Source of the DNA: Nakamurella multipartita DSM 44233
Lineage (GTDB): Bacteria; Actinomycetota; Actinomycetes; Mycobacteriales; Nakamurellaceae
Direction: 5' to 3'
Length of the DNA: 64,000 bases
NCBI RefSeq assembly: GCF_000024365.1
Contig: NC_013235.1
Coordinates: 3,286,001-3,350,000 of the forward strand
Shown here: piece after piece, positions 1 to 64,000 of the stretch
Layout of the letters: each line of letters begins with the position of its first letter
How positions within the stretch are numbered: position 1 is the first letter of the stretch
Notes under the pieces: model-generated
The model's input: the letters and a program-made list of their open reading frames with translations, nothing else
Told to the model about the DNA's origin: nothing
The model's database searches: none
Position numbers and translations under genes: made by a program

Positions 1-381
1 ACGATCGACGCGTTCCCGCACACCGCCTGGGCGGCCACGGTCGATCTGGGCCGGGGCGGACCGGCCGCCGCCGAGTTCGTGCTGGCCCACCGGCTGGCCG
101 AGGTCGAGTTCCATCACGACGACCTGGGCATCGATCCGGGACTGGATCTGCTCACCGCGCCGCAGGCGGCCGGCCTGCTGGTCGCGTTACAGGGCTCCTA
201 CGTCCGCACCCGGGACGTGCCGCCGCTGACCCTGGCCCCGGACGACGCCGCGCGGATCGAGATCGGTGGGGGCGGACCGGTCATCGCCGGGCCGGCGCTG
301 GATCTGGTGCGCTGGTTGGCCGGCCGGGGCCAGGCGGAGGTGCGGGGTGACGAGCCGCTGCCGGTCCTACCGCCCTGGTGA
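1..381 (+). CDS. mycothiol-dependent maleylpyruvate isomerase-family protein, 3' part
   Basis: The reading frame is open from base 1, so the start lies before the window; 126 residues to the TGA stop are visible. The stretch HRLAEVEFHHDDLG matches the helix of the DinB/mycothiol-dependent maleylpyruvate isomerase fold that carries metal-binding histidines. The C-terminal part (GPVIAGPALDLVRWLAGRG) fits the small alpha/beta domain that follows it in actinobacterial members. The family uses mycothiol as thiol cofactor for isomerisation or transfer reactions in the cytoplasm; the substrate here is unknown. It runs in the same direction as the downstream MBL-fold gene, 60 bp away. Confidence 0.7.
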   Translation, partial: TIDAFPHTAWAATVDLGRGGPAAAEFVLAHRLAEVEFHHDDLGIDPGLDLLTAPQAAGLLVALQGSYVRTRDVPPLTLAPDDAARIEIGGGGPVIAGPALDLVRWLAGRGQAEVRGDEPLPVLPPW

Positions 382-441
382 CCACCGATCGAGCCGGGTG
401 TTCCCTTCGCGAGGCGTGGCCGGGTTGCCTACGGTGGCGGC

Positions 442-1116
442 ATGACTGCACCCGACTACACCGGACATGTCGACGCCAAGGGCGATCCGTCGACCCGCGA
501 CCTGCCGGACATCACCGTCACCAAGCTGTCCGTCGGTCCGATCGACAACAACGCCTATCTGCTGGTGTGCAAGCACACCGGTGAGGGCGTGCTGATCGAC
601 GCCGCCAACGATGCCGACCGGATCCTGACCCTGCTGACGGCGACCAGTGCCCCCACCCCGTTGCGCACGGTGATCACTACCCATCAGCATTGGGATCACC
701 ACGTGGCCCTGCCCGTGGTGGTCACGGCGACCGGTGCCCGCACCGCGGCCGGCGTGCCGGACGCGCCGGCCCTGCCCGTCACCGTCGATCAGCCGTTGGA
801 CCACGGGGACACCGTGGCCCTGGGCGACTGCACGCTGGAGATCATCGCGCTGCGGGGGCACACCCCCGGCTCGGTGGCCGTGCTGTACCGGGATCCGAAG
901 GGTCACGGCCACCTGTTCACGGGTGACTCGCTCTTTCCGGGCGGGCCCGGAAAGACGAACAGCCCGCAGGACTTCACCTCGTTGATGGACGATCTGGAGA
1001 GCCGGGTGTTCGGCCAGTTGCCCGACGACACCTGGGTCTACCCCGGTCACGGCGACGACACCACGCTGGGCCGCGAGCGGGCCAGCCTGCCGCAGTGGCG
1101 GGCCCGCGGCTGGTAG
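442..1116 (+). CDS. MBL-fold metallo-hydrolase
   Basis: A 224-residue cytoplasmic protein with the metallo-beta-lactamase zinc signature THQHWDHH (residues about 76-83), a second metal site at LRGHTPGS, a third at FTGDSLFPGG, and the last histidine in YPGHGDD. The layout is that of glyoxalase II/persulfide-dioxygenase-like hydrolases of about 220 residues. The substrate cannot be told; thioester hydrolysis is the common activity. The ATG at 442 follows a weak purine-rich stretch (GGTGGCGG). It follows a mycothiol-family gene, so a shared thiol-linked role is possible but unproven. Confidence 0.85.
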   Translation: MTAPDYTGHVDAKGDPSTRDLPDITVTKLSVGPIDNNAYLLVCKHTGEGVLIDAANDADRILTLLTATSAPTPLRTVITTHQHWDHHVALPVVVTATGARTAAGVPDAPALPVTVDQPLDHGDTVALGDCTLEIIALRGHTPGSVAVLYRDPKGHGHLFTGDSLFPGGPGKTNSPQDFTSLMDDLESRVFGQLPDDTWVYPGHGDDTTLGRERASLPQWRARGW

Positions 1117-1142
1117 CGCCCGGCTGACCGAACCGGCCCGCC

Positions 1143-2579
1143 TCACCCGGCGAGGACGGCCGGTTCGGTCGGCAACTCCACCGGCCGGGCGCCGGCCCGG
1201 CGGGCGGTCGCCCGCAACCCGACGAACGCGGCCACGGCACCGGCCGCGACCAGCGCGGCGGCCAGGAACAGACCGGTCCGGTAGCCGCCCAGGAACGCGT
1301 CGACCGGCGCCTGCCCGGCCGCCAGCAGGGTGGCCTGCCGCGCGGTCAGCACGGCCCCGATCACCGTGATGCCGAGCAGCCCGGCGACCTCGCGGCTGGC
1401 GTTGAAGATCCCGGAGGCCACGCCCGCCTCGCCGCGGGGCATCGCGTCGAGCACGCTGGCGGTCAGCGGGACGGTCAGCCCGCCGCCGATCCCGATCACC
1501 GCGAAGGCCGGCATCAACGACCAGAATCCGGCGTCCGCACCGAGCAGGCTGACCGAGGCGATGCCCGCGGCCATCATCAGCATGGCCACCGGGACCACCC
1601 GACCCGCGCCGATCCGGTGCGAGACCCGTTCGGAGATCACGGCTCCCGCGGCCATCAGCAGGGCCATCGGCACGAACGCGGCGCCGGCCTCGGTCGGGCT
1701 GAAACCCAGCACCCCCTGCAGGTACAGGGAGGTGAAGAAGTAGATGCCGAACAGGCCGAAGGCCCACATCATCAGGGCCACGATGCCCCCGGTGAACACC
1801 CGCTCGCGGAACAGCGACATCGCCACCATCGGCTCGGTGGAGCGGCGCTCCACCAGCACGAACGCCACCCCGAGGGCGGCGGCCACCGCGAAGCAGCCCA
1901 GGATCATCGGCGAGGTCCAGCCGCGGTCGTGGCCTTCGATCAGCGCGAAGGTCAGTGCGAACAGGGCGGCCGAGGACGTCAGCATGCCGGGCACGTCGAA
2001 GCGTCGCGGCGAGGTCGCATCCCGCGACTCGGCGATGACGGTGGCGCCGAGCACCAGGGTCACCACGCCGACCGGCACGTTGACCAGGAAGATCCAGCCC
2101 CAGCTCAGGTACTCCGAGAGCACCCCGCCCAGGAGCGGACCGACGGCCAGCGCCAGGGCGCCGACGGCGCTCCACAACCCGACCGCGGCGGCCCGCGGCC
2201 GACCTTCGGCGAACGTGGCGGAGATGATCGCCAGGGTGGTCGGCGTCAGCAGGGCGGCGCCCAGTCCCTGGACGGTGCGGGCGCCGACCAGCACGTCGAC
2301 CGAGCCGGCCAGCCCGGCGGCCAGCGAGGCCACGGTGAAGATCGACAGGCCGATCAGGAACACCCGCTTGCGGCCCCAGACGTCGGCCAGCCGGCCCCCG
2401 GCCAGCAGCAACCCGGCGAAGACCAGGATGTACGAGCTGACGATCCACTCCATCCCCGAGGTCGTCAGGTGCAGGTCACGCTCGATCGCCGGGATGGCGA
2501 CGTTGACGATGTTGTTGTCCAGATAGCTCATGAACGTGGCCAGCGAGACCGCCAGCAACGTCAGTCGAGATCGATTCAT
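1143..2579 (-). CDS. MFS drug exporter, DHA2 (EmrB/QacA) type
   Basis: A 478-residue membrane protein of the length expected for 14-helix DHA2 proton antiporters. Motif D1 is visible at residues 20-36 (LDNNIVNVAIPAI) and motif A at 61-75 (GGRLADVWGRKR). The ATG at 2579 has an excellent Shine-Dalgarno (AAAGGAGGAG). It is divergent from a TetR regulator across 65 bp holding three operator-like palindromes, the usual arrangement for a substrate-induced efflux pump. Substrate unknown. Confidence 0.9.
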   Translation of the reverse strand: MNRSRLTLLAVSLATFMSYLDNNIVNVAIPAIERDLHLTTSGMEWIVSSYILVFAGLLLAGGRLADVWGRKRVFLIGLSIFTVASLAAGLAGSVDVLVGARTVQGLGAALLTPTTLAIISATFAEGRPRAAAVGLWSAVGALALAVGPLLGGVLSEYLSWGWIFLVNVPVGVVTLVLGATVIAESRDATSPRRFDVPGMLTSSAALFALTFALIEGHDRGWTSPMILGCFAVAAALGVAFVLVERRSTEPMVAMSLFRERVFTGGIVALMMWAFGLFGIYFFTSLYLQGVLGFSPTEAGAAFVPMALLMAAGAVISERVSHRIGAGRVVPVAMLMMAAGIASVSLLGADAGFWSLMPAFAVIGIGGGLTVPLTASVLDAMPRGEAGVASGIFNASREVAGLLGITVIGAVLTARQATLLAAGQAPVDAFLGGYRTGLFLAAALVAAGAVAAFVGLRATARRAGARPVELPTEPAVLAG

Positions 2580-2588
2580 CGCTCCTCC

Positions 2589-2635
2589 TTTACGCCGTAC
2601 ATCTACGCTGTATAGGTAACCCTTTACGGTGTAGA
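2589..2635. promoter_or_regulatory. triple operator for the divergent TetR/MFS pair
   Basis: Three copies of an imperfect palindrome of the form TNTACnnnGTANA lie at 2589-2601, 2602-2614 and 2623-2635. The last two start 21 bp apart, two helical turns. A plus-strand promoter can be drawn through them (TTTACG at 2589-2594, 16 bp, TATAGG at 2611-2616). The sites would therefore block both promoters. The regulator is inferred to be the TetR protein starting at 2645. Confidence 0.7.
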
Positions 2636-2644
2636 GTTGTCAAC

Positions 2645-3364
2645 ATGGTGTTGCCGACGAAATCCCGGACCGCCGGTCCCCGGGCCGCTTCGACCGAGTC
2701 GGGACCGGCGCTGTCCCGGGAGGCGGTCATCGATCACGCGCTCGACCTGGCCGACCGCGAGGGATTGGCCGCCGTGTCCATCCGGCGGATCGCGCAGGAC
2801 TTCGGCGTGACCCCGATGGCCCTGTACTGGCACGTCAAGAACAAGGACGAACTGCTGGCCGCGATGGGCGAACGCATCGTGGACTCGGTCGAGCTGCCCG
2901 AGCTGGCCGGCGACGGCGGATTGCAGCGGTTGCGTCCGCTGCTCGAGCGCCTGGTCGGCGCGCTGGCCCGGCACCCGGCGAGCACACCCCTGGTGCAGGC
3001 CCGGATCCTGCACTGCGACACCGGCCGGACACTGACCGAGCAGGCGTTGACGATCCTGGCCGACGCCGGTTTCGACACCCGGCGGCGCGCGGAACTGTCC
3101 CGGGCCGCGCTGCAGTCGGTGGTCATGCTGGTGGTCGGCGCGCCGGGTGCGGAGATCGACGTCCCCGAGGTGGAACGCCAGGCCATGCGGGAGCGCAAGC
3201 AGCAGATGCTGGCCGGCCTGCCGGTGGACCGCTATCCCCTGCTCATCGACAGCGCCGCGGCCATGTTCGACTGCGACCCGGCGACGTACTACGCCGACGG
3301 CATCGAGCTGTTTCTGGCCGGCGTCACCGCCCTGGCCGCTCGCCGGGAGCACCGGCCGGCCTGA
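2645..3364 (+). CDS. TetR/AcrR-family repressor
   Basis: A 239-residue regulator. The N-terminal helix-turn-helix is at about residues 20-65 (REAVIDHALDLADREG, then VTPMALYWHVKNKDELL, the recognition-helix region typical of TetR class proteins), and the rest is a helical ligand-binding domain like TetR_C. No Shine-Dalgarno precedes the ATG and the operator array ends 9 bp before it, so the transcript leader must be very short. Inferred to repress both itself and the divergent DHA2 exporter. Confidence 0.88.
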   Translation: MVLPTKSRTAGPRAASTESGPALSREAVIDHALDLADREGLAAVSIRRIAQDFGVTPMALYWHVKNKDELLAAMGERIVDSVELPELAGDGGLQRLRPLLERLVGALARHPASTPLVQARILHCDTGRTLTEQALTILADAGFDTRRRAELSRAALQSVVMLVVGAPGAEIDVPEVERQAMRERKQQMLAGLPVDRYPLLIDSAAAMFDCDPATYYADGIELFLAGVTALAARREHRPA

Positions 3365-3428
3365 GCCGGCCCGCCCGACCGGCGGTGTGACCCATCCCGC
3401 CTGGACATCGTCGGCGGCTGCTCCTAAT

Positions 3429-3449
3429 GTAGTTAGCGTCGTTAACTAC
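3429..3449. promoter_or_regulatory. inverted-repeat operator upstream of MFS gene
   Basis: A perfect inverted repeat GTAGTTA / TAACTAC with a 7-bp spacer, 15 bp before the ATG at 3464 and next to the RBS GGAAGG. Its place indicates a repressor site for the MFS gene. Its sequence differs from the TNTACnnnGTANA sites at 2589-2635, so the regulator is probably another TetR- or MarR-type protein. Confidence 0.5.
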
Positions 3450-3463
3450 TTGGAAGGCCCACC

Positions 3464-4702
3464 ATGGATTACCCCTCCGGTGCGGGCACCGTCCCCGCCG
3501 TCACCGATACCCCCGCACCCACCGACCCGGCGCCGGCCCCGGCCAGGACCGGCCAGCCGATCGCCGTCTGGGTGCTGGCCTTCGCGGCCATGGTCTCGTT
3601 CATGGGCATCGGGCTGGTCGATCCGATCCTCAAGTCGATCGCGGCCAACCTGGACGCCACCCCCAGTGAGGTCTCGCTGCTGTTCACCAGCTACCTGCTG
3701 GTCACCGCGATCGCGATGCTGATCACCTCGTTCGTCTCCAGCCGCTTCGGTGGCCGGACCACGCTGATGGCCGGGCTCGTCATCATCATCGTGTTCACCA
3801 CCCTGGCCGGAACGTCCGATTCGGTCGCCGCGCTCGTCGGCTGGCGGGCCGGCTGGGGTCTGGGCAATGCCCTGTTCATCGCCACCGCACTGGCCGCGAT
3901 CATCGCCGTCGCCCGGGGCGGCGCCGAGAAGGCCGTCACGCTCTACGAAGCCGCGCTGGGCGTCGGCATCTCGGTCGGGCCGCTGGTCGGCGCGCTGCTG
4001 GGCACCGTCAACTGGCGGGCCCCGTTCTTCGGCGTGGCCGTGTTGATGGGCATCGCCCTGCTGGCCATCTCGCTGTTCCTGAAGGACAAGGTCACGGTCA
4101 CCCACCGAATCCGGCCGGCCGACCCATTGCGCGCGCTGGGGCACGGTGGCCTGCTGGTATTGGGCATTGCCGCCCTGCTCTACAACGGCGGCTTCTTCGC
4201 GGTGCTGGCCTTCACCCCGTTCACGTTGCCCTACAGCGCTTTCGGGATCGGCTTCCTGTTCTTCGGGTGGGGCGTCCTGCTGGGCCTGTGCGCCGTCTGG
4301 GGCGCACCGTGGATGCACCGCCGGTTCGGGCTGACCAACGCGTTCATCATCACCCTGGGCGTGTTCACCGCGATCCTGGTCGCATTGGCCTTGACCGTCG
4401 ACAACCACGTCGCCGTCACCGTGTTGGTGATCGCGTGCGGCGCCCCGCTGGGCGTGCTGAACACGCTGTTCACCGAGTCGGCGATGAACGTCTCCCCCGT
4501 CCCGCGCCCGGTCGCCTCGGCCGGTTACAACTTCGTCCGGTTCCTGGGGGCGGCCGCCTCGCCGTGGATCTGCGGCAAGCTCGGCGAGGAGGTCGGCCTG
4601 TCGGCCCCGTTCTGGTTCGGTGGCGCCTGCGTCATCGGCGGACTGCTGATGATCGCGGTCTTCGGCCGCCGGCACCTGGCCGCGATCAACGCCCGGCACT
4701 GA
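3464..4702 (+). CDS. MFS transporter, 12-helix type
   Basis: A 412-residue integral membrane protein, the length of 12-TM major facilitators. Hydrophobic segments begin at about residue 34 after a Pro/Ala-rich cytoplasmic leader. The first loop (SSRFGGRTTLMAG) is a motif-A-like turn, and KDKVTVTHRIRPADPLRAL forms the central cytoplasmic loop. Probably a drug or metabolite exporter; substrate unknown. It has its own operator-like palindrome 15 bp upstream and ends 10 bp from the convergent MFS gene. Confidence 0.85.
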   Translation: MDYPSGAGTVPAVTDTPAPTDPAPAPARTGQPIAVWVLAFAAMVSFMGIGLVDPILKSIAANLDATPSEVSLLFTSYLLVTAIAMLITSFVSSRFGGRTTLMAGLVIIIVFTTLAGTSDSVAALVGWRAGWGLGNALFIATALAAIIAVARGGAEKAVTLYEAALGVGISVGPLVGALLGTVNWRAPFFGVAVLMGIALLAISLFLKDKVTVTHRIRPADPLRALGHGGLLVLGIAALLYNGGFFAVLAFTPFTLPYSAFGIGFLFFGWGVLLGLCAVWGAPWMHRRFGLTNAFIITLGVFTAILVALALTVDNHVAVTVLVIACGAPLGVLNTLFTESAMNVSPVPRPVASAGYNFVRFLGAAASPWICGKLGEEVGLSAPFWFGGACVIGGLLMIAVFGRRHLAAINARH

Positions 4703-4712
4703 CCGCACCCGG

Positions 4713-6161
4713 TCAACGGCGACCGGTCACCGCGCCCCCGGCGGAGGCGGGCATCAGCACCGCTTCGACGAACGGGACCAGCAAGATCGCCCCCAGCAGC
4801 ACGAACGCCACCCGGTACGGGGTGCCCGGATCGTCGGCCAGGCCCAGTGCCTGGCCGACCGGGTCGCCGAGCCGGACCAGCAGCGCGCCCACCGCGATGC
4901 CCAGCCCCGCGCCGAGTTCCTGCAGCGTGGCGTGCAGCGTGTTGGCGTGGGTCATCCGGTCCGCCGGCACGTCGGCGAAGGCCACGCTGTTGTAGGCCGA
5001 GAAACCGACCGACCGGAAGACACCGCTGACCGCGAGCACGACGACGATGACGGTCAGCGGCGTCGTCGCCTGCAGCAGGCCCATCGCCAGCAGGCAGGCG
5101 ATGGACAGGGCCAGCGCGATCAGCAGCACCGTGCGGATGCCCAATGCCCGCATCAGCGGCGTGGTCAGCGGTTTGATGCCCACGTTGCCGGCGAACAGGG
5201 CGATGACAATGCCGCCGGCCTGCGCGGCCGACCAGCCGAAGCCGACCTGGAAGAACAGTGGCAGCAGGAACGGGATCGCACTGATCACCAGCCGGAAGAC
5301 GGTGCCGCCGGCCACCGCCGCGCGCAAGCTGTGGATCTTCAGGGTGCGCAGGTCCAGCAACGGGTGCCGGGCGCGCAGCAGGTAGCCGACGTCGGCGGCC
5401 AGCACCAGGAGCGCGGTGCCCAGCGCGATGGCGACGAATGCGATGTTCGGCCCGGTACCGATCTGTCCGGTGCCGATGCCTTCCAAGCCGATGACCAGCG
5501 CGGCCACCCCGGCGGCGGTGAGCAGGAAGCCCCGCCAGTCCAACCGGCGCGGTTGGTCGGCCCGCACGTCCGGCACCAGCCGCAGGGCCAGGAACAGCCC
5601 GACCAGCCCGAGCGGCACGTTGATCAGGAAGATCCAGTGCCAGGATGCGAACTCCGACAGCAGCCCGCCCAGCGGTGGCGCCAGCACCGGCGCGACCAGG
5701 GCCGGCCAGGTCAGGTAGGCGATCGCCTTGATCAGCTCGGACTTGTCGGTGCTGCGCAGCACGACCAGCCGGCCGACCGGCACCATCATCGCCCCGCCGA
5801 TGCCCTGGAACACCCGGGCCACGGTCAGCACGCCCAGGGTGGGCGCGGCGGCGCAGCCCACCGAGGCGATCGTGAAGATGGTGATGGCCAGGCAGAAGAC
5901 GGCCCGGGCGCCGAACCGGTCGGCCAGCCACCCGCTGGCCGGGATCAGGATCGCCACGGTCAGCAGGTAGGCCGTCATCGCGACGTTGATCTGCACCGGG
6001 GTGACGCCGAAGTCGGCGGCGATCGACGGCGCGGCCGGCGCGATGATCGTCGCGTCCAGGTTCTCCATGAAGAACGCGCCGGCCACCAGGACGGCCAACG
6101 CCCGGGAGAAGCCCGGCCCGGACCGGCCCGCAGGCGGGGGCCCGTTCTGCCGACCTGTCAC
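4713..6161 (-). CDS. MFS exporter, DHA2 type
   Basis: About 482 residues counted from a GTG at 6161 preceded by GGCAAGG; an open frame extends further upstream but lacks membrane-protein character. Motif D1 (ENLDATIIAPAAPSIA) and motif A (GWLADRFGARAVF) mark a 14-helix DHA2 antiporter. A later start at the methionine of MENLDAT is possible but would cut into the first helix. It converges on the preceding MFS gene; no regulator gene adjoins it. Confidence 0.82.
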   Translation of the reverse strand: MTGRQNGPPPAGRSGPGFSRALAVLVAGAFFMENLDATIIAPAAPSIAADFGVTPVQINVAMTAYLLTVAILIPASGWLADRFGARAVFCLAITIFTIASVGCAAAPTLGVLTVARVFQGIGGAMMVPVGRLVVLRSTDKSELIKAIAYLTWPALVAPVLAPPLGGLLSEFASWHWIFLINVPLGLVGLFLALRLVPDVRADQPRRLDWRGFLLTAAGVAALVIGLEGIGTGQIGTGPNIAFVAIALGTALLVLAADVGYLLRARHPLLDLRTLKIHSLRAAVAGGTVFRLVISAIPFLLPLFFQVGFGWSAAQAGGIVIALFAGNVGIKPLTTPLMRALGIRTVLLIALALSIACLLAMGLLQATTPLTVIVVVLAVSGVFRSVGFSAYNSVAFADVPADRMTHANTLHATLQELGAGLGIAVGALLVRLGDPVGQALGLADDPGTPYRVAFVLLGAILLVPFVEAVLMPASAGGAVTGRR

Positions 6162-6293
6162 CCGGATACCTTGCCCGGGGCATCGCAGCGGACCAAATCC
6201 GGCCGTCCGGTTCCGCCGTACGATGAACTGATCGGGCGCCACGCGTCGACGGAGACTGCATCCGCCGGCCGACCCCGGATTCGGGGAGTGGAC

Positions 6294-6572
6294 ATGGCAT
6301 TGTCGGACGGCGAACAGCGCCGGTTGGACGAAATTGCGCGCGGGCTGGCCCTGGAAGATCCCACGTTCGCCCAACGGGTCACCAACAGTGGCCTGCGCCG
6401 CCCGCGGCTGGTGGCCGCGCTCGCGATCTTCGTGATGGGCATGGTCGCGCTCATCACCGGACTCGTCCTGACCGACGCGAACCTGGTCTTCGGCCTGGTC
6501 ATCGTCGGCGCCGGGTTGGCGGCAATGGGCACCGCGGTGGTCCTCGTCGTGCGCGAACGCGCCCGACTGTAA
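6294..6572 (+). CDS. DUF3040 small membrane protein
   Basis: A 92-residue protein. MALSDGEQRRLDEIARGLALEDPTF is written here only as its key pattern: an N-terminal LSDxEQRRLDEI helix, an acidic EDP turn, then two hydrophobic helices at about residues 42-60 and 65-85. This is the layout of the actinobacterial DUF3040 family, whose function is unknown. The ATG follows GGGGAG. It is divergent from the DHA2 exporter gene. Confidence 0.75.
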   Translation: MALSDGEQRRLDEIARGLALEDPTFAQRVTNSGLRRPRLVAALAIFVMGMVALITGLVLTDANLVFGLVIVGAGLAAMGTAVVLVVRERARL

Positions 6573-6795
6573 AGCAAGGCCACCAGCCACGGCGGTCATG
6601 GAAGAGCGCCTGCGCCCCACCCCTGACCGCCCGGAGGGGTCGGCACTGAGTGGTAGGCGAGGCGCTCATTCCCGCCGCTTCAGCTGGCCCCGGCGATGAC
6701 CGACGACCTCTGCAGCGGAAGGTTTTCATCGTGTCGCGTTGTCGACCGCGGCCGCTACACCCCTGAGGGGGTGCAGATCGGGACCGTCACCGCCC

Positions 6796-7164
6796 TCACT
6801 GCTGCGGGCGGCCCCAGATGGAGGCGCCCTGCCAGTCGACGGCGACGACCGGCTCGTCGCCGACGACCCAGGCATCGTGACCCGGCGGCAGCGTGGTCAC
6901 CTCACCAGCGGCCGTATCGAGCTCGGTGCCGTCCTGCATGATCACGTGCATCCGCCCGGACAGCTGATATTGCTGGTGGGGAGCCAGGCACAGGTCGGTG
7001 CCGGCCACCGGCTTGACATCGACGGACCATTTCCAGCCCGGCTGGATGGTCAGCCGCCCGACCTGGGCCCCGCGGGCCAGATTCAGCAGTTCCAGTCGCC
7101 ACCGGTCGCCGCCACGCACCTCGTCCGGTCGGTCAAAACTCAGGTGCTCCAGCGGCTGCGTCAT
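6796..7164 (-). CDS. cupin-domain protein
   Basis: A 122-residue single-domain beta-barrel protein. The first cupin motif is seen around QPGWKWSVDVKPVAGTD and the second around LPPGHDAWVVGDEP, although the usual metal histidines are sparse, so metal-dependent catalysis is doubtful. Its ATG overlaps the stop of the upstream ABM-like gene as ATGA, so translation should be coupled. It could be a binding or stress-associated cupin; function unknown. Confidence 0.7.
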   Translation of the reverse strand: MTQPLEHLSFDRPDEVRGGDRWRLELLNLARGAQVGRLTIQPGWKWSVDVKPVAGTDLCLAPHQQYQLSGRMHVIMQDGTELDTAAGEVTTLPPGHDAWVVGDEPVVAVDWQGASIWGRPQQ

Positions 7165-7787
7165 GGCCGGCTCCCGCCGCGACCGGCGCCGGCCGGCGAG
7201 ACCAGCCAGGGCTGGTGCAGGTCCAGGAACGAGACGTTGTCCATCAGCTCGCCGTTCAAGGCCCGAGCCATCTCTTCGGGGGGTGGCGCGCTCTCCCCCT
7301 TCCTTGCCTCGGCCTCCGAGGTGAAGTACACCGTCTCGACGAATGCCCCGTCACCGTGCAGCGCAACGGTTGCCCCGATGATCTCCGGACGCAGCCGATG
7401 CATCTCGTCGGTGTAGCGCTGCATCAGCTCACGCATCCGGTCGGCATCGCTCGTGTGACCCTCCATCACCTGCACGAATCCGGCGTCGTCCGAGCCACCC
7501 TGCATCCACACGTCGACCTGCGGGCAGTCGAAGAACGTCACCGGCCCGTCGAAGCACGTCTCGGTCTGCGACCACCAGGCCGCCTGCTCGGGGCGCGCAC
7601 TGTTGCGCCGAGCGGCCTCGGCCGAGTCGAACCGCACGGTCGCGACGAACATGCCGTCGTCGGTGATCCCCCCGGTGGTGCCCAGCCAGCCGGTGGCACC
7701 GGGCTGCAGGTCGCGGCCCCATCGGTCCATCGCCGCCCGCACACCCTCGGCGTCGGCCACCTTGCCCTGAATCACCTGGATGAACAC
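7161..7787 (-). CDS. tandem ABM-like (dimeric alpha/beta-barrel) protein
   Basis: About 208 residues from a GTG at 7787, chosen because GGGAGG lies 8 nt upstream and the protein then begins FIQVIQGKV. An ATG at 7871 is in frame but has no RBS. The protein is an internal duplication: FIQVIQGKVADAEG / FVQVMEGHTSDADR, then GMFVATVRFDSAEAAR / GAFVETVYFTSEAEAR, then FFDCPQV / FLDLHQP. Each half resembles the ferredoxin-like ABM monooxygenase fold that normally dimerises, so this gene may encode a pre-fused dimer. Cotranscribed with the cupin gene. Confidence 0.6.
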   Translation of the reverse strand: MFIQVIQGKVADAEGVRAAMDRWGRDLQPGATGWLGTTGGITDDGMFVATVRFDSAEAARRNSARPEQAAWWSQTETCFDGPVTFFDCPQVDVWMQGGSDDAGFVQVMEGHTSDADRMRELMQRYTDEMHRLRPEIIGATVALHGDGAFVETVYFTSEAEARKGESAPPPEEMARALNGELMDNVSFLDLHQPWLVSPAGAGRGGSRP

Positions 7788-7919
7788 TTCCGCTTCCTCC
7801 CAACGCATCGCTTCGGAGGGCGGGGACCGATCGGCCTCGTCCGGCAACCTCCCGCCGGAGGCGTCATTCATCACTTTTGTCCATATTTGCCGCACGGGCA
7901 AGAGGCTCGCCGGCCGACC

Positions 7920-7935
7920 CATGACAGGTGTCATG
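7920..7935. promoter_or_regulatory. CATGACA-GG-TGTCATG palindrome upstream of ABC/two-component operon
   Basis: A perfect 7+2+7 inverted repeat lies 57 bp before the ATG of the ABC ATPase gene; a further half site (GATGACA) follows at 7943. In DesR/LiaR-like response regulators that control adjoining ABC exporters the binding site is an inverted repeat in this position. Autoregulation by the operon's own response regulator is inferred from position and symmetry. Confidence 0.55.
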
Positions 7936-7992
7936 CCGGATCGATGACAGCCGCCGCATCCGCCGGCCCCCCGCCCGGCCGAAGCTTGGCTC

Positions 7993-8922
7993 ATGTCCAC
8001 CACCACCCCCCAGGCGCCGGACGGCGCCGCGGTCCGGCTGACCGGGCTGCACAAGCATTTCGGGGACGTCCACGCCGTGCGCGGGGTCGACCTGCTGATC
8101 GCCCCGGGCGAGGTCGTCGCGTTCCTGGGCCCGAACGGCGCCGGCAAGTCCACCACCATCGACATGCTGCTCGGGCTGACCCGACCCGACGCCGGCACCG
8201 TGCGGATCTTCGGTTCCGACCCGGTCGCCGCGGTCCAGGCCGGACGGGTCGGCGCCATGCTGCAGGCCGGTGCGCTGCTGCCGGACGTCACCGTCCGCGA
8301 ACTGGTCACCATGTTCGCCGGTTTGCACCGGAACCCGATGCCGCCGGCACGGGCGATAGAGATGGCCGGCGTCACCGACATCGCCGGGCAGAAGACGCAG
8401 AAACTCTCCGGCGGGCAGGCGCAGCGGGTGCGCTTCGCCCTGGCCCTGGTGCCCGACCCGGACCTGCTGGTGCTCGACGAGCCCACCGCGGCGATGGATG
8501 TCGAGGTACGGCGGGCGTTCTGGGCGTCGATGCGGGAGTTCACCGCCGGTGGCCGCACGGTGCTGTTCGCCACGCACTACCTGCAGGAGGCCGACCAGTT
8601 CGCCGACCGGGTGGTCGTGCTGGCCCGCGGGGTCCTCGTCGCCGACGGCACCGGCGCCCAGATCAAGTCGACGGTGGCCGGCCGCACCATCTCGGCCGTC
8701 GTCGACGGGTCCGCTACCGAGTCACTCGGCGCGCTCCCGGGAGTGCTCGGCACCGAGCGGCAGGGCGCCCGGACCTTGTTGCACTGCAACGACTCCGACA
8801 CTGCCCTGCGGGCCTTGCTGGCGGCCTATCCGCAGGCCCACGACATCGAGATCGCCGCCGGCAATCTCGAGGACGCCTTCCTCGAACTCGTCGCCACATC
8901 CCGGCAGGAGGCCGCCCGATGA
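7993..8922 (+). CDS. ABC exporter ATP-binding protein
   Basis: A 309-residue cytoplasmic ATPase. Walker A is GPNGAGKST (about residue 50), the signature is LSGGQAQRV, and Walker B is LLVLDEPTAAMD. The extra C-terminal domain of about 90 residues is usual for DrrA/CcmA-type drug or lipid exporters. Its stop overlaps the next start (ATGA), so it is coupled to the permease at 8919. Confidence 0.93.
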   Translation: MSTTTPQAPDGAAVRLTGLHKHFGDVHAVRGVDLLIAPGEVVAFLGPNGAGKSTTIDMLLGLTRPDAGTVRIFGSDPVAAVQAGRVGAMLQAGALLPDVTVRELVTMFAGLHRNPMPPARAIEMAGVTDIAGQKTQKLSGGQAQRVRFALALVPDPDLLVLDEPTAAMDVEVRRAFWASMREFTAGGRTVLFATHYLQEADQFADRVVVLARGVLVADGTGAQIKSTVAGRTISAVVDGSATESLGALPGVLGTERQGARTLLHCNDSDTALRALLAAYPQAHDIEIAAGNLEDAFLELVATSRQEAAR

Positions 8923-9698
8923 GCACCGCTACCACCACCCCCCGCGCCCCCCGGACCGGGGCGATGACCGCCCGCTACGCCCTGATGTCCACCCGGTTGG
9001 CGTTCCGCAACGTCCGCTTCCTGGTGCTGACCGTCGCCCTGCCGCTGTTGCTGTTCCTGCTGTACGCCAACCTGTATCAGGGTCAGGACGCCGGTGACGG
9101 GCTCAGCGTCGTGGCCTACCTGATGGTCTCGATGGCCTCGTTCGGCTGCATCGGCGCCGCGATCAACACCGGCGCCCGGATCGCGATCGAACGCCAGGTC
9201 GGCTGGAACCGACAGCTGCGGCTGACCGCGCTGCCCGCCCATTCGTACCTGGTGGCCAAGGCGGTCGTGTCGATGCTGGTCACGCTGCCGGCCCTGCTGC
9301 TGGTGTTCCTGGCCGGCGCGACGATCGGCGGCGTGCAGCTCAGTGCCGCCCAGTGGGTGGAAACCGGGGTGGCGGTGTGGCTGGGGCTGATCCCGTTCGC
9401 CGTGCTCGGACTGGTCATCGGCTTCGCCGGCACCGTCGATACGGTGCAGCCCATCTCGATGATCACCTACCTTGGCCTGTCCATCCTGGGCGGCCTGTGG
9501 TTCCCGGTCGACCAGTTCCCCACCTTCCTGCAGGACGTCGCCAAGGTGACCCCGTCCTACTGGCTGGGCGAGCTTGGCCGCACCGTGCTGGCCGGGCAGG
9601 GCGTCCCGATGACCGCGGTCGCCGTGCTGGCCGCGTGGACCGTGGTGCTAAGCCTGGTCGGGATCTGGTCCTACCGGCGCAGCGGCGCGAAGGTCTGA
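8919..9698 (+). CDS. ABC-2 type permease
   Basis: A 259-residue membrane protein with about six helices. A cytoplasmic N-terminus is followed by RNVRFLVLTVALPLLLFLLY, and an ABC-2 core region ends in the loop LGGLWFPVDQFPTFL, typical of DrrB-like permeases. It partners the ATPase translated just before it. The substrate is unknown; the downstream two-component pair suggests a response to membrane or cell-envelope stress. Confidence 0.9.
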   Translation: MSTATTTPRAPRTGAMTARYALMSTRLAFRNVRFLVLTVALPLLLFLLYANLYQGQDAGDGLSVVAYLMVSMASFGCIGAAINTGARIAIERQVGWNRQLRLTALPAHSYLVAKAVVSMLVTLPALLLVFLAGATIGGVQLSAAQWVETGVAVWLGLIPFAVLGLVIGFAGTVDTVQPISMITYLGLSILGGLWFPVDQFPTFLQDVAKVTPSYWLGELGRTVLAGQGVPMTAVAVLAAWTVVLSLVGIWSYRRSGAKV

Positions 9699-9733
9699 CC
9701 GTGCCCCCGACCGCCCTGCGGCAGGATGGGCCG

Positions 9734-10894
9734 ATGACCGATCCCCGTCCCGAGCTGCCCGACGGGTATCTGACCCGGGGGCATCCGTCGGGTGGTCGGC
9801 GGTGGACGATGGGCGCGCTGATCGCCCAGCTGTTCCTGGTCTCGGCCTACGTCGAGATCATCGACTCCGACCTGCCGGTCAGCACCAAGATCTGGTCCGT
9901 CGGCACCCTGCTGGCCTTCTCGGCCTTCTACATCCTCGTGCCCGGCCGGTGCCTGTTCGCCTCGTTGCGGATCAAGATCGCGGTGGTCGCCGTCCTGCTG
10001 CTGCTGAGCCTGCCGATGTTCGTGGTGCTGGGCTCGTCGGCGACCGCGCTGTGGATCTTCACCGCCGTCGCCGGCGGCCTGCTGTTCGCGGACTGGGCGG
10101 CGATGGGCCTGGGTCTGGGCCTGGCCGTCGGGATGCTGCTGATCGATCAGCTCGCCGGTGACCCGCTGGGCTGGGAACTCGCCCTGACCACGGTGGCGAT
10201 GACCGCGTTCATGGTCGGCTTCGTCGGCAACGTGCGGCTCAACGTCGAACTGCGGCAGACCCGCGAGGAGCTGGCCACGATGGCCGTCGCCGCCGAGCGG
10301 GAACGGATCGGCCGGGACCTGCACGACATCCTGGGTCACTCGCTCACGGCCATCGCGATCAAGGCCGGGTTGGCCCGCCGGCTGATCGGCCGGGACGACG
10401 ACGCGGCCGCCGCGCAGGTCGCCGAGGTCGAGACCTTGGCCCGGGAGGCGCTGGCCGATGTGCGGGCCACCGCCTCCGGCTTTCGTCAGATGTCGCTGGC
10501 CGGTCAGCTGGCCGTCGCCGCGAGCGTGCTGCGGGCGGCCGGCGTGACCGCCCAGGTGCCCGGCGCCGTCGACGACGTGGATCCGTCGGTCCGCGAGCTG
10601 TTCGGCTACGTCGTCCGGGAGGCGGTGACCAACGTGGTCCGGCACGCCCACGCCACCACCTGCACCATCACCGTCGGTCCCGGCTGGGTGCAGATCGTCA
10701 ACGACGACCGGGCGGACGCCCCCCGGGAACCCGCGCCGGCCGGCAACGGGCTGACCGGGCTGGACGAACGGGTCCGGGCGGCCGGCGGCACCCTGCTGGC
10801 CGGACCCCTGGCCGGCGGCTTCTCGGTCCGGGTCAGCGTGCCGCTGCCCCGCCCGGCGGCCGCCGGGCTGCCCGCCCGGGCGCGGCAGCGATGA
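9734..10894 (+). CDS. sensor histidine kinase, DesK/NarL-partner class
   Basis: A 386-residue kinase from the ATG at 9734. Five or so N-terminal membrane helices (residues about 25-170) form the sensor, with no large extracellular domain, as in DesK. The dimerisation/phosphoacceptor box reads ERERIGRDLHDILGHSL with the phosphorylated His in the DLHD motif (HisKA_3). The ATP-binding N-box is REAVTNVVRHAHAT and the G-box lies in GNGLTGLDERV. It is followed by its response regulator with a 4-nt overlap. Confidence 0.92.
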   Translation: MTDPRPELPDGYLTRGHPSGGRRWTMGALIAQLFLVSAYVEIIDSDLPVSTKIWSVGTLLAFSAFYILVPGRCLFASLRIKIAVVAVLLLLSLPMFVVLGSSATALWIFTAVAGGLLFADWAAMGLGLGLAVGMLLIDQLAGDPLGWELALTTVAMTAFMVGFVGNVRLNVELRQTREELATMAVAAERERIGRDLHDILGHSLTAIAIKAGLARRLIGRDDDAAAAQVAEVETLAREALADVRATASGFRQMSLAGQLAVAASVLRAAGVTAQVPGAVDDVDPSVRELFGYVVREAVTNVVRHAHATTCTITVGPGWVQIVNDDRADAPREPAPAGNGLTGLDERVRAAGGTLLAGPLAGGFSVRVSVPLPRPAAAGLPARARQR

Positions 10895-11505
10895 GCGAAC
10901 CCATCCGGGTGCTGGTGGCCGACGACCAGGCCCTGATCCGCGGGGCGTTCGCCAGCCTGATCAACCTGGAACCCGATATGACGGTGGTCGCCCAGGTCGG
11001 GCGCGGCGACGAGGTGCTGCCGGCCGCGCTGGCCCACCGACCCGACGTGGCCCTGCTGGACGTGCAGATGCCCGGGATGGACGGGCTGGCCGCCGCGGCC
11101 GTGCTGGCCGAGCAGGTGCCGGCCTGCCGGGTGGTCATCCTGACCACCTTCGGCCGCCCGGGGTACCTGCGCCGGGCCATGGAGGCGCACGCGGCCGGGT
11201 TCATGGTCAAGGACGCGCCCCCGGAGACCCTGCTGGACGCGATCCGCCGGGTGCATCAAGGGCTGCGGGTGGTCGACCCGGACCTGGCCGCGGAGAGCCT
11301 GGCCCTGGGCGAATCCCCTTTGACCGGCCGGGAACGGGACGTGCTGCTGGCCACCGCGGACGGCGGAACGGTCAGCCAGATCGCCGGCCGGCTGTTCCTG
11401 TCCGAGGGCACGGTCCGCAACCACCTCTCGTCGGTGATCGGCAAGACCGGCGCGGCGACCCGGGCGGATGCGTTGCGGATCGCCACCGACCGCGGCTGGA
11501 TCTGA
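10891..11505 (+). CDS. LuxR/NarL-family response regulator
   Basis: A 204-residue regulator. The receiver domain has its acidic pocket at VADDQ and phosphoacceptor Asp in VALLDVQMPGMDG, with Lys in MVKDAPP. The C-terminal GerE helix-turn-helix starts at LTGRERDVLLATADGG. The ATGA overlap with the kinase gene makes it the cognate partner. The palindrome at 7920-7935 is its most likely target. Confidence 0.93.
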   Translation: MSEPIRVLVADDQALIRGAFASLINLEPDMTVVAQVGRGDEVLPAALAHRPDVALLDVQMPGMDGLAAAAVLAEQVPACRVVILTTFGRPGYLRRAMEAHAAGFMVKDAPPETLLDAIRRVHQGLRVVDPDLAAESLALGESPLTGRERDVLLATADGGTVSQIAGRLFLSEGTVRNHLSSVIGKTGAATRADALRIATDRGWI

Positions 11506-11510
11506 GCCGA

Positions 11511-11936
11511 TCAGTCGGCCCGGGCCCGGGCGCTGGCCCGGTCGTTCGCCTTCTGCAGGGCCTGCACCAGCTCGTCCTTGGTCATCGACGAGCGGCCCTT
11601 GACGTCGAGCCGACGGGCCAACTCGTACAGGTGCTCCTTGCTGGCGTTCGCGTCCACCCCGCCGGCGGTCGGGTGCGGGTCGTCCCGTCCGCGTTCGGCG
11701 TGGGCGTCGGACGGGCCCCACTCCTGTTTGGGCTCCCAGTGGTCGCCGACCTTCTCGTGGGTGTGCTTGAGCGCGGCGAACGCCGTCTGATTGGCCCGTC
11801 GCTCGTCGCCGTCGTACTGCTCCATCGCCGAGTCGTAGGTGTGCGCGTACGTGCGTTGGGCCTTCTCATCCGAGCGTTGCAGGGTGCTGGGCAGCTCGCT
11901 GTGCTTGGCCGCCCCGCTCTTCGTGGACTTGGGCAT
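11511..11936 (-). CDS. ChaB-family protein with C-terminal SAP/Rho-N-like helix domain
   Basis: A 141-residue protein with a near-perfect RBS (AGGAGGTGACC) before the ATG at 11936. Residues about 12-70 (ELPSTLQRSDEKAQRTY, then HTHEKVGDHW) match the ChaB domain. The end, SKEHLYELARRLDVKG followed by MTKDELVQAL, is a SAP/Rho-N-type helix-extended-helix that often binds nucleic acid. The role is unknown; ChaB was named as a cation-transport regulator, but similar actinobacterial genes have no tested function. It converges on the response regulator gene with 5 bp between. Confidence 0.75.
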   Translation of the reverse strand: MPKSTKSGAAKHSELPSTLQRSDEKAQRTYAHTYDSAMEQYDGDERRANQTAFAALKHTHEKVGDHWEPKQEWGPSDAHAERGRDDPHPTAGGVDANASKEHLYELARRLDVKGRSSMTKDELVQALQKANDRASARARAD

Positions 11937-12098
11937 TGCGGTCACCTCCTGACCCGAGAAGTACCCGGCCGCCGGCACCCTCACGCCGCTGTCCGTCTCC
12001 GGGCCGGCCGGTCGAGCAGGGCGGTGACCCAGCAGGGCGCCGCCCAGGGGCCCGCACCCTGGACCGCACTGTCGGACCGCCTTCGTAACCTGTGACCC

Positions 12099-12524
12099 AT
12101 GGCATACACATTTCAGGTCGCGGTGGACTGTGCGGACCCTCACGGGCTCGCGGACTGGTGGGCCGAGGCGCTGGGCTGGCAGGTCGAACCCAGTGACGAG
12201 GCCTTCATCCGCAAGATGGTCGATGCCGGGTACGCCACCGACGCCGACACCACCACCCACCACGGGGTGCTGGTGTGGAGGGAGGGGCAAGCGATCAACC
12301 ATCCGGAAGGCTCGGCCCCGCGGATGCTGTTCCAGCTGGTCCCGGAGGCCAAGACGGTGAAGAACCGGATGCACCTGGACATCCGGGTCGGCGAGGAGCA
12401 CATCGAGCAGGAGGTGGCGCGGCTGACCGCGGCCGGGGCCCGCGAGCTTCACCGGGGCCGGCAGGGGCCGCACTGGTGGGTGACCATGGCCGACCCCGAG
12501 GGCAACGAGTTCTGCGTCAGTTGA
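12099..12524 (+). CDS. VOC-family (glyoxalase-like) protein
   Basis: A 141-residue protein with the paired beta-alpha-beta-beta-beta pattern of the vicinal-oxygen-chelate superfamily (Glyoxalase_6 type). It starts FQVAVDCADPHGLADWW and repeats in the second half as KNRMHLDIRVGEEHIEQE, ending TMADPEGNEFCV. The family includes lyases, dioxygenases and antibiotic-binding proteins, so the activity cannot be assigned. It stands alone between ChaB and a small membrane protein. Confidence 0.8.
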   Translation: MAYTFQVAVDCADPHGLADWWAEALGWQVEPSDEAFIRKMVDAGYATDADTTTHHGVLVWREGQAINHPEGSAPRMLFQLVPEAKTVKNRMHLDIRVGEEHIEQEVARLTAAGARELHRGRQGPHWWVTMADPEGNEFCVS

Positions 12525-12552
12525 GCCGCCACCTGGGACCCGGGACCACCGG

Positions 12553-13116
12553 ATGAGGCGCCTGCCGACCGCCGCCGTGATCGTGCTCGCCGTCGCCGGC
12601 ACTGTGGCCATCATGTGGGCGGTGGCCGTGGCGTCCTCGACCACGCTGCTGGAGACCGTCGCCCAGCTCGGACCGGTGGCCACCGCGCTGACCGCGATCG
12701 TCGCGCTGATCGTCGGCATCGGCACCATCCGGCAGCGGCAGCAGGCCGATGCCCTGGACGCGCAGGCGCAGCGGCGGGATCAGTGGTGGCAGCGCGCGCA
12801 GTGGGCGATCGACCGGCTCTACGAGCCGCCCGAGGACCGTCAGCTGGTGTCCTGGCGGATCCTGGGCACGCTGGCGGAGTCCGAGCTGGCCGGGCCGGAG
12901 GAACTGGCGATCCTGCGGGCGGTGGCCGTGCGCCGGTTGCGCCCGGACGATCCGGCGCGCCCGTCCGCGCAGCTGACCGAACCGAGCGGGCCGGTCGCGC
13001 CGTCGGCCGTCGATGCGGCCGCGGCCCAGCTGTGGACGGCCGCCGAACGGCGATTGGGCGGCACCGCGCCGGAATGGGTGCGCCGGCTCACGCCGGGACC
13101 GTCCCCAACCGGGTAG
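12553..13116 (+). CDS. hypothetical membrane protein
   Basis: 187 residues. Two N-terminal hydrophobic helices (about residues 5-28 and 38-60, the second ending ALIVGIGTI) are followed by a charged, Gln/Arg-rich helix (RQRQQADALDAQAQRRDQWW), probably a coiled coil, and a cytoplasmic tail. I recognise no family. The pattern resembles small actinobacterial proteins that present one cytoplasmic helix from the membrane. It ends 9 bp from the convergent HAD gene. Confidence 0.55.
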   Translation: MRRLPTAAVIVLAVAGTVAIMWAVAVASSTTLLETVAQLGPVATALTAIVALIVGIGTIRQRQQADALDAQAQRRDQWWQRAQWAIDRLYEPPEDRQLVSWRILGTLAESELAGPEELAILRAVAVRRLRPDDPARPSAQLTEPSGPVAPSAVDAAAAQLWTAAERRLGGTAPEWVRRLTPGPSPTG

Positions 13117-13125
13117 GTCGGCAAC

Positions 13126-13950
13126 TTAGGCGGCGGCCAGCCGTTCGGCGAACCAGCGGACGATCTCCTCGCCCGCGTGCACGCCGATGTTCGCCGTCAC
13201 CCGGACACCCGGGGCCTGCCAACCGGTCTCGTACAGCTCGCCGTGGGCCGGGCGGATCGCGTCGTCGGCCATGGTCAGCAGGCCGGCGTCCAGGGCGCCG
13301 TCCCCGGCGGCCAGCATCCGGGTGGCGCCCACCCGGCCGCGCACCTCGGCGATCGCCGCTTCCTTGGTCAACCCGACGGGCAGGGCGTAGATCTTGCGGC
13401 CCTGCATCGAGACCACCCAGCCGCGGTCGGCGCACCAGGCCGTCCAGTCGGCCAGGAAATGGTGCGGCAGGGCGGCGAGATCCACCACCAGGTAGCAGAA
13501 CAGGTCGTCGGCGATGCGCCGGTTGAGCACCCACGGCCCGGCGGCGACCACGTCCAGCCGGGCCACGACCGCCGTCAGCGGCACCCCGTCGGCGGCGATC
13601 CGGTCCTGCACGCCGGCCCGCCACGACGCGTCGGGCACCCCGTCGACCAGCAGCTGACCACCGTTGCTGACCACCGCGAACCGGGCCGGTGGGCCCGGCA
13701 GCTCGACCCGCGCGAACTGGGCCGGGGTGCGGGTGGTGGTCGGCACTAGCACCGCGGCGCGCCCGACGTCGGCGAGCAGCCGGTGCGCGGCCGTCGTCAT
13801 GAACGACTGCGGCCGCCCGTCCAGCAGCTCGACGCAGATCAGCCCGGGGTCGGCGGCGCCCGGGGCCAGTCCGGCGGCCGCCGCCGAGTAGATCAGCGTG
13901 CGGTCCAGGTCGCTGGCCACCAGGGTGGCGCCGGCCGGCCCGGCGCTCAT
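13126..13950 (-). CDS. HAD-superfamily phosphatase of the Ter biosynthetic operon
   Basis: 274 residues from an ATG at 13950 behind GGGGGAGGG. HAD motif I is SDLDRTLI at residues 13-20 (nucleophile Asp14, general acid Asp16). Motif III Lys falls near GLTKEAAI, and motif IV is GDGALDAGLL. A cap domain lies between, as in Cof/sucrose-phosphatase-like enzymes. It is the last gene of the lyase-PRTase-StiP-HAD operon (ATGA overlap with StiP), which indicates dephosphorylation of a pathway intermediate, perhaps a phosphoribosylated compound; that role is inference. Confidence 0.82.
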   Translation of the reverse strand: MSAGPAGATLVASDLDRTLIYSAAAAGLAPGAADPGLICVELLDGRPQSFMTTAAHRLLADVGRAAVLVPTTTRTPAQFARVELPGPPARFAVVSNGGQLLVDGVPDASWRAGVQDRIAADGVPLTAVVARLDVVAAGPWVLNRRIADDLFCYLVVDLAALPHHFLADWTAWCADRGWVVSMQGRKIYALPVGLTKEAAIAEVRGRVGATRMLAAGDGALDAGLLTMADDAIRPAHGELYETGWQAPGVRVTANIGVHAGEEIVRWFAERLAAA

Positions 13951-15128
13951 CCCTCCCCCGATTCGCCGTGCACCTGCCGGACCAGTCCGACGCACGAGTA
14001 GGCCAGATCGGGCACGACCTCGACCGGCACCCCGCGGTCGGCGGCCAGCAGCCGCAGATGCTGGTGATCGGGGTGGTCGGCCTCGCGGACCAGGATCTTC
14101 CACGGCACCCGGCGCAGCAGTACCCGGGTGGCCTCGCCGACGCCGGGCTTGACGAAGTTGACCGAGGCGATGCCGTACTGCTGCCGGATCCGTTCGACCG
14201 CGGCCCAGCCGGCGAACGTCACCGCCCGGTCGGCGGCGGCCAACGCCGGCTGCTCGGCCCGGACCTGGTCGACGACGCCGTCGAATCGATCGGCGACCGC
14301 GTCCAGGAACACCCCGGACACATCCCGGTCGGCGAACTCGGCGTAGAACCTCGCGCCGTGGAAATCGTCCGGGCCGATCAGGTCCCGGTTCAGCACGGTT
14401 CGCGAGACCAGGCCGGACACCGTCGAGTTCAGGCAGGCCGAGGCGATGAGGAAATCGTCCCGGGTGCCGAAGGTGCGCACGCAGTGACCGGGATCGGCCA
14501 GCACCGCGAGGTCGTCGGAGAACGCCGGGCCGCCGGCCGCCCGCACTCCGGCCAGCGCCTCGGACAGCTCCCGGGCGATGGCGCCCTTGCCGGTCCAGCC
14601 GTCGACGAACACCACTGACGCCGCGTCGTGACGGGTGGCCAGGTAGCGCAGCGCAACCTCGTCGATCCCCCGCGCCCGCACGATCGACACCGCGTAGTGC
14701 GGCAGGTCCAGACCGTGGAACCGCTGGGCCCACCGCCGCATCAGAATGCCGATCGGGGTGCCGGCCCGGGCCAGCGACGCCAGCACGACGTCGGGGCCGC
14801 GCTCGGCCAGCACCAGCTCGGTGACCGCGCCGACCGCGTGCGCGAGCCGGGCCGCGGTGTCGGCCAGGATGCGGTCGAACAACGCCTGGTAGGCCGGGTC
14901 GGGCTGGTACTCCACCGGCAGCGACTCGGCGTAGTGGGCCCGCCCGGCCTGGATCGCCGACTCCCGCAGGGCCGCGTCGGCCTCCAGGTCGGCCGCCGAC
15001 AGGTCGGTGAGCAGCCACGCGACCTCGTCCGGCCGGTAGCTGCCGAAGGCGGGGCCGGTCAGGGGGGCCGGCAGCTGGACCGGCAGTGGGACGGGCAGTG
15101 GGACCGGCCCGGTCGGGGCGGTCGTCAT
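13947..15128 (-). CDS. StiP-family protein (PRTase-like fold with Pelota-type C-terminus)
   Basis: 393 residues. After a Pro/Leu/Val leader with short repeats, residues about 30-290 hold the two blocks typical of the family: SLARAGTPIG (118-127) and FVDGWTGKG (174-182). The latter sits where a phosphoribosyltransferase has its PRPP loop but is not canonical; the family has been annotated both as phosphoribosyltransferase and as cysteine protease StiP. The C-terminal region (RRVPWKILVREAD, then VPVEVVPDLAYSC) fits the Pelota-like RNA-binding fold. It overlaps both neighbours by 4 nt, so it is part of one enzyme set. Confidence 0.75.
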   Translation of the reverse strand: MTTAPTGPVPLPVPLPVQLPAPLTGPAFGSYRPDEVAWLLTDLSAADLEADAALRESAIQAGRAHYAESLPVEYQPDPAYQALFDRILADTAARLAHAVGAVTELVLAERGPDVVLASLARAGTPIGILMRRWAQRFHGLDLPHYAVSIVRARGIDEVALRYLATRHDAASVVFVDGWTGKGAIARELSEALAGVRAAGGPAFSDDLAVLADPGHCVRTFGTRDDFLIASACLNSTVSGLVSRTVLNRDLIGPDDFHGARFYAEFADRDVSGVFLDAVADRFDGVVDQVRAEQPALAAADRAVTFAGWAAVERIRQQYGIASVNFVKPGVGEATRVLLRRVPWKILVREADHPDHQHLRLLAADRGVPVEVVPDLAYSCVGLVRQVHGESGEG

Positions 15129-16489
15129 CGGGCCACGGCCAATCGAGCCAGCACGACCGGGGCGCCGGTCGCCGCGGCCACCGCCTGGGCGACCCCGTCC
15201 GGGCCGTCGACGGCGTGCCCGTCGTCGACCACGACCACCAGGTCGGCCTCCTCCGGACCCACGGAGTCGATCGGGTCCGGCCAGCGCACGTTGTACACGT
15301 GCCGGACGGCCAGTTCGTCGGTCGCCGGATGCACCCGCGCCCGGAAATCGATCCGCCGCCGGATCGGGTAACCGGGCTCGTCGATCGCGTGCACCGGGGA
15401 CCGGGTGGTCGACTGGAACGCGGTGGCCCGCCCGGGCCCGCGCAGCGCGAGGGCCAGCCGCAGCGGCAGGTACATCAGCTCCTCGGTGCCGACCACCAGC
15501 ACCCGGCGGGCATCCCCGCAGGCGACCGCGAGCGGGCCGGCCGCAGCCAGGATCGCCGCGTCGAACGCGGGCCGGTCGGCGTCGGCGAACCCGTGCCGGC
15601 CACCCTGCGGCACCTCCGACGGCCAGGGCAATTGCACCGTGCGCACGTCGCCCGACCCGGCCGGAGCCGCCGGGTCGAGGCCGGCGAGGTCGGCCGCGAC
15701 CCGATCGACGGTGCCGTCGGGCACCCCAACGGCCCCGCCGACCAACGCGACGACGTCGATCCGGCAGCCGAGCCGGGCGGCCACCGACCGGCGCACCGCG
15801 TCGGATTCGGGACTCCGGGCGTCCACCAGACCGGCCAGCACATAACGGTCGCGCGGGTGCGTGGCGTGCAGCGACTCGATGACGTTGAGCGCGGTTCGCC
15901 CGGTGGACAGCTCGTCGTCGACCAGCACCACCGGGCCGGCGCCGGCCAGCGACACCGCCGGCCCCGGCCGCAGCAGGTGGTCGGTCGCGTGCGAGTGCGA
16001 CTCGACGAAGTCGGCGGCCACCGGCACCGGACCGTCCGGCCGGCGGGTCGAATGCAGGTAACCCGAGCCGAGCTGGTCGGCGACCAGGTGCCCCAGGCTG
16101 GTCGCGGTCTCGGCGAAGCCCACCGTGAGCACGTCCGGCGCCGGGGCCCGGCGTTCGGCGGCCACCAGGGCCATCAACCGGTCGGGGTCGCCGCCACGCA
16201 CACTCGCCCGTGCGGCGTCGCGCCAGTCGGCCGGCACCGGCGACCCGTCGTCGGCCAGGGCGCGGGCGACCAGCGCCCCCAGCAGCCGGCCGGCCCCGTC
16301 GACCACCCGTGGATCCACCGGCAGGTGCTTGCCCAGCACGGTCGAGACCAGCAGCTGGGCCCGCTTGGGGTTGCGACGCAGGGCGATCCGGGTCAGATCG
16401 ACCATGGCCAGGCCGACCGGCGAGCACCGATCGGCGACCTCGATGCCGTAGCGCCGCCCCACCCAGGAACCGTCGGCGACCGCGGTCAC
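15125..16489 (-). CDS. phosphoribosyltransferase with TRSP-like C-terminus
   Basis: 454 residues from a GTG at 16489 that overlaps the upstream stop (GTGA). The PRPP-binding motif VVLVDDELSTGRTAL is at residues 187-201, a textbook type I PRTase loop. GFAETATSLG (124-133) and ESHSH (163-167) complete the site. The last 200 residues contain a separate domain with LVVGTEELMYLPLRLA, as seen in the PRTase_2/TRSP pairing known from Ter loci. Predicted to attach ribose-5-phosphate to a base-like acceptor, giving a nucleotide-like product; the acceptor is unknown. Confidence 0.83.
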   Translation of the reverse strand: MTAVADGSWVGRRYGIEVADRCSPVGLAMVDLTRIALRRNPKRAQLLVSTVLGKHLPVDPRVVDGAGRLLGALVARALADDGSPVPADWRDAARASVRGGDPDRLMALVAAERRAPAPDVLTVGFAETATSLGHLVADQLGSGYLHSTRRPDGPVPVAADFVESHSHATDHLLRPGPAVSLAGAGPVVLVDDELSTGRTALNVIESLHATHPRDRYVLAGLVDARSPESDAVRRSVAARLGCRIDVVALVGGAVGVPDGTVDRVAADLAGLDPAAPAGSGDVRTVQLPWPSEVPQGGRHGFADADRPAFDAAILAAAGPLAVACGDARRVLVVGTEELMYLPLRLALALRGPGRATAFQSTTRSPVHAIDEPGYPIRRRIDFRARVHPATDELAVRHVYNVRWPDPIDSVGPEEADLVVVVDDGHAVDGPDGVAQAVAAATGAPVVLARLAVAR

Positions 16490-17649
16490 GCGGCTTCCTG
16501 CAACGCGGTGAGGATGTCGATGTGCGAGATCCCGGCGGCCGCGGATCCGAAGACCTGCGCCCGCTGCAGGGTCCGTTCGGCCCAGATCCGGTGCGGTCGC
16601 ATCTCGTTCATCTTGTTGCGGTACTCGGAGGCCCGCACCCCGCCGGCCACCGACTCGGGCTCGACGATGTCCAGCGCATCCTGGTACTCCTCGTGCGGCA
16701 CCACGGCCAGCGCGTGCACGGGCGGGATGTGCGAGGGATGGATGACCGACTTGCCGGTCAGCCCGTTGGCCCGGTCCAGGATCGCCTCCCGCATCAACCC
16801 GTCCAGGTCGCGGCTCATCAGCGTGCGCCGCAGCTCGTCGGCGTGCCGCTCGGCGAACGGGGTCTGCCGCAGTTGCGGCCGCAGGATCCGCTCGTGGTTG
16901 GCGAAGTACTCCCAGACCGGACCGGTGATGGCGAAGCCGGTGCCGTCGGTGCGGCCCAGGTGGTTGACCACCTGGGTGATCAGGTCGGCGGCCACCCCGA
17001 CGTCGTAGATGGACAGGTCGCGGTCCCGGCGGATGCCGAACAGCCCGCACAGGTCGGTGGCGCCGATGCGGACGGCCAGCACCCGCGGCCGGTAGCGGTC
17101 CAGCAGCTCCCGGATGCCGATCAGCTCGGCCTCCCGGGCCTCCCGGTAGAGCACCTCCGGGGTCTCCAGGACCGGCATCGCGTAGACCGGGTGGACCGAG
17201 CGGGCTTCCATCTCGGCGACGGCCTGCAGGTATTCCTCGCCGGTCTTGGCCCCGAACTTGGGCAGCACGAACCCGCTGACGATCTGCTGGCCCGGGCCCA
17301 GGGCCAGGGTCAGCTCCCGGATCTGCGCCGCCGTGCGCACCCGGACGAAGATCAGGCTGTCCGGCGGGTCCTGGTCGAGCTGGCCCAGCACCGCCGAGGT
17401 CGACGCGACCGCCGAATCCACCGAGTGGTCGGTGATGGCGTCCTCCAGGTCGATCACCATCGACCTGGCGCCGGCCGCCGCCCGCCGGCGCACCGTGGTG
17501 GCCAGGTCGGATCGGGTCGCCGGCACGTACAGGGTCGCCCCCAGCGCGTGGGCCAGCACCGACCGGTCGCTGTCCCGGTCGAAGGACTCCGGCTGGGCGT
17601 GGAACAGATCGCGACGCACGTCCTCGGCCAGGTGGTCGAAGTGCCGCAT
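16486..17649 (-). CDS. HpcH/HpaI aldolase/citrate lyase-like enzyme of Ter operon
   Basis: 387 residues from the ATG at 17649 with RBS AGAAGGAG; an in-frame extension to 17844 is not supported. YVPATR (about 41-46) and VIDLEDAI (65-72) are the substrate and metal-binding blocks of citryl-CoA lyase beta/HpcH enzymes, and GKSVIHPSHI is the late family block. The protein is longer than CitE (about 290) and of the length seen in Ter-linked members. It is the first gene of the four-gene operon and probably makes or cleaves the carbon skeleton later ribosylated by the PRTase. Confidence 0.85.
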   Translation of the reverse strand: MRHFDHLAEDVRRDLFHAQPESFDRDSDRSVLAHALGATLYVPATRSDLATTVRRRAAAGARSMVIDLEDAITDHSVDSAVASTSAVLGQLDQDPPDSLIFVRVRTAAQIRELTLALGPGQQIVSGFVLPKFGAKTGEEYLQAVAEMEARSVHPVYAMPVLETPEVLYREAREAELIGIRELLDRYRPRVLAVRIGATDLCGLFGIRRDRDLSIYDVGVAADLITQVVNHLGRTDGTGFAITGPVWEYFANHERILRPQLRQTPFAERHADELRRTLMSRDLDGLMREAILDRANGLTGKSVIHPSHIPPVHALAVVPHEEYQDALDIVEPESVAGGVRASEYRNKMNEMRPHRIWAERTLQRAQVFGSAAAGISHIDILTALQEAA

Positions 17650-17900
17650 CGTTCTCCTTCTGGGCGGCCCGACCGGTCTGGCGAACGGTCGGGAACTCTG
17701 ACTGGAATCGGGGAGTTCGGTCATCGGATGACCACGGTCTGGGCCGTGGCGATCGATAGGGTTCCCGGAGAGCTTGCGGCCGACACCCCCAACTTCGATC
17801 GACCAGCGCAGGTTACTGGCCCGGACGTGGTGATCGGTGAACACAGGACGAACAGACGATCGGGCACCGCAGCTCGGTCGACCATCGAAGGGGAGAAAAC
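17650..17900. promoter_or_regulatory. divergent promoter region between the lyase operon and terD
   Basis: 251 bp between two divergent units of the Ter locus. A 6-bp inverted repeat GAACTC/GAGTTC (17693-17698 and 17713-17718) lies 45 bp upstream of the lyase start and could be an operator or promoter element. No clear sigma-70-type hexamer pair is visible for terD, which has a good RBS (AAGGGGAG). A shared regulator is likely by position only. Confidence 0.4.
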
Positions 17901-18476
17901 ATGGGTGTGAGCCTGACCAAGGGCGGCAACGTCTCGCTGACGAAGGCCGCTCCCGGCCTGAAGGCAGTGGCCGTCGGCCTGGGCTGGGACGTCCGATCCA
18001 CCACCGGTGACGATTTCGACCTGGACGCGAGCGCGTTGGGCCTGGATCCGAACCACCGGGTGGTCTCCGACGAGTACTTCATCTTCTTCAACAACAAGAC
18101 CTCGCCCGACGGGTCGATCGTGCATCAGGGCGATAACCTGACCGGTGAGGGCGAGGGCGACGACGAGGTCATCAACGTGGACCTGTCGACCGTGCCGGCC
18201 ACCGTGGATTCCATCGTCTTCCCGGTCTCGATCTACGACGCGGATACCCGCGGGCAGTCCTTCGGCCAGGTCCGCAACGCCTTCATCCGGGTCGTGGACC
18301 AGTCCAACGGCAGCGAACTGGCCCGCTACGACCTGTCCGAGGACGCGTCGACCGAGACCGCCATGGTGTTCGGTGAGCTGTATCGCAACGGCGCGGAGTG
18401 GAAGTTCCGCGCAATCGGTCAGGGCTACGCTTCGGGGCTGGCGGGGATTGCCCGCGACTTCGGAGTGAACATCTGA
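17901..18476 (+). CDS. terD: TerD-family calcium-binding stress protein
   Basis: 191 residues, the family's standard length. It has the N-terminal pair SLTKGGN / SLTKAAPG, the first calcium site DFDLDAS (38-44) and the second [13 protein letters not shown] (77-89), then [13 protein letters not shown] and the C-terminal [18 protein letters not shown]. TerD proteins bind calcium ions and are linked to tellurite, phage and oxidative stress. All metal residues are present. Divergent from the lyase operon and followed by a strong hairpin before the DUF475 gene. Confidence 0.93.
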
Positions 18477-18501
18477 TCAGTGCCCTGACGCGGAGGAACG
18501 G

Positions 18502-18541
18502 GCGGTGGTCGGTCACTTCTCCGAAGTGACCTGACCACCGC
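18502..18541 (+). terminator. strong stem-loop after terD
   Basis: Nested inverted repeats CGGTGGTC/GACCACCG and TCACTTC/GAAGTGA with a 3-nt loop make one long hairpin 25 bp after the terD stop. No U tract follows, as is common in actinobacterial intrinsic terminators. It may terminate terD transcripts or attenuate read-through into the DUF475 gene 35 bp on. Confidence 0.6.
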
Positions 18542-18575
18542 GCCCACCGCGCCCCTTGTTACGGGAAAGGCCTCC

Positions 18576-19715
18576 GTGCACGTCAAGATCTTCATGTGGT
18601 CGTACATCGTCACCGCCGTGTCACTGGTGGTGGCCTTCGTCTACGGCAGCTGGTCCGCCGTCGTCCTCTGCGCCATTCTGGGCGTTCTCGAGGTGTCGCT
18701 CTCGTTCGACAATGCCGTCATCAACGCCACCATCCTGGAACGGATGAGTGAGTTCTGGCAGAAGATGTTCCTCACCGTCGGCATCGTCATCGCGGTGTTC
18801 GGCATGCGGCTGCTGCTGCCCCTGCTGATCGTCTATTTCGCCGCCGGCCTGCCGCCGGTGGAGGCGTTCCAGCTGGCCATGAACCCGCCCGCGGACGGCG
18901 CCGCCTACTTCCCCGACGGATCCCCCAGCTACGAGACGTTGCTGACCGACGCGCACCCGATCATCGCCGCGTTCGGTGGCATGTTCCTGCTGATGCTGTT
19001 CCTGAACTGGCTGTTCGAGGAGAAGGAACACACCTGGTTGACCTGGCTGGAGCGGCCGCTGGCCAAGGCCGGCCGGCTGGACTCGATGGCCATCCTGGTC
19101 GCCTGCTTGCTGCTGCTGGTGGTGTCCGAGACCCTGGCCGAGGATGCCGAAACGGTGCTGTTCGCCGGGCTGCTGGGGTTGGTCGTCTACCTCGCGGTCA
19201 ACGGCCTGGGCACGTTCTTCGAGAACGCCGAACACATCGGCGAGGACGACGGCGAGGCCCGCGAGACCAACGTCGACCACGAACCGTCGGTGGCCGGGCG
19301 CAACACCAAGCTGGTCAAGGCGGCCGGCAAGGCCGGGTTCTTCCTGTTCCTGTACCTGGAGGTGCTGGACGCCTCGTTCTCCTTCGACGGCGTCATCGGC
19401 GCGTTCGCCATCACCTCCGACCCGATCCTGATCGCGCTGGGCCTCGGCCTGATCGGCGCGATGTTCGTCCGGTCGCTGACCGTCTACCTGGTCCGCAAGG
19501 GCACGCTGTCCGAGTACGTGTACCTCGAGCACGGCGCGCACTGGGCGATCGGCGCGCTGGCGGTCATCCTGATGATCTCCATCGGGGTGCACATCAGCGA
19601 GTTCATCACCGGCCTGCTGGGCGTGGCGTTCATCGGCGCGGCCTTCATCAGCAGCATCCAACGCAACAAGCGACTTCGCGCCAAGGGCGAGGAAGTCGGC
19701 ACCGTCCACGCCTGA
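18576..19715 (+). CDS. DUF475 TerC-like integral membrane protein
   Basis: 379 residues, GTG start at 18576 with GGGAAAGG upstream. About nine membrane helices are visible. The TerC signature of acidic residues within helices is present twice: LEVSLSFDNAVINA near residue 39 and VLDASFSFDGVIGAFA near 265. The central loop is acidic (EDDGEARETNVDHE). TerC proteins are membrane partners of TerD/TerB and have been linked to metal ion (manganese) export. The position inside the Ter locus supports a metal-sensing membrane role. Confidence 0.88.
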   Translation: MHVKIFMWSYIVTAVSLVVAFVYGSWSAVVLCAILGVLEVSLSFDNAVINATILERMSEFWQKMFLTVGIVIAVFGMRLLLPLLIVYFAAGLPPVEAFQLAMNPPADGAAYFPDGSPSYETLLTDAHPIIAAFGGMFLLMLFLNWLFEEKEHTWLTWLERPLAKAGRLDSMAILVACLLLLVVSETLAEDAETVLFAGLLGLVVYLAVNGLGTFFENAEHIGEDDGEARETNVDHEPSVAGRNTKLVKAAGKAGFFLFLYLEVLDASFSFDGVIGAFAITSDPILIALGLGLIGAMFVRSLTVYLVRKGTLSEYVYLEHGAHWAIGALAVILMISIGVHISEFITGLLGVAFIGAAFISSIQRNKRLRAKGEEVGTVHA

Positions 19716-19761
19716 CCGTCGGTCGGGCAGCCACGAACCGGAAGGGACGTCGCGGTCCACC

Positions 19762-20463
19762 ATGGCCATCGACTACACCAAACGACCGCAGCAGCCGCCC
19801 GCCGCTCCCCCGGCCCCCGCCGGGGGCGGCCGGGTCACCCTGACCAAGGGTGCGCCCAAGGTGTCGCTGACCAAGTCCGGCGCGGTCGGCGGCACCGCGC
19901 GGGTCAACCTGAACTGGTCGACCGGGGCCCCGCCGCCCCCGCCGGCGAGCGGCGGCTTCTTCTCCAAGCTCAAGAACGCGGCCGCCGGCGCGACGTCCGG
20001 CGGGATCGACCTGGACCTGGGCTGCCTGTACGAGCTGGGCGACGGCCGCAAGGGCGTCATCCAGGCGATGGGCAACGCCTTCGGCGCGCTCGACCGGCCG
20101 CCGTACATCCTGCTCGACGGGGACGACCGGACCGGCAGCGTGGCCGGCGGCGAGAACATGTCGATCAACCTCGGCGCGCCGGGCCGGTTCCGCCGGGTGT
20201 TGATCTTCGCGATGATCTACGAGGGCGCGCCGAACTGGGCCGCCGTCGACGGGGTGGTCACCCTGACCTCGGCCAACGGCCAGTCCTTCGAGGTGCGGCT
20301 GGACGAGTCGGACACCGGTTCGCGCATGTGCGCCGTCGCGCAACTGGTGGAATCCGGCGGCGACCTGGTGTTCCAGCGCGAGGTCAAGTACATCCAGGGC
20401 GGGCAGATGGCCCTGGACCGGGCCTACGGGTGGGGCATGAACTGGCAGGCCGGGCGCAAGTAG
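19762..20463 (+). CDS. TerA-like tellurium-resistance protein
   Basis: 233 residues. A Pro-rich leader (PPAAPPAPAGGG) is followed by two TerD-type N-terminal strands (VTLTKGAPK, VSLTKSG) and a short Pro spacer. A TerD-fold domain follows with DLDLGCLYELGDG replacing the first calcium loop and LLDGDDRTGSVAGGE near the second. This altered acidic pattern is that of TerA/YceC-like relatives. Likely works with TerD proteins; no enzymatic motif. Confidence 0.8.
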   Translation: MAIDYTKRPQQPPAAPPAPAGGGRVTLTKGAPKVSLTKSGAVGGTARVNLNWSTGAPPPPPASGGFFSKLKNAAAGATSGGIDLDLGCLYELGDGRKGVIQAMGNAFGALDRPPYILLDGDDRTGSVAGGENMSINLGAPGRFRRVLIFAMIYEGAPNWAAVDGVVTLTSANGQSFEVRLDESDTGSRMCAVAQLVESGGDLVFQREVKYIQGGQMALDRAYGWGMNWQAGRK

Positions 20464-20490
20464 CGCGCCCGGCCCGCGCGTCCCGATCGA

Positions 20491-20946
20491 CTACAGATCG
20501 AACTCGGCGGCGGGGATGCCGACGGCGTTGCACGCATCGCGCACGGCCCCCCGCTCCCGGGTGTCGAAGTTGCCGTCGGCGCCGCCGATGATGATGCCCA
20601 GCTGGATAACCGCGCGGGCCTGATCCGGCTTGTTGCGCAGCTTGCCGATGGTGGCGATCGCCTCGATCTTGCCGAACTCGAAGTCACCGGCCAGCTTGCT
20701 GCAGTACCAGTCGAACTTCTGCTGCAGCTCGTCCGGCGGGAACACCGCCAGCACCGAGTTGGTGCGGATGAAACCGGCCGTCTTGGCCTGCTCGGCCGGG
20801 TCGATCGACCCGTCCGCCGCCGCGATCAACGCGCACATCGCCATGCTGCCGTTGGCGAATTCCTTGTTCTTGAACTGACCGGCCTTGGTGGTCAGCTGGG
20901 TGTTCATCTCCTTGGTCTTGGACTTGAGCGAATCCCAGAACGCCAT
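20491..20946 (-). CDS. terB: TerB-family protein
   Basis: 151 residues, exactly the usual TerB length, from an ATG at 20946 with GGGAGAG. It begins AFWDSLKSKTKEMN and has the two acidic loops AADGSIDPAE (about 55-64) and GGADGNFDTRE (about 130-140) that bind metal in the all-helical TerB fold. TerB is thought to bridge TerC at the membrane with cytoplasmic TerD-type proteins. Minus strand, converging on the TerA-like gene. Confidence 0.92.
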   Translation of the reverse strand: MAFWDSLKSKTKEMNTQLTTKAGQFKNKEFANGSMAMCALIAAADGSIDPAEQAKTAGFIRTNSVLAVFPPDELQQKFDWYCSKLAGDFEFGKIEAIATIGKLRNKPDQARAVIQLGIIIGGADGNFDTRERGAVRDACNAVGIPAAEFDL

Positions 20947-21064
20947 GTGGCTCTCCCTGATAGCGATACGACAGGGGCCGACCATCCGGACGGCCCACAG
21001 GGGTAACGAGCCGGTGCGCCAACGGGTTCCGCCCGGCCCGCGGTCCGACCGGGCTCGGCCTCAC

Positions 21065-21094
21065 ACCCGGGGTTTTTCGGGGCCGTTTCGGCAC
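21065..21094. repeat. degenerate half copy of the 23313-23381 palindrome
   Basis: The sequence from ACCCGGGG to GCAC matches 23343-23370 (ACCCGGGGTTT, GGGGCCG, TTC, GCAC in order, with two extra bases). It lies in the 153-bp gap between terB and the TerD-nuclease gene. The other half is absent. Confidence 0.5.
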
Positions 21095-21099
21095 CTCGA

Positions 21100-23268
21100 T
21101 CAGGTGGGGGGCGCCGGTTCCCCCGCCGACTCGGGCAGCGGCGGGGCCGGCGGCGCCCACGGCCGCACCCGCTCGACCACGTCGGCGTAGAAGCCGTCCA
21201 CCGCCTCGTTGACCGAGGTCACGAAGCTGCCCCGGGCGCCGGAGCGCTTGCTGCCCATCGGCTGGCTCCGGGACACCACGAAACTGGACGGCTCCCAGTC
21301 CTTGCCGGGCAGCAGCAGCTGCGGACGGCTGCGCACGTCGACCAGCCGTTCGCAGGTCGTCTCGGCCCGGGGCGCGAAGCGGGCCTCGACCAGCAGATCG
21401 TCCGGGGCGTCCTTGAGCTGCCGGGTCAGCCAGGTGACCCGCCGGCTGAGCGAATTCTCCTGCGGCGCCCCGATCTCGATGCTCACCGTCACCCGGCTGG
21501 TCCGCAGGTCGGCCGACACCGTGATCGGTCCGGCCGCGTCCGGCACCCGCAGCGTGGAGGCGAGTACGCCGTGGTCGGCCAGCCGGTGCGTGCCTTCGTC
21601 CAGGCGTAGCCCGGGGTCGGTCTGCCAGCGCCGCGGCACGACCTGCTTGACCGGGACCCCCAACCGGGCGGTCAACCCCAGGCACAGTTGGCGGGCCAGC
21701 TTCTGCCAGGCGTTGACGATTGGGATCGCCTTCTGATCCCCGGGCCGCAGGGTGCCGTCCGCGATCGATTCCCGCACCGACACCCAGGACGGCCCCATGT
21801 CGGTGAACGGCATGGCGCCGGACCGGGGATGTTCCAGGTAGCGGCTCAGCTCGGACAGGATCCACAACGACACCGGGTCGGTGAACCGGTGGTGCGCCAG
21901 CAGCATGCGGATCTCGTGCATCACCTCGGACCACGAGATGTGGAACAGGGACACCGCATTGGTCGCGTGGGCGGGCAGGTCGACCGGATGCACGTCGGGG
22001 TCGGTGCTGACCTGGTTGGAGATCGTGATCACCGCGTCGTACTTGCGACGTTTGGCCAGCCGCAGGTACTTCTCGACCTGCTCGCGGCCGAGCAGGCCGT
22101 CGCCGGTCTTGACCTCGACCAACGCCGTCCACACCTTCTGTCCGCGGGCAATGCGGATGACCCCGTCGGGGATCACCCGCAATTCCCCCAGCGAGAAGCC
22201 GACCTCCAGGAAGGTCTCCAGCGCGCCGGCCGGGGCTCCGGCCCGGGCGGTCAGCGACCGGCCGAGCGGGCGCACCGCGGCCATGGTCCACAGCAGGGCC
22301 GACGTGGCCCGCTTCTCCTGCTCGTCGGCACCGCCGATGCCCGAGATGGAGAACAGGCGGGCCGTCTGCCAGGTGCCGTCCTCGGCCAGCTTGATCGGCG
22401 GGAGGGTGACCGGCTTGTCCGCGGCGATGCGGACCTTGCGCGGCTGGGGCGGGGTGGGCGTGCTCGGGGCGCTCGGTCCGGTCGACCCGGTCGGGTCGAC
22501 GGGCTCGGGCTTCTCGGGGTGATCGACCGGCTCAGCCGTCTCGACGGGCCCGGCCGGCTCGGTCGTGGTGGCGGTCGCGATCGCCGCGTCGTCGCCGAGC
22601 ACCCCACCCGGCTCGACGACCTCGGCGACGGCTTCGGCTTCGGCTTCGCGGTCGGCTTCGAGGTCGGCTTCGAGTTCGGCTTCGAGTTCGGACTCACCGG
22701 CGCCGTCGAGCTCGCCCGGCTCGTCCGAACCGTCCACGGTCACGCCGTAGTCGGTGGCCAGTCCGGCCAGCCCACCGGCCCAGCCCTGGCCGACGGCCCG
22801 CAGCCGCCAGTGCCCGTCCCGCCGGTACACCTCGCCGAGCACCAGGGCCCGCTCGCTGGTGAGGCCGCTCACCGGGAACCGGGCGACCGGCTCGGCCCGC
22901 TCGCCGGCCACCCACCATTCCAGGTGGTCCACCTCGCCGAAGGCCGCGCCGTCGGTGCTGGCGGCCACGGTCAGCGAGTGCACGTCGGCGTCGACGGCAG
23001 TCAGGTCGACCAGGACGTCGTCGGAGCCGCCGGCATCCGCGGTCACCTTGCCGGCGTGCACCACCGACCCGTCGGCGGTGGCCGTGTGGTTGTAGAAGAT
23101 CATGTCCGCGTCGGTCCGGACCCGCCGATCGGGGCCGAGAATGAGCGCCACCAGATCGACATCGACCGGGTTCGACCCGCAGCCCCACCGCACACTCAGG
23201 CGCAGGCTCGAGAGGTCGGAATCGAGCGGAACATTCTGACCCTTGACCAGTACCGTTTCATCCCCCAT
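21100..23268 (-). CDS. TerD domain fused to PD-(D/E)XK nuclease-like domain
   Basis: 722 residues from the ATG at 23268. Residues 1-178 are a TerD domain ending QGWAGGLAGLATDYGV, with weakened calcium loops (PVDVDLVAL, GKVTADAGGSDD). Residues 180-275 are a low-complexity Glu/Ala then Pro/Thr linker. Residues 280-720 hold a large domain with ETFLEV (351-356), PDG (367-369), EVK (385-387) and Gln397, spaced as the E, PD, ExK and Q of PD-(D/E)XK nucleases. This points to DNA or RNA cleavage controlled by the TerD part; activity is inferred. Ter-linked nuclease fusions have been predicted before in comparative work. Confidence 0.75.
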   Translation of the reverse strand: MGDETVLVKGQNVPLDSDLSSLRLSVRWGCGSNPVDVDLVALILGPDRRVRTDADMIFYNHTATADGSVVHAGKVTADAGGSDDVLVDLTAVDADVHSLTVAASTDGAAFGEVDHLEWWVAGERAEPVARFPVSGLTSERALVLGEVYRRDGHWRLRAVGQGWAGGLAGLATDYGVTVDGSDEPGELDGAGESELEAELEADLEADREAEAEAVAEVVEPGGVLGDDAAIATATTTEPAGPVETAEPVDHPEKPEPVDPTGSTGPSAPSTPTPPQPRKVRIAADKPVTLPPIKLAEDGTWQTARLFSISGIGGADEQEKRATSALLWTMAAVRPLGRSLTARAGAPAGALETFLEVGFSLGELRVIPDGVIRIARGQKVWTALVEVKTGDGLLGREQVEKYLRLAKRRKYDAVITISNQVSTDPDVHPVDLPAHATNAVSLFHISWSEVMHEIRMLLAHHRFTDPVSLWILSELSRYLEHPRSGAMPFTDMGPSWVSVRESIADGTLRPGDQKAIPIVNAWQKLARQLCLGLTARLGVPVKQVVPRRWQTDPGLRLDEGTHRLADHGVLASTLRVPDAAGPITVSADLRTSRVTVSIEIGAPQENSLSRRVTWLTRQLKDAPDDLLVEARFAPRAETTCERLVDVRSRPQLLLPGKDWEPSSFVVSRSQPMGSKRSGARGSFVTSVNEAVDGFYADVVERVRPWAPPAPPLPESAGEPAPPT

Positions 23269-23312
23269 CGGGTCACGATAAGGGGGCCCGCCCGGTTTGT
23301 CCTGGGCTGGCG

Positions 23313-23381
23313 CCGCGCCGAGTGTGCAGAAACGGCCCTCAAACCCGGGGTTTGGGGGCCGATTCTGCACACTCGGCGCGG
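23313..23381. repeat. 69-bp near-perfect palindrome
   Basis: The outer arms are perfect over 19 bp (23313-23331 against 23363-23381, starting CCGCGCCGAG). The inner arms match 12 of 14. It sits between two minus-strand genes, so it could terminate the 23404 gene, but its length and the half copy at 21065-21094 fit a dispersed extragenic palindromic element better. Confidence 0.75.
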
Positions 23382-23403
23382 TTGTTGCTGGGGAAAGCCG
23401 CCG

Positions 23404-23985
23404 TCAGAAGGTCTGCGCGGCCAGCGGGACGAGCTGGTCGGCGGTCCGGGCATTCCCCGGGTTGCCGATCGCGGTGAACGTCCAGCCGGCGCCCTGACGG
23501 GAGAGCCGGGCCATGATCACCGCGGTGTGCGTCCCCGAGCCGGTGAGCTGGTAGCGCACGAGTTCCTTGTCTCGGTCGGCCGAGTCGACGACCCGGGCGA
23601 ACGCGTTCTCGATCTGGGAGAAGTTCTGCCCGCTGTAGGAGCTCACGACGAACACGATGTGCGCCACCTGCGGCGAGACCCGCGGCAGGTCAACCATGAT
23701 CGATTCGTCGTCGCCGTCGCCGGCCCCGGTCAGGTTGTCGCCGGTGTGGATGAGCGAGTTGTCGGCCGAGCGCAGGTTCCCGTAGTAGACGACATCCAGG
23801 ACTCGCTTGTCGGCGGCGAACAGCAACGCCGAGGCGTCCAGGTCGACCGAGACCTCCTTGGTGCCGCCGAACAGACCCTTCTTCTTGATCGCGTCCCAGC
23901 CCAGCCCCATCCGGACCTGGGAGAGTTCTCCGCCGCCCTGCTTGACCAGGCTGACCGTCTGACCTTTGGTCAGGTTGACACCCAC
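23404..23985 (-). CDS. TerD-family protein, TerZ/TerX-like
   Basis: 193 residues. It has VNLTKGQTVSL, a Lys-rich insertion (IKKKGLFGGTKE) before the first calcium site SVDLDAS, and the second site GDNLTGAGDGDDE. The tail (SRQGAGWTFTAIG) differs from the QGYxxGLAGI end of TerD itself. This is the TerZ/TerX pattern. Calcium ligands are intact. Probably transcribed with the TerD genes at 24064 and 24730. Confidence 0.88.
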   Translation of the reverse strand: MGVNLTKGQTVSLVKQGGGELSQVRMGLGWDAIKKKGLFGGTKEVSVDLDASALLFAADKRVLDVVYYGNLRSADNSLIHTGDNLTGAGDGDDESIMVDLPRVSPQVAHIVFVVSSYSGQNFSQIENAFARVVDSADRDKELVRYQLTGSGTHTAVIMARLSRQGAGWTFTAIGNPGNARTADQLVPLAAQTF

Positions 23986-24063
23986 GTTGCTGCCTTTCCC
24001 GTTCGTCGTCTTGCGGATGAAACGTGAATCGACGCCTGGGAGATCGACTCCCTGGAGATTGGC

Positions 24064-24639
24064 CTAAAGATTGACGCCGTAGTCCTTCGCGATCCCGGCC
24101 AACCCGCTGGAATAGCCCTGACCGATCGCCCGGAATTTCCATTCGGCGCCGTGCCGGTACAGCTCGCCGAACACCATGGCGGTTTCCACCGACGCGTCCT
24201 CGGACAGGTCGAACCGGGCCAATTCGCTGTTGTCGGCGGAATTGACCACCCGTATGTAGGCGTTGCGGACCTGACCGAAGGTGGTGCCGGTGGTCTCGGC
24301 GTCGTAGATCGACGCGACGAAGACGACCTTGTCCAGCGCGGCCGGGGTGGCGGTCAGGTCGATGGCCACCACCTCGTCGTCGCCGGCGCCCTCACCGGTG
24401 CGGTTGTCGCCCAGGTGCTCGATCGCCCCCTCGGGCGAGCGCGCCTGGTTGAAAAAGATGAAGTAGTCGTTGGACAGGACGGTCCCGTTCTCCCCGCAGC
24501 CCAGCGCGCTGGCGTCCAGGTCGAACTTGTCGCCCGTGGTGGTCCGGGCATCCCACCCCAGGCCCACCATGATCTTGGACAGTCCGGGTGCCGCCTTGGT
24601 CAGCGACAGGTTGCCACCCTTGACCAGACTGATGCCCAT
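24064..24639 (-). CDS. TerD-family protein
   Basis: 191 residues from the ATG at 24639; a TTG three codons upstream directly abuts the RBS and is unlikely. Calcium sites KFDLDAS and GDNRTGEGAGDDE are present, the latter with Arg in place of Leu. It has FGQVRNAYIRVVN and ends QGYSSGLAGIAKDYGV. RBS GAAGGAG. Very similar in plan to 17901-18476 and 24730-25308, so a product of local duplication. Confidence 0.92.
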   Translation of the reverse strand: MGISLVKGGNLSLTKAAPGLSKIMVGLGWDARTTTGDKFDLDASALGCGENGTVLSNDYFIFFNQARSPEGAIEHLGDNRTGEGAGDDEVVAIDLTATPAALDKVVFVASIYDAETTGTTFGQVRNAYIRVVNSADNSELARFDLSEDASVETAMVFGELYRHGAEWKFRAIGQGYSSGLAGIAKDYGVNL

Positions 24640-24666
24640 GCTTCGCAACTCCTTCGAGGCAATTGA

Positions 24667-24683
24667 CGCCGGCCCGACCGGCG
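24667..24683. terminator. short GC hairpin between TerD genes
   Basis: CGCCGG/CCGGCG with a 5-nt loop lies upstream of the 24064-24639 gene and downstream of the 24730-25308 gene. It may reduce read-through between the two paralogues. No U tract. Confidence 0.35.
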
Positions 24684-24729
24684 CACATCCGACGACCCTA
24701 CTGGGCCGCCGCCGGCCGGGGGTGGATCG

Positions 24730-25308
24730 TCAGCCGACGTTGACCCCGAAATCCTTGGCGATCCCGGCCAGGCCGCTTGCGTAGCCCTGCCCGATCGCCC
24801 GGAACTTCCATTCGCCGCTGTGCCGGTAGACCTCGCCGAACACCATCGCGGTTTCCACCGACGCGTCCTCGGTCAGGTCGTAACGGGCCAGCTCGACGTC
24901 GTTGGCCAGGTTGACCACCCGGATGTAGGCGTTGCGGACCTGTCCGAACGACTGCCGCCGGGCCTCGGCGTCGTAGATCGACACCGTGATCACGATCGAC
25001 ACGGCCTGCGGCGGAACGGATTTCAGGTCGATGTTGATGACTTCGTCGTCACCGTCGCCTTCACCGGTCAGGTTGTCGCCCTGGTGCTCGATGGATCCGT
25101 CCGGCGACTTGAGATTGTTGAAGAAGACGAACCACTCGTCGGACAGGATCTTGTGGTTCTCGCCCAGCGCCAGCGCGCTGGCGTCCAGATCGAAATCGTC
25201 ACCGGCGGTCGACCGCACGTCCCAGCCCAGCCCGACCGCAATGGCGGCCAGATTGGGCGCCGCCTTGGTCAGGCTGACATTTCCGCCCTTGCTCAAACTC
25301 ACGCCCAT
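24730..25308 (-). CDS. TerD-family protein
   Basis: 192 residues, nearly colinear with the terD product at 17901: [48 protein letters not shown] and [16 protein letters not shown]. All calcium ligands are intact. The ATG at 25308 is preceded by GAGGAGCG at a suitable distance. 125 bp separate it from the LDL-repeat gene, so it may have its own promoter. Confidence 0.93.
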   Translation of the reverse strand: MGVSLSKGGNVSLTKAAPNLAAIAVGLGWDVRSTAGDDFDLDASALALGENHKILSDEWFVFFNNLKSPDGSIEHQGDNLTGEGDGDDEVINIDLKSVPPQAVSIVITVSIYDAEARRQSFGQVRNAYIRVVNLANDVELARYDLTEDASVETAMVFGEVYRHSGEWKFRAIGQGYASGLAGIAKDFGVNVG

Positions 25309-25433
25309 GGTCGACGTCGCTCCTCGCTGAATTCGGCCGCAACACGTTCCCGCGTTCTTGACAAGCCCCCGGCCAGCCAGCCTACCGATCACCGGGACGG
25401 GGGCGCAGGACCGGCGACGGGCACGACCCGAGG

Positions 25434-26744
25434 TCAGTCGATCGGGGTGGTGTCGTCCACCCAGCTGATCCGATCGAACCCGTACCCGCGGCAGGCCTCC
25501 CGCACGGTGCTGCCGATCAGGTCCATTTCCGACCGGATGATCAGTTCGCCGCCGATGTTGTAGACCGAGGCCAGGACGGCGACCGCCGGAGCCGGGGCCA
25601 GTTCGATGGGCATCTCGATGCGATCGCCGCCGAAGGTGGTCGCGATCAGCGTGCCGCCCCACTGCAGCGGCTGCCCGTTGCCGCTGAACGCGTAGACGAC
25701 GAGGCGTTCCAGGTCGGTGACCTGACGCAGGTCGACGGCGATCCGCTCGTAGTCCTGCCGGCTGGCCACGATCAGCGGGCGGCGGGTCTGCCCGGGCGGC
25801 GCGTACCGCCGGCCCGTGTGGTGCGCCACCGTCGAGGCCAGGCCCGACCGGAATTGGTAGGCGCAGCCCAGTCTCAGGTCCCCGGCCGCGGCGGTGATGA
25901 TCGCCTCGAACGTCAAGGTGCCCACGCCGGACTGCACCCGGGTGAGGGTGACGGTCGGCCGGCGCGGGTTCAGGGTGGTCGGCACCCCGGGCGTGGTGCG
26001 GGGTTCCTGCCAGGTGCTGGCCGGTCGCCGCATCGACGGCGCGGCCGTGGCCGGCGCCGCGGGGGGTGCCGGCGCACCGGACAGGTCGAGCGAGGTCGCC
26101 GAGCCGGCGGCGGGCCCGGTGTTCGACGAGCTGCTCGACGGGGTGCTCGACGGGGTCCGGAGCGGGGTCGGGCCCAGGTCCAGCGAGGTGCTGCCGGTCG
26201 GCCGGGCGGGGGGCGGTGCCGCCGGCCCGCCCAGATCCAACGAGGTCGACCCGGACGGCGCCCGGGCCGGGACCGCGGGCGGCGTCAGCGGTTCCGACAG
26301 GTCCAACGAGCTCGATCCGGTGCCGGGCGGCGCGGGGGGCGGCGGGCTTGCCGCCGGGGCACTGGGACCGAACAGGTCCAACGAGCCCGAACTCGGCGGC
26401 GCGGCCGGGGCCGACAGGTCCAACGGCGAGGACAGGTCCAGCGAGGACGAGGCCGCCGCCGCCGGCGCGGGCGCCGGTCTCGCGGGCGCCGGCGTCGAGG
26501 GCGCGGGCACCGCCGCCGCCGGCGCAGGCGCGGGCGCCGGTGCCGGTCGGCTCGCGGCCGCCGGTCGGCGCGCGGTGGACCGCCCGGCGACGAAATCGGC
26601 CAGCGCCGAGCCGGATCGGCCCGGCCCGGCCGAACCGGACCGGCTCCCCGATCCCGCGCCGGCGGTCACCCGCGACCGGTGCCGCAGCCAGGTCAGGTCG
26701 GTACGGGTGGGCGCCCGCTCCGGCGCCCGGGGATCCACGGTCAT
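25434..26744 (-). CDS. TerA-like protein with LDL-repeat disordered N-terminus
   Basis: 436 residues. The N-terminal 60 residues are basic and Ser/Gly-rich. Residues about 60-240 are Ala/Pro/Ser-rich and carry seven LDL motifs (SSLDLSS, PLDLSAP, GSLDLFGP, SSLDLSEP, TSLDLGGP, TSLDLGPT, TSLDLSGA). The C-terminal 190 residues form a TerA-like domain (VTLTRVQSG, then LRLGCAYQF, and a late MDLIGSTVREACRGYGF). The repeats look like short linear docking motifs in a flexible arm; that is inference. It follows the 26764 TerD gene by 19 bp, so it is in the TelA operon. Confidence 0.72.
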   Translation of the reverse strand: MTVDPRAPERAPTRTDLTWLRHRSRVTAGAGSGSRSGSAGPGRSGSALADFVAGRSTARRPAAASRPAPAPAPAPAAAVPAPSTPAPARPAPAPAAAASSSLDLSSPLDLSAPAAPPSSGSLDLFGPSAPAASPPPPAPPGTGSSSLDLSEPLTPPAVPARAPSGSTSLDLGGPAAPPPARPTGSTSLDLGPTPLRTPSSTPSSSSSNTGPAAGSATSLDLSGAPAPPAAPATAAPSMRRPASTWQEPRTTPGVPTTLNPRRPTVTLTRVQSGVGTLTFEAIITAAAGDLRLGCAYQFRSGLASTVAHHTGRRYAPPGQTRRPLIVASRQDYERIAVDLRQVTDLERLVVYAFSGNGQPLQWGGTLIATTFGGDRIEMPIELAPAPAVAVLASVYNIGGELIIRSEMDLIGSTVREACRGYGFDRISWVDDTTPID

Positions 26745-26763
26745 CGGCGGTCCGCCCCCGCGC

Positions 26764-27330
26764 TCACAACGGCACCCCGTAATCGGCGGCGATGCCGGCG
26801 ATCCCGTTGTCGTAGCCCTGCCCGATCACCTTGAACTTCCAGCCGGTGGTGTGCCGGTACAGCTCGCCGAGCAGGATCGCGGTCTCCGAGCGCAGGGCCG
26901 GCGCCAGGTTCTCCGAGCGGACGAGCTCCTGGCCACCCCGCTGATCGAGCACCCGGATGAAGCAGTCCCGCAACTGGCCCAGCGTGCGGCGCGCCCCCGG
27001 CCCGTCGTTGACGTACAGGGCCACCACGATCCGCTGGATCTCGGCCGGCACGTCGCCCAGGTCGACCTCGATCTGCTCCCGGTCGTCGCCGAGCAGTTCG
27101 GATCGGCGGGTCACCGATTCCTCGGGCGAGGCGATCTGGTTGAAGAACACGAAGTAGCGGTCCGAGGGGGCCCGGTTGTCGCGGTCGCACAGGATCGTCG
27201 CGGCCACCAGATTGTCCGACAGCGCCTGCTCGGCACCGGCATTCCAGCGGACGCCGAGGACGACCCCGGTCAGCGACGGGATCTCCTGGGTGAGCGCCAC
27301 ATTGGCGCCGCGTTGCAGGGCGGGGGTCAC
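26764..27330 (-). CDS. divergent TerD-family protein with degraded calcium loops
   Basis: 188 residues, GTG start overlapping the upstream stop (GTGA). The fold is clear from RYFVFFNQIASPEES, LGQLRDCFIRVLD and the end IGQGYDNGIAGIAADYGV. The two acidic loops are changed: DNLVAATILCDRDNR replaces DFDLDAS and SELLGDDREQ replaces GDNLTGxGxGDDE. It may not bind calcium like its paralogues and could act as a scaffold or regulator. Confidence 0.83.
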   Translation of the reverse strand: MTPALQRGANVALTQEIPSLTGVVLGVRWNAGAEQALSDNLVAATILCDRDNRAPSDRYFVFFNQIASPEESVTRRSELLGDDREQIEVDLGDVPAEIQRIVVALYVNDGPGARRTLGQLRDCFIRVLDQRGGQELVRSENLAPALRSETAILLGELYRHTTGWKFKVIGQGYDNGIAGIAADYGVPL

Positions 27331-27830
27331 AGGTCGAGCTCCGATTGGCCGAACTTGGTGCGCAGGAAATTGCCCTGCGCGACGAGGGCGTTGGCGTCGT
27401 CGTGCTGGACGGCGGCCAGCACCTCCGACGCCGAGGACAGCAGGAAGTCCAACTGTTCGGTGAGCGCCGCGGTCGGCGTGAGGCCGTTGGGCCGCGGCCG
27501 GTCCCGCACCGCCGGGTCCAGCGCGAGGTAGGTCTTGAGCGTGGTCGGCAGGTAGTCCCGCAGGATCCCGTTGATCGACACCCGCGCATGGATGTCCAGG
27601 TCGCGGTCCCGGGTGGTGAACAGCACGGTGTCGATCACGTCAGTGATCCGGCGCGCCGCGACCACCGCCGCGCCGGGCAACTGCCCGGCCGAGGCGTTGA
27701 CGAACCGGTTGGCCTGGAACCGCAGGGCGGCCAACGCGGCCGGGCTGTCCTCCTCGGGCGTCGGCGGCTGCACGATCGGATCGGACGGCCGGCGCTCCTC
27801 CGGCCGTCCGAACAACCAGTTCATCACCAC
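27327..27830 (-). CDS. conserved-looking hypothetical protein of the TelA operon
   Basis: 167 residues from a GTG at 27830 (another GTG and an ATG follow at once, so the start is uncertain by two codons). Mostly helical with FQANRFVNASAG, RRITDVIDTVLF, LPTTLKTYLAL and a Gln/Asn-rich end. No family recognised. It lies between TelA (18 bp upstream) and the degenerate TerD protein (4-nt overlap downstream), so it most likely assists TelA. Confidence 0.65.
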   Translation of the reverse strand: MVMNWLFGRPEERRPSDPIVQPPTPEEDSPAALAALRFQANRFVNASAGQLPGAAVVAARRITDVIDTVLFTTRDRDLDIHARVSINGILRDYLPTTLKTYLALDPAVRDRPRPNGLTPTAALTEQLDFLLSSASEVLAAVQHDDANALVAQGNFLRTKFGQSELDL

Positions 27831-27848
27831 GCTGCGCGAAACCCCCGG

Positions 27849-29072
27849 TCAGGAACCGGCGTTCAGTTCGCCACGCCGCACCCTCTCCAGATACGGCTGC
27901 GCCCGGTCGATCTGACCCTGCAGGGCGTTCACGGTCTGGGCCATGCTGTCCACGGCCTGGGCCCGGAAGGTGTCGACCGCGTCCATCGCCTGGAAGACGT
28001 TGTCGAACGCCTGCTGCAGCTTCTCCACCGAGACGGTCGCGCTGGCCGCCTGCTCATGGATCTGCGCACCCTGGATCTTGAGCTGCTCGGAGGTGCGGGC
28101 GATCAGGTCGCCGGTGGCCGCGTTCAGGCCGGTGATCTGGTCCAGCACCAGCTTCTGCCGGGCCAGCGCCTGGGACACGATGACGGCGGTGCGCAGGGCG
28201 GCGATCGTCGTGGTCTGGGCCCGGTCGACGCCGCGCATCAGTTCCAGGTTGTTCTTGCGGACCAGGTCCAGCGCCATGTAACCCTGCACGGCCACGGCCA
28301 TCTGGGTCATGATGTCCTGCTTGCGCTGGCGGATCGGGAACAGCGCGTCCGAGCGCAGCGTGTTGGCGTCCTCGGTACGGCCCTGGGACTCCAGCACCCG
28401 CACCTGGTCCTCCACCGCGACGTCCAGCGCGGTGGCCAGCTCGTTGTACTCGGTGAGCTTGCCCATCAGGGTCCACATGTTGGACTTCTCGACCTCGATC
28501 GAGGCGTTGTCCTTGCCCAGCTCGTCCTTGCCCGAGGCCAGCGCGCGCACGATCGCATCCAGGTGGCTCTGCGCGGACTGGTACTTGGCGAAGTAGCGGT
28601 CGATCTTGTCGCCGCCCGGGATCCACTTGAGGACCTTCTTGATGCCGGTCAGGTCGGCCCGGTTCGGGTCCAACTCGGTGATGGTCACCCGCAGGTCGGA
28701 CAGCGTCTTGGCGACCCGGGTCTGCGCGTCGCCGCCACCGCCGCCCTTGGCGCCGCTGAGCACCGCGGCCGGCCGGTCCAGCATCCGGCTGGACACGTTG
28801 GCCGACTCCCGCATCTCCCGGTCGCCCAGGGCGGTGATCGCCTCGATCTTCTTGGCGAACTCGGGCGAGCGCACGTCCATCGCGGCCAGTTCCATCGCGA
28901 ACGAGCTGGCCCGGGTCTGCAGCTCGGCCTTGCGCGGGTCGGCCACCGAGACGGCCCCGACGGCCTGCTCCGGCTTGACGACCTGCACCGGGGCCGGCGG
29001 GGTGAGCACGAGCCCACCACCGGAGGCTCCTGCAGTCGATCCGGAACCGGATCCAAGATCGAGGTCGGTCAT
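27849..29072 (-). CDS. telA: TelA-family toxic-anion resistance protein
   Basis: 407 residues. The ATG at 29072 is chosen because AAGGAG is 9 nt upstream; one at 29078 would be too close. After a Gly/Ser leader that also carries DLDLGSG, the rest is the long helical TelA domain (TITELDPNRADLTG, FAKYQSAQSHLDAIVRAL, ALFPIRQRKQDIM). It resembles a dynamin-like coiled-coil stack without a GTPase. Related to KlaA/TelA and B. subtilis YceH. First gene of the minus-strand TelA-TerD-LDL operon. Confidence 0.9.
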   Translation of the reverse strand: MTDLDLGSGSGSTAGASGGGLVLTPPAPVQVVKPEQAVGAVSVADPRKAELQTRASSFAMELAAMDVRSPEFAKKIEAITALGDREMRESANVSSRMLDRPAAVLSGAKGGGGGDAQTRVAKTLSDLRVTITELDPNRADLTGIKKVLKWIPGGDKIDRYFAKYQSAQSHLDAIVRALASGKDELGKDNASIEVEKSNMWTLMGKLTEYNELATALDVAVEDQVRVLESQGRTEDANTLRSDALFPIRQRKQDIMTQMAVAVQGYMALDLVRKNNLELMRGVDRAQTTTIAALRTAVIVSQALARQKLVLDQITGLNAATGDLIARTSEQLKIQGAQIHEQAASATVSVEKLQQAFDNVFQAMDAVDTFRAQAVDSMAQTVNALQGQIDRAQPYLERVRRGELNAGS

Positions 29073-29274
29073 CGACATGCGCTCCTTCGGGCTGGGTGGA
29101 CGGGGTCGAACGTGCGGATCGATCGAGCGTGCCGACCCGGTGGGCTCACCGTCACCCCCGAGGCCAACAATGCCCATGGTAGGGCGAAGGTCCGACGACG
29201 ATGCCGACCCGCTCCCGACCCGCGCCCACCAGCGTTCGCTCGCTCGTGTCCGACTATCCGCCGGAGGCCACCCC

Positions 29275-30933
29275 ATGCCCGCAGTCGAGCCGTTGATCTT
29301 CCTGGTGATCGGGGTCGTCGCGGTCAACGGCATCGCCGGCCGGATCGGGGTGCCCGCGCCGATCCTGCTGCTGGTGGCCGGGGTCGGGGTGTCGTTCATC
29401 CCCGGGGTGCCCGAGGTGCAGGTGGAGCCCGAGGTCGTGCTCACCGTGCTGATTCCGCCGCTGCTGTTCGCCGCGGCCACCGAGGCCTCGGTGGTGGCGC
29501 TGCGCGGCCTGCTGCGCTCGATCACCCAACTGGCCGTCGGCATGGTGCTGGTGACGGCGTTCGCCGTCGCCGCGGTGGCCTACCTGCTCATCCCGGGCAT
29601 CCCGTTCGCGGCCGCCCTGGCCCTGGGCGCGATCGTCGCGCCGCCGGACGCGGTGGCGGCGATCGCGGTGGCCCGCCGGGCCGGGCTGCCCCGCCGGGTG
29701 GTCACCGTGCTGGAGGGCGAGTCGCTGTTCAACGACGCGACCTCCCTGGTCCTGCTCCGGGTGGCCCTGGTCGGGCTGGCTGTCGGCACCATGTCCTGGG
29801 GCGAGGCCGTGCTGGAGTTCGCCTGGGCGACGGCGGGCGGGATCCTGGTCGGCGGCGTCGTCGGCGTCGTGCTGTCCTGGGCCCGCCGGCACACCGGTTC
29901 CACGCTGGCCACCACCGCGCTGTCGCTGGTCGCTCCGTTCGTCGCCGATCAGCTGGGCGAGGCCGCGCAGGCTTCCGGCATCCTGGCCGTCGTGGTGGCC
30001 GGTCTGGTGCTCGGCTACCGGGCCCCCTACGACCTCAAGCCCCAGGTCCGGCTGACCCTGACGGCGACCTGGAGCACCGTGCAGTACGTGCTCGAGGGCA
30101 CCGTGTTCGCGCTGATCGGGCTGCAGCTGTGGGCCATCGTGACCGCCCCCGACATCGGCCGCCGGCCGGTCGTGCTGATCTCCGGGGCGATCCTGCTGAC
30201 GGTCATCCTGATCCGGCCGGTCTGGATCTTCCTGCTCAACTGGGCCGGCCGGCTGCTGCGCCGGCCGGGCTCGTTCGACGACTGGCGCCCGCTGGCCGCG
30301 GTGTCCTGGGCCGGCATGCGCGGGGTCGTGTCCCTGGCCGCCGCGCAGACGCTGCCGCTGGACACGCCCTACCGGTCGCTGCTGCTGACCTGCACCATCG
30401 CGGTCATCCTGGGCACCCTGGTGGTCCAGGGGCTGACCCTGCCGACGGTCATCAAGTGGCTGCACTTCCCCGGCGATCCGGCCGCCGAGATCGACGCCGA
30501 GCGGATGGCCGCCCGGGACGAGGCCAATCGCGCCATCGCCGCCGCGGTGGAGCGGGAGATCGCCGAGAACGATGTTCCCGCCGACCGGGCCCGCCGGATG
30601 CGGCTGTGGGTGGAGACCCGGGACTGGCGGACGCTGGCCGAGGATCCGCGTTCGGCCTCGGACACCGGCCGCAGCCGGCTGCACCGGTTGGCCGACTGGA
30701 ACCGGGACATGATGAACATCGAACGCGACGTGTTCGTCGGCCTGCGCAATTCCGGGCGCATCTCCGAGGAGGTCATGCGGGAGATCGAGTACGGGCTGGA
30801 CCTGGAGGAGGCCCTGCTCGACCAGCGGTTGGACGTGGCCACCGGCCATCTGGACCAGCTGCGCAGCACTCGGGACGACCCGGCCGACGATCCGCCCGGC
30901 AGCCCGCCGGACCGGGCGACCGGACCGGCCTGA
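29275..30933 (+). CDS. sodium/proton antiporter, CPA1 type
   Basis: 552 residues from an ATG with CCGGAGG upstream. Ten to twelve membrane helices. The ion-binding region is IVAPPDAVAAIAVARR, followed by LEGESLFNDATSLVLL and, late, SWAGMRGVVSLAAAQTL, all hallmarks of NhaP/NhaE-type exchangers. A soluble helical tail of about 130 residues follows, as in Nha-type bacterial CPA1 proteins. Divergent from telA across 202 bp. Confidence 0.92.
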   Translation: MPAVEPLIFLVIGVVAVNGIAGRIGVPAPILLLVAGVGVSFIPGVPEVQVEPEVVLTVLIPPLLFAAATEASVVALRGLLRSITQLAVGMVLVTAFAVAAVAYLLIPGIPFAAALALGAIVAPPDAVAAIAVARRAGLPRRVVTVLEGESLFNDATSLVLLRVALVGLAVGTMSWGEAVLEFAWATAGGILVGGVVGVVLSWARRHTGSTLATTALSLVAPFVADQLGEAAQASGILAVVVAGLVLGYRAPYDLKPQVRLTLTATWSTVQYVLEGTVFALIGLQLWAIVTAPDIGRRPVVLISGAILLTVILIRPVWIFLLNWAGRLLRRPGSFDDWRPLAAVSWAGMRGVVSLAAAQTLPLDTPYRSLLLTCTIAVILGTLVVQGLTLPTVIKWLHFPGDPAAEIDAERMAARDEANRAIAAAVEREIAENDVPADRARRMRLWVETRDWRTLAEDPRSASDTGRSRLHRLADWNRDMMNIERDVFVGLRNSGRISEEVMREIEYGLDLEEALLDQRLDVATGHLDQLRSTRDDPADDPPGSPPDRATGPA

Positions 30934-31035
30934 CGGCCAGGCCGTTCGGGCGGGCGGTCCCGCGGGCGCCGTCTGGCACGCTGGTGGGATGACGCATCAG
31001 GTCGCAGCCTTCCTCCATCCGGCGAGGGACGGCCG

Positions 31036-34000
31036 GTGAAGGCACGCCTGACCCGGTTGTTGAACACCCGAACCCGCAAGATCACGGCCGTCGCGGTCGT
31101 CGTGCTCCTGGTCGCCGGCATCGCCTGGGTGGCCTGGCCGGCGCCCGCGCCCACCCCGGTGGCCAGCCGGGACGTCACCATCACCGCGCCGGGCGGACCG
31201 GGTGTGGACGAGCCGGTGAAGCTGGACGCGACGCTGTACCTGCCGACGACCACCCCGGCCCCGGCGATCATCATGGCCCACGGCTTCGGCGGGTCGAAGG
31301 ACTCGGTGGCCGCCGACGCCGAGCAGTCCGCCCGGGACGGGTTCGTGGTGCTGGCCTATTCGGCCCGCGGTTTCGGCGCTTCCACCGGTCAGATCGGGCT
31401 CGATTCGCTGGACTACGAGATCCCCGACGCCCGCGCGCTGATCGACTGGTTGGCCACCCAGCCGGAGGTGCAGCTGGACGGACCCGACGACCCCCGGGTC
31501 GGGGTCACCGGCGGGTCCTACGGCGGCGCGCTGTCGCTGATGCTGGCCGGCACCGACCCCCGGGTCGATGCCGTCGTCCCGCTGATCACCTGGAACGACC
31601 TGGAACAGTCCCTGTTCCCCAACGCGCAGGCCACCGACGCCGACCTGGCCGCGGGCACCCCGGCCGCCGCCGAAGGGGTCTCCGACGGGGTGTTCAAGAA
31701 GTTCTGGACCTCCACCCTGATGGCCTCGGTGACCACCGGGTCGGCCCTGTCGGCCACCGGAACCGCCCAGGGCGACACCGGCGACAGCAACTTCGTCCGC
31801 CGCGGCACCACCTCGACCAGCCCCAGCGCGGCAGCCGATTCGGGGTCATCGACCACCGGGGTGAGCCCGCAGGCGGCGGCCGCTGCCCTTTCCGGCAGCT
31901 GCGGCCGGATGATGGTGCAGCTGTGCGCCGGCTACGCGCAGGCCGCGCAGACCGGCCGCATCGGGCCCGAGTTCTCGGCCTTGCTGGCCCGGTCCAGCCC
32001 GGCGGCGGTGGTCGGCGACATCACCGCGCCGACGCTGCTGGTGCAGGGCGAGAAGGACACCCTGTTCCCGCTCAGCGAGGCCGACGCCAACGCCCGGGCG
32101 ATCGCCGCCAACGGCGCCACGGTGGCCGTGACCTGGTACAACGGTGGCCACGACGGCGGCACCAGCCCGGACACCGCGACCCGGGATCGGATCACCCAGT
32201 GGTTCGACTACTACCTGGCCGGCCGCGGCCCGGCCCCTTCGCAGGCGTTCCGGTACACCGTGGATGGCCCGATCAGCGACACCGGCAGCGCCCGCAGCCG
32301 GACCCTGGAGGTGCCCGAGTATCCGGGGCTGGCGGCCGGCTCGACCACCAACCGGGTGTCGATCCCGTTGTCCGGCGACGCCCAGTTCGTGGTCAACCCG
32401 CCCGGGGCGACCCCCGCGTCGATCTCCAGCCTGCCGGGCATCTCGGGGTTGGCCTCGACCGCGCTGTCCACCTTCGCCGGCGGCCTGCCCGGGCAGACGG
32501 CCCGCTTCGAATCCGCCCCGTTCGACGTGCTGACCGTGCTGGCCGGCACCCCGCGGATCAACCTGACGGTGACCAAGTTGCCGATCCCCGGCACCGTCGA
32601 GCAGGCCGGCACCCAGACCGACGAGGGCATGGTGCTGTACGGGTCGATCGCCAAGGTCTCCGCCGGCGGCACCCGGTCCACCGTGGGCGGGGTGGCGCCG
32701 ATGCGGCTGCCCGAGGCCGCCAACGGCACGCCCGTCCCGGTCACCCTGAGCCTGCCGGCCGCCGCGTTGCAGATCGAGGCCGGCTCGACCCTCGAGGTCA
32801 GCCTGTCCACCACCGACCAGGCCTACGCCGGGCCGACCGCGCCGGCCGCCTACCGGGTGGCCCTGAGCACCGACCCGGCCCTGGACGGGATTACCGGGGT
32901 CAGCGCCCCGGAGGTCGGCGGCGAGCGCGTCTCCGGCCCCGACATCCCGCTGTTCCAGCTGATCGGGCTCATCGTGCTGGCCCTGCTGGTGGTGCTCGCG
33001 CTGGTCATCGGCGGCCGGGTGCGCTCCGGCCGGGCCGACGTCGACCCGTCGCTGGTCGATGTGCCGCTGTCGATCAAGAACCTGGGCAAGTCCTACCCGG
33101 GCGGGGTCAAGGCCGTCACCGACGTCAGCCTGCAGGTCAAGGCCGGTCAGGTGCTCGGCCTGCTCGGGCCCAACGGGGCCGGCAAGACGACCACCCTGCG
33201 CATGGTGATGGGCCTGATCACCCCGACCGAGGGTGAGATCCGGGTCTTCGGGCACCTGGTCAAGCCCGGCTCGCCGATCCTTTCCCGGATCGGCAGCTTC
33301 GTCGAGGGTTCCGGCTTCCTGCCGCACCTGTCCGGCCGGGCCAACCTGGAGCTGTACTGGAAGGCCACCGGCCGCCCGGCCCAGGACGCCAACCTGGCCG
33401 AGGCGATGGAGATCGCCAACCTGGGCAAGGCGGTGGACCGCAAGGTCCGCACCTACTCGCAGGGCATGCGGCAGCGGCTGGCCATCGCCCAGGCGATGCT
33501 CGGACTGCCCGAGCTGCTGCTGATGGACGAGCCCACCAACGGGCTCGACCCGCCCCAGATCCACGCCATGCGCGAGGTGCTGCGCCGGTATGCGGCGACC
33601 GGCCGCACCGTGTTGGTCTCCAGCCACCTGCTGTCCGAGGTGGAACAGACCTGCACCCATGTGGTGGTCGTGCACCTGGGACGGACCATCGCCGCCGGCA
33701 CGGTCGCCGAACTGGTCGCCACCTCCGGCGAGGTGGTCTTCGACGTGGACGACCAGGACACCGCCGAGCGGGTGCTGCGCACCCTGGCCACTGACATCGA
33801 GCGGACCGAGGCCGGGGTGCAGGTCGACCTGGGCTCGGTGCCGCCGTCCCAGGCGGTGTCCGCGCTGGTCGCGGCGGGCGTCGCGGTCAACGGGGCCGCG
33901 CCGCGGAACCGGCTCGAGGACGTGTTCCTGGACATGGTCGGGGCCTCCGGCGCGGCCGGGTCCTCCTCCGACCATCCGGTGACCGGCACCCGGCCCGAGC

Positions 34001-34068
34001 GGTCGACGCGGCCGCCGGACCCCGGCCCCCGGACCCCCGTCGGCACCCAACAGGGAGGGTCGGCATGA
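31036..34068 (+). CDS. fusion of extracytoplasmic alpha/beta-hydrolase and ABC ATPase
   Basis: 1010 residues, GTG start. Residues 15-35 are a signal anchor. Residues about 40-400 are an alpha/beta hydrolase of the CocE/Xaa-Pro peptidase-like type (HGFGGSKDS oxyanion region, GGSYGGAL nucleophile elbow, QGEKDTLFP acid loop, GGHDGG His), followed by a jelly-roll-like domain to about 630. A second membrane helix (LIGLIVLALLVVLALVIGG, about 638-656) leads to an ABC ATPase with GPNGAGKTT, YSQGMRQRLA and LLLMDEPTNGLD. The topology puts the hydrolase outside and the ATPase inside. It is coupled to the permease by an ATGA overlap. Confidence 0.88.
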   Translation: MKARLTRLLNTRTRKITAVAVVVLLVAGIAWVAWPAPAPTPVASRDVTITAPGGPGVDEPVKLDATLYLPTTTPAPAIIMAHGFGGSKDSVAADAEQSARDGFVVLAYSARGFGASTGQIGLDSLDYEIPDARALIDWLATQPEVQLDGPDDPRVGVTGGSYGGALSLMLAGTDPRVDAVVPLITWNDLEQSLFPNAQATDADLAAGTPAAAEGVSDGVFKKFWTSTLMASVTTGSALSATGTAQGDTGDSNFVRRGTTSTSPSAAADSGSSTTGVSPQAAAAALSGSCGRMMVQLCAGYAQAAQTGRIGPEFSALLARSSPAAVVGDITAPTLLVQGEKDTLFPLSEADANARAIAANGATVAVTWYNGGHDGGTSPDTATRDRITQWFDYYLAGRGPAPSQAFRYTVDGPISDTGSARSRTLEVPEYPGLAAGSTTNRVSIPLSGDAQFVVNPPGATPASISSLPGISGLASTALSTFAGGLPGQTARFESAPFDVLTVLAGTPRINLTVTKLPIPGTVEQAGTQTDEGMVLYGSIAKVSAGGTRSTVGGVAPMRLPEAANGTPVPVTLSLPAAALQIEAGSTLEVSLSTTDQAYAGPTAPAAYRVALSTDPALDGITGVSAPEVGGERVSGPDIPLFQLIGLIVLALLVVLALVIGGRVRSGRADVDPSLVDVPLSIKNLGKSYPGGVKAVTDVSLQVKAGQVLGLLGPNGAGKTTTLRMVMGLITPTEGEIRVFGHLVKPGSPILSRIGSFVEGSGFLPHLSGRANLELYWKATGRPAQDANLAEAMEIANLGKAVDRKVRTYSQGMRQRLAIAQAMLGLPELLLMDEPTNGLDPPQIHAMREVLRRYAATGRTVLVSSHLLSEVEQTCTHVVVVHLGRTIAAGTVAELVATSGEVVFDVDDQDTAERVLRTLATDIERTEAGVQVDLGSVPPSQAVSALVAAGVAVNGAAPRNRLEDVFLDMVGASGAAGSSSDHPVTGTRPERSTRPPDPGPRTPVGTQQGGSA

Positions 34069-34988
34069 GCCCGACGCATCACGACCATTCGGCCGACACC
34101 GCGGTCGCGGTCATGCAGAACGTCCGCCACGCGGTGCCGGTCAGCGCCGACGGCACCCCGGTCGGGTTCAACCCGAACCGGACGCTACGGGTGCGGGTCG
34201 AGTTGAGCCGGCAGCTGCGGCGCCGGCGGACCCAGCTGGCCCTGGGCTTCATGGCCCTGCTGCCGGTGATCCTGGTGATCGCGTTCGCCTTCGGCTCCAA
34301 TTCCGGCGCCCGCGGCGCGGTCAACCTGGTCGACCTGGCCACCTCCGGGTCGATCAACTTCGCGCTGGTCTCGCTGTTTTTCTCGGCCAGCTTCCTGCTG
34401 ATCGTGGTGATCTCGCTGTTCTTCGGCGACACCATCGCCTCCGAGGCGTCGTGGTCCTCGCTGCGCTACCTGCTGGCCATGCCGGTCCCCCGGGTCCGGC
34501 TGATCCGGCAGAAAGTGCTGGTGGCCGGCCTGCTGTCGCTGTCCGCGCTGCTCGTCCTGCCGATCAGCGCGCTGATCGTCGGCGGGTTCGCCTACGGGTG
34601 GAACCCGCTGTCCACCCCGGTCGGTGAGCAGTTCACCTTCGCCGACGGGCTGCTGCGGATCGCGCTGATCGTCAGCTACGTGGCCATCCAGCTGACCTGG
34701 GTGGCCGGGCTGGCGCTGATGCTCTCGGTTCTCACCGACGCCCCGCTCGGAGCGGTCGGTGGCGCCGTGCTGATCTCGATCCTGTCCCAGATCCTCAACC
34801 AGATCGACGCCTTGGGCGACCTGCGCAACTACCTGCCGACCAAGTACGCGTTCGCCTGGACCGGGGCCCTGGTCGACCCGATCCGCTGGGACGATATGGT
34901 CCGCGGCGGTTTCCTGAGCCTGGCTTACGCGGTGGTGTTCGCGACCATCGCGGTCCTGCACTTCCGGCGCAAGGACGTGACCAGCTAG
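34065..34988 (+). CDS. ABC-2 type permease
   Basis: 307 residues with an N-terminal cytoplasmic stretch and six helices (first GFMALLPVILVIAFAFG). The central part FFGDTIASEASWSSLRYLLAMPVPR is typical of ABC-2 permeases paired with NatA-like ATPases. RBS GGGAGGG; ATGA overlap with the hydrolase-ABC gene. Together they form one exporter whose outer hydrolase may process the exported product or its target. Confidence 0.9.
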   Translation: MSPTHHDHSADTAVAVMQNVRHAVPVSADGTPVGFNPNRTLRVRVELSRQLRRRRTQLALGFMALLPVILVIAFAFGSNSGARGAVNLVDLATSGSINFALVSLFFSASFLLIVVISLFFGDTIASEASWSSLRYLLAMPVPRVRLIRQKVLVAGLLSLSALLVLPISALIVGGFAYGWNPLSTPVGEQFTFADGLLRIALIVSYVAIQLTWVAGLALMLSVLTDAPLGAVGGAVLISILSQILNQIDALGDLRNYLPTKYAFAWTGALVDPIRWDDMVRGGFLSLAYAVVFATIAVLHFRRKDVTS

Positions 34989-35027
34989 ACGCGATGGACC
35001 CAGCCCCGGACCGGAAGGCGGCCGCCC

Positions 35028-36840
35028 ATGTCGGTGTCCCGGCCGGACCGGGGCGGTGCCGCCCGGGCGGACCCGGCCCGACCCCGGCACCTGCTGCTCG
35101 CCCTCGGCGCGTTCTGTGCGGTGTTGGTGCTGACCCACACGGCCATGCTGGCCGCGGCCCAGTGGGACGCCGCGACGATCGTGCTGTGGGAGTCGACCCT
35201 CGCGCTCTTCTTCGCCTCCGGCCTGATCGCGCTGTGGCGTCAGCCGCACAACCCGTTCGGTGCGCTGCTGCTGCTGGCCGGACTCGCGCAGTGGTGTGCG
35301 GGCCTGCAGACCGTGCCGGTGGCCGGGCTGGCCGCCATCGGGTCGCTGACCAAGACGCTGCCGTTGGCGGTGACCGTCCACGTCATCCTGGCGTTCCCGA
35401 CCGGCCGGGTGGCCCCCGGCCTGGCCCGGTTCACGGTGGTCCTGGCCTACGTCACCTCCACGGTGCTGGAAGTGCCGAGCATGGTGCTCGCCGGGAGCAG
35501 CTCGCTGCGCCTGGTTCAGACCGAACCGACCGCGGTGCTCGATGCCGCCGTCCTGGGCCAACGGCTGACCGGGCTGACCTGCCTGGGGCTGGCCATGAGC
35601 GTGCTGGCGATCCGGCTGGTCCGGATGAAACGCACCGGGCAGACCCAGCTGGGACCGTTCGTCCTGTACGCGTTCGCCTGCCTGGTCGGGCTGACGGTGA
35701 CCCTGATCGCCCGGCTGATCGGCCCGCTGGCCGGCACCGGCCTGCTGGAGCGGACCGGCCCGGTCCAGGCGCTGCTGGTCGCCGCCCTGCCCGTGGTGTT
35801 CCTGTTCGGTGTGCTGACCGGCTCGTTCGGCCGCACCGGGGAGCTGCGCGAATTCCTGGAGGGCATGAGCGACCGGACGATGACGCCGGAGGAACTCGAC
35901 GGTGCGGTGTCCCGGGCCATCGGGGTCCCGGGGAGCCGGGTCGTCTACCGCGCCGACGGGGTCGGGGACGGCGGGTTCGGGGACGGCGAGGCCGAGTACG
36001 TCGATGCCACCGGCACTCCGGTGCCGCCGGATCCGGCGCACGAGGCACTGTTCCCGATCCGACACGACGGCGCCGCGGTCGGCGCCGTCGGCTACCGGCC
36101 GGGCGCCCAGGTCGATCCGCGGCTGCTGGAGGCGGTGGCCGATGCCTCGGCCCTGGTCATCAGCCACCAGCGCACCCTGGCCAGCCTGCGGGCCGTGCTG
36201 CTGGACCTGCGCCGGACCGAGCGGGCGCTGCGGCTGTCCCGGCGCCGGATCGCGGTGGCCGGTGACCCGGGAACGGCGCCGCATCGCCCGCGACCTGCAC
36301 GACGGGGTGCAGCAGCACGCGATCAACCTCGGCCTGCTCGCCCAGCAGATCCAGCTCGCGCCGGACCCGGCCGGGACGGCCGCCTCGGCCGCGGCCCTGC
36401 ACACCGGGGTGATCACCCTGCTGGCCGAGGTGCGCAACCTGATCGGGGGCATCATGCCGGCCCCGCTGGTCGAGCGGGGCATCGTCTCCGCGGTGCGGGC
36501 CCTGGCCGGCCGCAGCACCGTGCCGGTCGACGTGCAGGTGCACGGCCCGCCGCGTCGGCTGCCCGCCGAGCTCGAGAGCACCGTCTACTTCGTCGTCAGC
36601 GAGGCGATCGCCAACACCGGCAAGTACGCGCAGGCATCGACGATCCGGATCGTGCTCACCATGACCGAGCAGGACGTGGTCGCCGAGATCTCCGACGACG
36701 GCATCGGCGGAGCCGTGCCCGGGTCGGGCACCGGACTGGTCGGGCTGCGCGACCGGGTGGCCGCGTTCGGCGGCACCCTGAGCGTGACCTCGCCGCCGGG
36801 CGCCGGCACGCAAGTGCGGATGATGATCCCATGCGGATAG
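35028..36840 (+). pseudogene. sensor histidine kinase with internal +1 frameshift
   Basis: The N-terminal part (seven or eight membrane helices, then a GAF-like stretch to LRLSRRRIAVA) is read from the ATG at 35028. The kinase core (TRERRRIARDLHDGVQQHA, then SEAIANTGKYAQ and GTGLVGLRDRV) is in the next frame. Dropping one G at 36261-36262 joins them in one 603-residue kinase. It is therefore a real frameshift, a sequencing error, or much less likely programmed slippage. The kinase stop overlaps the response regulator start by 10 nt, so the pair was built as one operon. Confidence 0.8.
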
Positions 36841-37475
36841 CCCTGGCTGAGGACGAAGGTCTGTTCCGGCAGGGCCTGAGCAGCCTGCTCACCGCCGGCG
36901 GGCATCAGGTCGTGCTGTCCGCGGCGGACGCCCAGCAGCTGGCCGAGCAGGTCCAACAGACGGCCCCCGACCTGGTCATCACCGACATCCGGATGCCGCC
37001 GACCTACACCGGCGAGGGCTTCCAGGCGGCCAAGGACATCCGCCGGCGGATGCCGGACGTGGCCATCGTGCTGCTGTCCCACCACGTCGACGCCCAGGGC
37101 ACCATCGAGCTGCTGGCCGCCGGCCGGCACCGCATCGGCTACCTGCTCAAGCAGCGGGTGCTGGACTTCGGCATGTTCAACGGGGTGCTGGAACGGGTGC
37201 AGGCCGGCGAGTCCGTCATCGACCCCGAGGTGGTCTCCGAGGCGCTCGCCGTCCGCCGACGGCGTCACCCGGTCGACAGCCTCACCCCGCGCCGGCTCGA
37301 CGTGCTGAGCCTGATGGCTCAGGGCTACAGCAACGCCCGGATCGCCCGCGAGCTGGTGGTCACCGAGGCGGCGGTGGCCCGCAACATCGGGCTGATCTTC
37401 GACACCCTCGACCTGCCGCCCGACCCGAACATCCATCGCCGGGTGCAGGCCGTCCTGGAGTACCTCAACCAGTAG
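36831..37475 (+). CDS. LuxR/NarL-family response regulator
   Basis: 214 residues. The receiver has ALAEDEG and the phosphoacceptor in LVITDIRMPPTYTGEG; Lys is in YLLKQRV. The GerE helix-turn-helix is LTPRRLDVLSLMAQGYSNARIARELVV. Its start lies 10 nt inside the kinase gene. The gene is intact although its kinase is frameshifted, so it may now lack its input. Linked to the hydrolase-ABC exporter upstream. Confidence 0.9.
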   Translation: MRIALAEDEGLFRQGLSSLLTAGGHQVVLSAADAQQLAEQVQQTAPDLVITDIRMPPTYTGEGFQAAKDIRRRMPDVAIVLLSHHVDAQGTIELLAAGRHRIGYLLKQRVLDFGMFNGVLERVQAGESVIDPEVVSEALAVRRRRHPVDSLTPRRLDVLSLMAQGYSNARIARELVVTEAAVARNIGLIFDTLDLPPDPNIHRRVQAVLEYLNQ

Positions 37476-37505
37476 CCGCGGCGTCGGCCGGCCGCCGGCT
37501 CGGGC

Positions 37506-39725
37506 TCACTTCACCACGTGCAGCGTGGCCTTGCGGGAATCCTTCGCGGTGGTCACCCCCGAGGCGTCCATGTCCCGGATCTCCCGCTTGAGCTCGGAGA
37601 TCTCGTCCCGCAGCCGGCCGGCCAGCTCGAACTTCAGGTCCCGGGCCGCCGCCATCATCTGATCGGTCAGCTGCTGGACCAAGTCGGCCAGCTCGCTGCG
37701 GGCCATGCCCGCGGTGTTGTGCCCGGCGAACACGCCGGAGGTCTTGGATGCCTTGCCGCCCGGCTCGCCCTGCGCCTTGCGGCCGCGGGAAGAGTTCCGG
37801 CCGGACCCGCCGACCTTCACCGGTGACCCGCCGTCGACGGTGTTGTCCGCCTCCGCGTAGACCAGTGCCAGGATGTCGTTGATCTTCTTGCGCAGCGGCA
37901 TCGGGTCGATGCCGTGGGCACGGTTGTACTCCTGCTGCTTCTCCCGGCGGCGGTTCGTCTCGTCGATCGCCCGTTCCATCGACGGGGTGATCTTGTCCGC
38001 GTACATGTGGACCTCGCCGTTGACGTTGCGCGCGGCCCGGCCGATCGTCTGGATGAGCGAGGTCTCCGAGCGCAGGAAACCCTCCTTGTCGGCGTCCAGG
38101 ATGGCCACCAGGGACACCTCGGGCAGATCCAGGCCCTCCCGCAGCAGGTTGATGCCGACGAGCACGTCGAACTCGCCCAGCCGCAGTTCGCGCAGCAGCT
38201 CGACCCGGCGCAGGGTGTCCACCTCCGAGTGCAGGTAGCGCACCCGGATGCCCAGCTCCAGCAGGTAATCGGTCAGGTCCTCGGACATCTTCTTGGTCAG
38301 CGTGGTGACCAGGACTCGCTCGTCCCGGATGGTGCGGGCGCGGATCTCCCCGATCAGGTCGTCGATCTGGCCGCGGGTCGGCTTGATGACCACCTCCGGG
38401 TCGACCAGCCCGGTCGGCCGGATGACCTGCTCGACGAACTCGCCCTGGGCCTGGCCCAGCTCGTACGGGCCGGGTGTGGCCGACAGGTACACCGTCTGCC
38501 CGATCCGGCCGGCGAACTCCTCCCAGGTCAGCGGCCGGTTGTCCATGGCCGACGGGAGCCGGAACCCGTGGTCGACCAGCACCCGCTTGCGCGAGGCGTC
38601 GCCCTCGTACATGGCGCCGATCTGCGGCACGGTGACGTGCGACTCGTCGATGACCAGCAGGAAGTCGTCCGGGAAGTAGTCGATCAGGGTGGCCGGCGCG
38701 GACCCGCCGGGCCGGCCGTCGATGTGCCGGGAGTAGTTCTCGATGCCCGAGCAGAACCCGACCTGGCGCATCATCTCGACGTCGTAGCTGGTCCGCATCC
38801 GCAGCCGCTGCGCCTCCAGCAGCTTGCCCTGCTTCTCCAGCTCGGCCAGCCGCTGGGCCAGCTCGGTCTCGATCGCGGCGATCGCCTTGGCCATCCGCTC
38901 GGGTCCGGCCACGTAGTGGGTCGCCGGGAAGATCCGCAGCGAGTCGACCTCGCGGACCACGTCGCCGGTGAGCGGGTGCAGGTAGTACAGCCGCTCCACC
39001 TCGTCACCGAAGAACTCGATCCGCACGGCCAACTCCTCGTAGGCCGGGATGATCTCGACGGTGTCGCCGCGCACCCGGAACGAGCCACGGGTGAACGAGA
39101 CGTCGTTGCGCGAGTACTGGATCTCCACCAGCGCCCGAAGCAGGGCATCGCGTTCGATCTGCTGGCCGATCGCCACCGGTAGCGAGCGGTCCAGGTAGGA
39201 CTGCGGGGTGCCCAGGCCGTAGATGCAGGACACCGAGGCGACCACGATCACGTCCCGCCGGGACAGCAGCGACATGGTCGCCGAGTGCCGGAGGCGCTCC
39301 ACGTCGTTGTTGATCGACGAGTCCTTCTCGATGTAGGTGTCCGTCTGCGGGACGTACGCCTCCGGCTGGTAGTAGTCGTAGTAGGAGACGAAGTACTCGA
39401 CCGCGTTCTCCGGGAACAGCTCGCGCAGCTCGTTGGCCAGCTGCGCGGCCAGGGTCTTGTTCGGCGCCATCACCAGGGTCGGCCGCTGCACCTGTTCGAT
39501 CAGCCAGGCGGTGGTCGCGGACTTTCCGGTGCCGGTGGCCCCGAGCAGGACCACGTCCTTCTCCCCCGCGTCCAGCCGCTTGCGCAGCTCGGCGATGGCC
39601 TGCGGCTGGTCGCCGGAGGGTTGGTAGTCGCTGACCACCTCGAAGCGGCCCGAGGTGCGCGGAATATCGCCGACCGGGCGGTGCTCGGAGACGGCCAGGA
39701 TGGGGTGTTCGGTTGCGAAGGCCAC
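37506..39725 (-). CDS. uvrB: excinuclease ABC subunit B
   Basis: 739 residues. Helicase motif I is GATGTGKS (62-69) and the beta-hairpin region is [20 protein letters not shown]. It has the DESH box, [10 protein letters not shown] and [14 protein letters not shown]. The C-terminal UVR motif ([16 protein letters not shown]) contacts UvrC. A longer basic linker ([17 protein letters not shown]) precedes it, as in actinobacteria. UvrB verifies damage and loads UvrC in nucleotide excision repair. GTG start at 39725 without RBS; no SOS box seen. Directly follows coaE (10 bp). Confidence 0.97.
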
Positions 39726-39735
39726 GAGAAAAAGG

Positions 39736-40950
39736 CTACGCGGACGGTCCGACAGTGCCGGTTTCCGCAGGTCGCCACCCGGTGCTCGTGGCCCATTGCT
39801 GGGCCCGGCCGTAGGCGTCGGCCAGCCAGGGCTCCTTCGCCTGGGCGTAGCGATCCGCGTCCGGGTCGCCGGCGAAGCGCCGGGCCAGGCCCTGCTTGAG
39901 CGCCCGGTACTCGGCGATGGCGGCCGGATCGGCGATCAGCCAGTCCCGCAGGAGCAGGGCGCATCGCCAATTCGGCCAATCTCTCACCCTCACGTGGAGG
40001 TTGAGACTTTGCCCGGGATCAGCGTTCGCGTGGTACCGCTTGACCCACCCGGCCGGGTCGGCGCTCTCCGGGTGCGGGGTGTCCGCGCGGATGCCGGGAA
40101 CGGCCGGGAAGCCGGCGGCGGCCAGGGCCGGCGCCAGGGCGTCGGCCTGATCCAGGGAGTCCACGGTCAGTTGCAGGTCCAGGACGTCCTTGGCCGGCAG
40201 GCCCGGGATCGCCGTCGAGCCGATGTGGTCGACGCGAGCCCCACCCGCGGCCGCGGAGATCCGGGCGGCCAGGCGCCGGGCGTCGTCGGCCCAGCTCGCG
40301 CGGGGGGCGACCAGCCGCGGCGCCCCGCGCTCGGCCCGCCGGCCGGCCCGCACGTTGCTCTCGAACGGGATCAGCCGCTGCGTCCACAGCCCGTCGACCG
40401 CGCCGGCCAGCTCCGTCCGGGGGCCGTGATTGGCCAGCATGACGTCGCACAGCGGGGCCCGCTGCTCGTCGGAGAGCTGGGCGGCGATGCGGGCCCGGGC
40501 GTCGGCCTCGGTCAGCCCGCGGCCGATCAGCCGCTCGACCCGGATCTCGGCCTCCGCCCGCACCCCGATGACCAGGTGGAACGACGCCGCCTGGGCCAGC
40601 GTGGTCAGCAGCGGGATGTCGTTGACCACGATCGCCTCGGCCGGCGCGGCGGCCCGGATCTGCTCGAAGCGGCCCCGCACGCGCGGGTGGGTGATCTGTT
40701 CCAGCTGCCGGCGGGCGGCCGGGTCGGCGAACACCACGGCGGCCAGCGCGGCCCGATCCAGCGCGCCGTCGGCGGTCAGCATCGCCGGTCCGAAGGCCTG
40801 CGCGATGGCGGCCAGCCCCGGGCTGCCCGGGGCGACCACCTCGCGGGCCAGCTGGTCGGAGTCGACGACCACCGCGCCGTGCTCGCGCAGGACCGTGGAC
40901 ACGGTGGACTTGCCGGAGCCGATGCCTCCGGTGACCGCGACAGTGATCAT
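39736..40950 (-). CDS. coaE: dephospho-CoA kinase fused to GrpB/UPF0157 domain
   Basis: 404 residues. Residues 1-200 are CoaE: P-loop GGIGSGKST (8-16), [15 protein letters not shown] and NDIPLL. It phosphorylates dephospho-CoA in the last step of CoA synthesis. Residues about 230-400 form a GrpB-like nucleotidyltransferase-fold domain ([21 protein letters not shown] and [14 protein letters not shown]). This two-domain form is known from mycobacteria, where the C-terminal domain helps folding or regulation. The ATG at 40950 is preferred over one at 41001. Confidence 0.94.
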
Positions 40951-41099
40951 CGACCGATCATCCCCCGCCCCCGGACCGGGTGATCGGTCGCATCCCGACA
41001 CGCGTGTCCGGTTACCGTCCGTCGCGCGCTGCTGGACGTAGCGTCAGGCGCGAGACCCGCCCGCCCCACTCTCGATCCGCCAACCGACAGGAGTCCGTC

Positions 41100-41312
41100 G
41101 TGACGATCACGCTGGCGCGTCCCTCGACGAACGCCCAGGACTCCGGCCGGCACCGGCGCGGGCGGCCCGGCCTGGTGTCGGTGAACTCGTTGGTCGTGGT
41201 CGTCTACCGCGGTTGGCTGAGCCATCTGTTGCGGCCCGGGCGGCACCTGGTGCGCGCTCCGCACGCCCGGCGCCGGACCGCCGGGCTGGCCGCCGTCCCC
41301 GCCACGTCCTGA
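41100..41312 (+). CDS. small basic hypothetical protein
   Basis: 70 residues from a GTG at 41100 with AGGAG at 41089-41093. Contains one hydrophobic core (LVSVNSLVVVVYRGWLSHLL) and an Arg/His-rich tail (RAPHARRRTAGL). No family recognised. The good RBS supports translation, but nothing else does; it may be a real small peptide or chance. Confidence 0.4.
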   Translation: MTITLARPSTNAQDSGRHRRGRPGLVSVNSLVVVVYRGWLSHLLRPGRHLVRAPHARRRTAGLAAVPATS

Positions 41313-41370
41313 CGGCAATCTGATTGCGCCCTGACGGCTGACGGCGTCCCGACGGCGAGCCGAGGGCGGG

Positions 41371-42087
41371 TCAGGACTTGATGATGCGGGTGAGCGCGGC
41401 GCCGGCCAGCTGAGGCAGGCCCGTGGTCAGCGTGGCGGCATCCACCGAGGCCGGGGCGGCGATCGCCAGGGTCCAGTTGTCGTAGGACATCACGATCAGC
41501 CCGCCGTCGCGCAGCGCGATGGTGGCCGGGTAACCGTTGACGGTGGTCTGGCTGATCTGGCCGCCGTTGTCGGTCTCGTTCTGTACCGTCACGCCGACCT
41601 GCTTCTGCGCGGCCGCGGCGTCGGTGTAGCTGGTCAGCCGGAGCGTGATCTGGCCGGTCTTCTTGTCGGCGGACAGCCCGTACAGGCAGCGGACCGAGCC
41701 CGTCTGCCCGGCGTCGGTGTTCACCTCGGCCACGTTGACCTTGAGCCGGTCGTTGGGGATGTCCGCGTTCAGGCTCTTCTTGACGTCGTCGGCGCTGATG
41801 ATCGCGCCACAATCCACCTTGAGCGGGTCGATGCCGGTGACGATCGGGGCGGCCGACACGGCCGGGCTGGACGAGGCGGCCGCGGACGACTCGGGGCTGG
41901 GCGAGGCGGAATCCGTGGGCGGGGCCGATTCGCTGGCCGCGGGCTGTTCCGACCCGGAGGCGGCGGCGTCGCCACTGGACACGGTCACCACCGCGGTGAC
42001 GGTCCGACGGGTGCCCGTATCGGAGGAGCAGGCCGAGACGGCCAGCACCCCGGTCAGGGCGGCGGCCAACACCAGGTGACGACGCAT
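41371..42087 (-). CDS. secreted lipoprotein, DUF3558-like
   Basis: 238 residues from the ATG at 42087. A signal peptide (RRHLVLAAALTGVLA) ends in the lipobox VSAC with Cys20. A Ser/Ala/Pro/Glu linker (about 40-85) precedes a globular domain with Cys residues at about 94 and 135 (VDCGAII and VRCLYGL) that probably form a disulfide. The arrangement resembles actinobacterial DUF3558-type lipoproteins. Anchored outside the membrane; function unknown. Confidence 0.75.
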   Translation of the reverse strand: MRRHLVLAAALTGVLAVSACSSDTGTRRTVTAVVTVSSGDAAASGSEQPAASESAPPTDSASPSPESSAAASSSPAVSAAPIVTGIDPLKVDCGAIISADDVKKSLNADIPNDRLKVNVAEVNTDAGQTGSVRCLYGLSADKKTGQITLRLTSYTDAAAAQKQVGVTVQNETDNGGQISQTTVNGYPATIALRDGGLIVMSYDNWTLAIAAPASVDAATLTTGLPQLAGAALTRIIKS

Positions 42088-42204
42088 GAGTTCACCGTAA
42101 CGGTCGGCCCGCGCCGAATCGGGCAGGGCCAACGCCGACTTCACCGGCGTGTCAACCCTTTCGCGCTGATCAGGAGCCTGGGCCGGGACGAGCCGGACAA
42201 GCCC

Positions 42205-42237
42205 GAAGGGCCGCCACCGAAACGGTGACGGCCCTTC
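42205..42237 (-). terminator. rpsA intrinsic-type terminator hairpin
   Basis: GAAGGGCCG...CGGCCCTTC with an inner CACCG/CGGTG stem around AAA, 24 bp beyond the rpsA stop. There is no U tract, as usual in high-GC actinobacteria. It separates rpsA from the lipoprotein gene. Confidence 0.75.
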
Positions 42238-42261
42238 GAGGACTGCTGGGTGACTGATCGC

Positions 42262-43719
42262 TCAGTTACCGGCCAGACGCTCCCGCAGCGCAGCGAGCTG
42301 CTCGTCGTTGACCAGCGAACCGGCCGGGACCTGCTCGCCGGCGGCCGCAGCCGTGTCGGACGAGTAGTTGCTCGGCTCGGCCGACTCCGCGTCCGCCACC
42401 TGGGCGGCCGCGATCTGCTTGAGGTGCGACTCGTACACCGCGTGCGCGTCGGCGTACTGCTTCTCCCACGCCTCGCGCTGCGTGTCGAAGCCCTCGAGCC
42501 ACTCGCCGGTCTCGACGTCGAAGCCCTCCGGCGGCACGAAGTTGCCCTGCTCGTCGTAGTGGTCGACCACGCCGTACTGGGCCCGCACGTCGTCGAACTC
42601 GGTCTCGGCGGTGATGCCCTCGTTGGCCTGCTTGAGCGACAGCGAGATCCGACGACGCTCCAGGTCGATGTCGATGACGCGGACGAAGATCTCGTCGTCG
42701 ACGGTCACGACCTGCTCGGGGACCTCCACGTGGCGGCCGGCCAGCTCCGAGATGTGCACCAGGCCCTCGATGCCGTCGTAGACGCGCACGAACGCGCCGA
42801 ACGGAACCAGCTTGGTGACCTTGCCGGGGACGACCTGGCCGATGGCGTGGGTCCGGGCGAAGTGCCGCCACGGATCCTCCTGGGTCGCCTTGAGCGACAG
42901 CGAGACGCGCTCGCGGTCCATGTCGACGTCCAGGACCTCGACGGTGACCTCCTGGCCGACCTCGACGACCTCGGACGGGTGGTCGATGTGCTTCCAGGAC
43001 AGCTCGGAGACGTGCACCAGGCCGTCCACGCCACCCAGGTCGACGAACGCACCGAAGTTGACGATGGAGGACACGACGCCCTTGCGGACCTGGCCCTTGC
43101 CCAGCTGGTTGAGGAACTCGCTGCGCACCTCGGACTGGGTCTGCTCGAGCCACTGCCGGCGGGACAGCACCACGTTGTTGCGGTTCTTGTCCAGCTCGAT
43201 GATCTTGGCGTCCAGCTGGCGGCCCACGTAGGGCTGCAGGTCGCGGACACGGCGCATCTCGACCAGGGACGCGGGCAGGAAGCCGCGCAGGCCGATGTCC
43301 AGGATCAGGCCGCCCTTGACGACCTCGATGACGGTGCCGGAGACGACGCCGTCCTCTTCCTTGATCTTCTCGATCGTGCCCCAGGCGCGCTCGTACTGAG
43401 CTCGCTTCTTGGACAGGATGAGGCGGCCTTCCTTGTCCTCCTTCTGCAGGACGAGGGCCTCGACGTGCTCGCCGATCTCGACGACCTCGCTGGGGTCGAC
43501 ATCGTGCTTGATGGACAGCTCACGCGAGGGGATGACGCCCTCGGTCTTGTAGCCGATGTCGAGCAGGACCTCATCGCGATCGACCTTGACGATGGTGCCT
43601 TCGACGATGTCGCCATCGTTGAAGTACTTGATCGTGGAATCGATGGCGGCGAGGAAGTCCTCAGCCGACCCGATGTCGTTGATGGCGACCTGTGGGGCGG
43701 CGACGGTAGAGATGGACAT
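42262..43719 (-). CDS. rpsA: 30S ribosomal protein S1
   Basis: 485 residues from the ATG at 43719; an upstream open frame to 43968 has no S1 character. Four S1 repeats are visible, starting at about residues 38 (DIVEGTIVKVDRDEVLLDIG), 123 (GVVSGTVIEVVKGGLILDIG), 211 (KGVVSSIVNFGAFVDLG) and 296 (GKVTKLVPFGAFVRV), then an acidic Ala/Glu tail. Four-repeat S1 is the actinobacterial form. It binds mRNA on the small subunit. Confidence 0.97.
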   Translation of the reverse strand: MSISTVAAPQVAINDIGSAEDFLAAIDSTIKYFNDGDIVEGTIVKVDRDEVLLDIGYKTEGVIPSRELSIKHDVDPSEVVEIGEHVEALVLQKEDKEGRLILSKKRAQYERAWGTIEKIKEEDGVVSGTVIEVVKGGLILDIGLRGFLPASLVEMRRVRDLQPYVGRQLDAKIIELDKNRNNVVLSRRQWLEQTQSEVRSEFLNQLGKGQVRKGVVSSIVNFGAFVDLGGVDGLVHVSELSWKHIDHPSEVVEVGQEVTVEVLDVDMDRERVSLSLKATQEDPWRHFARTHAIGQVVPGKVTKLVPFGAFVRVYDGIEGLVHISELAGRHVEVPEQVVTVDDEIFVRVIDIDLERRRISLSLKQANEGITAETEFDDVRAQYGVVDHYDEQGNFVPPEGFDVETGEWLEGFDTQREAWEKQYADAHAVYESHLKQIAAAQVADAESAEPSNYSSDTAAAAGEQVPAGSLVNDEQLAALRERLAGN

Positions 43720-44036
43720 GTGGTGGGGTGCTCCGGACGGGGTGGTGTCGGGATCGCGACGTCGACGGGGTCGGGCCGGATCTGGGCTGGCGGCACGCAG
43801 CGGGGCTGGTTCGTCCGGGCGACCTGGAACGACGCCCCCGGGACTCGAGCCCCCTACTGCAAGGCGATGCTTCGGTGATGACCTGACGAGTGCGGTCTGC
43901 TCCATTCCGAGACAGCACAGACCCACAACGCACAAACCAGCGTACGCCATGATCACCCATCCGGGCACATCGGGACCCCGGACGACAGGGATGATCGGCC
44001 GTCACCGGCCCTGGTCGATGCTGGCACCATAACCCG
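43720..44036. promoter_or_regulatory. rpsA leader and divergent methyltransferase promoter
   Basis: 317 bp without a gene. On the minus strand it holds the rpsA leader. On the plus strand a -10-like CATAAC (44028-44033) lies 3 bp before the GTG of the methyltransferase, so that gene is probably leaderless. A GC-rich stretch near 43833-43857 has a weak inverted repeat but I see no tRNA fold or known riboswitch. Confidence 0.4.
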
Positions 44037-44897
44037 GTGACCACTGACGTGCCGGTGCCGTTCGTCTCCCCCGGGGCTGCCGGCATCCTCGCCGAGCCGG
44101 TCGGACCGACCCGGCCCCGTATCCGGCCCGCCGATCAGGCGGCCAGTCGCGCCGCCAACCGCCGCTGGTGGGATGCCGACGCCGACGACTACCACCGCGA
44201 GCACGGCGACTTCCTCGGTGCGGCCGACCTGGTGTGGTGCCCGGAGAACCTGCGCGAGGCCGACGCCGGCCTGCTCGGCGAGGTGGCCGGTCGCCGGATC
44301 CTGGAGGTGGGCTGCGGATCGGCGCCCTGCGCCCGGTACCTGGCCGGCCGCGGGGCGCAGGTCGTCGCCTTCGACCTGTCGGCCGGGATGCTGGCCCACG
44401 CCCGGGCGGCGGCCGCGCGGACCGGCATCGCGGTGCCGCTGGTGCAGGCCGACGCCTGCGAGCTGCCGTTCCGCTCGGGCTCGTTCGACATCGCCTTCTC
44501 GGCGTTCGGCGCGATCCCGTTCGTGGCCGACTCGGCCGGCGCGATGCGGGAGGTGGCGCGGGTGCTGCGGCCGGGCGGCCGCTGGGTGTTCGCGGTCAAC
44601 CACCCGATGCGCTGGGCCTTTCCGGACGACCCCGGACCGGCCGGGCTGACGGTGATCCAGTCCTACTTCGACCGATCGCCCTACGTCGAGGTCGACGCCG
44701 ACGACGTGCCCGCCTACGTCGAGCACCACCGGACCATGGGCGACCGGATCCGCGAACTGGTGGCCGCCGGCTTCCAGGTGCTGGACGTGGTCGAGCCGGA
44801 GTGGCCGGAGGGTTTCGCGCAGGAGTGGGGCCAGTGGTCGCCACTGCGCGGCGAGTACTTCCCCGGCACCGCCATCTTCGTCACCCGGCTCGGCTGA
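44037..44897 (+). CDS. class I SAM-dependent methyltransferase
   Basis: 286 residues, GTG start with no RBS and a -10-like box just upstream, so probably leaderless. Motif I is LEVGCGSAPCARYLA (about 83-97), the acidic motif II is VVAFDLSAGML, post-motif is VQADACELPF, and motif IV region is FDIAFSAFGAIPF. Ubiquinone/menaquinone-like small-molecule methyltransferase fold; substrate unknown. Divergent from rpsA. Confidence 0.87.
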   Translation: MTTDVPVPFVSPGAAGILAEPVGPTRPRIRPADQAASRAANRRWWDADADDYHREHGDFLGAADLVWCPENLREADAGLLGEVAGRRILEVGCGSAPCARYLAGRGAQVVAFDLSAGMLAHARAAAARTGIAVPLVQADACELPFRSGSFDIAFSAFGAIPFVADSAGAMREVARVLRPGGRWVFAVNHPMRWAFPDDPGPAGLTVIQSYFDRSPYVEVDADDVPAYVEHHRTMGDRIRELVAAGFQVLDVVEPEWPEGFAQEWGQWSPLRGEYFPGTAIFVTRLG

Positions 44898-44930
44898 AGG
44901 CGACGCGCGCCGGCGTGGCCGGCGGGCCGG

Positions 44931-45311
44931 CTACCGCTGCTGGTACGGGTTCTGCGGGCCGCCGGGCTGGCCGCCGCCGTACGGCTGCGGACCGCCGGGC
45001 TGGCCCCCGCCGAACTGCTGCGAGTTGCCGAACTGCTGCGGGCCGGGGCCGCGCTGGATCTGGTTGGCCCAGGAGCGCAGTTCGGCCAGCTCCCGCTCAA
45101 TCGGCCATTCCTTGTAGGCGAAGATCAACAACATGACCACGTTGACGATCGGCACGAACATGATCAGCACCCACCAGCCGGAGTAGCCGGCCTTGCTGAT
45201 GATCTTGATGTAGGCGATCAGGAAGACCACCCAGATCACCAACCCGAGCAGGCTGGCGCCGACGATGGCCCCGACGCCCCAGGTGGACAGGTCGTACGTG
45301 TTGTTGTTCAT
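44931..45311 (-). CDS. small membrane protein with Gly/Gln/Pro tail
   Basis: 126 residues from the ATG at 45311 (RBS GAAGG). Two hydrophobic helices (about 13-35 and 43-66) surround a KAGYSGWWVLI turn that recurs in a family of small actinobacterial membrane proteins of unknown function. The cytoplasmic tail is made of GGGQPGGPQ-type repeats and is probably disordered. Function unknown. Confidence 0.7.
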   Translation of the reverse strand: MNNNTYDLSTWGVGAIVGASLLGLVIWVVFLIAYIKIISKAGYSGWWVLIMFVPIVNVVMLLIFAYKEWPIERELAELRSWANQIQRGPGPQQFGNSQQFGGGQPGGPQPYGGGQPGGPQNPYQQR

Positions 45312-45473
45312 GGGCGGACCTTCGCTCCCGGGACACTGCTGCCGATTGTCGACATGGAGCGTAGGTGAGTCCGGGCCCGGCCGCGGGTCGACGCACCCCA
45401 ATGACCAGCAACATCGCCCGAATGTGCGCTGGCCACCCCCGTCCGGGGGCGGCCCGGCTGCGCCCGGTACGGG

Positions 45474-48224
45474 TCAGTGCGCGGCCGCGTCCCAGTTGGC
45501 TCCCGACCCGACGGAGACCTCCAGCGGCACCGCCAGCGGGTAGGCGCCGCCCATCTCCTGCTTGAGCAGCTCGGTCATCACCGCCAGCTCGTCGGCGACC
45601 ACTTCGCAGACCAACTCGTCGTGCACCTGCAGCAGCATCCGCGACCGCAGACCCTCGGCCCGGATGCGGCGCTGCACGTTGACCATGGCCACCTTGATCA
45701 CGTCGGCGGCGCTGCCCTGGATGGGCGCGTTCAACGCGATCCGCTCGGCCATCGCCCGCTTCTGCCGGTTGTCGCTGTTCAGGTCGGGCACGTACCGGCG
45801 GCGCCCGAAGATGGTCTCGGTGTAGCCGTCCTTGCGGGCCCGGGCCACGGTGTCGCGCAGGTAGTCGCGCACACCGCCGAAGCGGGAGAAGTAGGCCTCC
45901 ATCTGTTCCTTGGCCTCGTCGACCGAGATCTTCAACTGCCCGGACAGGCCGTAGGCGGACAGCCCGTACGCCAGACCGTAGGACATCGCCTTGATCCGCC
46001 GGCGCAACTCCGGGGTGACCTGTTCGGCCGGCAGCCCGAACGCCTTCATGGCCACGAAGGTGTGCAGGTCCTCGCCCGATCGGAACGCCTCGATCAGGCC
46101 CTCGTCCTCGGACAGGGTGGCCATGATCCGCATCTCGATCTGCGAGTAGTCCGCGGTGAGCAGCAGGTCGGCCTGCGGGCCGGGGACGAAGGCGCGGCGG
46201 ATCAACCGACCCTCGTCGGTGCGGATCGGGATGTTCTGCAGGTTGGGTTCGGTGCTGGAGAGCCGTCCGGTCGCGGCCACCGTCTGCTGGAAGGTGGTGT
46301 GGATGCGGCCGTCGTCGCCGACCGACTTGCGCAGGCCCTCCACGGTCACCTTGAGCCGGGTGACGTCCCGGTGCCGCAGCAGGTGGGTGAGGAAGGGGTG
46401 CCCGGTCTGCTCGTGCAGGCTGACCAGCGCGTCCGCGTCGGTGGTGTAGCCGGTCTTGGTCCGCTTGGTCTTGGGCATGCCCAGCTCGTCGAACAGCACC
46501 ACCTGCAGCTGCTTGGGCGAGCCCAGGTTGACCTCGCGTCCGATCTCGGCGTAGCAGGCCTTGGCCGCGCTGGTCACCTCGGCGGCGAAGGTCGACTGCA
46601 GGTCGTCCAGGTAGTCGACGTCGACGGCGATGCCGTCGCGTTCCATCTCCCCGAGCACCGTCATCACCGGCAGCTCGATGTCGGCCAGCAGCGACTTCTG
46701 ACCCAGCGAGTCCAGGTGCTGCTCGAGCGCCTCGGCCAGGTCGATGATGGCGCGGGCCCTGACCATGTCCCGCGAATCCTGCTCGGTCTGCGCGCCCTCG
46801 TTCTCCTCCGGGATCAAGGAGAGCTGCTGACCGGCGTTGGTGCTGTGCTCCGGATCCAGCGTGCGGTGCAGGTAGCGCTGGACCAGATCGCCCAGGTCGA
46901 AGGTCTGCTGCCCCGGCAGGGCCAGGTAGGCGGCCAGGGCGGTGTCGCAGGCGACGCCGCCGACCGGCCAGCCGCGGGCGGTCAGCGCGTTGACCGCCGT
47001 CTTGAGGTCGTGCCCGACCTTCGTCGGGGTGGGGTCGGCGAACCAGGCGGCCAGGGCCGCCTCGTCGTCCGGGTCGGTGTCGACCACGTCGACCACCGCG
47101 GCCTCACCGTCGGCGGCGGCCAAGGCCAGCGTGTGCACGTCGCCGCCACCGGGCGCCCAGGTGCCGCGGACCACCAGGCCGACCCGGCCGGTGCCGTGCT
47201 CGGCCAGCCAGGCCCGCACGGTGCCCGGGGCCAGCCGGTTGCCGGCCACCTCGAACCCCTCGGTGCTGGTCTCGTCGGACTGCTCGAAGTAATCCAGCAG
47301 GCGCTCGCGCAGCACCCGGAACTGCAGGTCGTCGAAGATGTGGTGCACGGCCTCGCGGTCGTAGGGCAGCCGCTCCAGGTCGGTGGCCGGATCGGCGTCC
47401 ACCGGCACCTCGCGGACCAGTTCGGTGAGCCGCCGGTTGGTCAGCACGTGCGGCAGGGCCTCCCGCAACGCGTCGCCCGCCTTGCCCCGGACCTCGTCCA
47501 CCCGATCGACCAGCGCGGTGAGGCTGCCGAACTCGCGGATCCACTTGGTCGCGGTCTTCTCCCCCACGCCGGGGATGCCGGGCAGGTTGTCCGACGGGTC
47601 GCCGCGCAGGGCGGCGAAGTCCGGGTACTGCAGCGGGGTCAGCCCGTACTTGGCCTCGACCGCGGCCGGGGTGTACCGGGCCATCTCGGAGACGCCGCGC
47701 TGCAGGTAGAGCAGGGTCACCTGGTCGGAGACCAGCTGCAGCGCGTCCCGGTCGCCGGTGCAGATGCGGACGTTGAGCCCCTCGGCGACCGCGCGGGTGG
47801 CCAGGGTGGCGATGATGTCGTCGGCCTCGTAGTTCTCCGCGGTCAGATACGGGATCCGCATCGCCGTCAGGACTTCCTTGATCAGGTCGATCTGCCCGGC
47901 GAACTCCGACGGCGACGCGCTGCGGTTGGCCTTGTAATCGACGAACTCCTCGCGCCGCCAGGTCTGCCGGGACAGGTCGAACGCGACCGCGACGTGGGTG
48001 GGCTGCTCGTCGCGGAGCAGGTTGATCAGCATCGAGGTGAAGCCGTACACGGCGTTGGTGGTCTGGCCGGTGGTGGTGGAGAAGTTCTCCGGGGGCAGCG
48101 CGTAGAACGCGCGGTAGGCCAACGAATGCCCGTCCATCAACAGCAGCACCCGCTCCGTCGCATCGGCGTCGTCGGCGGGCACGGTGGGCAGACCTGTCGT
48201 CGCCCCTGTCGTCACGGTGGTCAC
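45474..48224 (-). CDS. polA: DNA polymerase I
   Basis: 916 residues. The N-terminal 5'-nuclease domain begins LLLMDGHSLAYRAFYAL. The middle 3'-exonuclease-like domain has lost the DxE motif (LALAAADG at the expected place), so proofreading is probably absent, as in other actinobacterial PolA. Polymerase motifs are TADYSQIEMRI (A), RRIKAMSYGLAYGLS (B) and QVHDELV (C). It fills gaps in repair and removes primers. GTG start at 48224, 7 nt after a -10 box, so leaderless. Confidence 0.97.
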   Translation of the reverse strand: MTTVTTGATTGLPTVPADDADATERVLLLMDGHSLAYRAFYALPPENFSTTTGQTTNAVYGFTSMLINLLRDEQPTHVAVAFDLSRQTWRREEFVDYKANRSASPSEFAGQIDLIKEVLTAMRIPYLTAENYEADDIIATLATRAVAEGLNVRICTGDRDALQLVSDQVTLLYLQRGVSEMARYTPAAVEAKYGLTPLQYPDFAALRGDPSDNLPGIPGVGEKTATKWIREFGSLTALVDRVDEVRGKAGDALREALPHVLTNRRLTELVREVPVDADPATDLERLPYDREAVHHIFDDLQFRVLRERLLDYFEQSDETSTEGFEVAGNRLAPGTVRAWLAEHGTGRVGLVVRGTWAPGGGDVHTLALAAADGEAAVVDVVDTDPDDEAALAAWFADPTPTKVGHDLKTAVNALTARGWPVGGVACDTALAAYLALPGQQTFDLGDLVQRYLHRTLDPEHSTNAGQQLSLIPEENEGAQTEQDSRDMVRARAIIDLAEALEQHLDSLGQKSLLADIELPVMTVLGEMERDGIAVDVDYLDDLQSTFAAEVTSAAKACYAEIGREVNLGSPKQLQVVLFDELGMPKTKRTKTGYTTDADALVSLHEQTGHPFLTHLLRHRDVTRLKVTVEGLRKSVGDDGRIHTTFQQTVAATGRLSSTEPNLQNIPIRTDEGRLIRRAFVPGPQADLLLTADYSQIEMRIMATLSEDEGLIEAFRSGEDLHTFVAMKAFGLPAEQVTPELRRRIKAMSYGLAYGLSAYGLSGQLKISVDEAKEQMEAYFSRFGGVRDYLRDTVARARKDGYTETIFGRRRYVPDLNSDNRQKRAMAERIALNAPIQGSAADVIKVAMVNVQRRIRAEGLRSRMLLQVHDELVCEVVADELAVMTELLKQEMGGAYPLAVPLEVSVGSGANWDAAAH

Positions 48225-48230
48225 GGGGGC

Positions 48231-48242
48231 GAGTCTAGATTC
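48231..48242. promoter_or_regulatory. overlapping divergent -10 boxes of polA and the thioesterase gene
   Basis: The near-palindrome GAGTCTAGATTC reads TAGATT on the plus strand (48236-48241) and TAGACT on the minus strand (48237-48232). The minus-strand box places the transcript start at the polA GTG; the plus-strand box leaves a 20-25 nt leader with a GGAG RBS for the gene at 48272. The two promoters would exclude each other. Confidence 0.5.
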
Positions 48243-48271
48243 AGGGTCCGACAGACCCCCTTGGAGCGTTG

Positions 48272-48736
48272 ATGACCGACTTCCCCGGCCCCGCCGGCAC
48301 CCAGGCCCTGGCCGCCCTCGGACCGTCCGCCGACCCCGACCACGTGCTGTCCATCCTGCGCGAGATGCGCGGCGAGCTGGCCGAGCGGCTGGGCATCGAG
48401 ATCACCGAGTTCACCCGGGACCGGGTGGTCGCCACCATGCCGGTCGCCGGCAACCGGCAGCCGTTCGGCCTGCTGCACGGCGGGGCCAGCGCCGCCCTGG
48501 CCGAGACGATGGGCTCGTTCCACGGATCGCTGGTCGGGGGCGGCCGCGCCCCGCTGGGCATCGACCTGAACTGCACCCACCACCGCTCGGCCACCGACGG
48601 CCTGGTCACCGCGGTGTCCACGCCGATCCACGTCGGCCGCACCATCTGCACCTTCGACATCGTGATCAGCGACGAGCAGCAACGCCGGATCTGCTCCGCC
48701 CGGCTGACCGTGATGCTGCGCGACCTGTCCCGCTAG
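48272..48736 (+). CDS. PaaI-family hotdog thioesterase
   Basis: 154 residues from the ATG at 48272 (RBS GGAG). Hotdog-fold thioesterase signature: FGLLHGGASAALAETMGS, with the catalytic-region HGG and Glu on the central helix, then GIDLNCTHHRSA and the C-terminal strand RLTVMLRDL. It hydrolyses acyl-CoA, possibly aromatic or menaquinone-precursor thioesters. Divergent from polA. Confidence 0.88.
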   Translation: MTDFPGPAGTQALAALGPSADPDHVLSILREMRGELAERLGIEITEFTRDRVVATMPVAGNRQPFGLLHGGASAALAETMGSFHGSLVGGGRAPLGIDLNCTHHRSATDGLVTAVSTPIHVGRTICTFDIVISDEQQRRICSARLTVMLRDLSR

Positions 48737-48782
48737 GAGCGCTCCTCCGCCCCGGCGCCGGCCGCCGGCCCTCAAATCTGAA

Positions 48783-48854
48783 GTTGATCATGGCGTTGTC
48801 TGCTCGACACGCCGGCGACACGCCGATGGCGGAGCAGAGAACGCCATGATCAAC
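48783..48854. repeat. 72-bp palindromic repeat, copy 1
   Basis: Arms 48783-48805 and 48832-48854 match in 22 of 23 bp, beginning GTTGATCATGGCG. The inner part (CGACACGCCGGCGACACGCCG) holds a GACACGCCG tandem. It lies between the thioesterase and DUF559 genes. A rearranged copy is at 49869-49923. Confidence 0.8.
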
Positions 48855-48970
48855 AGCGGTCCGGGGTGGGCCCGGCGCGGGCCCCCACCGAGTTGTCCCC
48901 GTGTCCGAATTTCGTCCACATCGGTCGATCGACCCTTGGCCGATTCGGGCGCCGGCCACAGCCTGAACGC

Positions 48971-49840
48971 ATGCACCCATGGATCCCGCCCGACCCGACC
49001 GGCGCATGGTCGACCGGCCAGATCCGGGCGGATTCGCACTGGCGGCGGGCGCGTCGGCACGTCGAGGACGAGCTGCTGACCCACCCGTGGCGCGGGGCCT
49101 ACTGCATCCCGGACGCCGATCTGGTGACCCGACTCAGGGCGCTCCAGCTGGCGGTGCGCGCTCCGCTCGTGGCCTGTCACCAGACCGCCGCCGCGCTGCA
49201 CGGATTCGGAGTGCTCGACGACGGGCTGCTGCACGTGACCACTCCGGACGGGCAGTCGGTCCGCCGGCGCGCGGGCGTCCTTGTGCACCAGTGGGTGCCG
49301 CGGGCGGCCACCCAGCTCGCGGACGGTTTTCGGGCCACCGCCGCCGCCGACACCGCGGTGGACGTCGCCGCCGGGGCCGCGGAGATTGACGTGCTGCCCG
49401 TCCTGGATGCAGCGCTGACCCACTGCATCACCGCCGACGAACTGCACGAGGCGGTCGACCGGGCCAAGCGGCGCCGCGGGATCGCCGCCGTGCGCCGGTG
49501 GAGCGAGTTCGCCGACGGCCGGGCCCAGTCACCGATGGAATCCCGCGCCCGGTACCGGTTGATCTCGGCCCGGCTTCCGGCGCCCGACCTGCAGATCCGC
49601 GTCGTCGTGCCCGGCAATATCCGCTGGATCGACATGGGCTGGGAGGACGCCAAAGTCGGCCTGGAATACGACGGCGAGGACTTCCACAGCGGTGACGGCA
49701 AGCTCGCACGCGACCGGCAGCGGCACAATCAGTTGAGCCGCGCCGGCTGGACCATCGTGTACGCGACCGCCGCCGACATCTGGCGGCACCCGGATCCGTT
49801 GATCGATCAGCTGCGCGGTTTGCTCGCCCGGACCGCGTGA
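48971..49840 (+). CDS. AbiEi-like N-terminus with DUF559/VSR-like endonuclease domain
   Basis: 289 residues from the ATG at 48971; an earlier in-frame start at 48866 is not needed. The N-terminal half (WRGAYCIPDADLVTRLRALQL, LVACHQTAAALHGF) resembles the winged-helix part of AbiEi-type proteins. The C-terminal part (VGLEYDGEDFHSGDGKLARDRQRHNQL, shortened: EYDGEDFH...RDRQRHNQL) has the Asp and basic residues of the VSR-like nuclease fold. Such genes are common and unstudied in actinobacteria and have been suspected of mobility or defence. It lies between two palindrome copies. Confidence 0.72.
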   Translation: MHPWIPPDPTGAWSTGQIRADSHWRRARRHVEDELLTHPWRGAYCIPDADLVTRLRALQLAVRAPLVACHQTAAALHGFGVLDDGLLHVTTPDGQSVRRRAGVLVHQWVPRAATQLADGFRATAAADTAVDVAAGAAEIDVLPVLDAALTHCITADELHEAVDRAKRRRGIAAVRRWSEFADGRAQSPMESRARYRLISARLPAPDLQIRVVVPGNIRWIDMGWEDAKVGLEYDGEDFHSGDGKLARDRQRHNQLSRAGWTIVYATAADIWRHPDPLIDQLRGLLARTA

Positions 49841-49868
49841 TTCCGGGTGGCGCTCCCCCGCTCCCGGA

Positions 49869-49923
49869 GTTGATCATGGCGTTGTCTGCTGCGGTTTCGG
49901 CGTGTCGGCGGGGTGTCGAGCAG
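49869..49923. repeat. palindromic repeat, rearranged copy 2
   Basis: The first 22 bp (49869-49890) are identical to the left arm of the 48783 repeat. Bases 49898-49923 match the reverse complement of its centre (CGGCGTGTCG...TGTCGAGCA). The right arm is missing. A decayed member of the same extragenic family. Confidence 0.65.
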
Positions 49924-50213
49924 GGTCAGTGGTGTGCCGGAGTCGCCAGCCGTCGCAATGCGCCGGCGCGTGCGGGTGCGGCCGGTCCCGCGGCTCGGCG
50001 GGGCGCGGAAGAGGGTGCCCCCGGTCGCCGCGGTGCCCGGCGCGCTGGACTACGCCCCGCGGGTAAGGGAACGGACGGTGCTGGCCGTGGGGGCCGCGGT
50101 CGGCTCGTTCACGGTGATTTTCCAGGCCATCACCGACAACCGGATCCTGACCTCTCGCGATCATTGGGGTCGACAGCCTGTACAACCTCGTCCCGCCGGT
50201 CGTCGTCGCCTTC
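49924..50213. other. non-coding or decayed region between the repeat and the CRISPR trailer
   Basis: 290 bp. One plus-strand frame gives a short hydrophobic peptide (LAVGAAVGSFTVIFQAI, near 50086-50136) without RBS, running into the first degenerate repeat; it could be a gene remnant. Nothing else is seen. It lies at the leader-distal end of the array. Confidence 0.3.
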
Positions 50214-52504
50214 GGCTCATCCCCGCGGTTGCCTGAAGCACGGCACTACCTACGGGGTCGCTCTGACGGACTCATCCCTGCGAGCGCGGGGAGCACCGCC
50301 GAGTCCCGGCGGCCTTTGCCTCAAGCCAGGGCTCATCCCCGCGGGCGCGAGGAGCACGAGTACTGGTGCGACGGGGTGAAGTGGGTTCCGGGCTCATCCC
50401 CGCGGGCGCGGGGAGCACCCTCGGGCAGCTCAGCGGGCACGACGACGAAGGGGCTCATCCCCGCGGGCGCGGGGAGCACGAGGACAGGCGGACGCACGCC
50501 TCGGAGAACCCGGGCTCATCCCCGCGGGCGCGGGGAGCACTACACGAGGTTGTTCACCTACCAGTCGCGGCAGGGCTCATCCCCGCGGGCGCGGGGAGCA
50601 CCTTGCTGCGTGGCAGGTTCTACTATCCGCGGGGGGCTCATCCCCGCGGGCGCGGGGAGCACCAAGCCCTCCTGAACATCGACCTGGAGCGGGAGGGCTC
50701 ATCCCCGCTGGCGGGGAGCACCCAGCCGGAGCCGTCGAGGGTGACCGGGATGAACGCTCATCCCGGTCCGCGCGGGGAGCACCCGGTGTGGGTCACCGTG
50801 TTCGGCGTGAACTCGGGCTCATCCCCGCGGGCGCGGGGAGCACGGCGGCGTTCGAATCGGAACGGATCGGCGATGGGGCTCATCCCCGCGGGCGCGGGGA
50901 GCACCAACCTGATCGAGAAGAACCTGTTTAGGGAAACGGCTCATCCCCGCGGGCGCGGGGAGCACCACCCGGGCCGCCTCGGCGTCCGATGCGCCGTGCA
51001 GCAGCAGCTCGGGCTCATCCCCGCGGGCGCGGGGAGCACGCCAGCAGATTGCACGCGCGGGTTGTCGGTTCGGGCTCATCCCCGCGGGCGCGGGGAGCAC
51101 AACCTCGGCACCAGTCCGGTCACCATCCAGGAGGGCTCATCCCCACGGGCGCGGGGAGCACCTGTGCGCCCGCACCGCCGCCGTGCTGTTCGGGGGCTCA
51201 TCCCCGCGGGCGCGGGGAGCACCTATCTGGGTCTTCGTGGACTCCAGGGAGGCGGGGCTCATCCCCGCGGGCGCGGGGAGCACATCGCCAAGGAAGAGCC
51301 AGCCAGCCAAGACGAGGGCTCATCCCCGCGGGCGCGGGGAGCACGCCGACGCGGCGAACCAGCTGAACTCCTGGCAGGGCTCATCCCCGCGGGCGCGGGG
51401 AGCACAGAATCCCGATTTGGTAGGCCAATACCGTGTAGGGCTCACCCCCGCGGGCGCGGGAGCGCGCCAGCCGTACCGCCGGCTCGGGTACGGACGTGGG
51501 CTCATCCCCGCAGGCGCGGGGAGCACGACGGCACCGCCGGTGAGCGCACCCAGGAACCGGGCTCATCCCCGCAGGCACGGGGAGCACAACCCGCGGGCGT
51601 GTGCGGCCCACGAGTTCAGGGGCTCATCCCCGCGGGCGCGGGGAGCACACCCTCCAGGAGCGGGGGCGTGCGTGTGGCGCGGGCTCATCCCCGCGGGCGC
51701 GGGGAGCACGAGTCATGTACCCAGTTGACCGGCCTGCGGCCGGGCTCATCCCCGCGGGCGCGGGGAGCACACGAACGAGGAGTCGACGAGCCAGTTCTGA
51801 GTAGGCTCATCCCCGCGGGTGCGGGGAGCACATGGGTGGGCTCGAATGCCGACCTGATCCGACACGGCTCATCCCCGCGGGCGCGGGGAGCACCTGTTCG
51901 TCGGTCAGTCGCGTGGCTTCGGCTCGGGCTCATCCCCGCGGGCGCGGGGAGCACGGTCGAGGCTCTGGCCGAGTTGGGCGCGGGCGGGGCTCATCCCCGC
52001 GGGCGCGGGGAGCACGGTCGAGGCTCTGGCCGAGTTGGGCGCGGGCGGGGCTCATCCCCGCGGGCGCGGGGAGCACCAGGTCGCCAAGTCACGGCAGTTG
52101 CCGATGCGGGGCCCATCCCCGCGGGCGCGGGGAGCACCTGATCGGTGCGTAACGGGTCGATCCGCGGACGCGGCTCATCCCCGCGGGCGCGGGGAGCACT
52201 TCTCGCTGTCCTGGCCCATGAGCCCGGACTCGGGCTCATCCCCGCGGGCGCGGGGAGCACGCGGTCAGGTAGACGCCGGGCTTGACGATCACGGGCTCAT
52301 CCCCGCGGGCGCGGGGAGCACTCTTGGCCGATCAGGTCACCGCTCTGCTCGCCGGGCTCATCCCCGCGGGCGCGGGGAGCACCGGACGAGTTGCACGACC
52401 AGGTGCACATGATCGGGCTCATCCCCGCGGGCGCGGGGAGCACGCGCTGTTCGTCGCGGCGTGCTTGCCGGCGATGGGCTCATCCCCGCGGGCGCGGGGA
52501 GCAC
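50214..52504 (-). CRISPR. type I-E CRISPR array, leader-distal segment (about 38 repeats)
   Basis: A 29-nt repeat (plus-strand reading GGGCTCATCCCCG...CGGGGAGCAC) recurs every 61 bp with mostly 32-nt unrelated spacers. Its reverse complement matches the type I-E form, so the array is transcribed on the minus strand. Repeats at 50214, 50268, 50329, 50695 (2 nt short), 50754 and 51438 carry changes, marking the old end. Two units are identical (51926-52047). One spacer is 45 nt (50966-51010). The segment ends in a half spacer (52505-52530) cut by an IS. Confidence 0.97.
51926..52047 (-). repeat. duplicated repeat-spacer unit
   Basis: The spacers at 51955-51986 and 52016-52047 are identical over 32 nt and adjacent. 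This is a tandem duplication of one unit by recombination between repeats. Confidence 0.95.
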
Positions 52505-52525
52505 TAACTGCCGTCCGTCTTCGTG

Positions 52526-52530
52526 GAGGC
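52526..52530. repeat. target-site duplication, left (GAGGC)
   Basis: Five bases next to the left IS end, identical to 58681-58685. A 5-bp duplication is normal for IS21 elements. Confidence 0.85.
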
Positions 52531-52600
52531 TGTCGGTTCCGGGTGAATCCTGACCCAGCTGGTCCGGTTGAAAACTGACCCACCTCGCAACGATCGTGGG

Positions 52601-53866
52601 GTGCTGATTGTGGATGACTGGGCGGAGATCCGTCGGTTGCATCGGGCGGAGGGGATGCCGATCCGGGCGATCGCTCGGCGTCTGGGGTGTTCGAAGAACA
52701 CTGTGAAGCGGGCGTTGGCCGCGCAGGGTCCGCCGAGGTATGAGCGGGCGACGGTCGGGTCGGCCGTTGATGCGTTCGAGCCGGCCATCCGGGCGTTGTT
52801 GGCGGAGTTTCCGTCGATGCCGACGTCGGTGATCATGGAGCGGGTTGGGTGGTCGCGGGGCCGCACGGTGTTCTTCGAGCGGGTCGCGGTGTTGCGGCCG
52901 TTGTTCGTGCCGCCGGATCCGGCGTCGCGGACGGAGTATGGGCCGGGGCAGTTGGCGCAGTGCGATCTGTGGTTTCCGCCGGTGGACGTGCCGGTGGGGT
53001 TCGATCAGGTCGCCCGTCCACCGGTGCTAGTGATGGTGTCGGGGTTCTCACGGGTCATCACGGCCAGGATGCTGCCGTCGCGGCAGTCTGCGGATCTACT
53101 GGCTGGGCATTGGGAGCTGCTGTTGGGGTGGGGTCGCTTGCCCAGAGCCCTGGTCTGGGACAACGAGGCCGCGGTCGGCCGGTGGCGCGGCGGCCGACCG
53201 GAACTGACCGAACCGATGAACGCCTTCCGTGGAACGTTGGGTATCAAGGTCGTGCTCTGCGCGCCGCGCGACCCTGAGTCCAAGGGCCTGGTCGAGCGGG
53301 CGAACGGCTATCTGGAGACCTCATTCCTGCCCGGCCGCACGTTCACCTCCCCGGCTGACTTCAACGCCCAGCTGGCTGCGTGGCTGGTCCGGGCGAACCA
53401 GCGGCAACACCGCCGGCTCGGGTGCCGGCCCATCGACCGGTGGGCGGCGGACCTGGCCGCGATGATGGCGATGCCACCGGTTGCGCCGGTGGTGGGCTGG
53501 ACCGCGTCGCCGCTGCTGCCTCGTGATCATTACGTCCGCGTCGATTCCAACGACTATTCGGTGCATCCCGGTGTGGTCGGTCGACGGGTGCAGGTGCTGG
53601 CCGATCTGGATCAGGTCGTGGTGACCTGCGCCGGCACGGTCGTGGCCGCGCACGAACGGTGCTGGGCGCGGCGGCAGACCATCACCGATGCCGACCATGC
53701 CCAGGCCGCGGCGGCGTTACGCGCCGCCCACCGCGAACGGGTGCGACGGCCGGTAGAGACCGACGTCGCGGTCCGCGAACTCGCCGATTACGACCGCATC
53801 TTCGGCCTGCAGGACGACCTCGACGATCATCCCAGCGTCGACGTGGCCGACGGTGAGGTCGCCTGA
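52601..53866 (+). CDS. istA: IS21-family transposase
   Basis: About 421 residues from a GTG at 52601; an earlier start at 52568 lies within the terminal repeat. The N-terminal helix-turn-helix is MPIRAIARRLGCSKNTVKRAL. The DDE residues are the Asp of QCDLWFPP, the Asp of VWDNEAAV and the Glu of ESKGLVERANGY. A C-terminal beta region follows (HYVRVDSNDYSVHP). Its stop overlaps the istB start (TGATG). It appears intact, but transposition also needs IstB, which is broken here. Confidence 0.93.
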   Translation: MLIVDDWAEIRRLHRAEGMPIRAIARRLGCSKNTVKRALAAQGPPRYERATVGSAVDAFEPAIRALLAEFPSMPTSVIMERVGWSRGRTVFFERVAVLRPLFVPPDPASRTEYGPGQLAQCDLWFPPVDVPVGFDQVARPPVLVMVSGFSRVITARMLPSRQSADLLAGHWELLLGWGRLPRALVWDNEAAVGRWRGGRPELTEPMNAFRGTLGIKVVLCAPRDPESKGLVERANGYLETSFLPGRTFTSPADFNAQLAAWLVRANQRQHRRLGCRPIDRWAADLAAMMAMPPVAPVVGWTASPLLPRDHYVRVDSNDYSVHPGVVGRRVQVLADLDQVVVTCAGTVVAAHERCWARRQTITDADHAQAAAALRAAHRERVRRPVETDVAVRELADYDRIFGLQDDLDDHPSVDVADGEVA

Positions 53867-54228
53867 TGGCCACCCGCGCCGCGGCGTCCGGGCCGGCGGG
53901 TGGTCGGGACGTCGCTTCGGAGGTCGCGTTCTTGGCCCGCGCGTTGAAGGCGCCGACCCTGGCTGGTGTCGTGCCGCGGCTGGCCGAACGGGCCCGCGCC
54001 GAGTCCTGGACTCACGAGGAGTTCCTGGTCGCTTGCCTGCAACGCGAGGTCTCCGCGCGGGAATCACACGGCGGCGAGGGCCGGATCCGGGCCGCCCGGT
54101 TCCCGGCCCGCAAGTCGCTGGAGGACTTCGACTACGACCACGCCCGCGGCCTGAAACGCGACCAGATCGCGCACCTGGGCACCCTGGACTTCGTCACCGG
54201 CAAACAGAACATCGTGTTCCTCGGACCG
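53866..54228 (+). pseudogene. istB: istB, 5' fragment
   Basis: 121 codons of the IS21 helper ATPase, from AAASGPAGGRDVASEVAF to TGKQNIVFLGP, where Walker A should begin. After 54228 the frame continues briefly in foreign DNA to a stop at 54279. Joined to the 3' fragment at 58177 it gives an in-frame 268-residue IstB reading FLGP-PGTGKTHLA. Confidence 0.93.
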
Positions 54229-54273
54229 ACCGTTATCGACGGTTTGGGCTCCTGCGAGCGACATTTGCGCTGG

Positions 54274-54729
54274 TCATGACGTTTCTGCGATCGATGCAAC
54301 GTGAGCGGTGTGGTGCCGGGCGCAGCTGCCCTTGCGGGCGAGTTCGCGGCGAAGTTCAAGGTTCTCCCCGTGGGCTTGCGCGAGCGCGTCTTTGAGGGTC
54401 TGGATCTCTTGCCGGTGCCGCTTCTTGAGCTGGGTGATCTGGGCGGTCAGGCTCAGGACGAGCGTGCTTTCCGAGTCCGGTGGGTTGGCTGGCGTCGGTC
54501 CCGGGCGGCCGCGGGAACGTAGGTGCTCGATCCGCGCGCGGAGGTCCGGGCTGCCGTAGAGGAAGGCGTGCGAGACGCCGGCTTCCCGTTGAACGGCCTG
54601 GAAGGTGACGGACTCGCCCCGTTTGACCAGCGCGCGGATGCCTTGCTCGGCGGCCTGGGTCTTCGCGGCTGATTTCGCTTTGGCTGCGGCGGTCAGCGTC
54701 GCGGCGCGTTTCGCGTTCGCGTCGGTCAT
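54274..54729 (-). CDS. TnpC-like accessory protein of the recombinase triple (DUF6262-like)
   Basis: 151 residues. N-terminal Ala/Lys-rich helix (RAATLTAAAKAKSAAK), a helix-turn-helix-like part (VTFQAVQREAGVSHAFLYGSPDLR) and a C-terminal coiled coil (LTAQITQLKKRHRQEIQTLK). Matches the small third protein of Tn554-type elements, which influences orientation and frequency of insertion. Its ATG overlaps the tnpB stop (ATGA). Confidence 0.8.
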   Translation of the reverse strand: MTDANAKRAATLTAAAKAKSAAKTQAAEQGIRALVKRGESVTFQAVQREAGVSHAFLYGSPDLRARIEHLRSRGRPGPTPANPPDSESTLVLSLTAQITQLKKRHRQEIQTLKDALAQAHGENLELRRELARKGSCARHHTAHVASIAETS

Positions 54730-56885
54730 GGCCGGGTCCTGCGCCTGGGTCCGGTGAGTGCCAGGGGCACCGGGCCTGTCGGAGGTGCGCCGCATCCGCC
54801 TCCTTGCACCGCCCGTTCGGGGTGGTCGGCCATCGTGTCCAACAGCCGGGTGAGCGCCGCTTGCTCGGCTCGACGCTGCGCGAGCCAAACATTGTCCTCG
54901 GGCATGGCGCGACCGTGCTTCTCCCGAAACGCGTTGGTTGTGCGTGTGATCAACGCTTCGGTCTCGGCCTGTTGGCGTCGTAGTGTCGGCTCGTGGGTCG
55001 CGTCGGTGACGAAGACCGAGCAGCTCAAACATGCGTTGCCCTTGTCGCAGGATTGGAGCGGGGGCAGCAGGCACCAGCCGTTGGGCAGGAACCGGTCGGC
55101 CCGGTCGAGCAGGTGCAGGCCGTCGTGGTCCTCACGGGAGAACTGGACCCGGCTGCCGTCGGCCCGCAGCTTGACGGTGGCCAGGAACGCCTGCTCGGCG
55201 TGTTCCTCGCGCTGCGCCACGTAGTGCATCGACATGGTCGGTGTGGCGTGCCCGGCGTACCGCTGCAGGACGTGGATGGGCAGGCCGAGTTCGGCGAGCC
55301 GAGTGAGCTTGGTGTGTCGGAACCGGTGCGTGTTGCTCAGTTGCAGTTGCCGGCCCTGGCCGTCGGTGATCCGCGCGACGTTGCTGAGCTCCCGGAGCAT
55401 CCAGTTGTAGGTTCCCGGCGGGTAGGGCTTGTCGCCGTTGCGGTTCCCGGTCCGCTGCACGAACAGATGCCGCGGTTCGAACTCCGGCAGGTGTTCGCGG
55501 ACCCAACGCTGCTGCTCCTCGATGACCGCGGAGACCTCGCGGTCGACCAGGATGGTGTCCGGCGCGGTGTCGATCTTGCTTTGGGCGTAGCGGAACCGGA
55601 CGACTTCCTGGTCCTGCCCGGACTGCACCGAGATATCGGGAGCCGGTGACAGGCAATCGAACTCGCACGTGCGGATCTCGCTGGACCGACGCCCGGTCAG
55701 GATCTGCAGCAGGATCATCCGCATCGCCTGCGGATCGTCGAAGCCGGCGGCGAGAACCTGGGTGCCGTCGCCCCGGGTGATCGTCATCTGTTGGTCCCGG
55801 GGCAAGCCCAGCAACGGCAGCGCACCCGGAATCTGGGCGAGCGCGTGGTCGTCGACGTAGTGCCGGTCGTTCAGGGTGGGTGTCCGCGGGATGCGGGAGA
55901 CCTGGCGGAACCATCCGGCCACGTGGGTGTCGGTGACCCGATCCCAGACGGCGTATCCGGTGACGATGTGGGCCCGGTCTCGGTTGGCCACCATGAAGGT
56001 GAACAGATCTGCCACTGCCCGGATGTCGTCGTTGATCAGGCGCGGGTGGGCCGGCTTCGGGGGCGTCCGACGGTCGAACGTGCCGGTCTTCCGGTGGCCC
56101 GGTTCCATGGCCCAACGTCGATATCTGTCCGCCTGCCCGGCGGCCGCCGCTGGATCGCCGAGCACCTCGATGGGATCGTCCAGGCAACTGGTCAGCCAGA
56201 CGTCGAACCGGCGCAGGCAATTCATCCGGTCCTGGCTCACGGTCGTCCAGCGCAGCGCCCCGGACTCCAGTTGGGTCCCCAGGTACCACTTGACGGCTTC
56301 CCGGAGCCAGGGCTGGGTGATCTGCCCGGGCGAGCACCCGTAGTTGGCCTGTGGTTCCCGGGTCGACAGCGGTATCCGCGGATCACAACGTGGATGCCAC
56401 TCGTCGAGCGTCCACCACGGGCCATCGTGGCAGCGGGCGATCAACGCCTGCCGGGCGAACCGGAACAGCACCCGCAGCCGGCTACGGCTGTCCTTGGGTG
56501 GGAGCCGCCCCCAGCGGTGCGCGTAGAACCACCCCTGCAACGCCGAGGCCGTCTCCCAGTCCAAGGCCAGCATCGAGGTGGGGAACGGGTGCCCCTCGCG
56601 GATGGCGCGGCGCAGGATGTTGGCCAGCTGGTTCATCGCCAGCACCGTCGATCGGGTCCCGTCGACGGACTGCCAGTGCGCCATCCACGCGAGTTCGGCC
56701 GGGAACGGGTCAGGCAGCCCAGTCAGATCGATTCGCCTGTCGCCGTTTTCGGTGATCCGGTCCCAGTTCGCGATGCCGGGTCCGATCACCGGACCCCGCC
56801 ACTGCTCGGGCAGCTCCAGCCAGAGCCGATGAACGGGATCCAGGTCCTCGGCGGGCCGAAGGCCCCCGCCCGGTTCACGGCGCAT
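54726..56885 (-). CDS. tyrosine recombinase, TnpB-like
   Basis: 719 residues, near the length of Tn554 TnpB. The catalytic domain is at about 370-600: first Arg in TGRRSSEIRTCEF, HxxR in THRFRHTKLTRLAELG, and the late His and nucleophile Tyr in YAGHATPTMSMHYV. Cys residues in CDKGNACLSCSVF (about 635-647) suggest a small metal site after the core. The start overlaps the end of tnpA by 11 nt. Confidence 0.9.
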   Translation of the reverse strand: MRREPGGGLRPAEDLDPVHRLWLELPEQWRGPVIGPGIANWDRITENGDRRIDLTGLPDPFPAELAWMAHWQSVDGTRSTVLAMNQLANILRRAIREGHPFPTSMLALDWETASALQGWFYAHRWGRLPPKDSRSRLRVLFRFARQALIARCHDGPWWTLDEWHPRCDPRIPLSTREPQANYGCSPGQITQPWLREAVKWYLGTQLESGALRWTTVSQDRMNCLRRFDVWLTSCLDDPIEVLGDPAAAAGQADRYRRWAMEPGHRKTGTFDRRTPPKPAHPRLINDDIRAVADLFTFMVANRDRAHIVTGYAVWDRVTDTHVAGWFRQVSRIPRTPTLNDRHYVDDHALAQIPGALPLLGLPRDQQMTITRGDGTQVLAAGFDDPQAMRMILLQILTGRRSSEIRTCEFDCLSPAPDISVQSGQDQEVVRFRYAQSKIDTAPDTILVDREVSAVIEEQQRWVREHLPEFEPRHLFVQRTGNRNGDKPYPPGTYNWMLRELSNVARITDGQGRQLQLSNTHRFRHTKLTRLAELGLPIHVLQRYAGHATPTMSMHYVAQREEHAEQAFLATVKLRADGSRVQFSREDHDGLHLLDRADRFLPNGWCLLPPLQSCDKGNACLSCSVFVTDATHEPTLRRQQAETEALITRTTNAFREKHGRAMPEDNVWLAQRRAEQAALTRLLDTMADHPERAVQGGGCGAPPTGPVPLALTGPRRRTRP

Positions 56886-58056
56886 CGGTCACCCGCCAAT
56901 TGGACGCGTACGACGTCCAGTTCGCCGCCGCCCGCAGCGCCTCGTCCTCGCGGACCCAGCCGTAGAGGTCCAGCGTGGTCTGGACGTGGGCGTGCCCCAG
57001 CCGACGGGACACCACCCACTCCGCCGTGCCGGCCAGCAGCAACGCGGTCGCGTGGCTATGCCTGAACCAGTGCGGGGTCCACCCGGGCGGGCCGATCCCC
57101 TTCTTCCGCAGCGCGGCCGTCTTGTCGCGGACGGTGCCCTCGTGCAGCGCAGCCAGCAGCGGCGGCCGTTGCAGGTTGACCAGCAGCGGCGAGTCCGCCG
57201 CCACCGCGATGCCCATATCGGCTGCTGTGCAGGCCAGGAGGGTCAGGTAGTCGGCGAACAGCCGCTCGAGATCGGCGCCGACGTAGACCCGGCGGGGACG
57301 CATCATCTTCACCCGCGCCCCATTGGTGTTGTCCGCGCGAGGCACGATCTCGATGAACGGGGTGCCGCCGCGACCCATCACGAAGTCGCTGATCCGCAAA
57401 CCCAACGCCTCGCCGATCCGCATGCCGCTCTCCGCAAGAACGGCGAAAAGCAGCCGGTCACGCAGGTTTCCGACCCATTCACCGGTGTCTGGATCGTAGG
57501 TGGCGCAGCCATCCAGGATCGCCTGGATCTGCTGGGGCATCAGCAACGGCGGACGATGCCGCCGGCTGCGGCGCACCCGGACCAGCGACGTCGGAGCGGG
57601 CCCCGAGCGGGCATCCAGATGGGACAGCAGCCCCCGGGCCACTGCCCGCCGCGGCGCTCCACGCATCAACCGGCCGGCCACCGGAACGCCGGACACGGCT
57701 TCGTGCCACGTGTAGAAGGAGATGACCGCGGCCAGCCGCGCCTGCATCGTCTCCGGCGACGGCCCGTCCTCCGGCACCAGGGAACGCTCGACCCGGCGCC
57801 CGTTGCGCATCCAGGACACGAACGCCGACACCGTCGGCACGCCGATCTCGTTCCACCGCCCGGACTCGGCCCGCTGTTCAAGGAACGTCCACCACTGGCT
57901 CAGCGCGGTCGCGTACCCGCGGACCGTGTTCGGCGACCAAAGATGCCGGTGGGCCTCCAGCCACTCCTCGACCGGTCCGACCGTCCGGTATCCCTGATCG
58001 ATCACCGTCCACGTGCGAGGCCCGCCGTCGGGTCGGGCCATCACGCTCTGCGCCAT
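56875..58056 (-). CDS. tyrosine recombinase, TnpA-like
   Basis: 393 residues. SAM-like core-binding domain (LWSPNTVRGYATALSQWWTFL), then the catalytic domain with Arg in ESGMRIGEALGL, HWFRHSHATALL and LGHAHVQTTLDLYGW, giving the R...HxxR...H...Y set intact. First gene of the triple. It reads away from the 3' part of istB and toward the leader-distal array segment. Confidence 0.92.
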   Translation of the reverse strand: MAQSVMARPDGGPRTWTVIDQGYRTVGPVEEWLEAHRHLWSPNTVRGYATALSQWWTFLEQRAESGRWNEIGVPTVSAFVSWMRNGRRVERSLVPEDGPSPETMQARLAAVISFYTWHEAVSGVPVAGRLMRGAPRRAVARGLLSHLDARSGPAPTSLVRVRRSRRHRPPLLMPQQIQAILDGCATYDPDTGEWVGNLRDRLLFAVLAESGMRIGEALGLRISDFVMGRGGTPFIEIVPRADNTNGARVKMMRPRRVYVGADLERLFADYLTLLACTAADMGIAVAADSPLLVNLQRPPLLAALHEGTVRDKTAALRKKGIGPPGWTPHWFRHSHATALLLAGTAEWVVSRRLGHAHVQTTLDLYGWVREDEALRAAANWTSYASNWRVTDAP

Positions 58057-58176
58057 CGTTGCCGTTCCATCTCGTCGAAGAAGACCCGCTGATTGCGAGG
58101 AAACGACGATGGCAGGACGTCAGGACAGGGCTCGGTGATGACAGTGATGAGGGCGCGTCAGGAACCGGGGATAACG

Positions 58177-58620
58177 CCCGGTACCGGCAAGACCCACCTC
58201 GCGACGGGCATCTCGATCCGCGCCTGCCAAGCCGGCCATCGCGTCCTGTTCGCGACCGCCGCCGAGTGGGTCGCTCGCCTGGCCGAGGCCCACCACGCCG
58301 GCCGGCTGCAACCAGAACTCGTTCGTCTGGGCCGCTACCCGTTGCTCGTGATCGACGAGGTCGGCTACATCCCGTTCGAAGCCGAGGCCGCGAACCTGTT
58401 CTTCCAACTCGTGTCCAACCGCTACGAACGGGCCTCGCTCATCGTCACCAGCAACAAGCCCTTCGGCCGGTGGGGCGAAGTCTTCGGCGACGACGTCGTC
58501 GCTGCCGCGATGATCGACCGCCTGGTCCACCACGCTGACGTCATCGCCCTCAAAGGCGACAGCTACCGACTCAAAGACCGCGACCTGGGCCGCCCACCAG
58601 CGGCCAACACCGACCAATGA
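58177..58620 (+). pseudogene. istB: istB, 3' fragment
   Basis: 147 codons and stop. Begins PGTGKTHLATGIS (Walker A), with Walker B LLVIDEVGYIPFE, sensor region LIVTSNKPFGRWGEV and AAAMIDRLVHHADV. It is in frame with the 5' fragment once 54229-58176 is removed. An open frame runs upstream to 58093, but those bases belong to the inserted element. Confidence 0.93.
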
Positions 58621-58680
58621 CCACCAGGTGGGTCAGTTTTCAACCGGACAAGGAGGGTCCAAGTTCAACCGGAGTTGACA

Positions 58681-58685
58681 GAGGC
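58681..58685. repeat. target-site duplication, right (GAGGC)
   Basis: Matches 52526-52530. The following GATCAC (58686-58691) completes the interrupted 32-nt spacer. Confidence 0.85.
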
Positions 58686-58691
58686 GATCAC

Positions 58692-59758
58692 GGGCATATC
58701 CCCGCGGGCGCGGGGAGCACAGGGCGTCGACTACGGATATCGCTGTCCGATCGGGCTCATCCCCGCGGGCGCGGGGAGCACGCCGCGTTGAGGTCCCCAA
58801 TCGCGGGTGCCGCGGGCTCATCCCCGCGGGCGCGGGGAGCACGTAGCTACGTCGGCACGGCCATCCCGGCCACGAGGCTCATCCCCGCGGGCGCGGGGAG
58901 CACATGCGCGAGTTCGGCGGCACCATTACCGCCGAGGGCTCATCCCCGCGGGCGCGGGGAGCACGCTGTCGTCCACCACATCTCGACCCGGTGCCGGGGC
59001 TCATCCCCGCGGGCGCGGGGAGCACACGGCTTTCGACCGGATCGGCGGGTCGGAGCCGGGCTCATCCCCGCGGGCGCGGGGAGCACTCACCCAGCGAGCG
59101 GATCTGCCCGGCCTGCACGGGCTCATCCCCGCGGGCGCGGGGAGCACGACCACACCCCCATCGCTAGCCTCAATGCGCCGGGCTCATCCCCGCGGGCGCG
59201 GGGAGCACCCCCACCCCTTGCTGGCGGCGGTCAAGCCGTAGGGCTCATCCCCGCGGGCGCGGGGAGCACCCCGAGATTGTGCCCGTGGCGTACTCGGCAG
59301 GGGGCTCATCCCCGCGGGCGCGGGGAGCACCCCGTTTCCGCAGATCGGAGCCGGTCCGCGCGGGGCTCATCCCCGCGGGCGCGGGGAGCACGACGTTGCG
59401 GCACGGCAGCGAGCACGGGCACGGGGCTCATCCCCGCGGGCGCGGGGAGCACCGGAGCGGGAACGGCATGCCCTCGCTGGCTACGGGCTCATCCCCGCGG
59501 GCGCGGGGAGCACTCGCCCAACCGTCCGACGGTTCACCTTTCGCGGGGCTCATCCCCGCGGGCGCGGGGAGCTCCGTCGCAGCGACCACGACGACACCGA
59601 GATGCGGGGCTCATCCCCGCGGGCGCGGGGAGCACTGCCGCCTGACGCGCCTCTCTCGCCTTCGACCGGGGCTCATCCCCGCGGGCGCGGGGAGCACTAC
59701 TGCACCGATAGCAACGACTACCCACTGGCGGGCTCATCCCCGCGGGCGCGGGGAGCAC
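58692..59758 (-). CRISPR. type I-E CRISPR array, middle segment (18 repeats)
   Basis: Same 29-nt repeat and 61-bp period as the first segment. The first repeat has two changes (GGGCATATCC) and the one near 59546 ends GAGCTC instead of GAGCAC. All other repeats are uniform. Bounded by IS21 element A on the left and element B on the right, so it is separated from the leader by element B. Confidence 0.97.
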
Positions 59759-59952
59759 CTCTGGCCCTGACAGTCTGATCTGGCCCCGGGTTGGCGGTTC
59801 GACTTGGCCCCACCACCGGTGTCGGCAGGTCGAGGCGTGACGGTTTGAAGTGGCCCCACCTTCGACACGCCGGGCGCGTTGTGACGGTTTGATCTGGCCC
59901 CACCCCGACGGTGAATCCGAGTTGTTCGGTGTTCTCGGGTGAAGGGGCAGGG

Positions 59953-61557
59953 ATGGGGTCGAGGGTGGAGTTGTTCGCTGTCATCCGGCGCGACGCCCGG
60001 GTCGAGGGATTGTCGATCCGCGAGCTCGCTGATCGGCATCACGTGCACCGCAGAACCGTTCGGCAGGCGATGGCCAGTGCGTTACCGCCGCCGCGGAAGA
60101 CACCGGTGCGGGTCTCCCGGAAGCTCGAACCGTTCAAGGTCACGATCGACGACTGGCTGCGGGCGGACCTGGACGCGCCGAGGAAGCAACGCCACACCGC
60201 GAAGCGGGTGCTGGACCGGCTCCTCGACGAACACGGCGCCGCCGATGTGTCGTACTCGACGGTGCGGGATTACGTCGCCCGGCGACGCCCGGAGATCGCC
60301 GCCGCGGCCGGCCGGACCTTGTCGCAGGGTTTCGTCCCGCAGACCCATGAGCCGGGTGGTGAGGCCGAGGTCGACTTTGCCGATCTGTGGGTCGTGCTGC
60401 GCGGGGTGAAGACCAAGACGTTCCTGTTCACCCTGCGCCTGTCGTATTCCGGGAAGGCGGTGCACCGGGCGTTCGCCACCCAGGGCCAGGAGGCGTTCCT
60501 GGAAGGTCATGTGCACGCGTTCACCGAACTGGGCGGCACCCCGATCGACAAGATCCGCTACGACAACCTCAAAGCCGCGGTGTCCCGGGTGCTGTTCGGT
60601 CGTGGCCGGGAGGAATCCGGCCGGTGGGTGGCGTTCCGATCCCATTTCGGGTTCGATGCGTTCTACTGCCACCCCGGGCAGGAAGGTGCCCACGAGAAGG
60701 GCGGCGTCGAAGGCGAGGGCGGCCGGTTCCGCCGCAACCACTGCGTCCCGATGCCGGTCGTGGACTCCATCGAGCAGCTCAATGAGCTGCTCGTCGCGGC
60801 GGACGCGAAGGATAACTACCGGCGGATCGCGAGCCGCACCAACACCGTCGCCCAGGACTGGGCGTTCGAACGGGACACGCTGCGGCCGTTGCCGTCCGAG
60901 GTGTTCCCGACCTGGCTGACTCTGACCCCCAGGGTTGACCGGTATGCCCGGGTGACCGTCCGGCAACGGCACTACTCGGTGCCGGCCCGGTTCATCGGCC
61001 GCCGGGTCCGGGTGCAGCTCGGCGCTTCATCGGTGACCGCGTTCGACGGTCGCACCGTCATCGCCACCCATGAACGGGTCATGCTCAAGGGCGGCCAGTC
61101 CCTGGTCCTGGACCACTACCTCGAGGTGCTGCAACGCAAACCCGGCGCACTGCCCAACGCGACCGCGTTGGTGCAGGCCCGCGCGTCCGGAATGTTCACC
61201 GCGGCGCATGAGGCGTTCTGGGCCGCCGCCCGCAAGGCTCATGGTGACTCCGGCGGCACCCGAGCGTTGATCGAGGTGCTGCTGCTGCACCGGCACCTGG
61301 CCGCCTCCGATGTGATCGCGGGGATCACCGCCGCTCTCACGGTGGGCTCGGTCAGCCCGGACGTCGTCGCTGTCCAGGCCCGCAAAACCGCGCACCAGTG
61401 CAGCGCAGACGCAGTGATCGCATCACCGAACACCACACCGGCCGGGGATCGGGTGGTCAGCCTGACCGAGCGGCGCCTGGCGGAGCTGCCCGCCGACTCG
61501 CGCCCGTTGCCGTCGGTGTCGCAGTACGACGAGCTGCTGACCAGGGAATCGTCATGA
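59953..61557 (+). CDS. istA: IS21-family transposase (element B)
   Basis: 534 residues from the ATG at 59953 with RBS AAGGGGCAGG. N-terminal helix-turn-helix LSIRELADRHHVHRRTVRQAM. DDE residues are in EVDFADLW, IRYDNLKAAV and HEKGGVEGEGG. Longer than the istA of element A (about 421). Stop overlaps the istB start (ATGA). Probably active. Confidence 0.93.
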   Translation: MGSRVELFAVIRRDARVEGLSIRELADRHHVHRRTVRQAMASALPPPRKTPVRVSRKLEPFKVTIDDWLRADLDAPRKQRHTAKRVLDRLLDEHGAADVSYSTVRDYVARRRPEIAAAAGRTLSQGFVPQTHEPGGEAEVDFADLWVVLRGVKTKTFLFTLRLSYSGKAVHRAFATQGQEAFLEGHVHAFTELGGTPIDKIRYDNLKAAVSRVLFGRGREESGRWVAFRSHFGFDAFYCHPGQEGAHEKGGVEGEGGRFRRNHCVPMPVVDSIEQLNELLVAADAKDNYRRIASRTNTVAQDWAFERDTLRPLPSEVFPTWLTLTPRVDRYARVTVRQRHYSVPARFIGRRVRVQLGASSVTAFDGRTVIATHERVMLKGGQSLVLDHYLEVLQRKPGALPNATALVQARASGMFTAAHEAFWAAARKAHGDSGGTRALIEVLLLHRHLAASDVIAGITAALTVGSVSPDVVAVQARKTAHQCSADAVIASPNTTPAGDRVVSLTERRLAELPADSRPLPSVSQYDELLTRESS

Positions 61558-62333
61558 CCGCGACCCGACGGGGCGTCACCGAGGAAGCCGCCGTCGCTGC
61601 GGTCGATTCCGCCTGCCGGCTGCTGCGATTGCCGACGATCCGGTCCCGGTTCGGCGAGATCGCATCCGCGGCGGAACGAGAACAACTGACCTACCTCGGA
61701 TTCCTCGCCGAACTGGTCATGGCCGAGTGCGATGACCGGGACAAACGACGATCCATCCGGCAGATCACCGCGGCCGGATTCCCTCGCCCGAAACGGATCG
61801 AGGAGTTCGACTTCGCCGCCAACACCTCCATCACGCCGGCGGTCATCAACCAGCTCGCGACCTGCGCATGGGTCAAGACCGGTCAACCGCTGTGCCTGAT
61901 CGGCGACTCCGGCACCGGCAAAACCCACCTGCTGATCGCGCTCGGCACCGCCGCCGCCGAGAAGGGCTACCGGGTCCGCTACACCCTGGCGTCCAAGCTC
62001 GTGAACGAACTCGTCGAAGCTGCCGACGAGAAACAACTGTCGAAGACGATCGCCCGCTACGGCCGAGTCGACCTCCTCTGCATCGACGAACTTGGCTACA
62101 TGGAACTCGACCGCCGCGGCGCCGAACTGCTGTTCCAGGTCCTCACCGAACGAGAAGAGAAGTCCGCCATCGCCATCGCCTCCAACGAAGCATTCTCAGG
62201 TTGGACGAAGACCTTCACCGACCCCCGGCTCTGCGCCGCCATCGTCGACCGACTCACCTTCGCCGGTCAAATCATCGAAACCGGGACCACCAGCTACCGG
62301 CTCGCCCACGCCCGAGCCGCAAAGAGCAAGTAG
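61554..62333 (+). CDS. istB: IS21-family helper ATPase (element B)
   Basis: 259 residues. Walker A is GDSGTGKTHLL, Walker B LLCIDELGYME, sensor 1 region AIAIASNEAFSGW, and the C-terminal box AAIVDRLTFAG. IstB is an AAA+ protein related to DnaA/DnaC that selects target DNA for IstA. Intact, so element B has all it needs to move. Confidence 0.94.
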   Translation: MTATRRGVTEEAAVAAVDSACRLLRLPTIRSRFGEIASAAEREQLTYLGFLAELVMAECDDRDKRRSIRQITAAGFPRPKRIEEFDFAANTSITPAVINQLATCAWVKTGQPLCLIGDSGTGKTHLLIALGTAAAEKGYRVRYTLASKLVNELVEAADEKQLSKTIARYGRVDLLCIDELGYMELDRRGAELLFQVLTEREEKSAIAIASNEAFSGWTKTFTDPRLCAAIVDRLTFAGQIIETGTTSYRLAHARAAKSK

Positions 62334-62401
62334 CACGGCCGAGCAACCAATCCGAACGGGGCCAGATCAAACCGTCACCCCGGGGCCAGCTCAAGTTGAC
62401 A

Positions 62402-62442
62402 TAGCCACACCTCAACCTGCGCCAGCGGAATCAGTCCCGTTG
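62402..62442. other. 41-bp spacer-derived remainder right of element B
   Basis: Lies between the IS end and the next repeat. It is longer than a normal 32-nt spacer and does not combine with the 9 nt left of the IS (59759-59767) to give one. It probably stems from a rearrangement or an over-long spacer. Confidence 0.5.
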
Positions 62443-64000
62443 GGGCTCATCCCCGCGGGCGCGGGGGAGCACGCATAGAGGGACTCCAGCCCAAGCTCAA
62501 TGTTGGGCTCATCCCCGCGGGCGCGGGGAGCACTGACCCATGATCGCGGCCAACAGATCAGCCAAGGGCTCATCCCCGCGGGCGCGGGGAGCACGTCGTG
62601 ACCCTCACCGGCCCTGAAAACGCGGCCGGCTCATCCCCGCGGGCGCGGGGAGCACTTCAACTCGATCAGCGACAGTGACCATGGCGCGGGCTCATCCCCG
62701 CGGGCGCGGGGAGCACTGCACGCCTTGCGCTTCGTACGTGGTGCGGACGGGCTCATCCCCGCGGGCGCGGGGAGCACCGCAGGCGTTCGACGTGGACATG
62801 TCCAGGTCGGGGCTCATCCCCGCGGGCGCGGGGAGCACGAACGTGGCGAGGACACGGGCGCGGCGGGTGGTGGCTCATCCCCGCGGGCGCGGGGAGCACA
62901 TGGCCAGGCTGCTTCGGCGACGAACCTTGTGAGGCTCATCCCCGCGGGCGCGGGGAGCACCTGACCCTCCAGGAGCGGGCGCGTGCGTGTGGCGCGGGCT
63001 CATCCCCGCGGGCGCGGGGAGCACATGGTCACCGGTGATGCTCACCGCGCCGAGTCGGGCTCATCCCCGCGGGCGCGGGGAGCACGCCGATGGCCATGGT
63101 CAGGTCCTTGGTGGCCTGGGCTCATCCCCGCGGGCGCGGGGAGCACTCCATCGCGTCCGCCTCGAACCCGATGATCTGGGGCTCATCCCCGCGGGCGCGG
63201 GGAGCACTCCATCGCGTCCGCCTCGAACCCGATGATCTGGGGCTCATCCCCGCGGGCGCGGGGAGCACGCGGCGGTCTGGACGACGGCGTTGCGCTCGGG
63301 GGGCTCATCCCCGCGGGCGCGGGGAGCACCAGGTGTCGTACTTTCCGACACCTGAGAGATCGGGCTCATCCCCGCGGGCGCGGGGAGCACCGAAACTGCC
63401 TGGCCGCACTGGCGCCTGGGTGGGGCTCATCCCCGCGGGCGCGGGGAGCACAGGGACGACACCGTTGCCGAGGGCCTTGAGCTGGGCTCATCCCCGCGGG
63501 CGCGGGGAGCACTCGTCCACCTGGACGGCCGAGCAGTGCGAACGGGGCTCATCCCCGCGGGCGCGGGGAGCACTGGCCCTGCCGCAGGTGAGCCAGGTAG
63601 CCGCCGGGCTCATCCCCGCGGGCGCCGGGAGCACCGCCGTGCCCGCTTCACGGCCTGCTTCGTCGCCGGCTCATCCCCGCGGGCGCGGGGAGCACCCAGG
63701 CACACGATGCGACGGCCCCGGTCGTCCAGGGCTCATCCCCGCGGGCGCGGGGAGCACGCCCGAGTACGAGTTCCATCACCGCCAGAAGCGGGCTCATCCC
63801 CGCGGGCGCGGGGAGCACTGTTGTCGCCATGGATCCGAAATCGATCGAGCTGGCTCATCCCCGCGGGCGCGGGGAGCACTGGGTGGTCACGATGAACGCC
63901 GTCATCGTGGCGGGCTCATCCCCGCGGGCGCGGGGAGCACGAACTCAGCCTGGGTCAGGTGACGGGCGCGGAGGGCTCATCCCCGCGGGCGCGGGGAGCA
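62443..64000 (-). CRISPR. type I-E CRISPR array, leader-proximal visible segment (26 repeats, open at window end)
   Basis: Same repeat. The first has one extra G (62443-62472), one at 63606 has CCGGG for CGGGG, and the rest are uniform. The array runs out of the window. A unit is duplicated (63118-63239). The spacer at 62961-62995 nearly equals the one at 51649-51680 in the distal segment. The leader and cas genes are expected to the right. Confidence 0.97.
63118..63239 (-). repeat. duplicated repeat-spacer unit
   Basis: The spacers at 63147-63178 and 63208-63239 are identical over 32 nt and adjacent, a second independent tandem duplication in the array. Confidence 0.95.

What the first reader, a model, noticed from the sequence alone, without database searches (positions are those of the whole stretch)
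13126..29072. A 16-gene Ter locus with a complete putative biosynthetic operon
The lyase, PRTase, StiP and HAD genes overlap by 4 nt at each junction, so they make one enzyme set. They lie beside terD, a TerC-like gene, terB, telA and several terD copies. Comparative studies of Ter systems predicted a nucleoside-like metabolite from such genes, but as far as I know no product has been shown. This is the best candidate here for an undescribed chemical signalling or defence system.
Basis: partly seen in the sequence, partly recalled or inferred. Interest (0 to 1): 0.85.

Follow-up and report, generated by a model that had tools for sequence, protein, structure and literature searches.

The report
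Ter locus with ribose-metabolite enzyme operon
This bacterial stress-resistance gene cluster, of a kind already predicted in print, carries four overlapping genes for two phosphoribosyltransferase-like enzymes, a phosphatase-like enzyme and a lyase-like enzyme, which together would likely build a still unidentified ribose-containing small molecule.

Summary
Sixteen genes lie at 13126-29072, and the lyase, PRTase, StiP and HAD genes overlap by exactly 4 nt at each junction. This is the known, predicted Ter biosynthetic module: lyase, PRTase and StiP each match their own Pfam family, StiP relatives occur in 2567 plasmid records, and one Klebsiella plasmid region has the same enzymes. So it is not undescribed, and the ATP-grasp gene of that Klebsiella set is missing here. 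Added here: (1) StiP, labelled a cysteine protease in databases, has no cysteine column kept in more than 32 of 41 sequences, has the PRPP-loop motif in all of them, and folds in prediction as a type I phosphoribosyltransferase; the best solved match is CriT, a ribosyl-phosphate transferase that works with a HAD phosphatase. (2) The two PRTases share one open frame in 65 of 79 related loci. (3) PRTase, StiP and lyase occur in the same 20 of 61 genomes. Best reading: PRPP-dependent ribosylation, then dephosphorylation, makes a ribosylated compound, perhaps read by the TerD-type neighbours. Product and phenotype remain unknown.

The parts
13126..13950 (-). HAD-superfamily phosphatase-like gene, last of the operon
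   Evidence: No Pfam match; phmmer to trehalose phosphatase 6cj0/6d3v E 4e-7; DLDRT and [AG]GDxxLD motifs in 81 of 81 sequences, the window's own included
13947..15128 (-). StiP-PELOTA: predicted type I phosphoribosyltransferase with a C-terminal PELOTA domain
15125..16489 (-). PRTase_2-TRSP: predicted APRT-like phosphoribosyltransferase, GTG start
16486..17649 (-). CitE/HpcH-like C-C bond lyase, first gene of the operon
   Evidence: PF15617 E 5e-119; phmmer to acyl-CoA lyase beta chain 9nzb E 3e-5
17650..17900 (.). 251-nt divergent intergenic region between the lyase operon and terD
   Evidence: a TerD gene on the opposite strand is the nearest matched upstream gene in 75 of 77 loci that hold the lyase
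17901..18476 (+). TerD
   Evidence: PF02342 E 7e-85
18576..19715 (+). TerC-like integral membrane protein (DUF475)
   Evidence: PF04332 E 1e-126, PF03741 TerC E 3e-18
19762..20463 (+). TerA-like protein
   Evidence: No Pfam match; 40% identical to a stretch of the Klebsiella locus that lies next after terB; the name TerA for that gene is recalled
20491..20946 (-). TerB
   Evidence: PF05099 E 4e-20
21100..23268 (-). TerD domain fused to a PD-(D/E)XK nuclease-like domain
   Evidence: PF02342 E 3e-40; residues E351, E355, D368, E385, K387, Q397 each at least 95% conserved in 109 aligned sequences, the window's included; the PD-(D/E)XK pattern is recalled, no library named it
23404..23985 (-). TerD
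   Evidence: PF02342 E 8e-50
24064..24639 (-). TerD
   Evidence: PF02342 E 8e-81
24730..25308 (-). TerD
   Evidence: PF02342 E 3e-84
25434..26744 (-). Pro/Ala/Ser-rich protein with a conserved C-terminal domain, no family
   Evidence: No Pfam match; C-terminal part 65% and 53% identical in L021 and L085
26764..27330 (-). TerD
   Evidence: PF02342 E 1e-50
27327..27830 (-). protein of 167 aa, no family, overlaps the next TerD gene by 4 nt
   Evidence: No Pfam match; 66% and 49% identical in L021 and L085; overlap
27849..29072 (-). TelA
   Evidence: PF05816 E 2e-87

Best explanation
This is an actinobacterial Ter locus whose four overlapping genes encode two phosphoribosyltransferase-like proteins, a HAD phosphatase-like protein and a CitE-like lyase, and together they are predicted to make a ribosylated, nucleoside-like small molecule. 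Inferred route: the lyase makes or trims the acceptor by forming or breaking a carbon-carbon bond; the APRT-like PRTase (PRTase_2-TRSP) joins ribose-5-phosphate from PRPP to a base-like acceptor; StiP, a second PRTase that shares one open frame with the first in most of the relatives examined, adds or exchanges a further phosphoribosyl group, or acts on an acceptor presented through its PELOTA domain; the HAD enzyme then removes the 5-phosphate. The PRTase-then-HAD step would follow the two-step ribofuranose transfer reported for capsule and O-antigen polymerases. The product would be bound by TerD/TerB-type proteins and passed on to the TerC-like membrane protein and TelA. Shown here: gene order, overlaps, motifs, shared open frames and co-occurrence. 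Predicted: the two PRTase folds. Inferred: substrates, order of steps, product, sensing.
Against: No substrate, product or activity is shown. A shared fold does not fix the acceptor, and PyrR and PurR show that PRTase folds can be regulators. Foldseek gave StiP only one match at E 0.001 or better, and that was a serine hydroxymethyltransferase at TM-score 0.21; the PRTase rows rank below it by E-value, though most have probability 0.9-1.0. The HAD is closest by sequence to trehalose phosphatase; likeness to CrpP was not tested. The ATP-grasp enzyme of the Klebsiella form is absent, so the products of the two forms may differ. Nothing here shows that TerD binds the product. The module is in only 4 of 119 genomes drawn from the phylum.
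Confidence: 0.6

Rival explanations
1. The module modifies an RNA rather than making a free metabolite: StiP binds a kink-turn-like RNA through its PELOTA domain and transfers ribose-5-phosphate from PRPP to it, and the HAD enzyme removes the phosphate.
For: KPGxxExTR is kept in 41 of 41 and 81 of 81 StiP sequences; the PELOTA part aligns, weakly, with Snu13/NHP2-type proteins across that stretch (E 0.55-0.71). A 2017 paper modelled a PELOTA_1 domain on L7Ae and docked kink-turn RNA (PMC5571608, passages). PRPP-dependent ribosylation of a tRNA is known from yeast Rit1 (recalled).
Against: It leaves the first PRTase and the lyase without a clear part. In that 2017 paper the docked PELOTA_1 model formed fewer hydrogen bonds to the RNA than L7Ae did. 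No RNA family at threshold in the window or in L025, and only a tRNA in L064. No RNA binding is tested; the domain could bind a nucleotide or a protein.
Confidence: 0.15
2. StiP is a cysteine protease, as its database name says, and the operon processes proteins under stress.
For: Pfam and NCBI names. Within the actinobacterial sequences some cysteines are well kept.
Against: Across the family no cysteine column is kept in more than 32 of 41 sequences, while the PRPP-loop motif is in all 41; the predicted fold matches type I PRTases. A citing paper reports that the 2012 authors already treated it as a PRTase, and the phage ME3 record calls it a phosphoribosyl transferase.
Confidence: 0.03
3. 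The two PRTases are regulators that sense PRPP or nucleotides, like PyrR or PurR, and the operon tunes nucleotide metabolism under stress.
Against: The PRPP-binding motifs of both are kept, the two share one open frame in most loci examined, and the HAD and lyase beside them keep catalytic motifs.
Confidence: 0.1
4. The locus is chiefly a phage-defence island.
For: TerD-nuclease fusion at 21100-23268; published phage inhibition by enterobacterial ter genes (passages); relatives in a jumbo phage, read there as competition with other phages.
Against: No PADLOC match for 9 of the 10 proteins scanned; TelA matches JetC at E 1e-6. All 7 sampled genomes of the genus carry PRTase_2 and StiP.
Confidence: 0.12

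Closest known systems
Ter-linked biosynthetic module predicted by Anantharaman, Iyer and Aravind 2012 (paper not held; seen through citing passages, and recall)
   Same: PRTase_2-TRSP, PRTase(StiP)-PELOTA, C-C lyase and HAD, beside TerD, TerB, TerC and TelA
   Different: ATP-grasp gene absent; order lyase-PRTase-StiP-HAD; an APRT-like and a CriT/PyrR-like fold are assigned here by structure prediction; whether that paper covers the actinobacterial form was not checked
Klebsiella-type ter cluster on plasmids (L015, NZ_CP063748.1)
   Same: PRTase, HAD, StiP and lyase genes on one strand, opposite to a terD/terC/terB set
   Different: It has ATP-grasp, a DUF4236 gene and TerW; order ATP-grasp-PRTase-HAD-StiP-lyase; StiP 37% identical
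Acinetobacter jumbo phage vB_AbaM_ME3 Ter set (L017)
   Same: PRTase, HAD and StiP adjacent; no ATP-grasp annotated next to them
   Different: No lyase match in the 25 kb read; StiP 28.5% identical
Bcs3 of Haemophilus influenzae type b: CriT ribosyl-phosphate transferase with CrpP HAD phosphatase (8a0c; PMC10299916, passages)
   Same: PRPP-dependent PRTase fold paired with a HAD phosphatase; best structural match of StiP
   Different: CriT acts on a ribitol-phosphate polymer and has helical bundles of its own; no sequence relation shown; StiP has a PELOTA domain instead

Membership tests
Ter biosynthetic module | PRTase_2 with TRSP domain | tested here: met
   PF15609 E 1e-60, PF12500 E 5e-29
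Ter biosynthetic module | second PRTase (StiP family) with PELOTA domain | tested here: met
   PF11202 E 4e-104, PF15608 E 8e-37; predicted PRTase fold
Ter biosynthetic module | C-C bond lyase of the CitE-like TIM-barrel type | tested here: met
   PF15617 E 5e-119
Ter biosynthetic module | HAD phosphoesterase next to the PRTases | tested here: met
   E 4e-7 to trehalose phosphatase; motifs in 81 of 81; found in 80 of 80 loci
Ter biosynthetic module | linkage to TerD/TerC/TerB/TelA genes | tested here: met
   Window; in loci of 21 kb or more TerD and TerC 58 of 58, but TerB 1 and TelA 1 of 58 within the flanks read
Ter biosynthetic module | makes a nucleoside-like metabolite | not testable with these tools
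   No product in the passages read
Klebsiella-type ter cluster (subtype) | ATP-grasp enzyme in the biosynthetic operon | tested here: not met
   None among the sixteen genes; best family match in the genome is 35 bits, far from the window. The Klebsiella ATP-grasp query hit 0 of 80 loci while Klebsiella PRTase, StiP, lyase and HAD hit 79, 80, 77 and 21
Cysteine protease | invariant catalytic cysteine | tested here: not met
   Highest cysteine column 32 of 41
Type I phosphoribosyltransferase | PRPP-loop motif and fold | tested here: met
   StiP and PRTase_2; folds are predictions
Type I phosphoribosyltransferase | PRPP-dependent transfer activity | not testable with these tools
   Needs purified enzymes
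PRPP-dependent ribofuranosyltransferase pair (CriT/CrpP, gPRT/PRP) | PRTase fold with an adjacent HAD phosphatase | tested here: met
PRPP-dependent ribofuranosyltransferase pair (CriT/CrpP, gPRT/PRP) | non-nucleobase hydroxyl acceptor | not testable with these tools
   Acceptor unknown, so likeness is claimed, not membership
Known anti-phage defence system | match to a curated defence family | tested here: inconclusive
   10 proteins scanned, only TelA to JetC at E 1e-6; the library dates from 2023

The most novel reading that the evidence does not exclude
StiP with its HAD partner is a two-step, PRPP-dependent ribosyltransferase aimed by a kink-turn-binding PELOTA domain, so that the Ter module writes ribose onto an RNA, or onto an RNA-presented acceptor, as its stress mark, instead of making an ordinary free nucleoside.
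Probability: 0.12. Interest if true: 0.88.

Novelty: new member of a known kind. Interest (0 to 1): 0.48.

Why it matters
StiP genes occur on plasmids of Klebsiella, Escherichia, Enterobacter and Salmonella as well as in actinobacteria, yet what the Ter enzyme set makes is unknown in the passages I read. Two PRTases, often in one chain, with a HAD partner give a concrete chemical test (PRPP turnover, then dephosphorylation) and argue against the protease label that databases give this family. The actinobacterial form, without a local ATP-grasp gene, may be the easier place to find the product.

Tried and rejected
Ruled out or weakened: StiP as a protease. An ATP-grasp gene near the actinobacterial operon: 0 of 80 loci with the Klebsiella query, against 79, 80 and 77 for its PRTase, StiP and lyase neighbours; the HAD control was weak, 21 of 80, so a much diverged ATP-grasp could be missed. 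A second StiP copy in the genome: none. PHROGs: no match for the four enzymes. Rfam: nothing at threshold in the window. Sigma-70 promoter scan: none in 12500-30000, 0.5 expected. No shared upstream motif could be tested in the window's own group, because only 3 short intergenic regions fell in it. VIA lists do not exclude other families; the TRSP part was barely covered and the PELOTA part only as the tail of some ranges. PDB sequence search with the nuclease-like domain: one chance-level match. A first version of the ORF script ignored frame, and its junction counts are not used; one search replaced it.

The 61 genomes are from one order. The fused state is read from shared open frames, not from protein data. 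Only 2 structure predictions were allowed, so the lyase, the HAD and the nuclease-like domain were not modelled. One locus (L065) was left out of the PRTase motif count because its matches ended at different stops. The first paper search on StiP returned unrelated papers.
Full report
Observation. The window is part of a 6.06-Mb single-contig genome; the nearest relatives of its StiP protein that carry a species name are from Nakamurella. Between 13126 and 29072 there are sixteen genes. The minus-strand set lyase (17649-16486), PRTase (16489-15125), StiP (15128-13947) and HAD (13950-13126) overlaps by 4 nt at each junction, as GTGA, ATGA and ATGA. Divergent from it, 251 nt away, lie terD, a DUF475/TerC membrane gene and a TerA-like gene; further along come TerB, a TerD-nuclease fusion, four more TerD genes, two proteins without a family, and TelA.

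It is a real unit. In 61 genomes of the order, drawn without regard to StiP, PRTase_2 matches over cut-off, StiP matches and C-C lyase matches above 300 bits fall in exactly the same 20 genomes (sets compared). The 300-bit line was drawn after seeing the list, where the 20 matches at 340-415 bits stand apart from the next at 59; weaker lyase matches occur in many other genomes and are probably ordinary CitE-type relatives. Two PRTase_2 matches below cut-off, in G129 and G166, were left out. All 7 genomes of the genus carry the three genes. In a wider draw of 119 genomes of the phylum only 4 have StiP. PRTase and StiP share one open frame in 65 of 79 loci with both; in another 11 they overlap by 4 nt, and in 3 they do neither. 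StiP and HAD overlap by 4 nt in 45, by 1 nt in 29, and neither in 6 of 80; lyase and PRTase overlap by 4 nt in 34, 1 nt in 1, neither in 42, with 3 missing.

It is a Ter unit. Of the 58 loci of at least 21 kb, 58 have TerD and TerC matches, 45 the TerA-like gene, 1 TelA and 1 TerB. The nearest matched gene upstream of the lyase is a TerD on the other strand in 75 of 77 loci with a lyase, within 1 kb in 55. StiP relatives are found by protein search in 2567 plasmid records, mostly Klebsiella, Escherichia, Enterobacter and Salmonella, and in phage ME3; I read the whole enzyme set in one Klebsiella record.

Mechanism. In Bcs3 the PRTase-fold CriT moves ribofuranose-5-phosphate from PRPP to a ribitol hydroxyl and the HAD phosphatase CrpP then removes the phosphate (PMC10299916, passages); O-antigen ribosyltransferases pair a PRPP-dependent transferase with a phosphatase in the same way (PMC11231755, passages). 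StiP directly followed by a HAD in all 80 loci fits that logic. The first PRTase is closest to purine-base enzymes, so a base-like acceptor is the simplest guess. The lyase would shape the acceptor. I infer that TerD/TerB proteins read the product, as earlier authors proposed (PMC7824862, passages). None of these chemical steps is shown.

Difference from the enterobacterial form. The Klebsiella cluster has an ATP-grasp gene first. That ATP-grasp query found 0 of 80 actinobacterial loci at E 0.01, while its PRTase, StiP, lyase and HAD neighbours found 79, 80, 77 and 21. The genome has two ATPgrasp_Ter matches elsewhere, the better at 35 bits, and that family rings in 13 of 14 control genomes, so they are probably generic. 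So no ligase of that kind was found next to the actinobacterial module, and its product may be simpler.

Literature. Searches showed no paper announcing a product. I saw listings only, with the start of each abstract, and most lists were capped (for example 20 of 45, 20 of 184, 12 of 19). The open-access library misses most subscription journals, and the 2012 paper itself was not held. Passages read: PMC8115787 says 'predicted'; PMC7824862 describes biosynthesis of nucleoside or nucleotide derivatives that evidently signal a threat; PMC12054061 repeats the metabolite as 'shown' but cites only the 2012 study; PMC11003894 says the function is not elucidated.

Verdict. A well-built member of a known, predicted system; not a new system and not an artefact. 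The added value is a testable chemistry and evidence against the protease label of StiP.

Noticed in passing
window 21100-23268 (-): TerD domain fused to a C-terminal domain without Pfam family; E351, E355, D368, E385, K387 and Q397 (PD-(D/E)XK-type pattern, recalled) are each at least 95% conserved in 109 aligned sequences taken from the best 120 of 3285 relatives. Its C-terminal part has no match in the 80 StiP loci.
   Followed up: partly
L039-L100, TerD/lyase intergenic region (e.g. L064 at about 7214): A 15-base element ACGTACTATTACCGG lies 53-89 nt upstream of the start of the lyase match in 44 of 80 loci, with GGGAAC 16-17 nt before it in 40 of the 44; by title these are Streptomyces and one record named only Actinobacteria. 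An exact 18-base version occurs once in each of 2 of 5 genomes searched, at this locus; a third Streptomyces and two Nocardia genomes lack it. No match in the window with up to 3 mismatches. Possibly the promoter or operator of the operon.
   Followed up: partly
L023:6219-7454 and 58 other loci: A protein family of about 400-730 aa (stop to stop) without a Pfam match over cut-off recurs in 59 of 80 loci, directly upstream of the lyase on its strand in 18 and downstream on the other strand in 41; no match in the window's genome, without a positive control.
   Followed up: partly
window 25434-29072, L021 and L085: The block TelA, 167-aa unknown protein, TerD, Pro/Ala-rich protein keeps its order in Nakamurella L021 and Micromonospora L085.
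   Followed up: partly
G000:C1:721050, 2420675-2421067, 133480-133878: Three further places in the genome with TerD-domain matches over cut-off, outside the window.
   Followed up: no
G154:C2:171652-172400: StiP of one genome of the order matches in two pieces, so it looks broken or misread there.
   Followed up: no
window 28822-30933 (+): A Na+/H+ exchanger gene (PF00999, E 6e-52) lies next to telA; the frame given to the search overlaps telA, so its true start is probably further in.
   Followed up: no
L016 (Rhizobium plasmid): IS256-family transposase genes lie on both sides of the PRTase gene there and only a short lyase gene (390 nt) is annotated after StiP.
   Followed up: no
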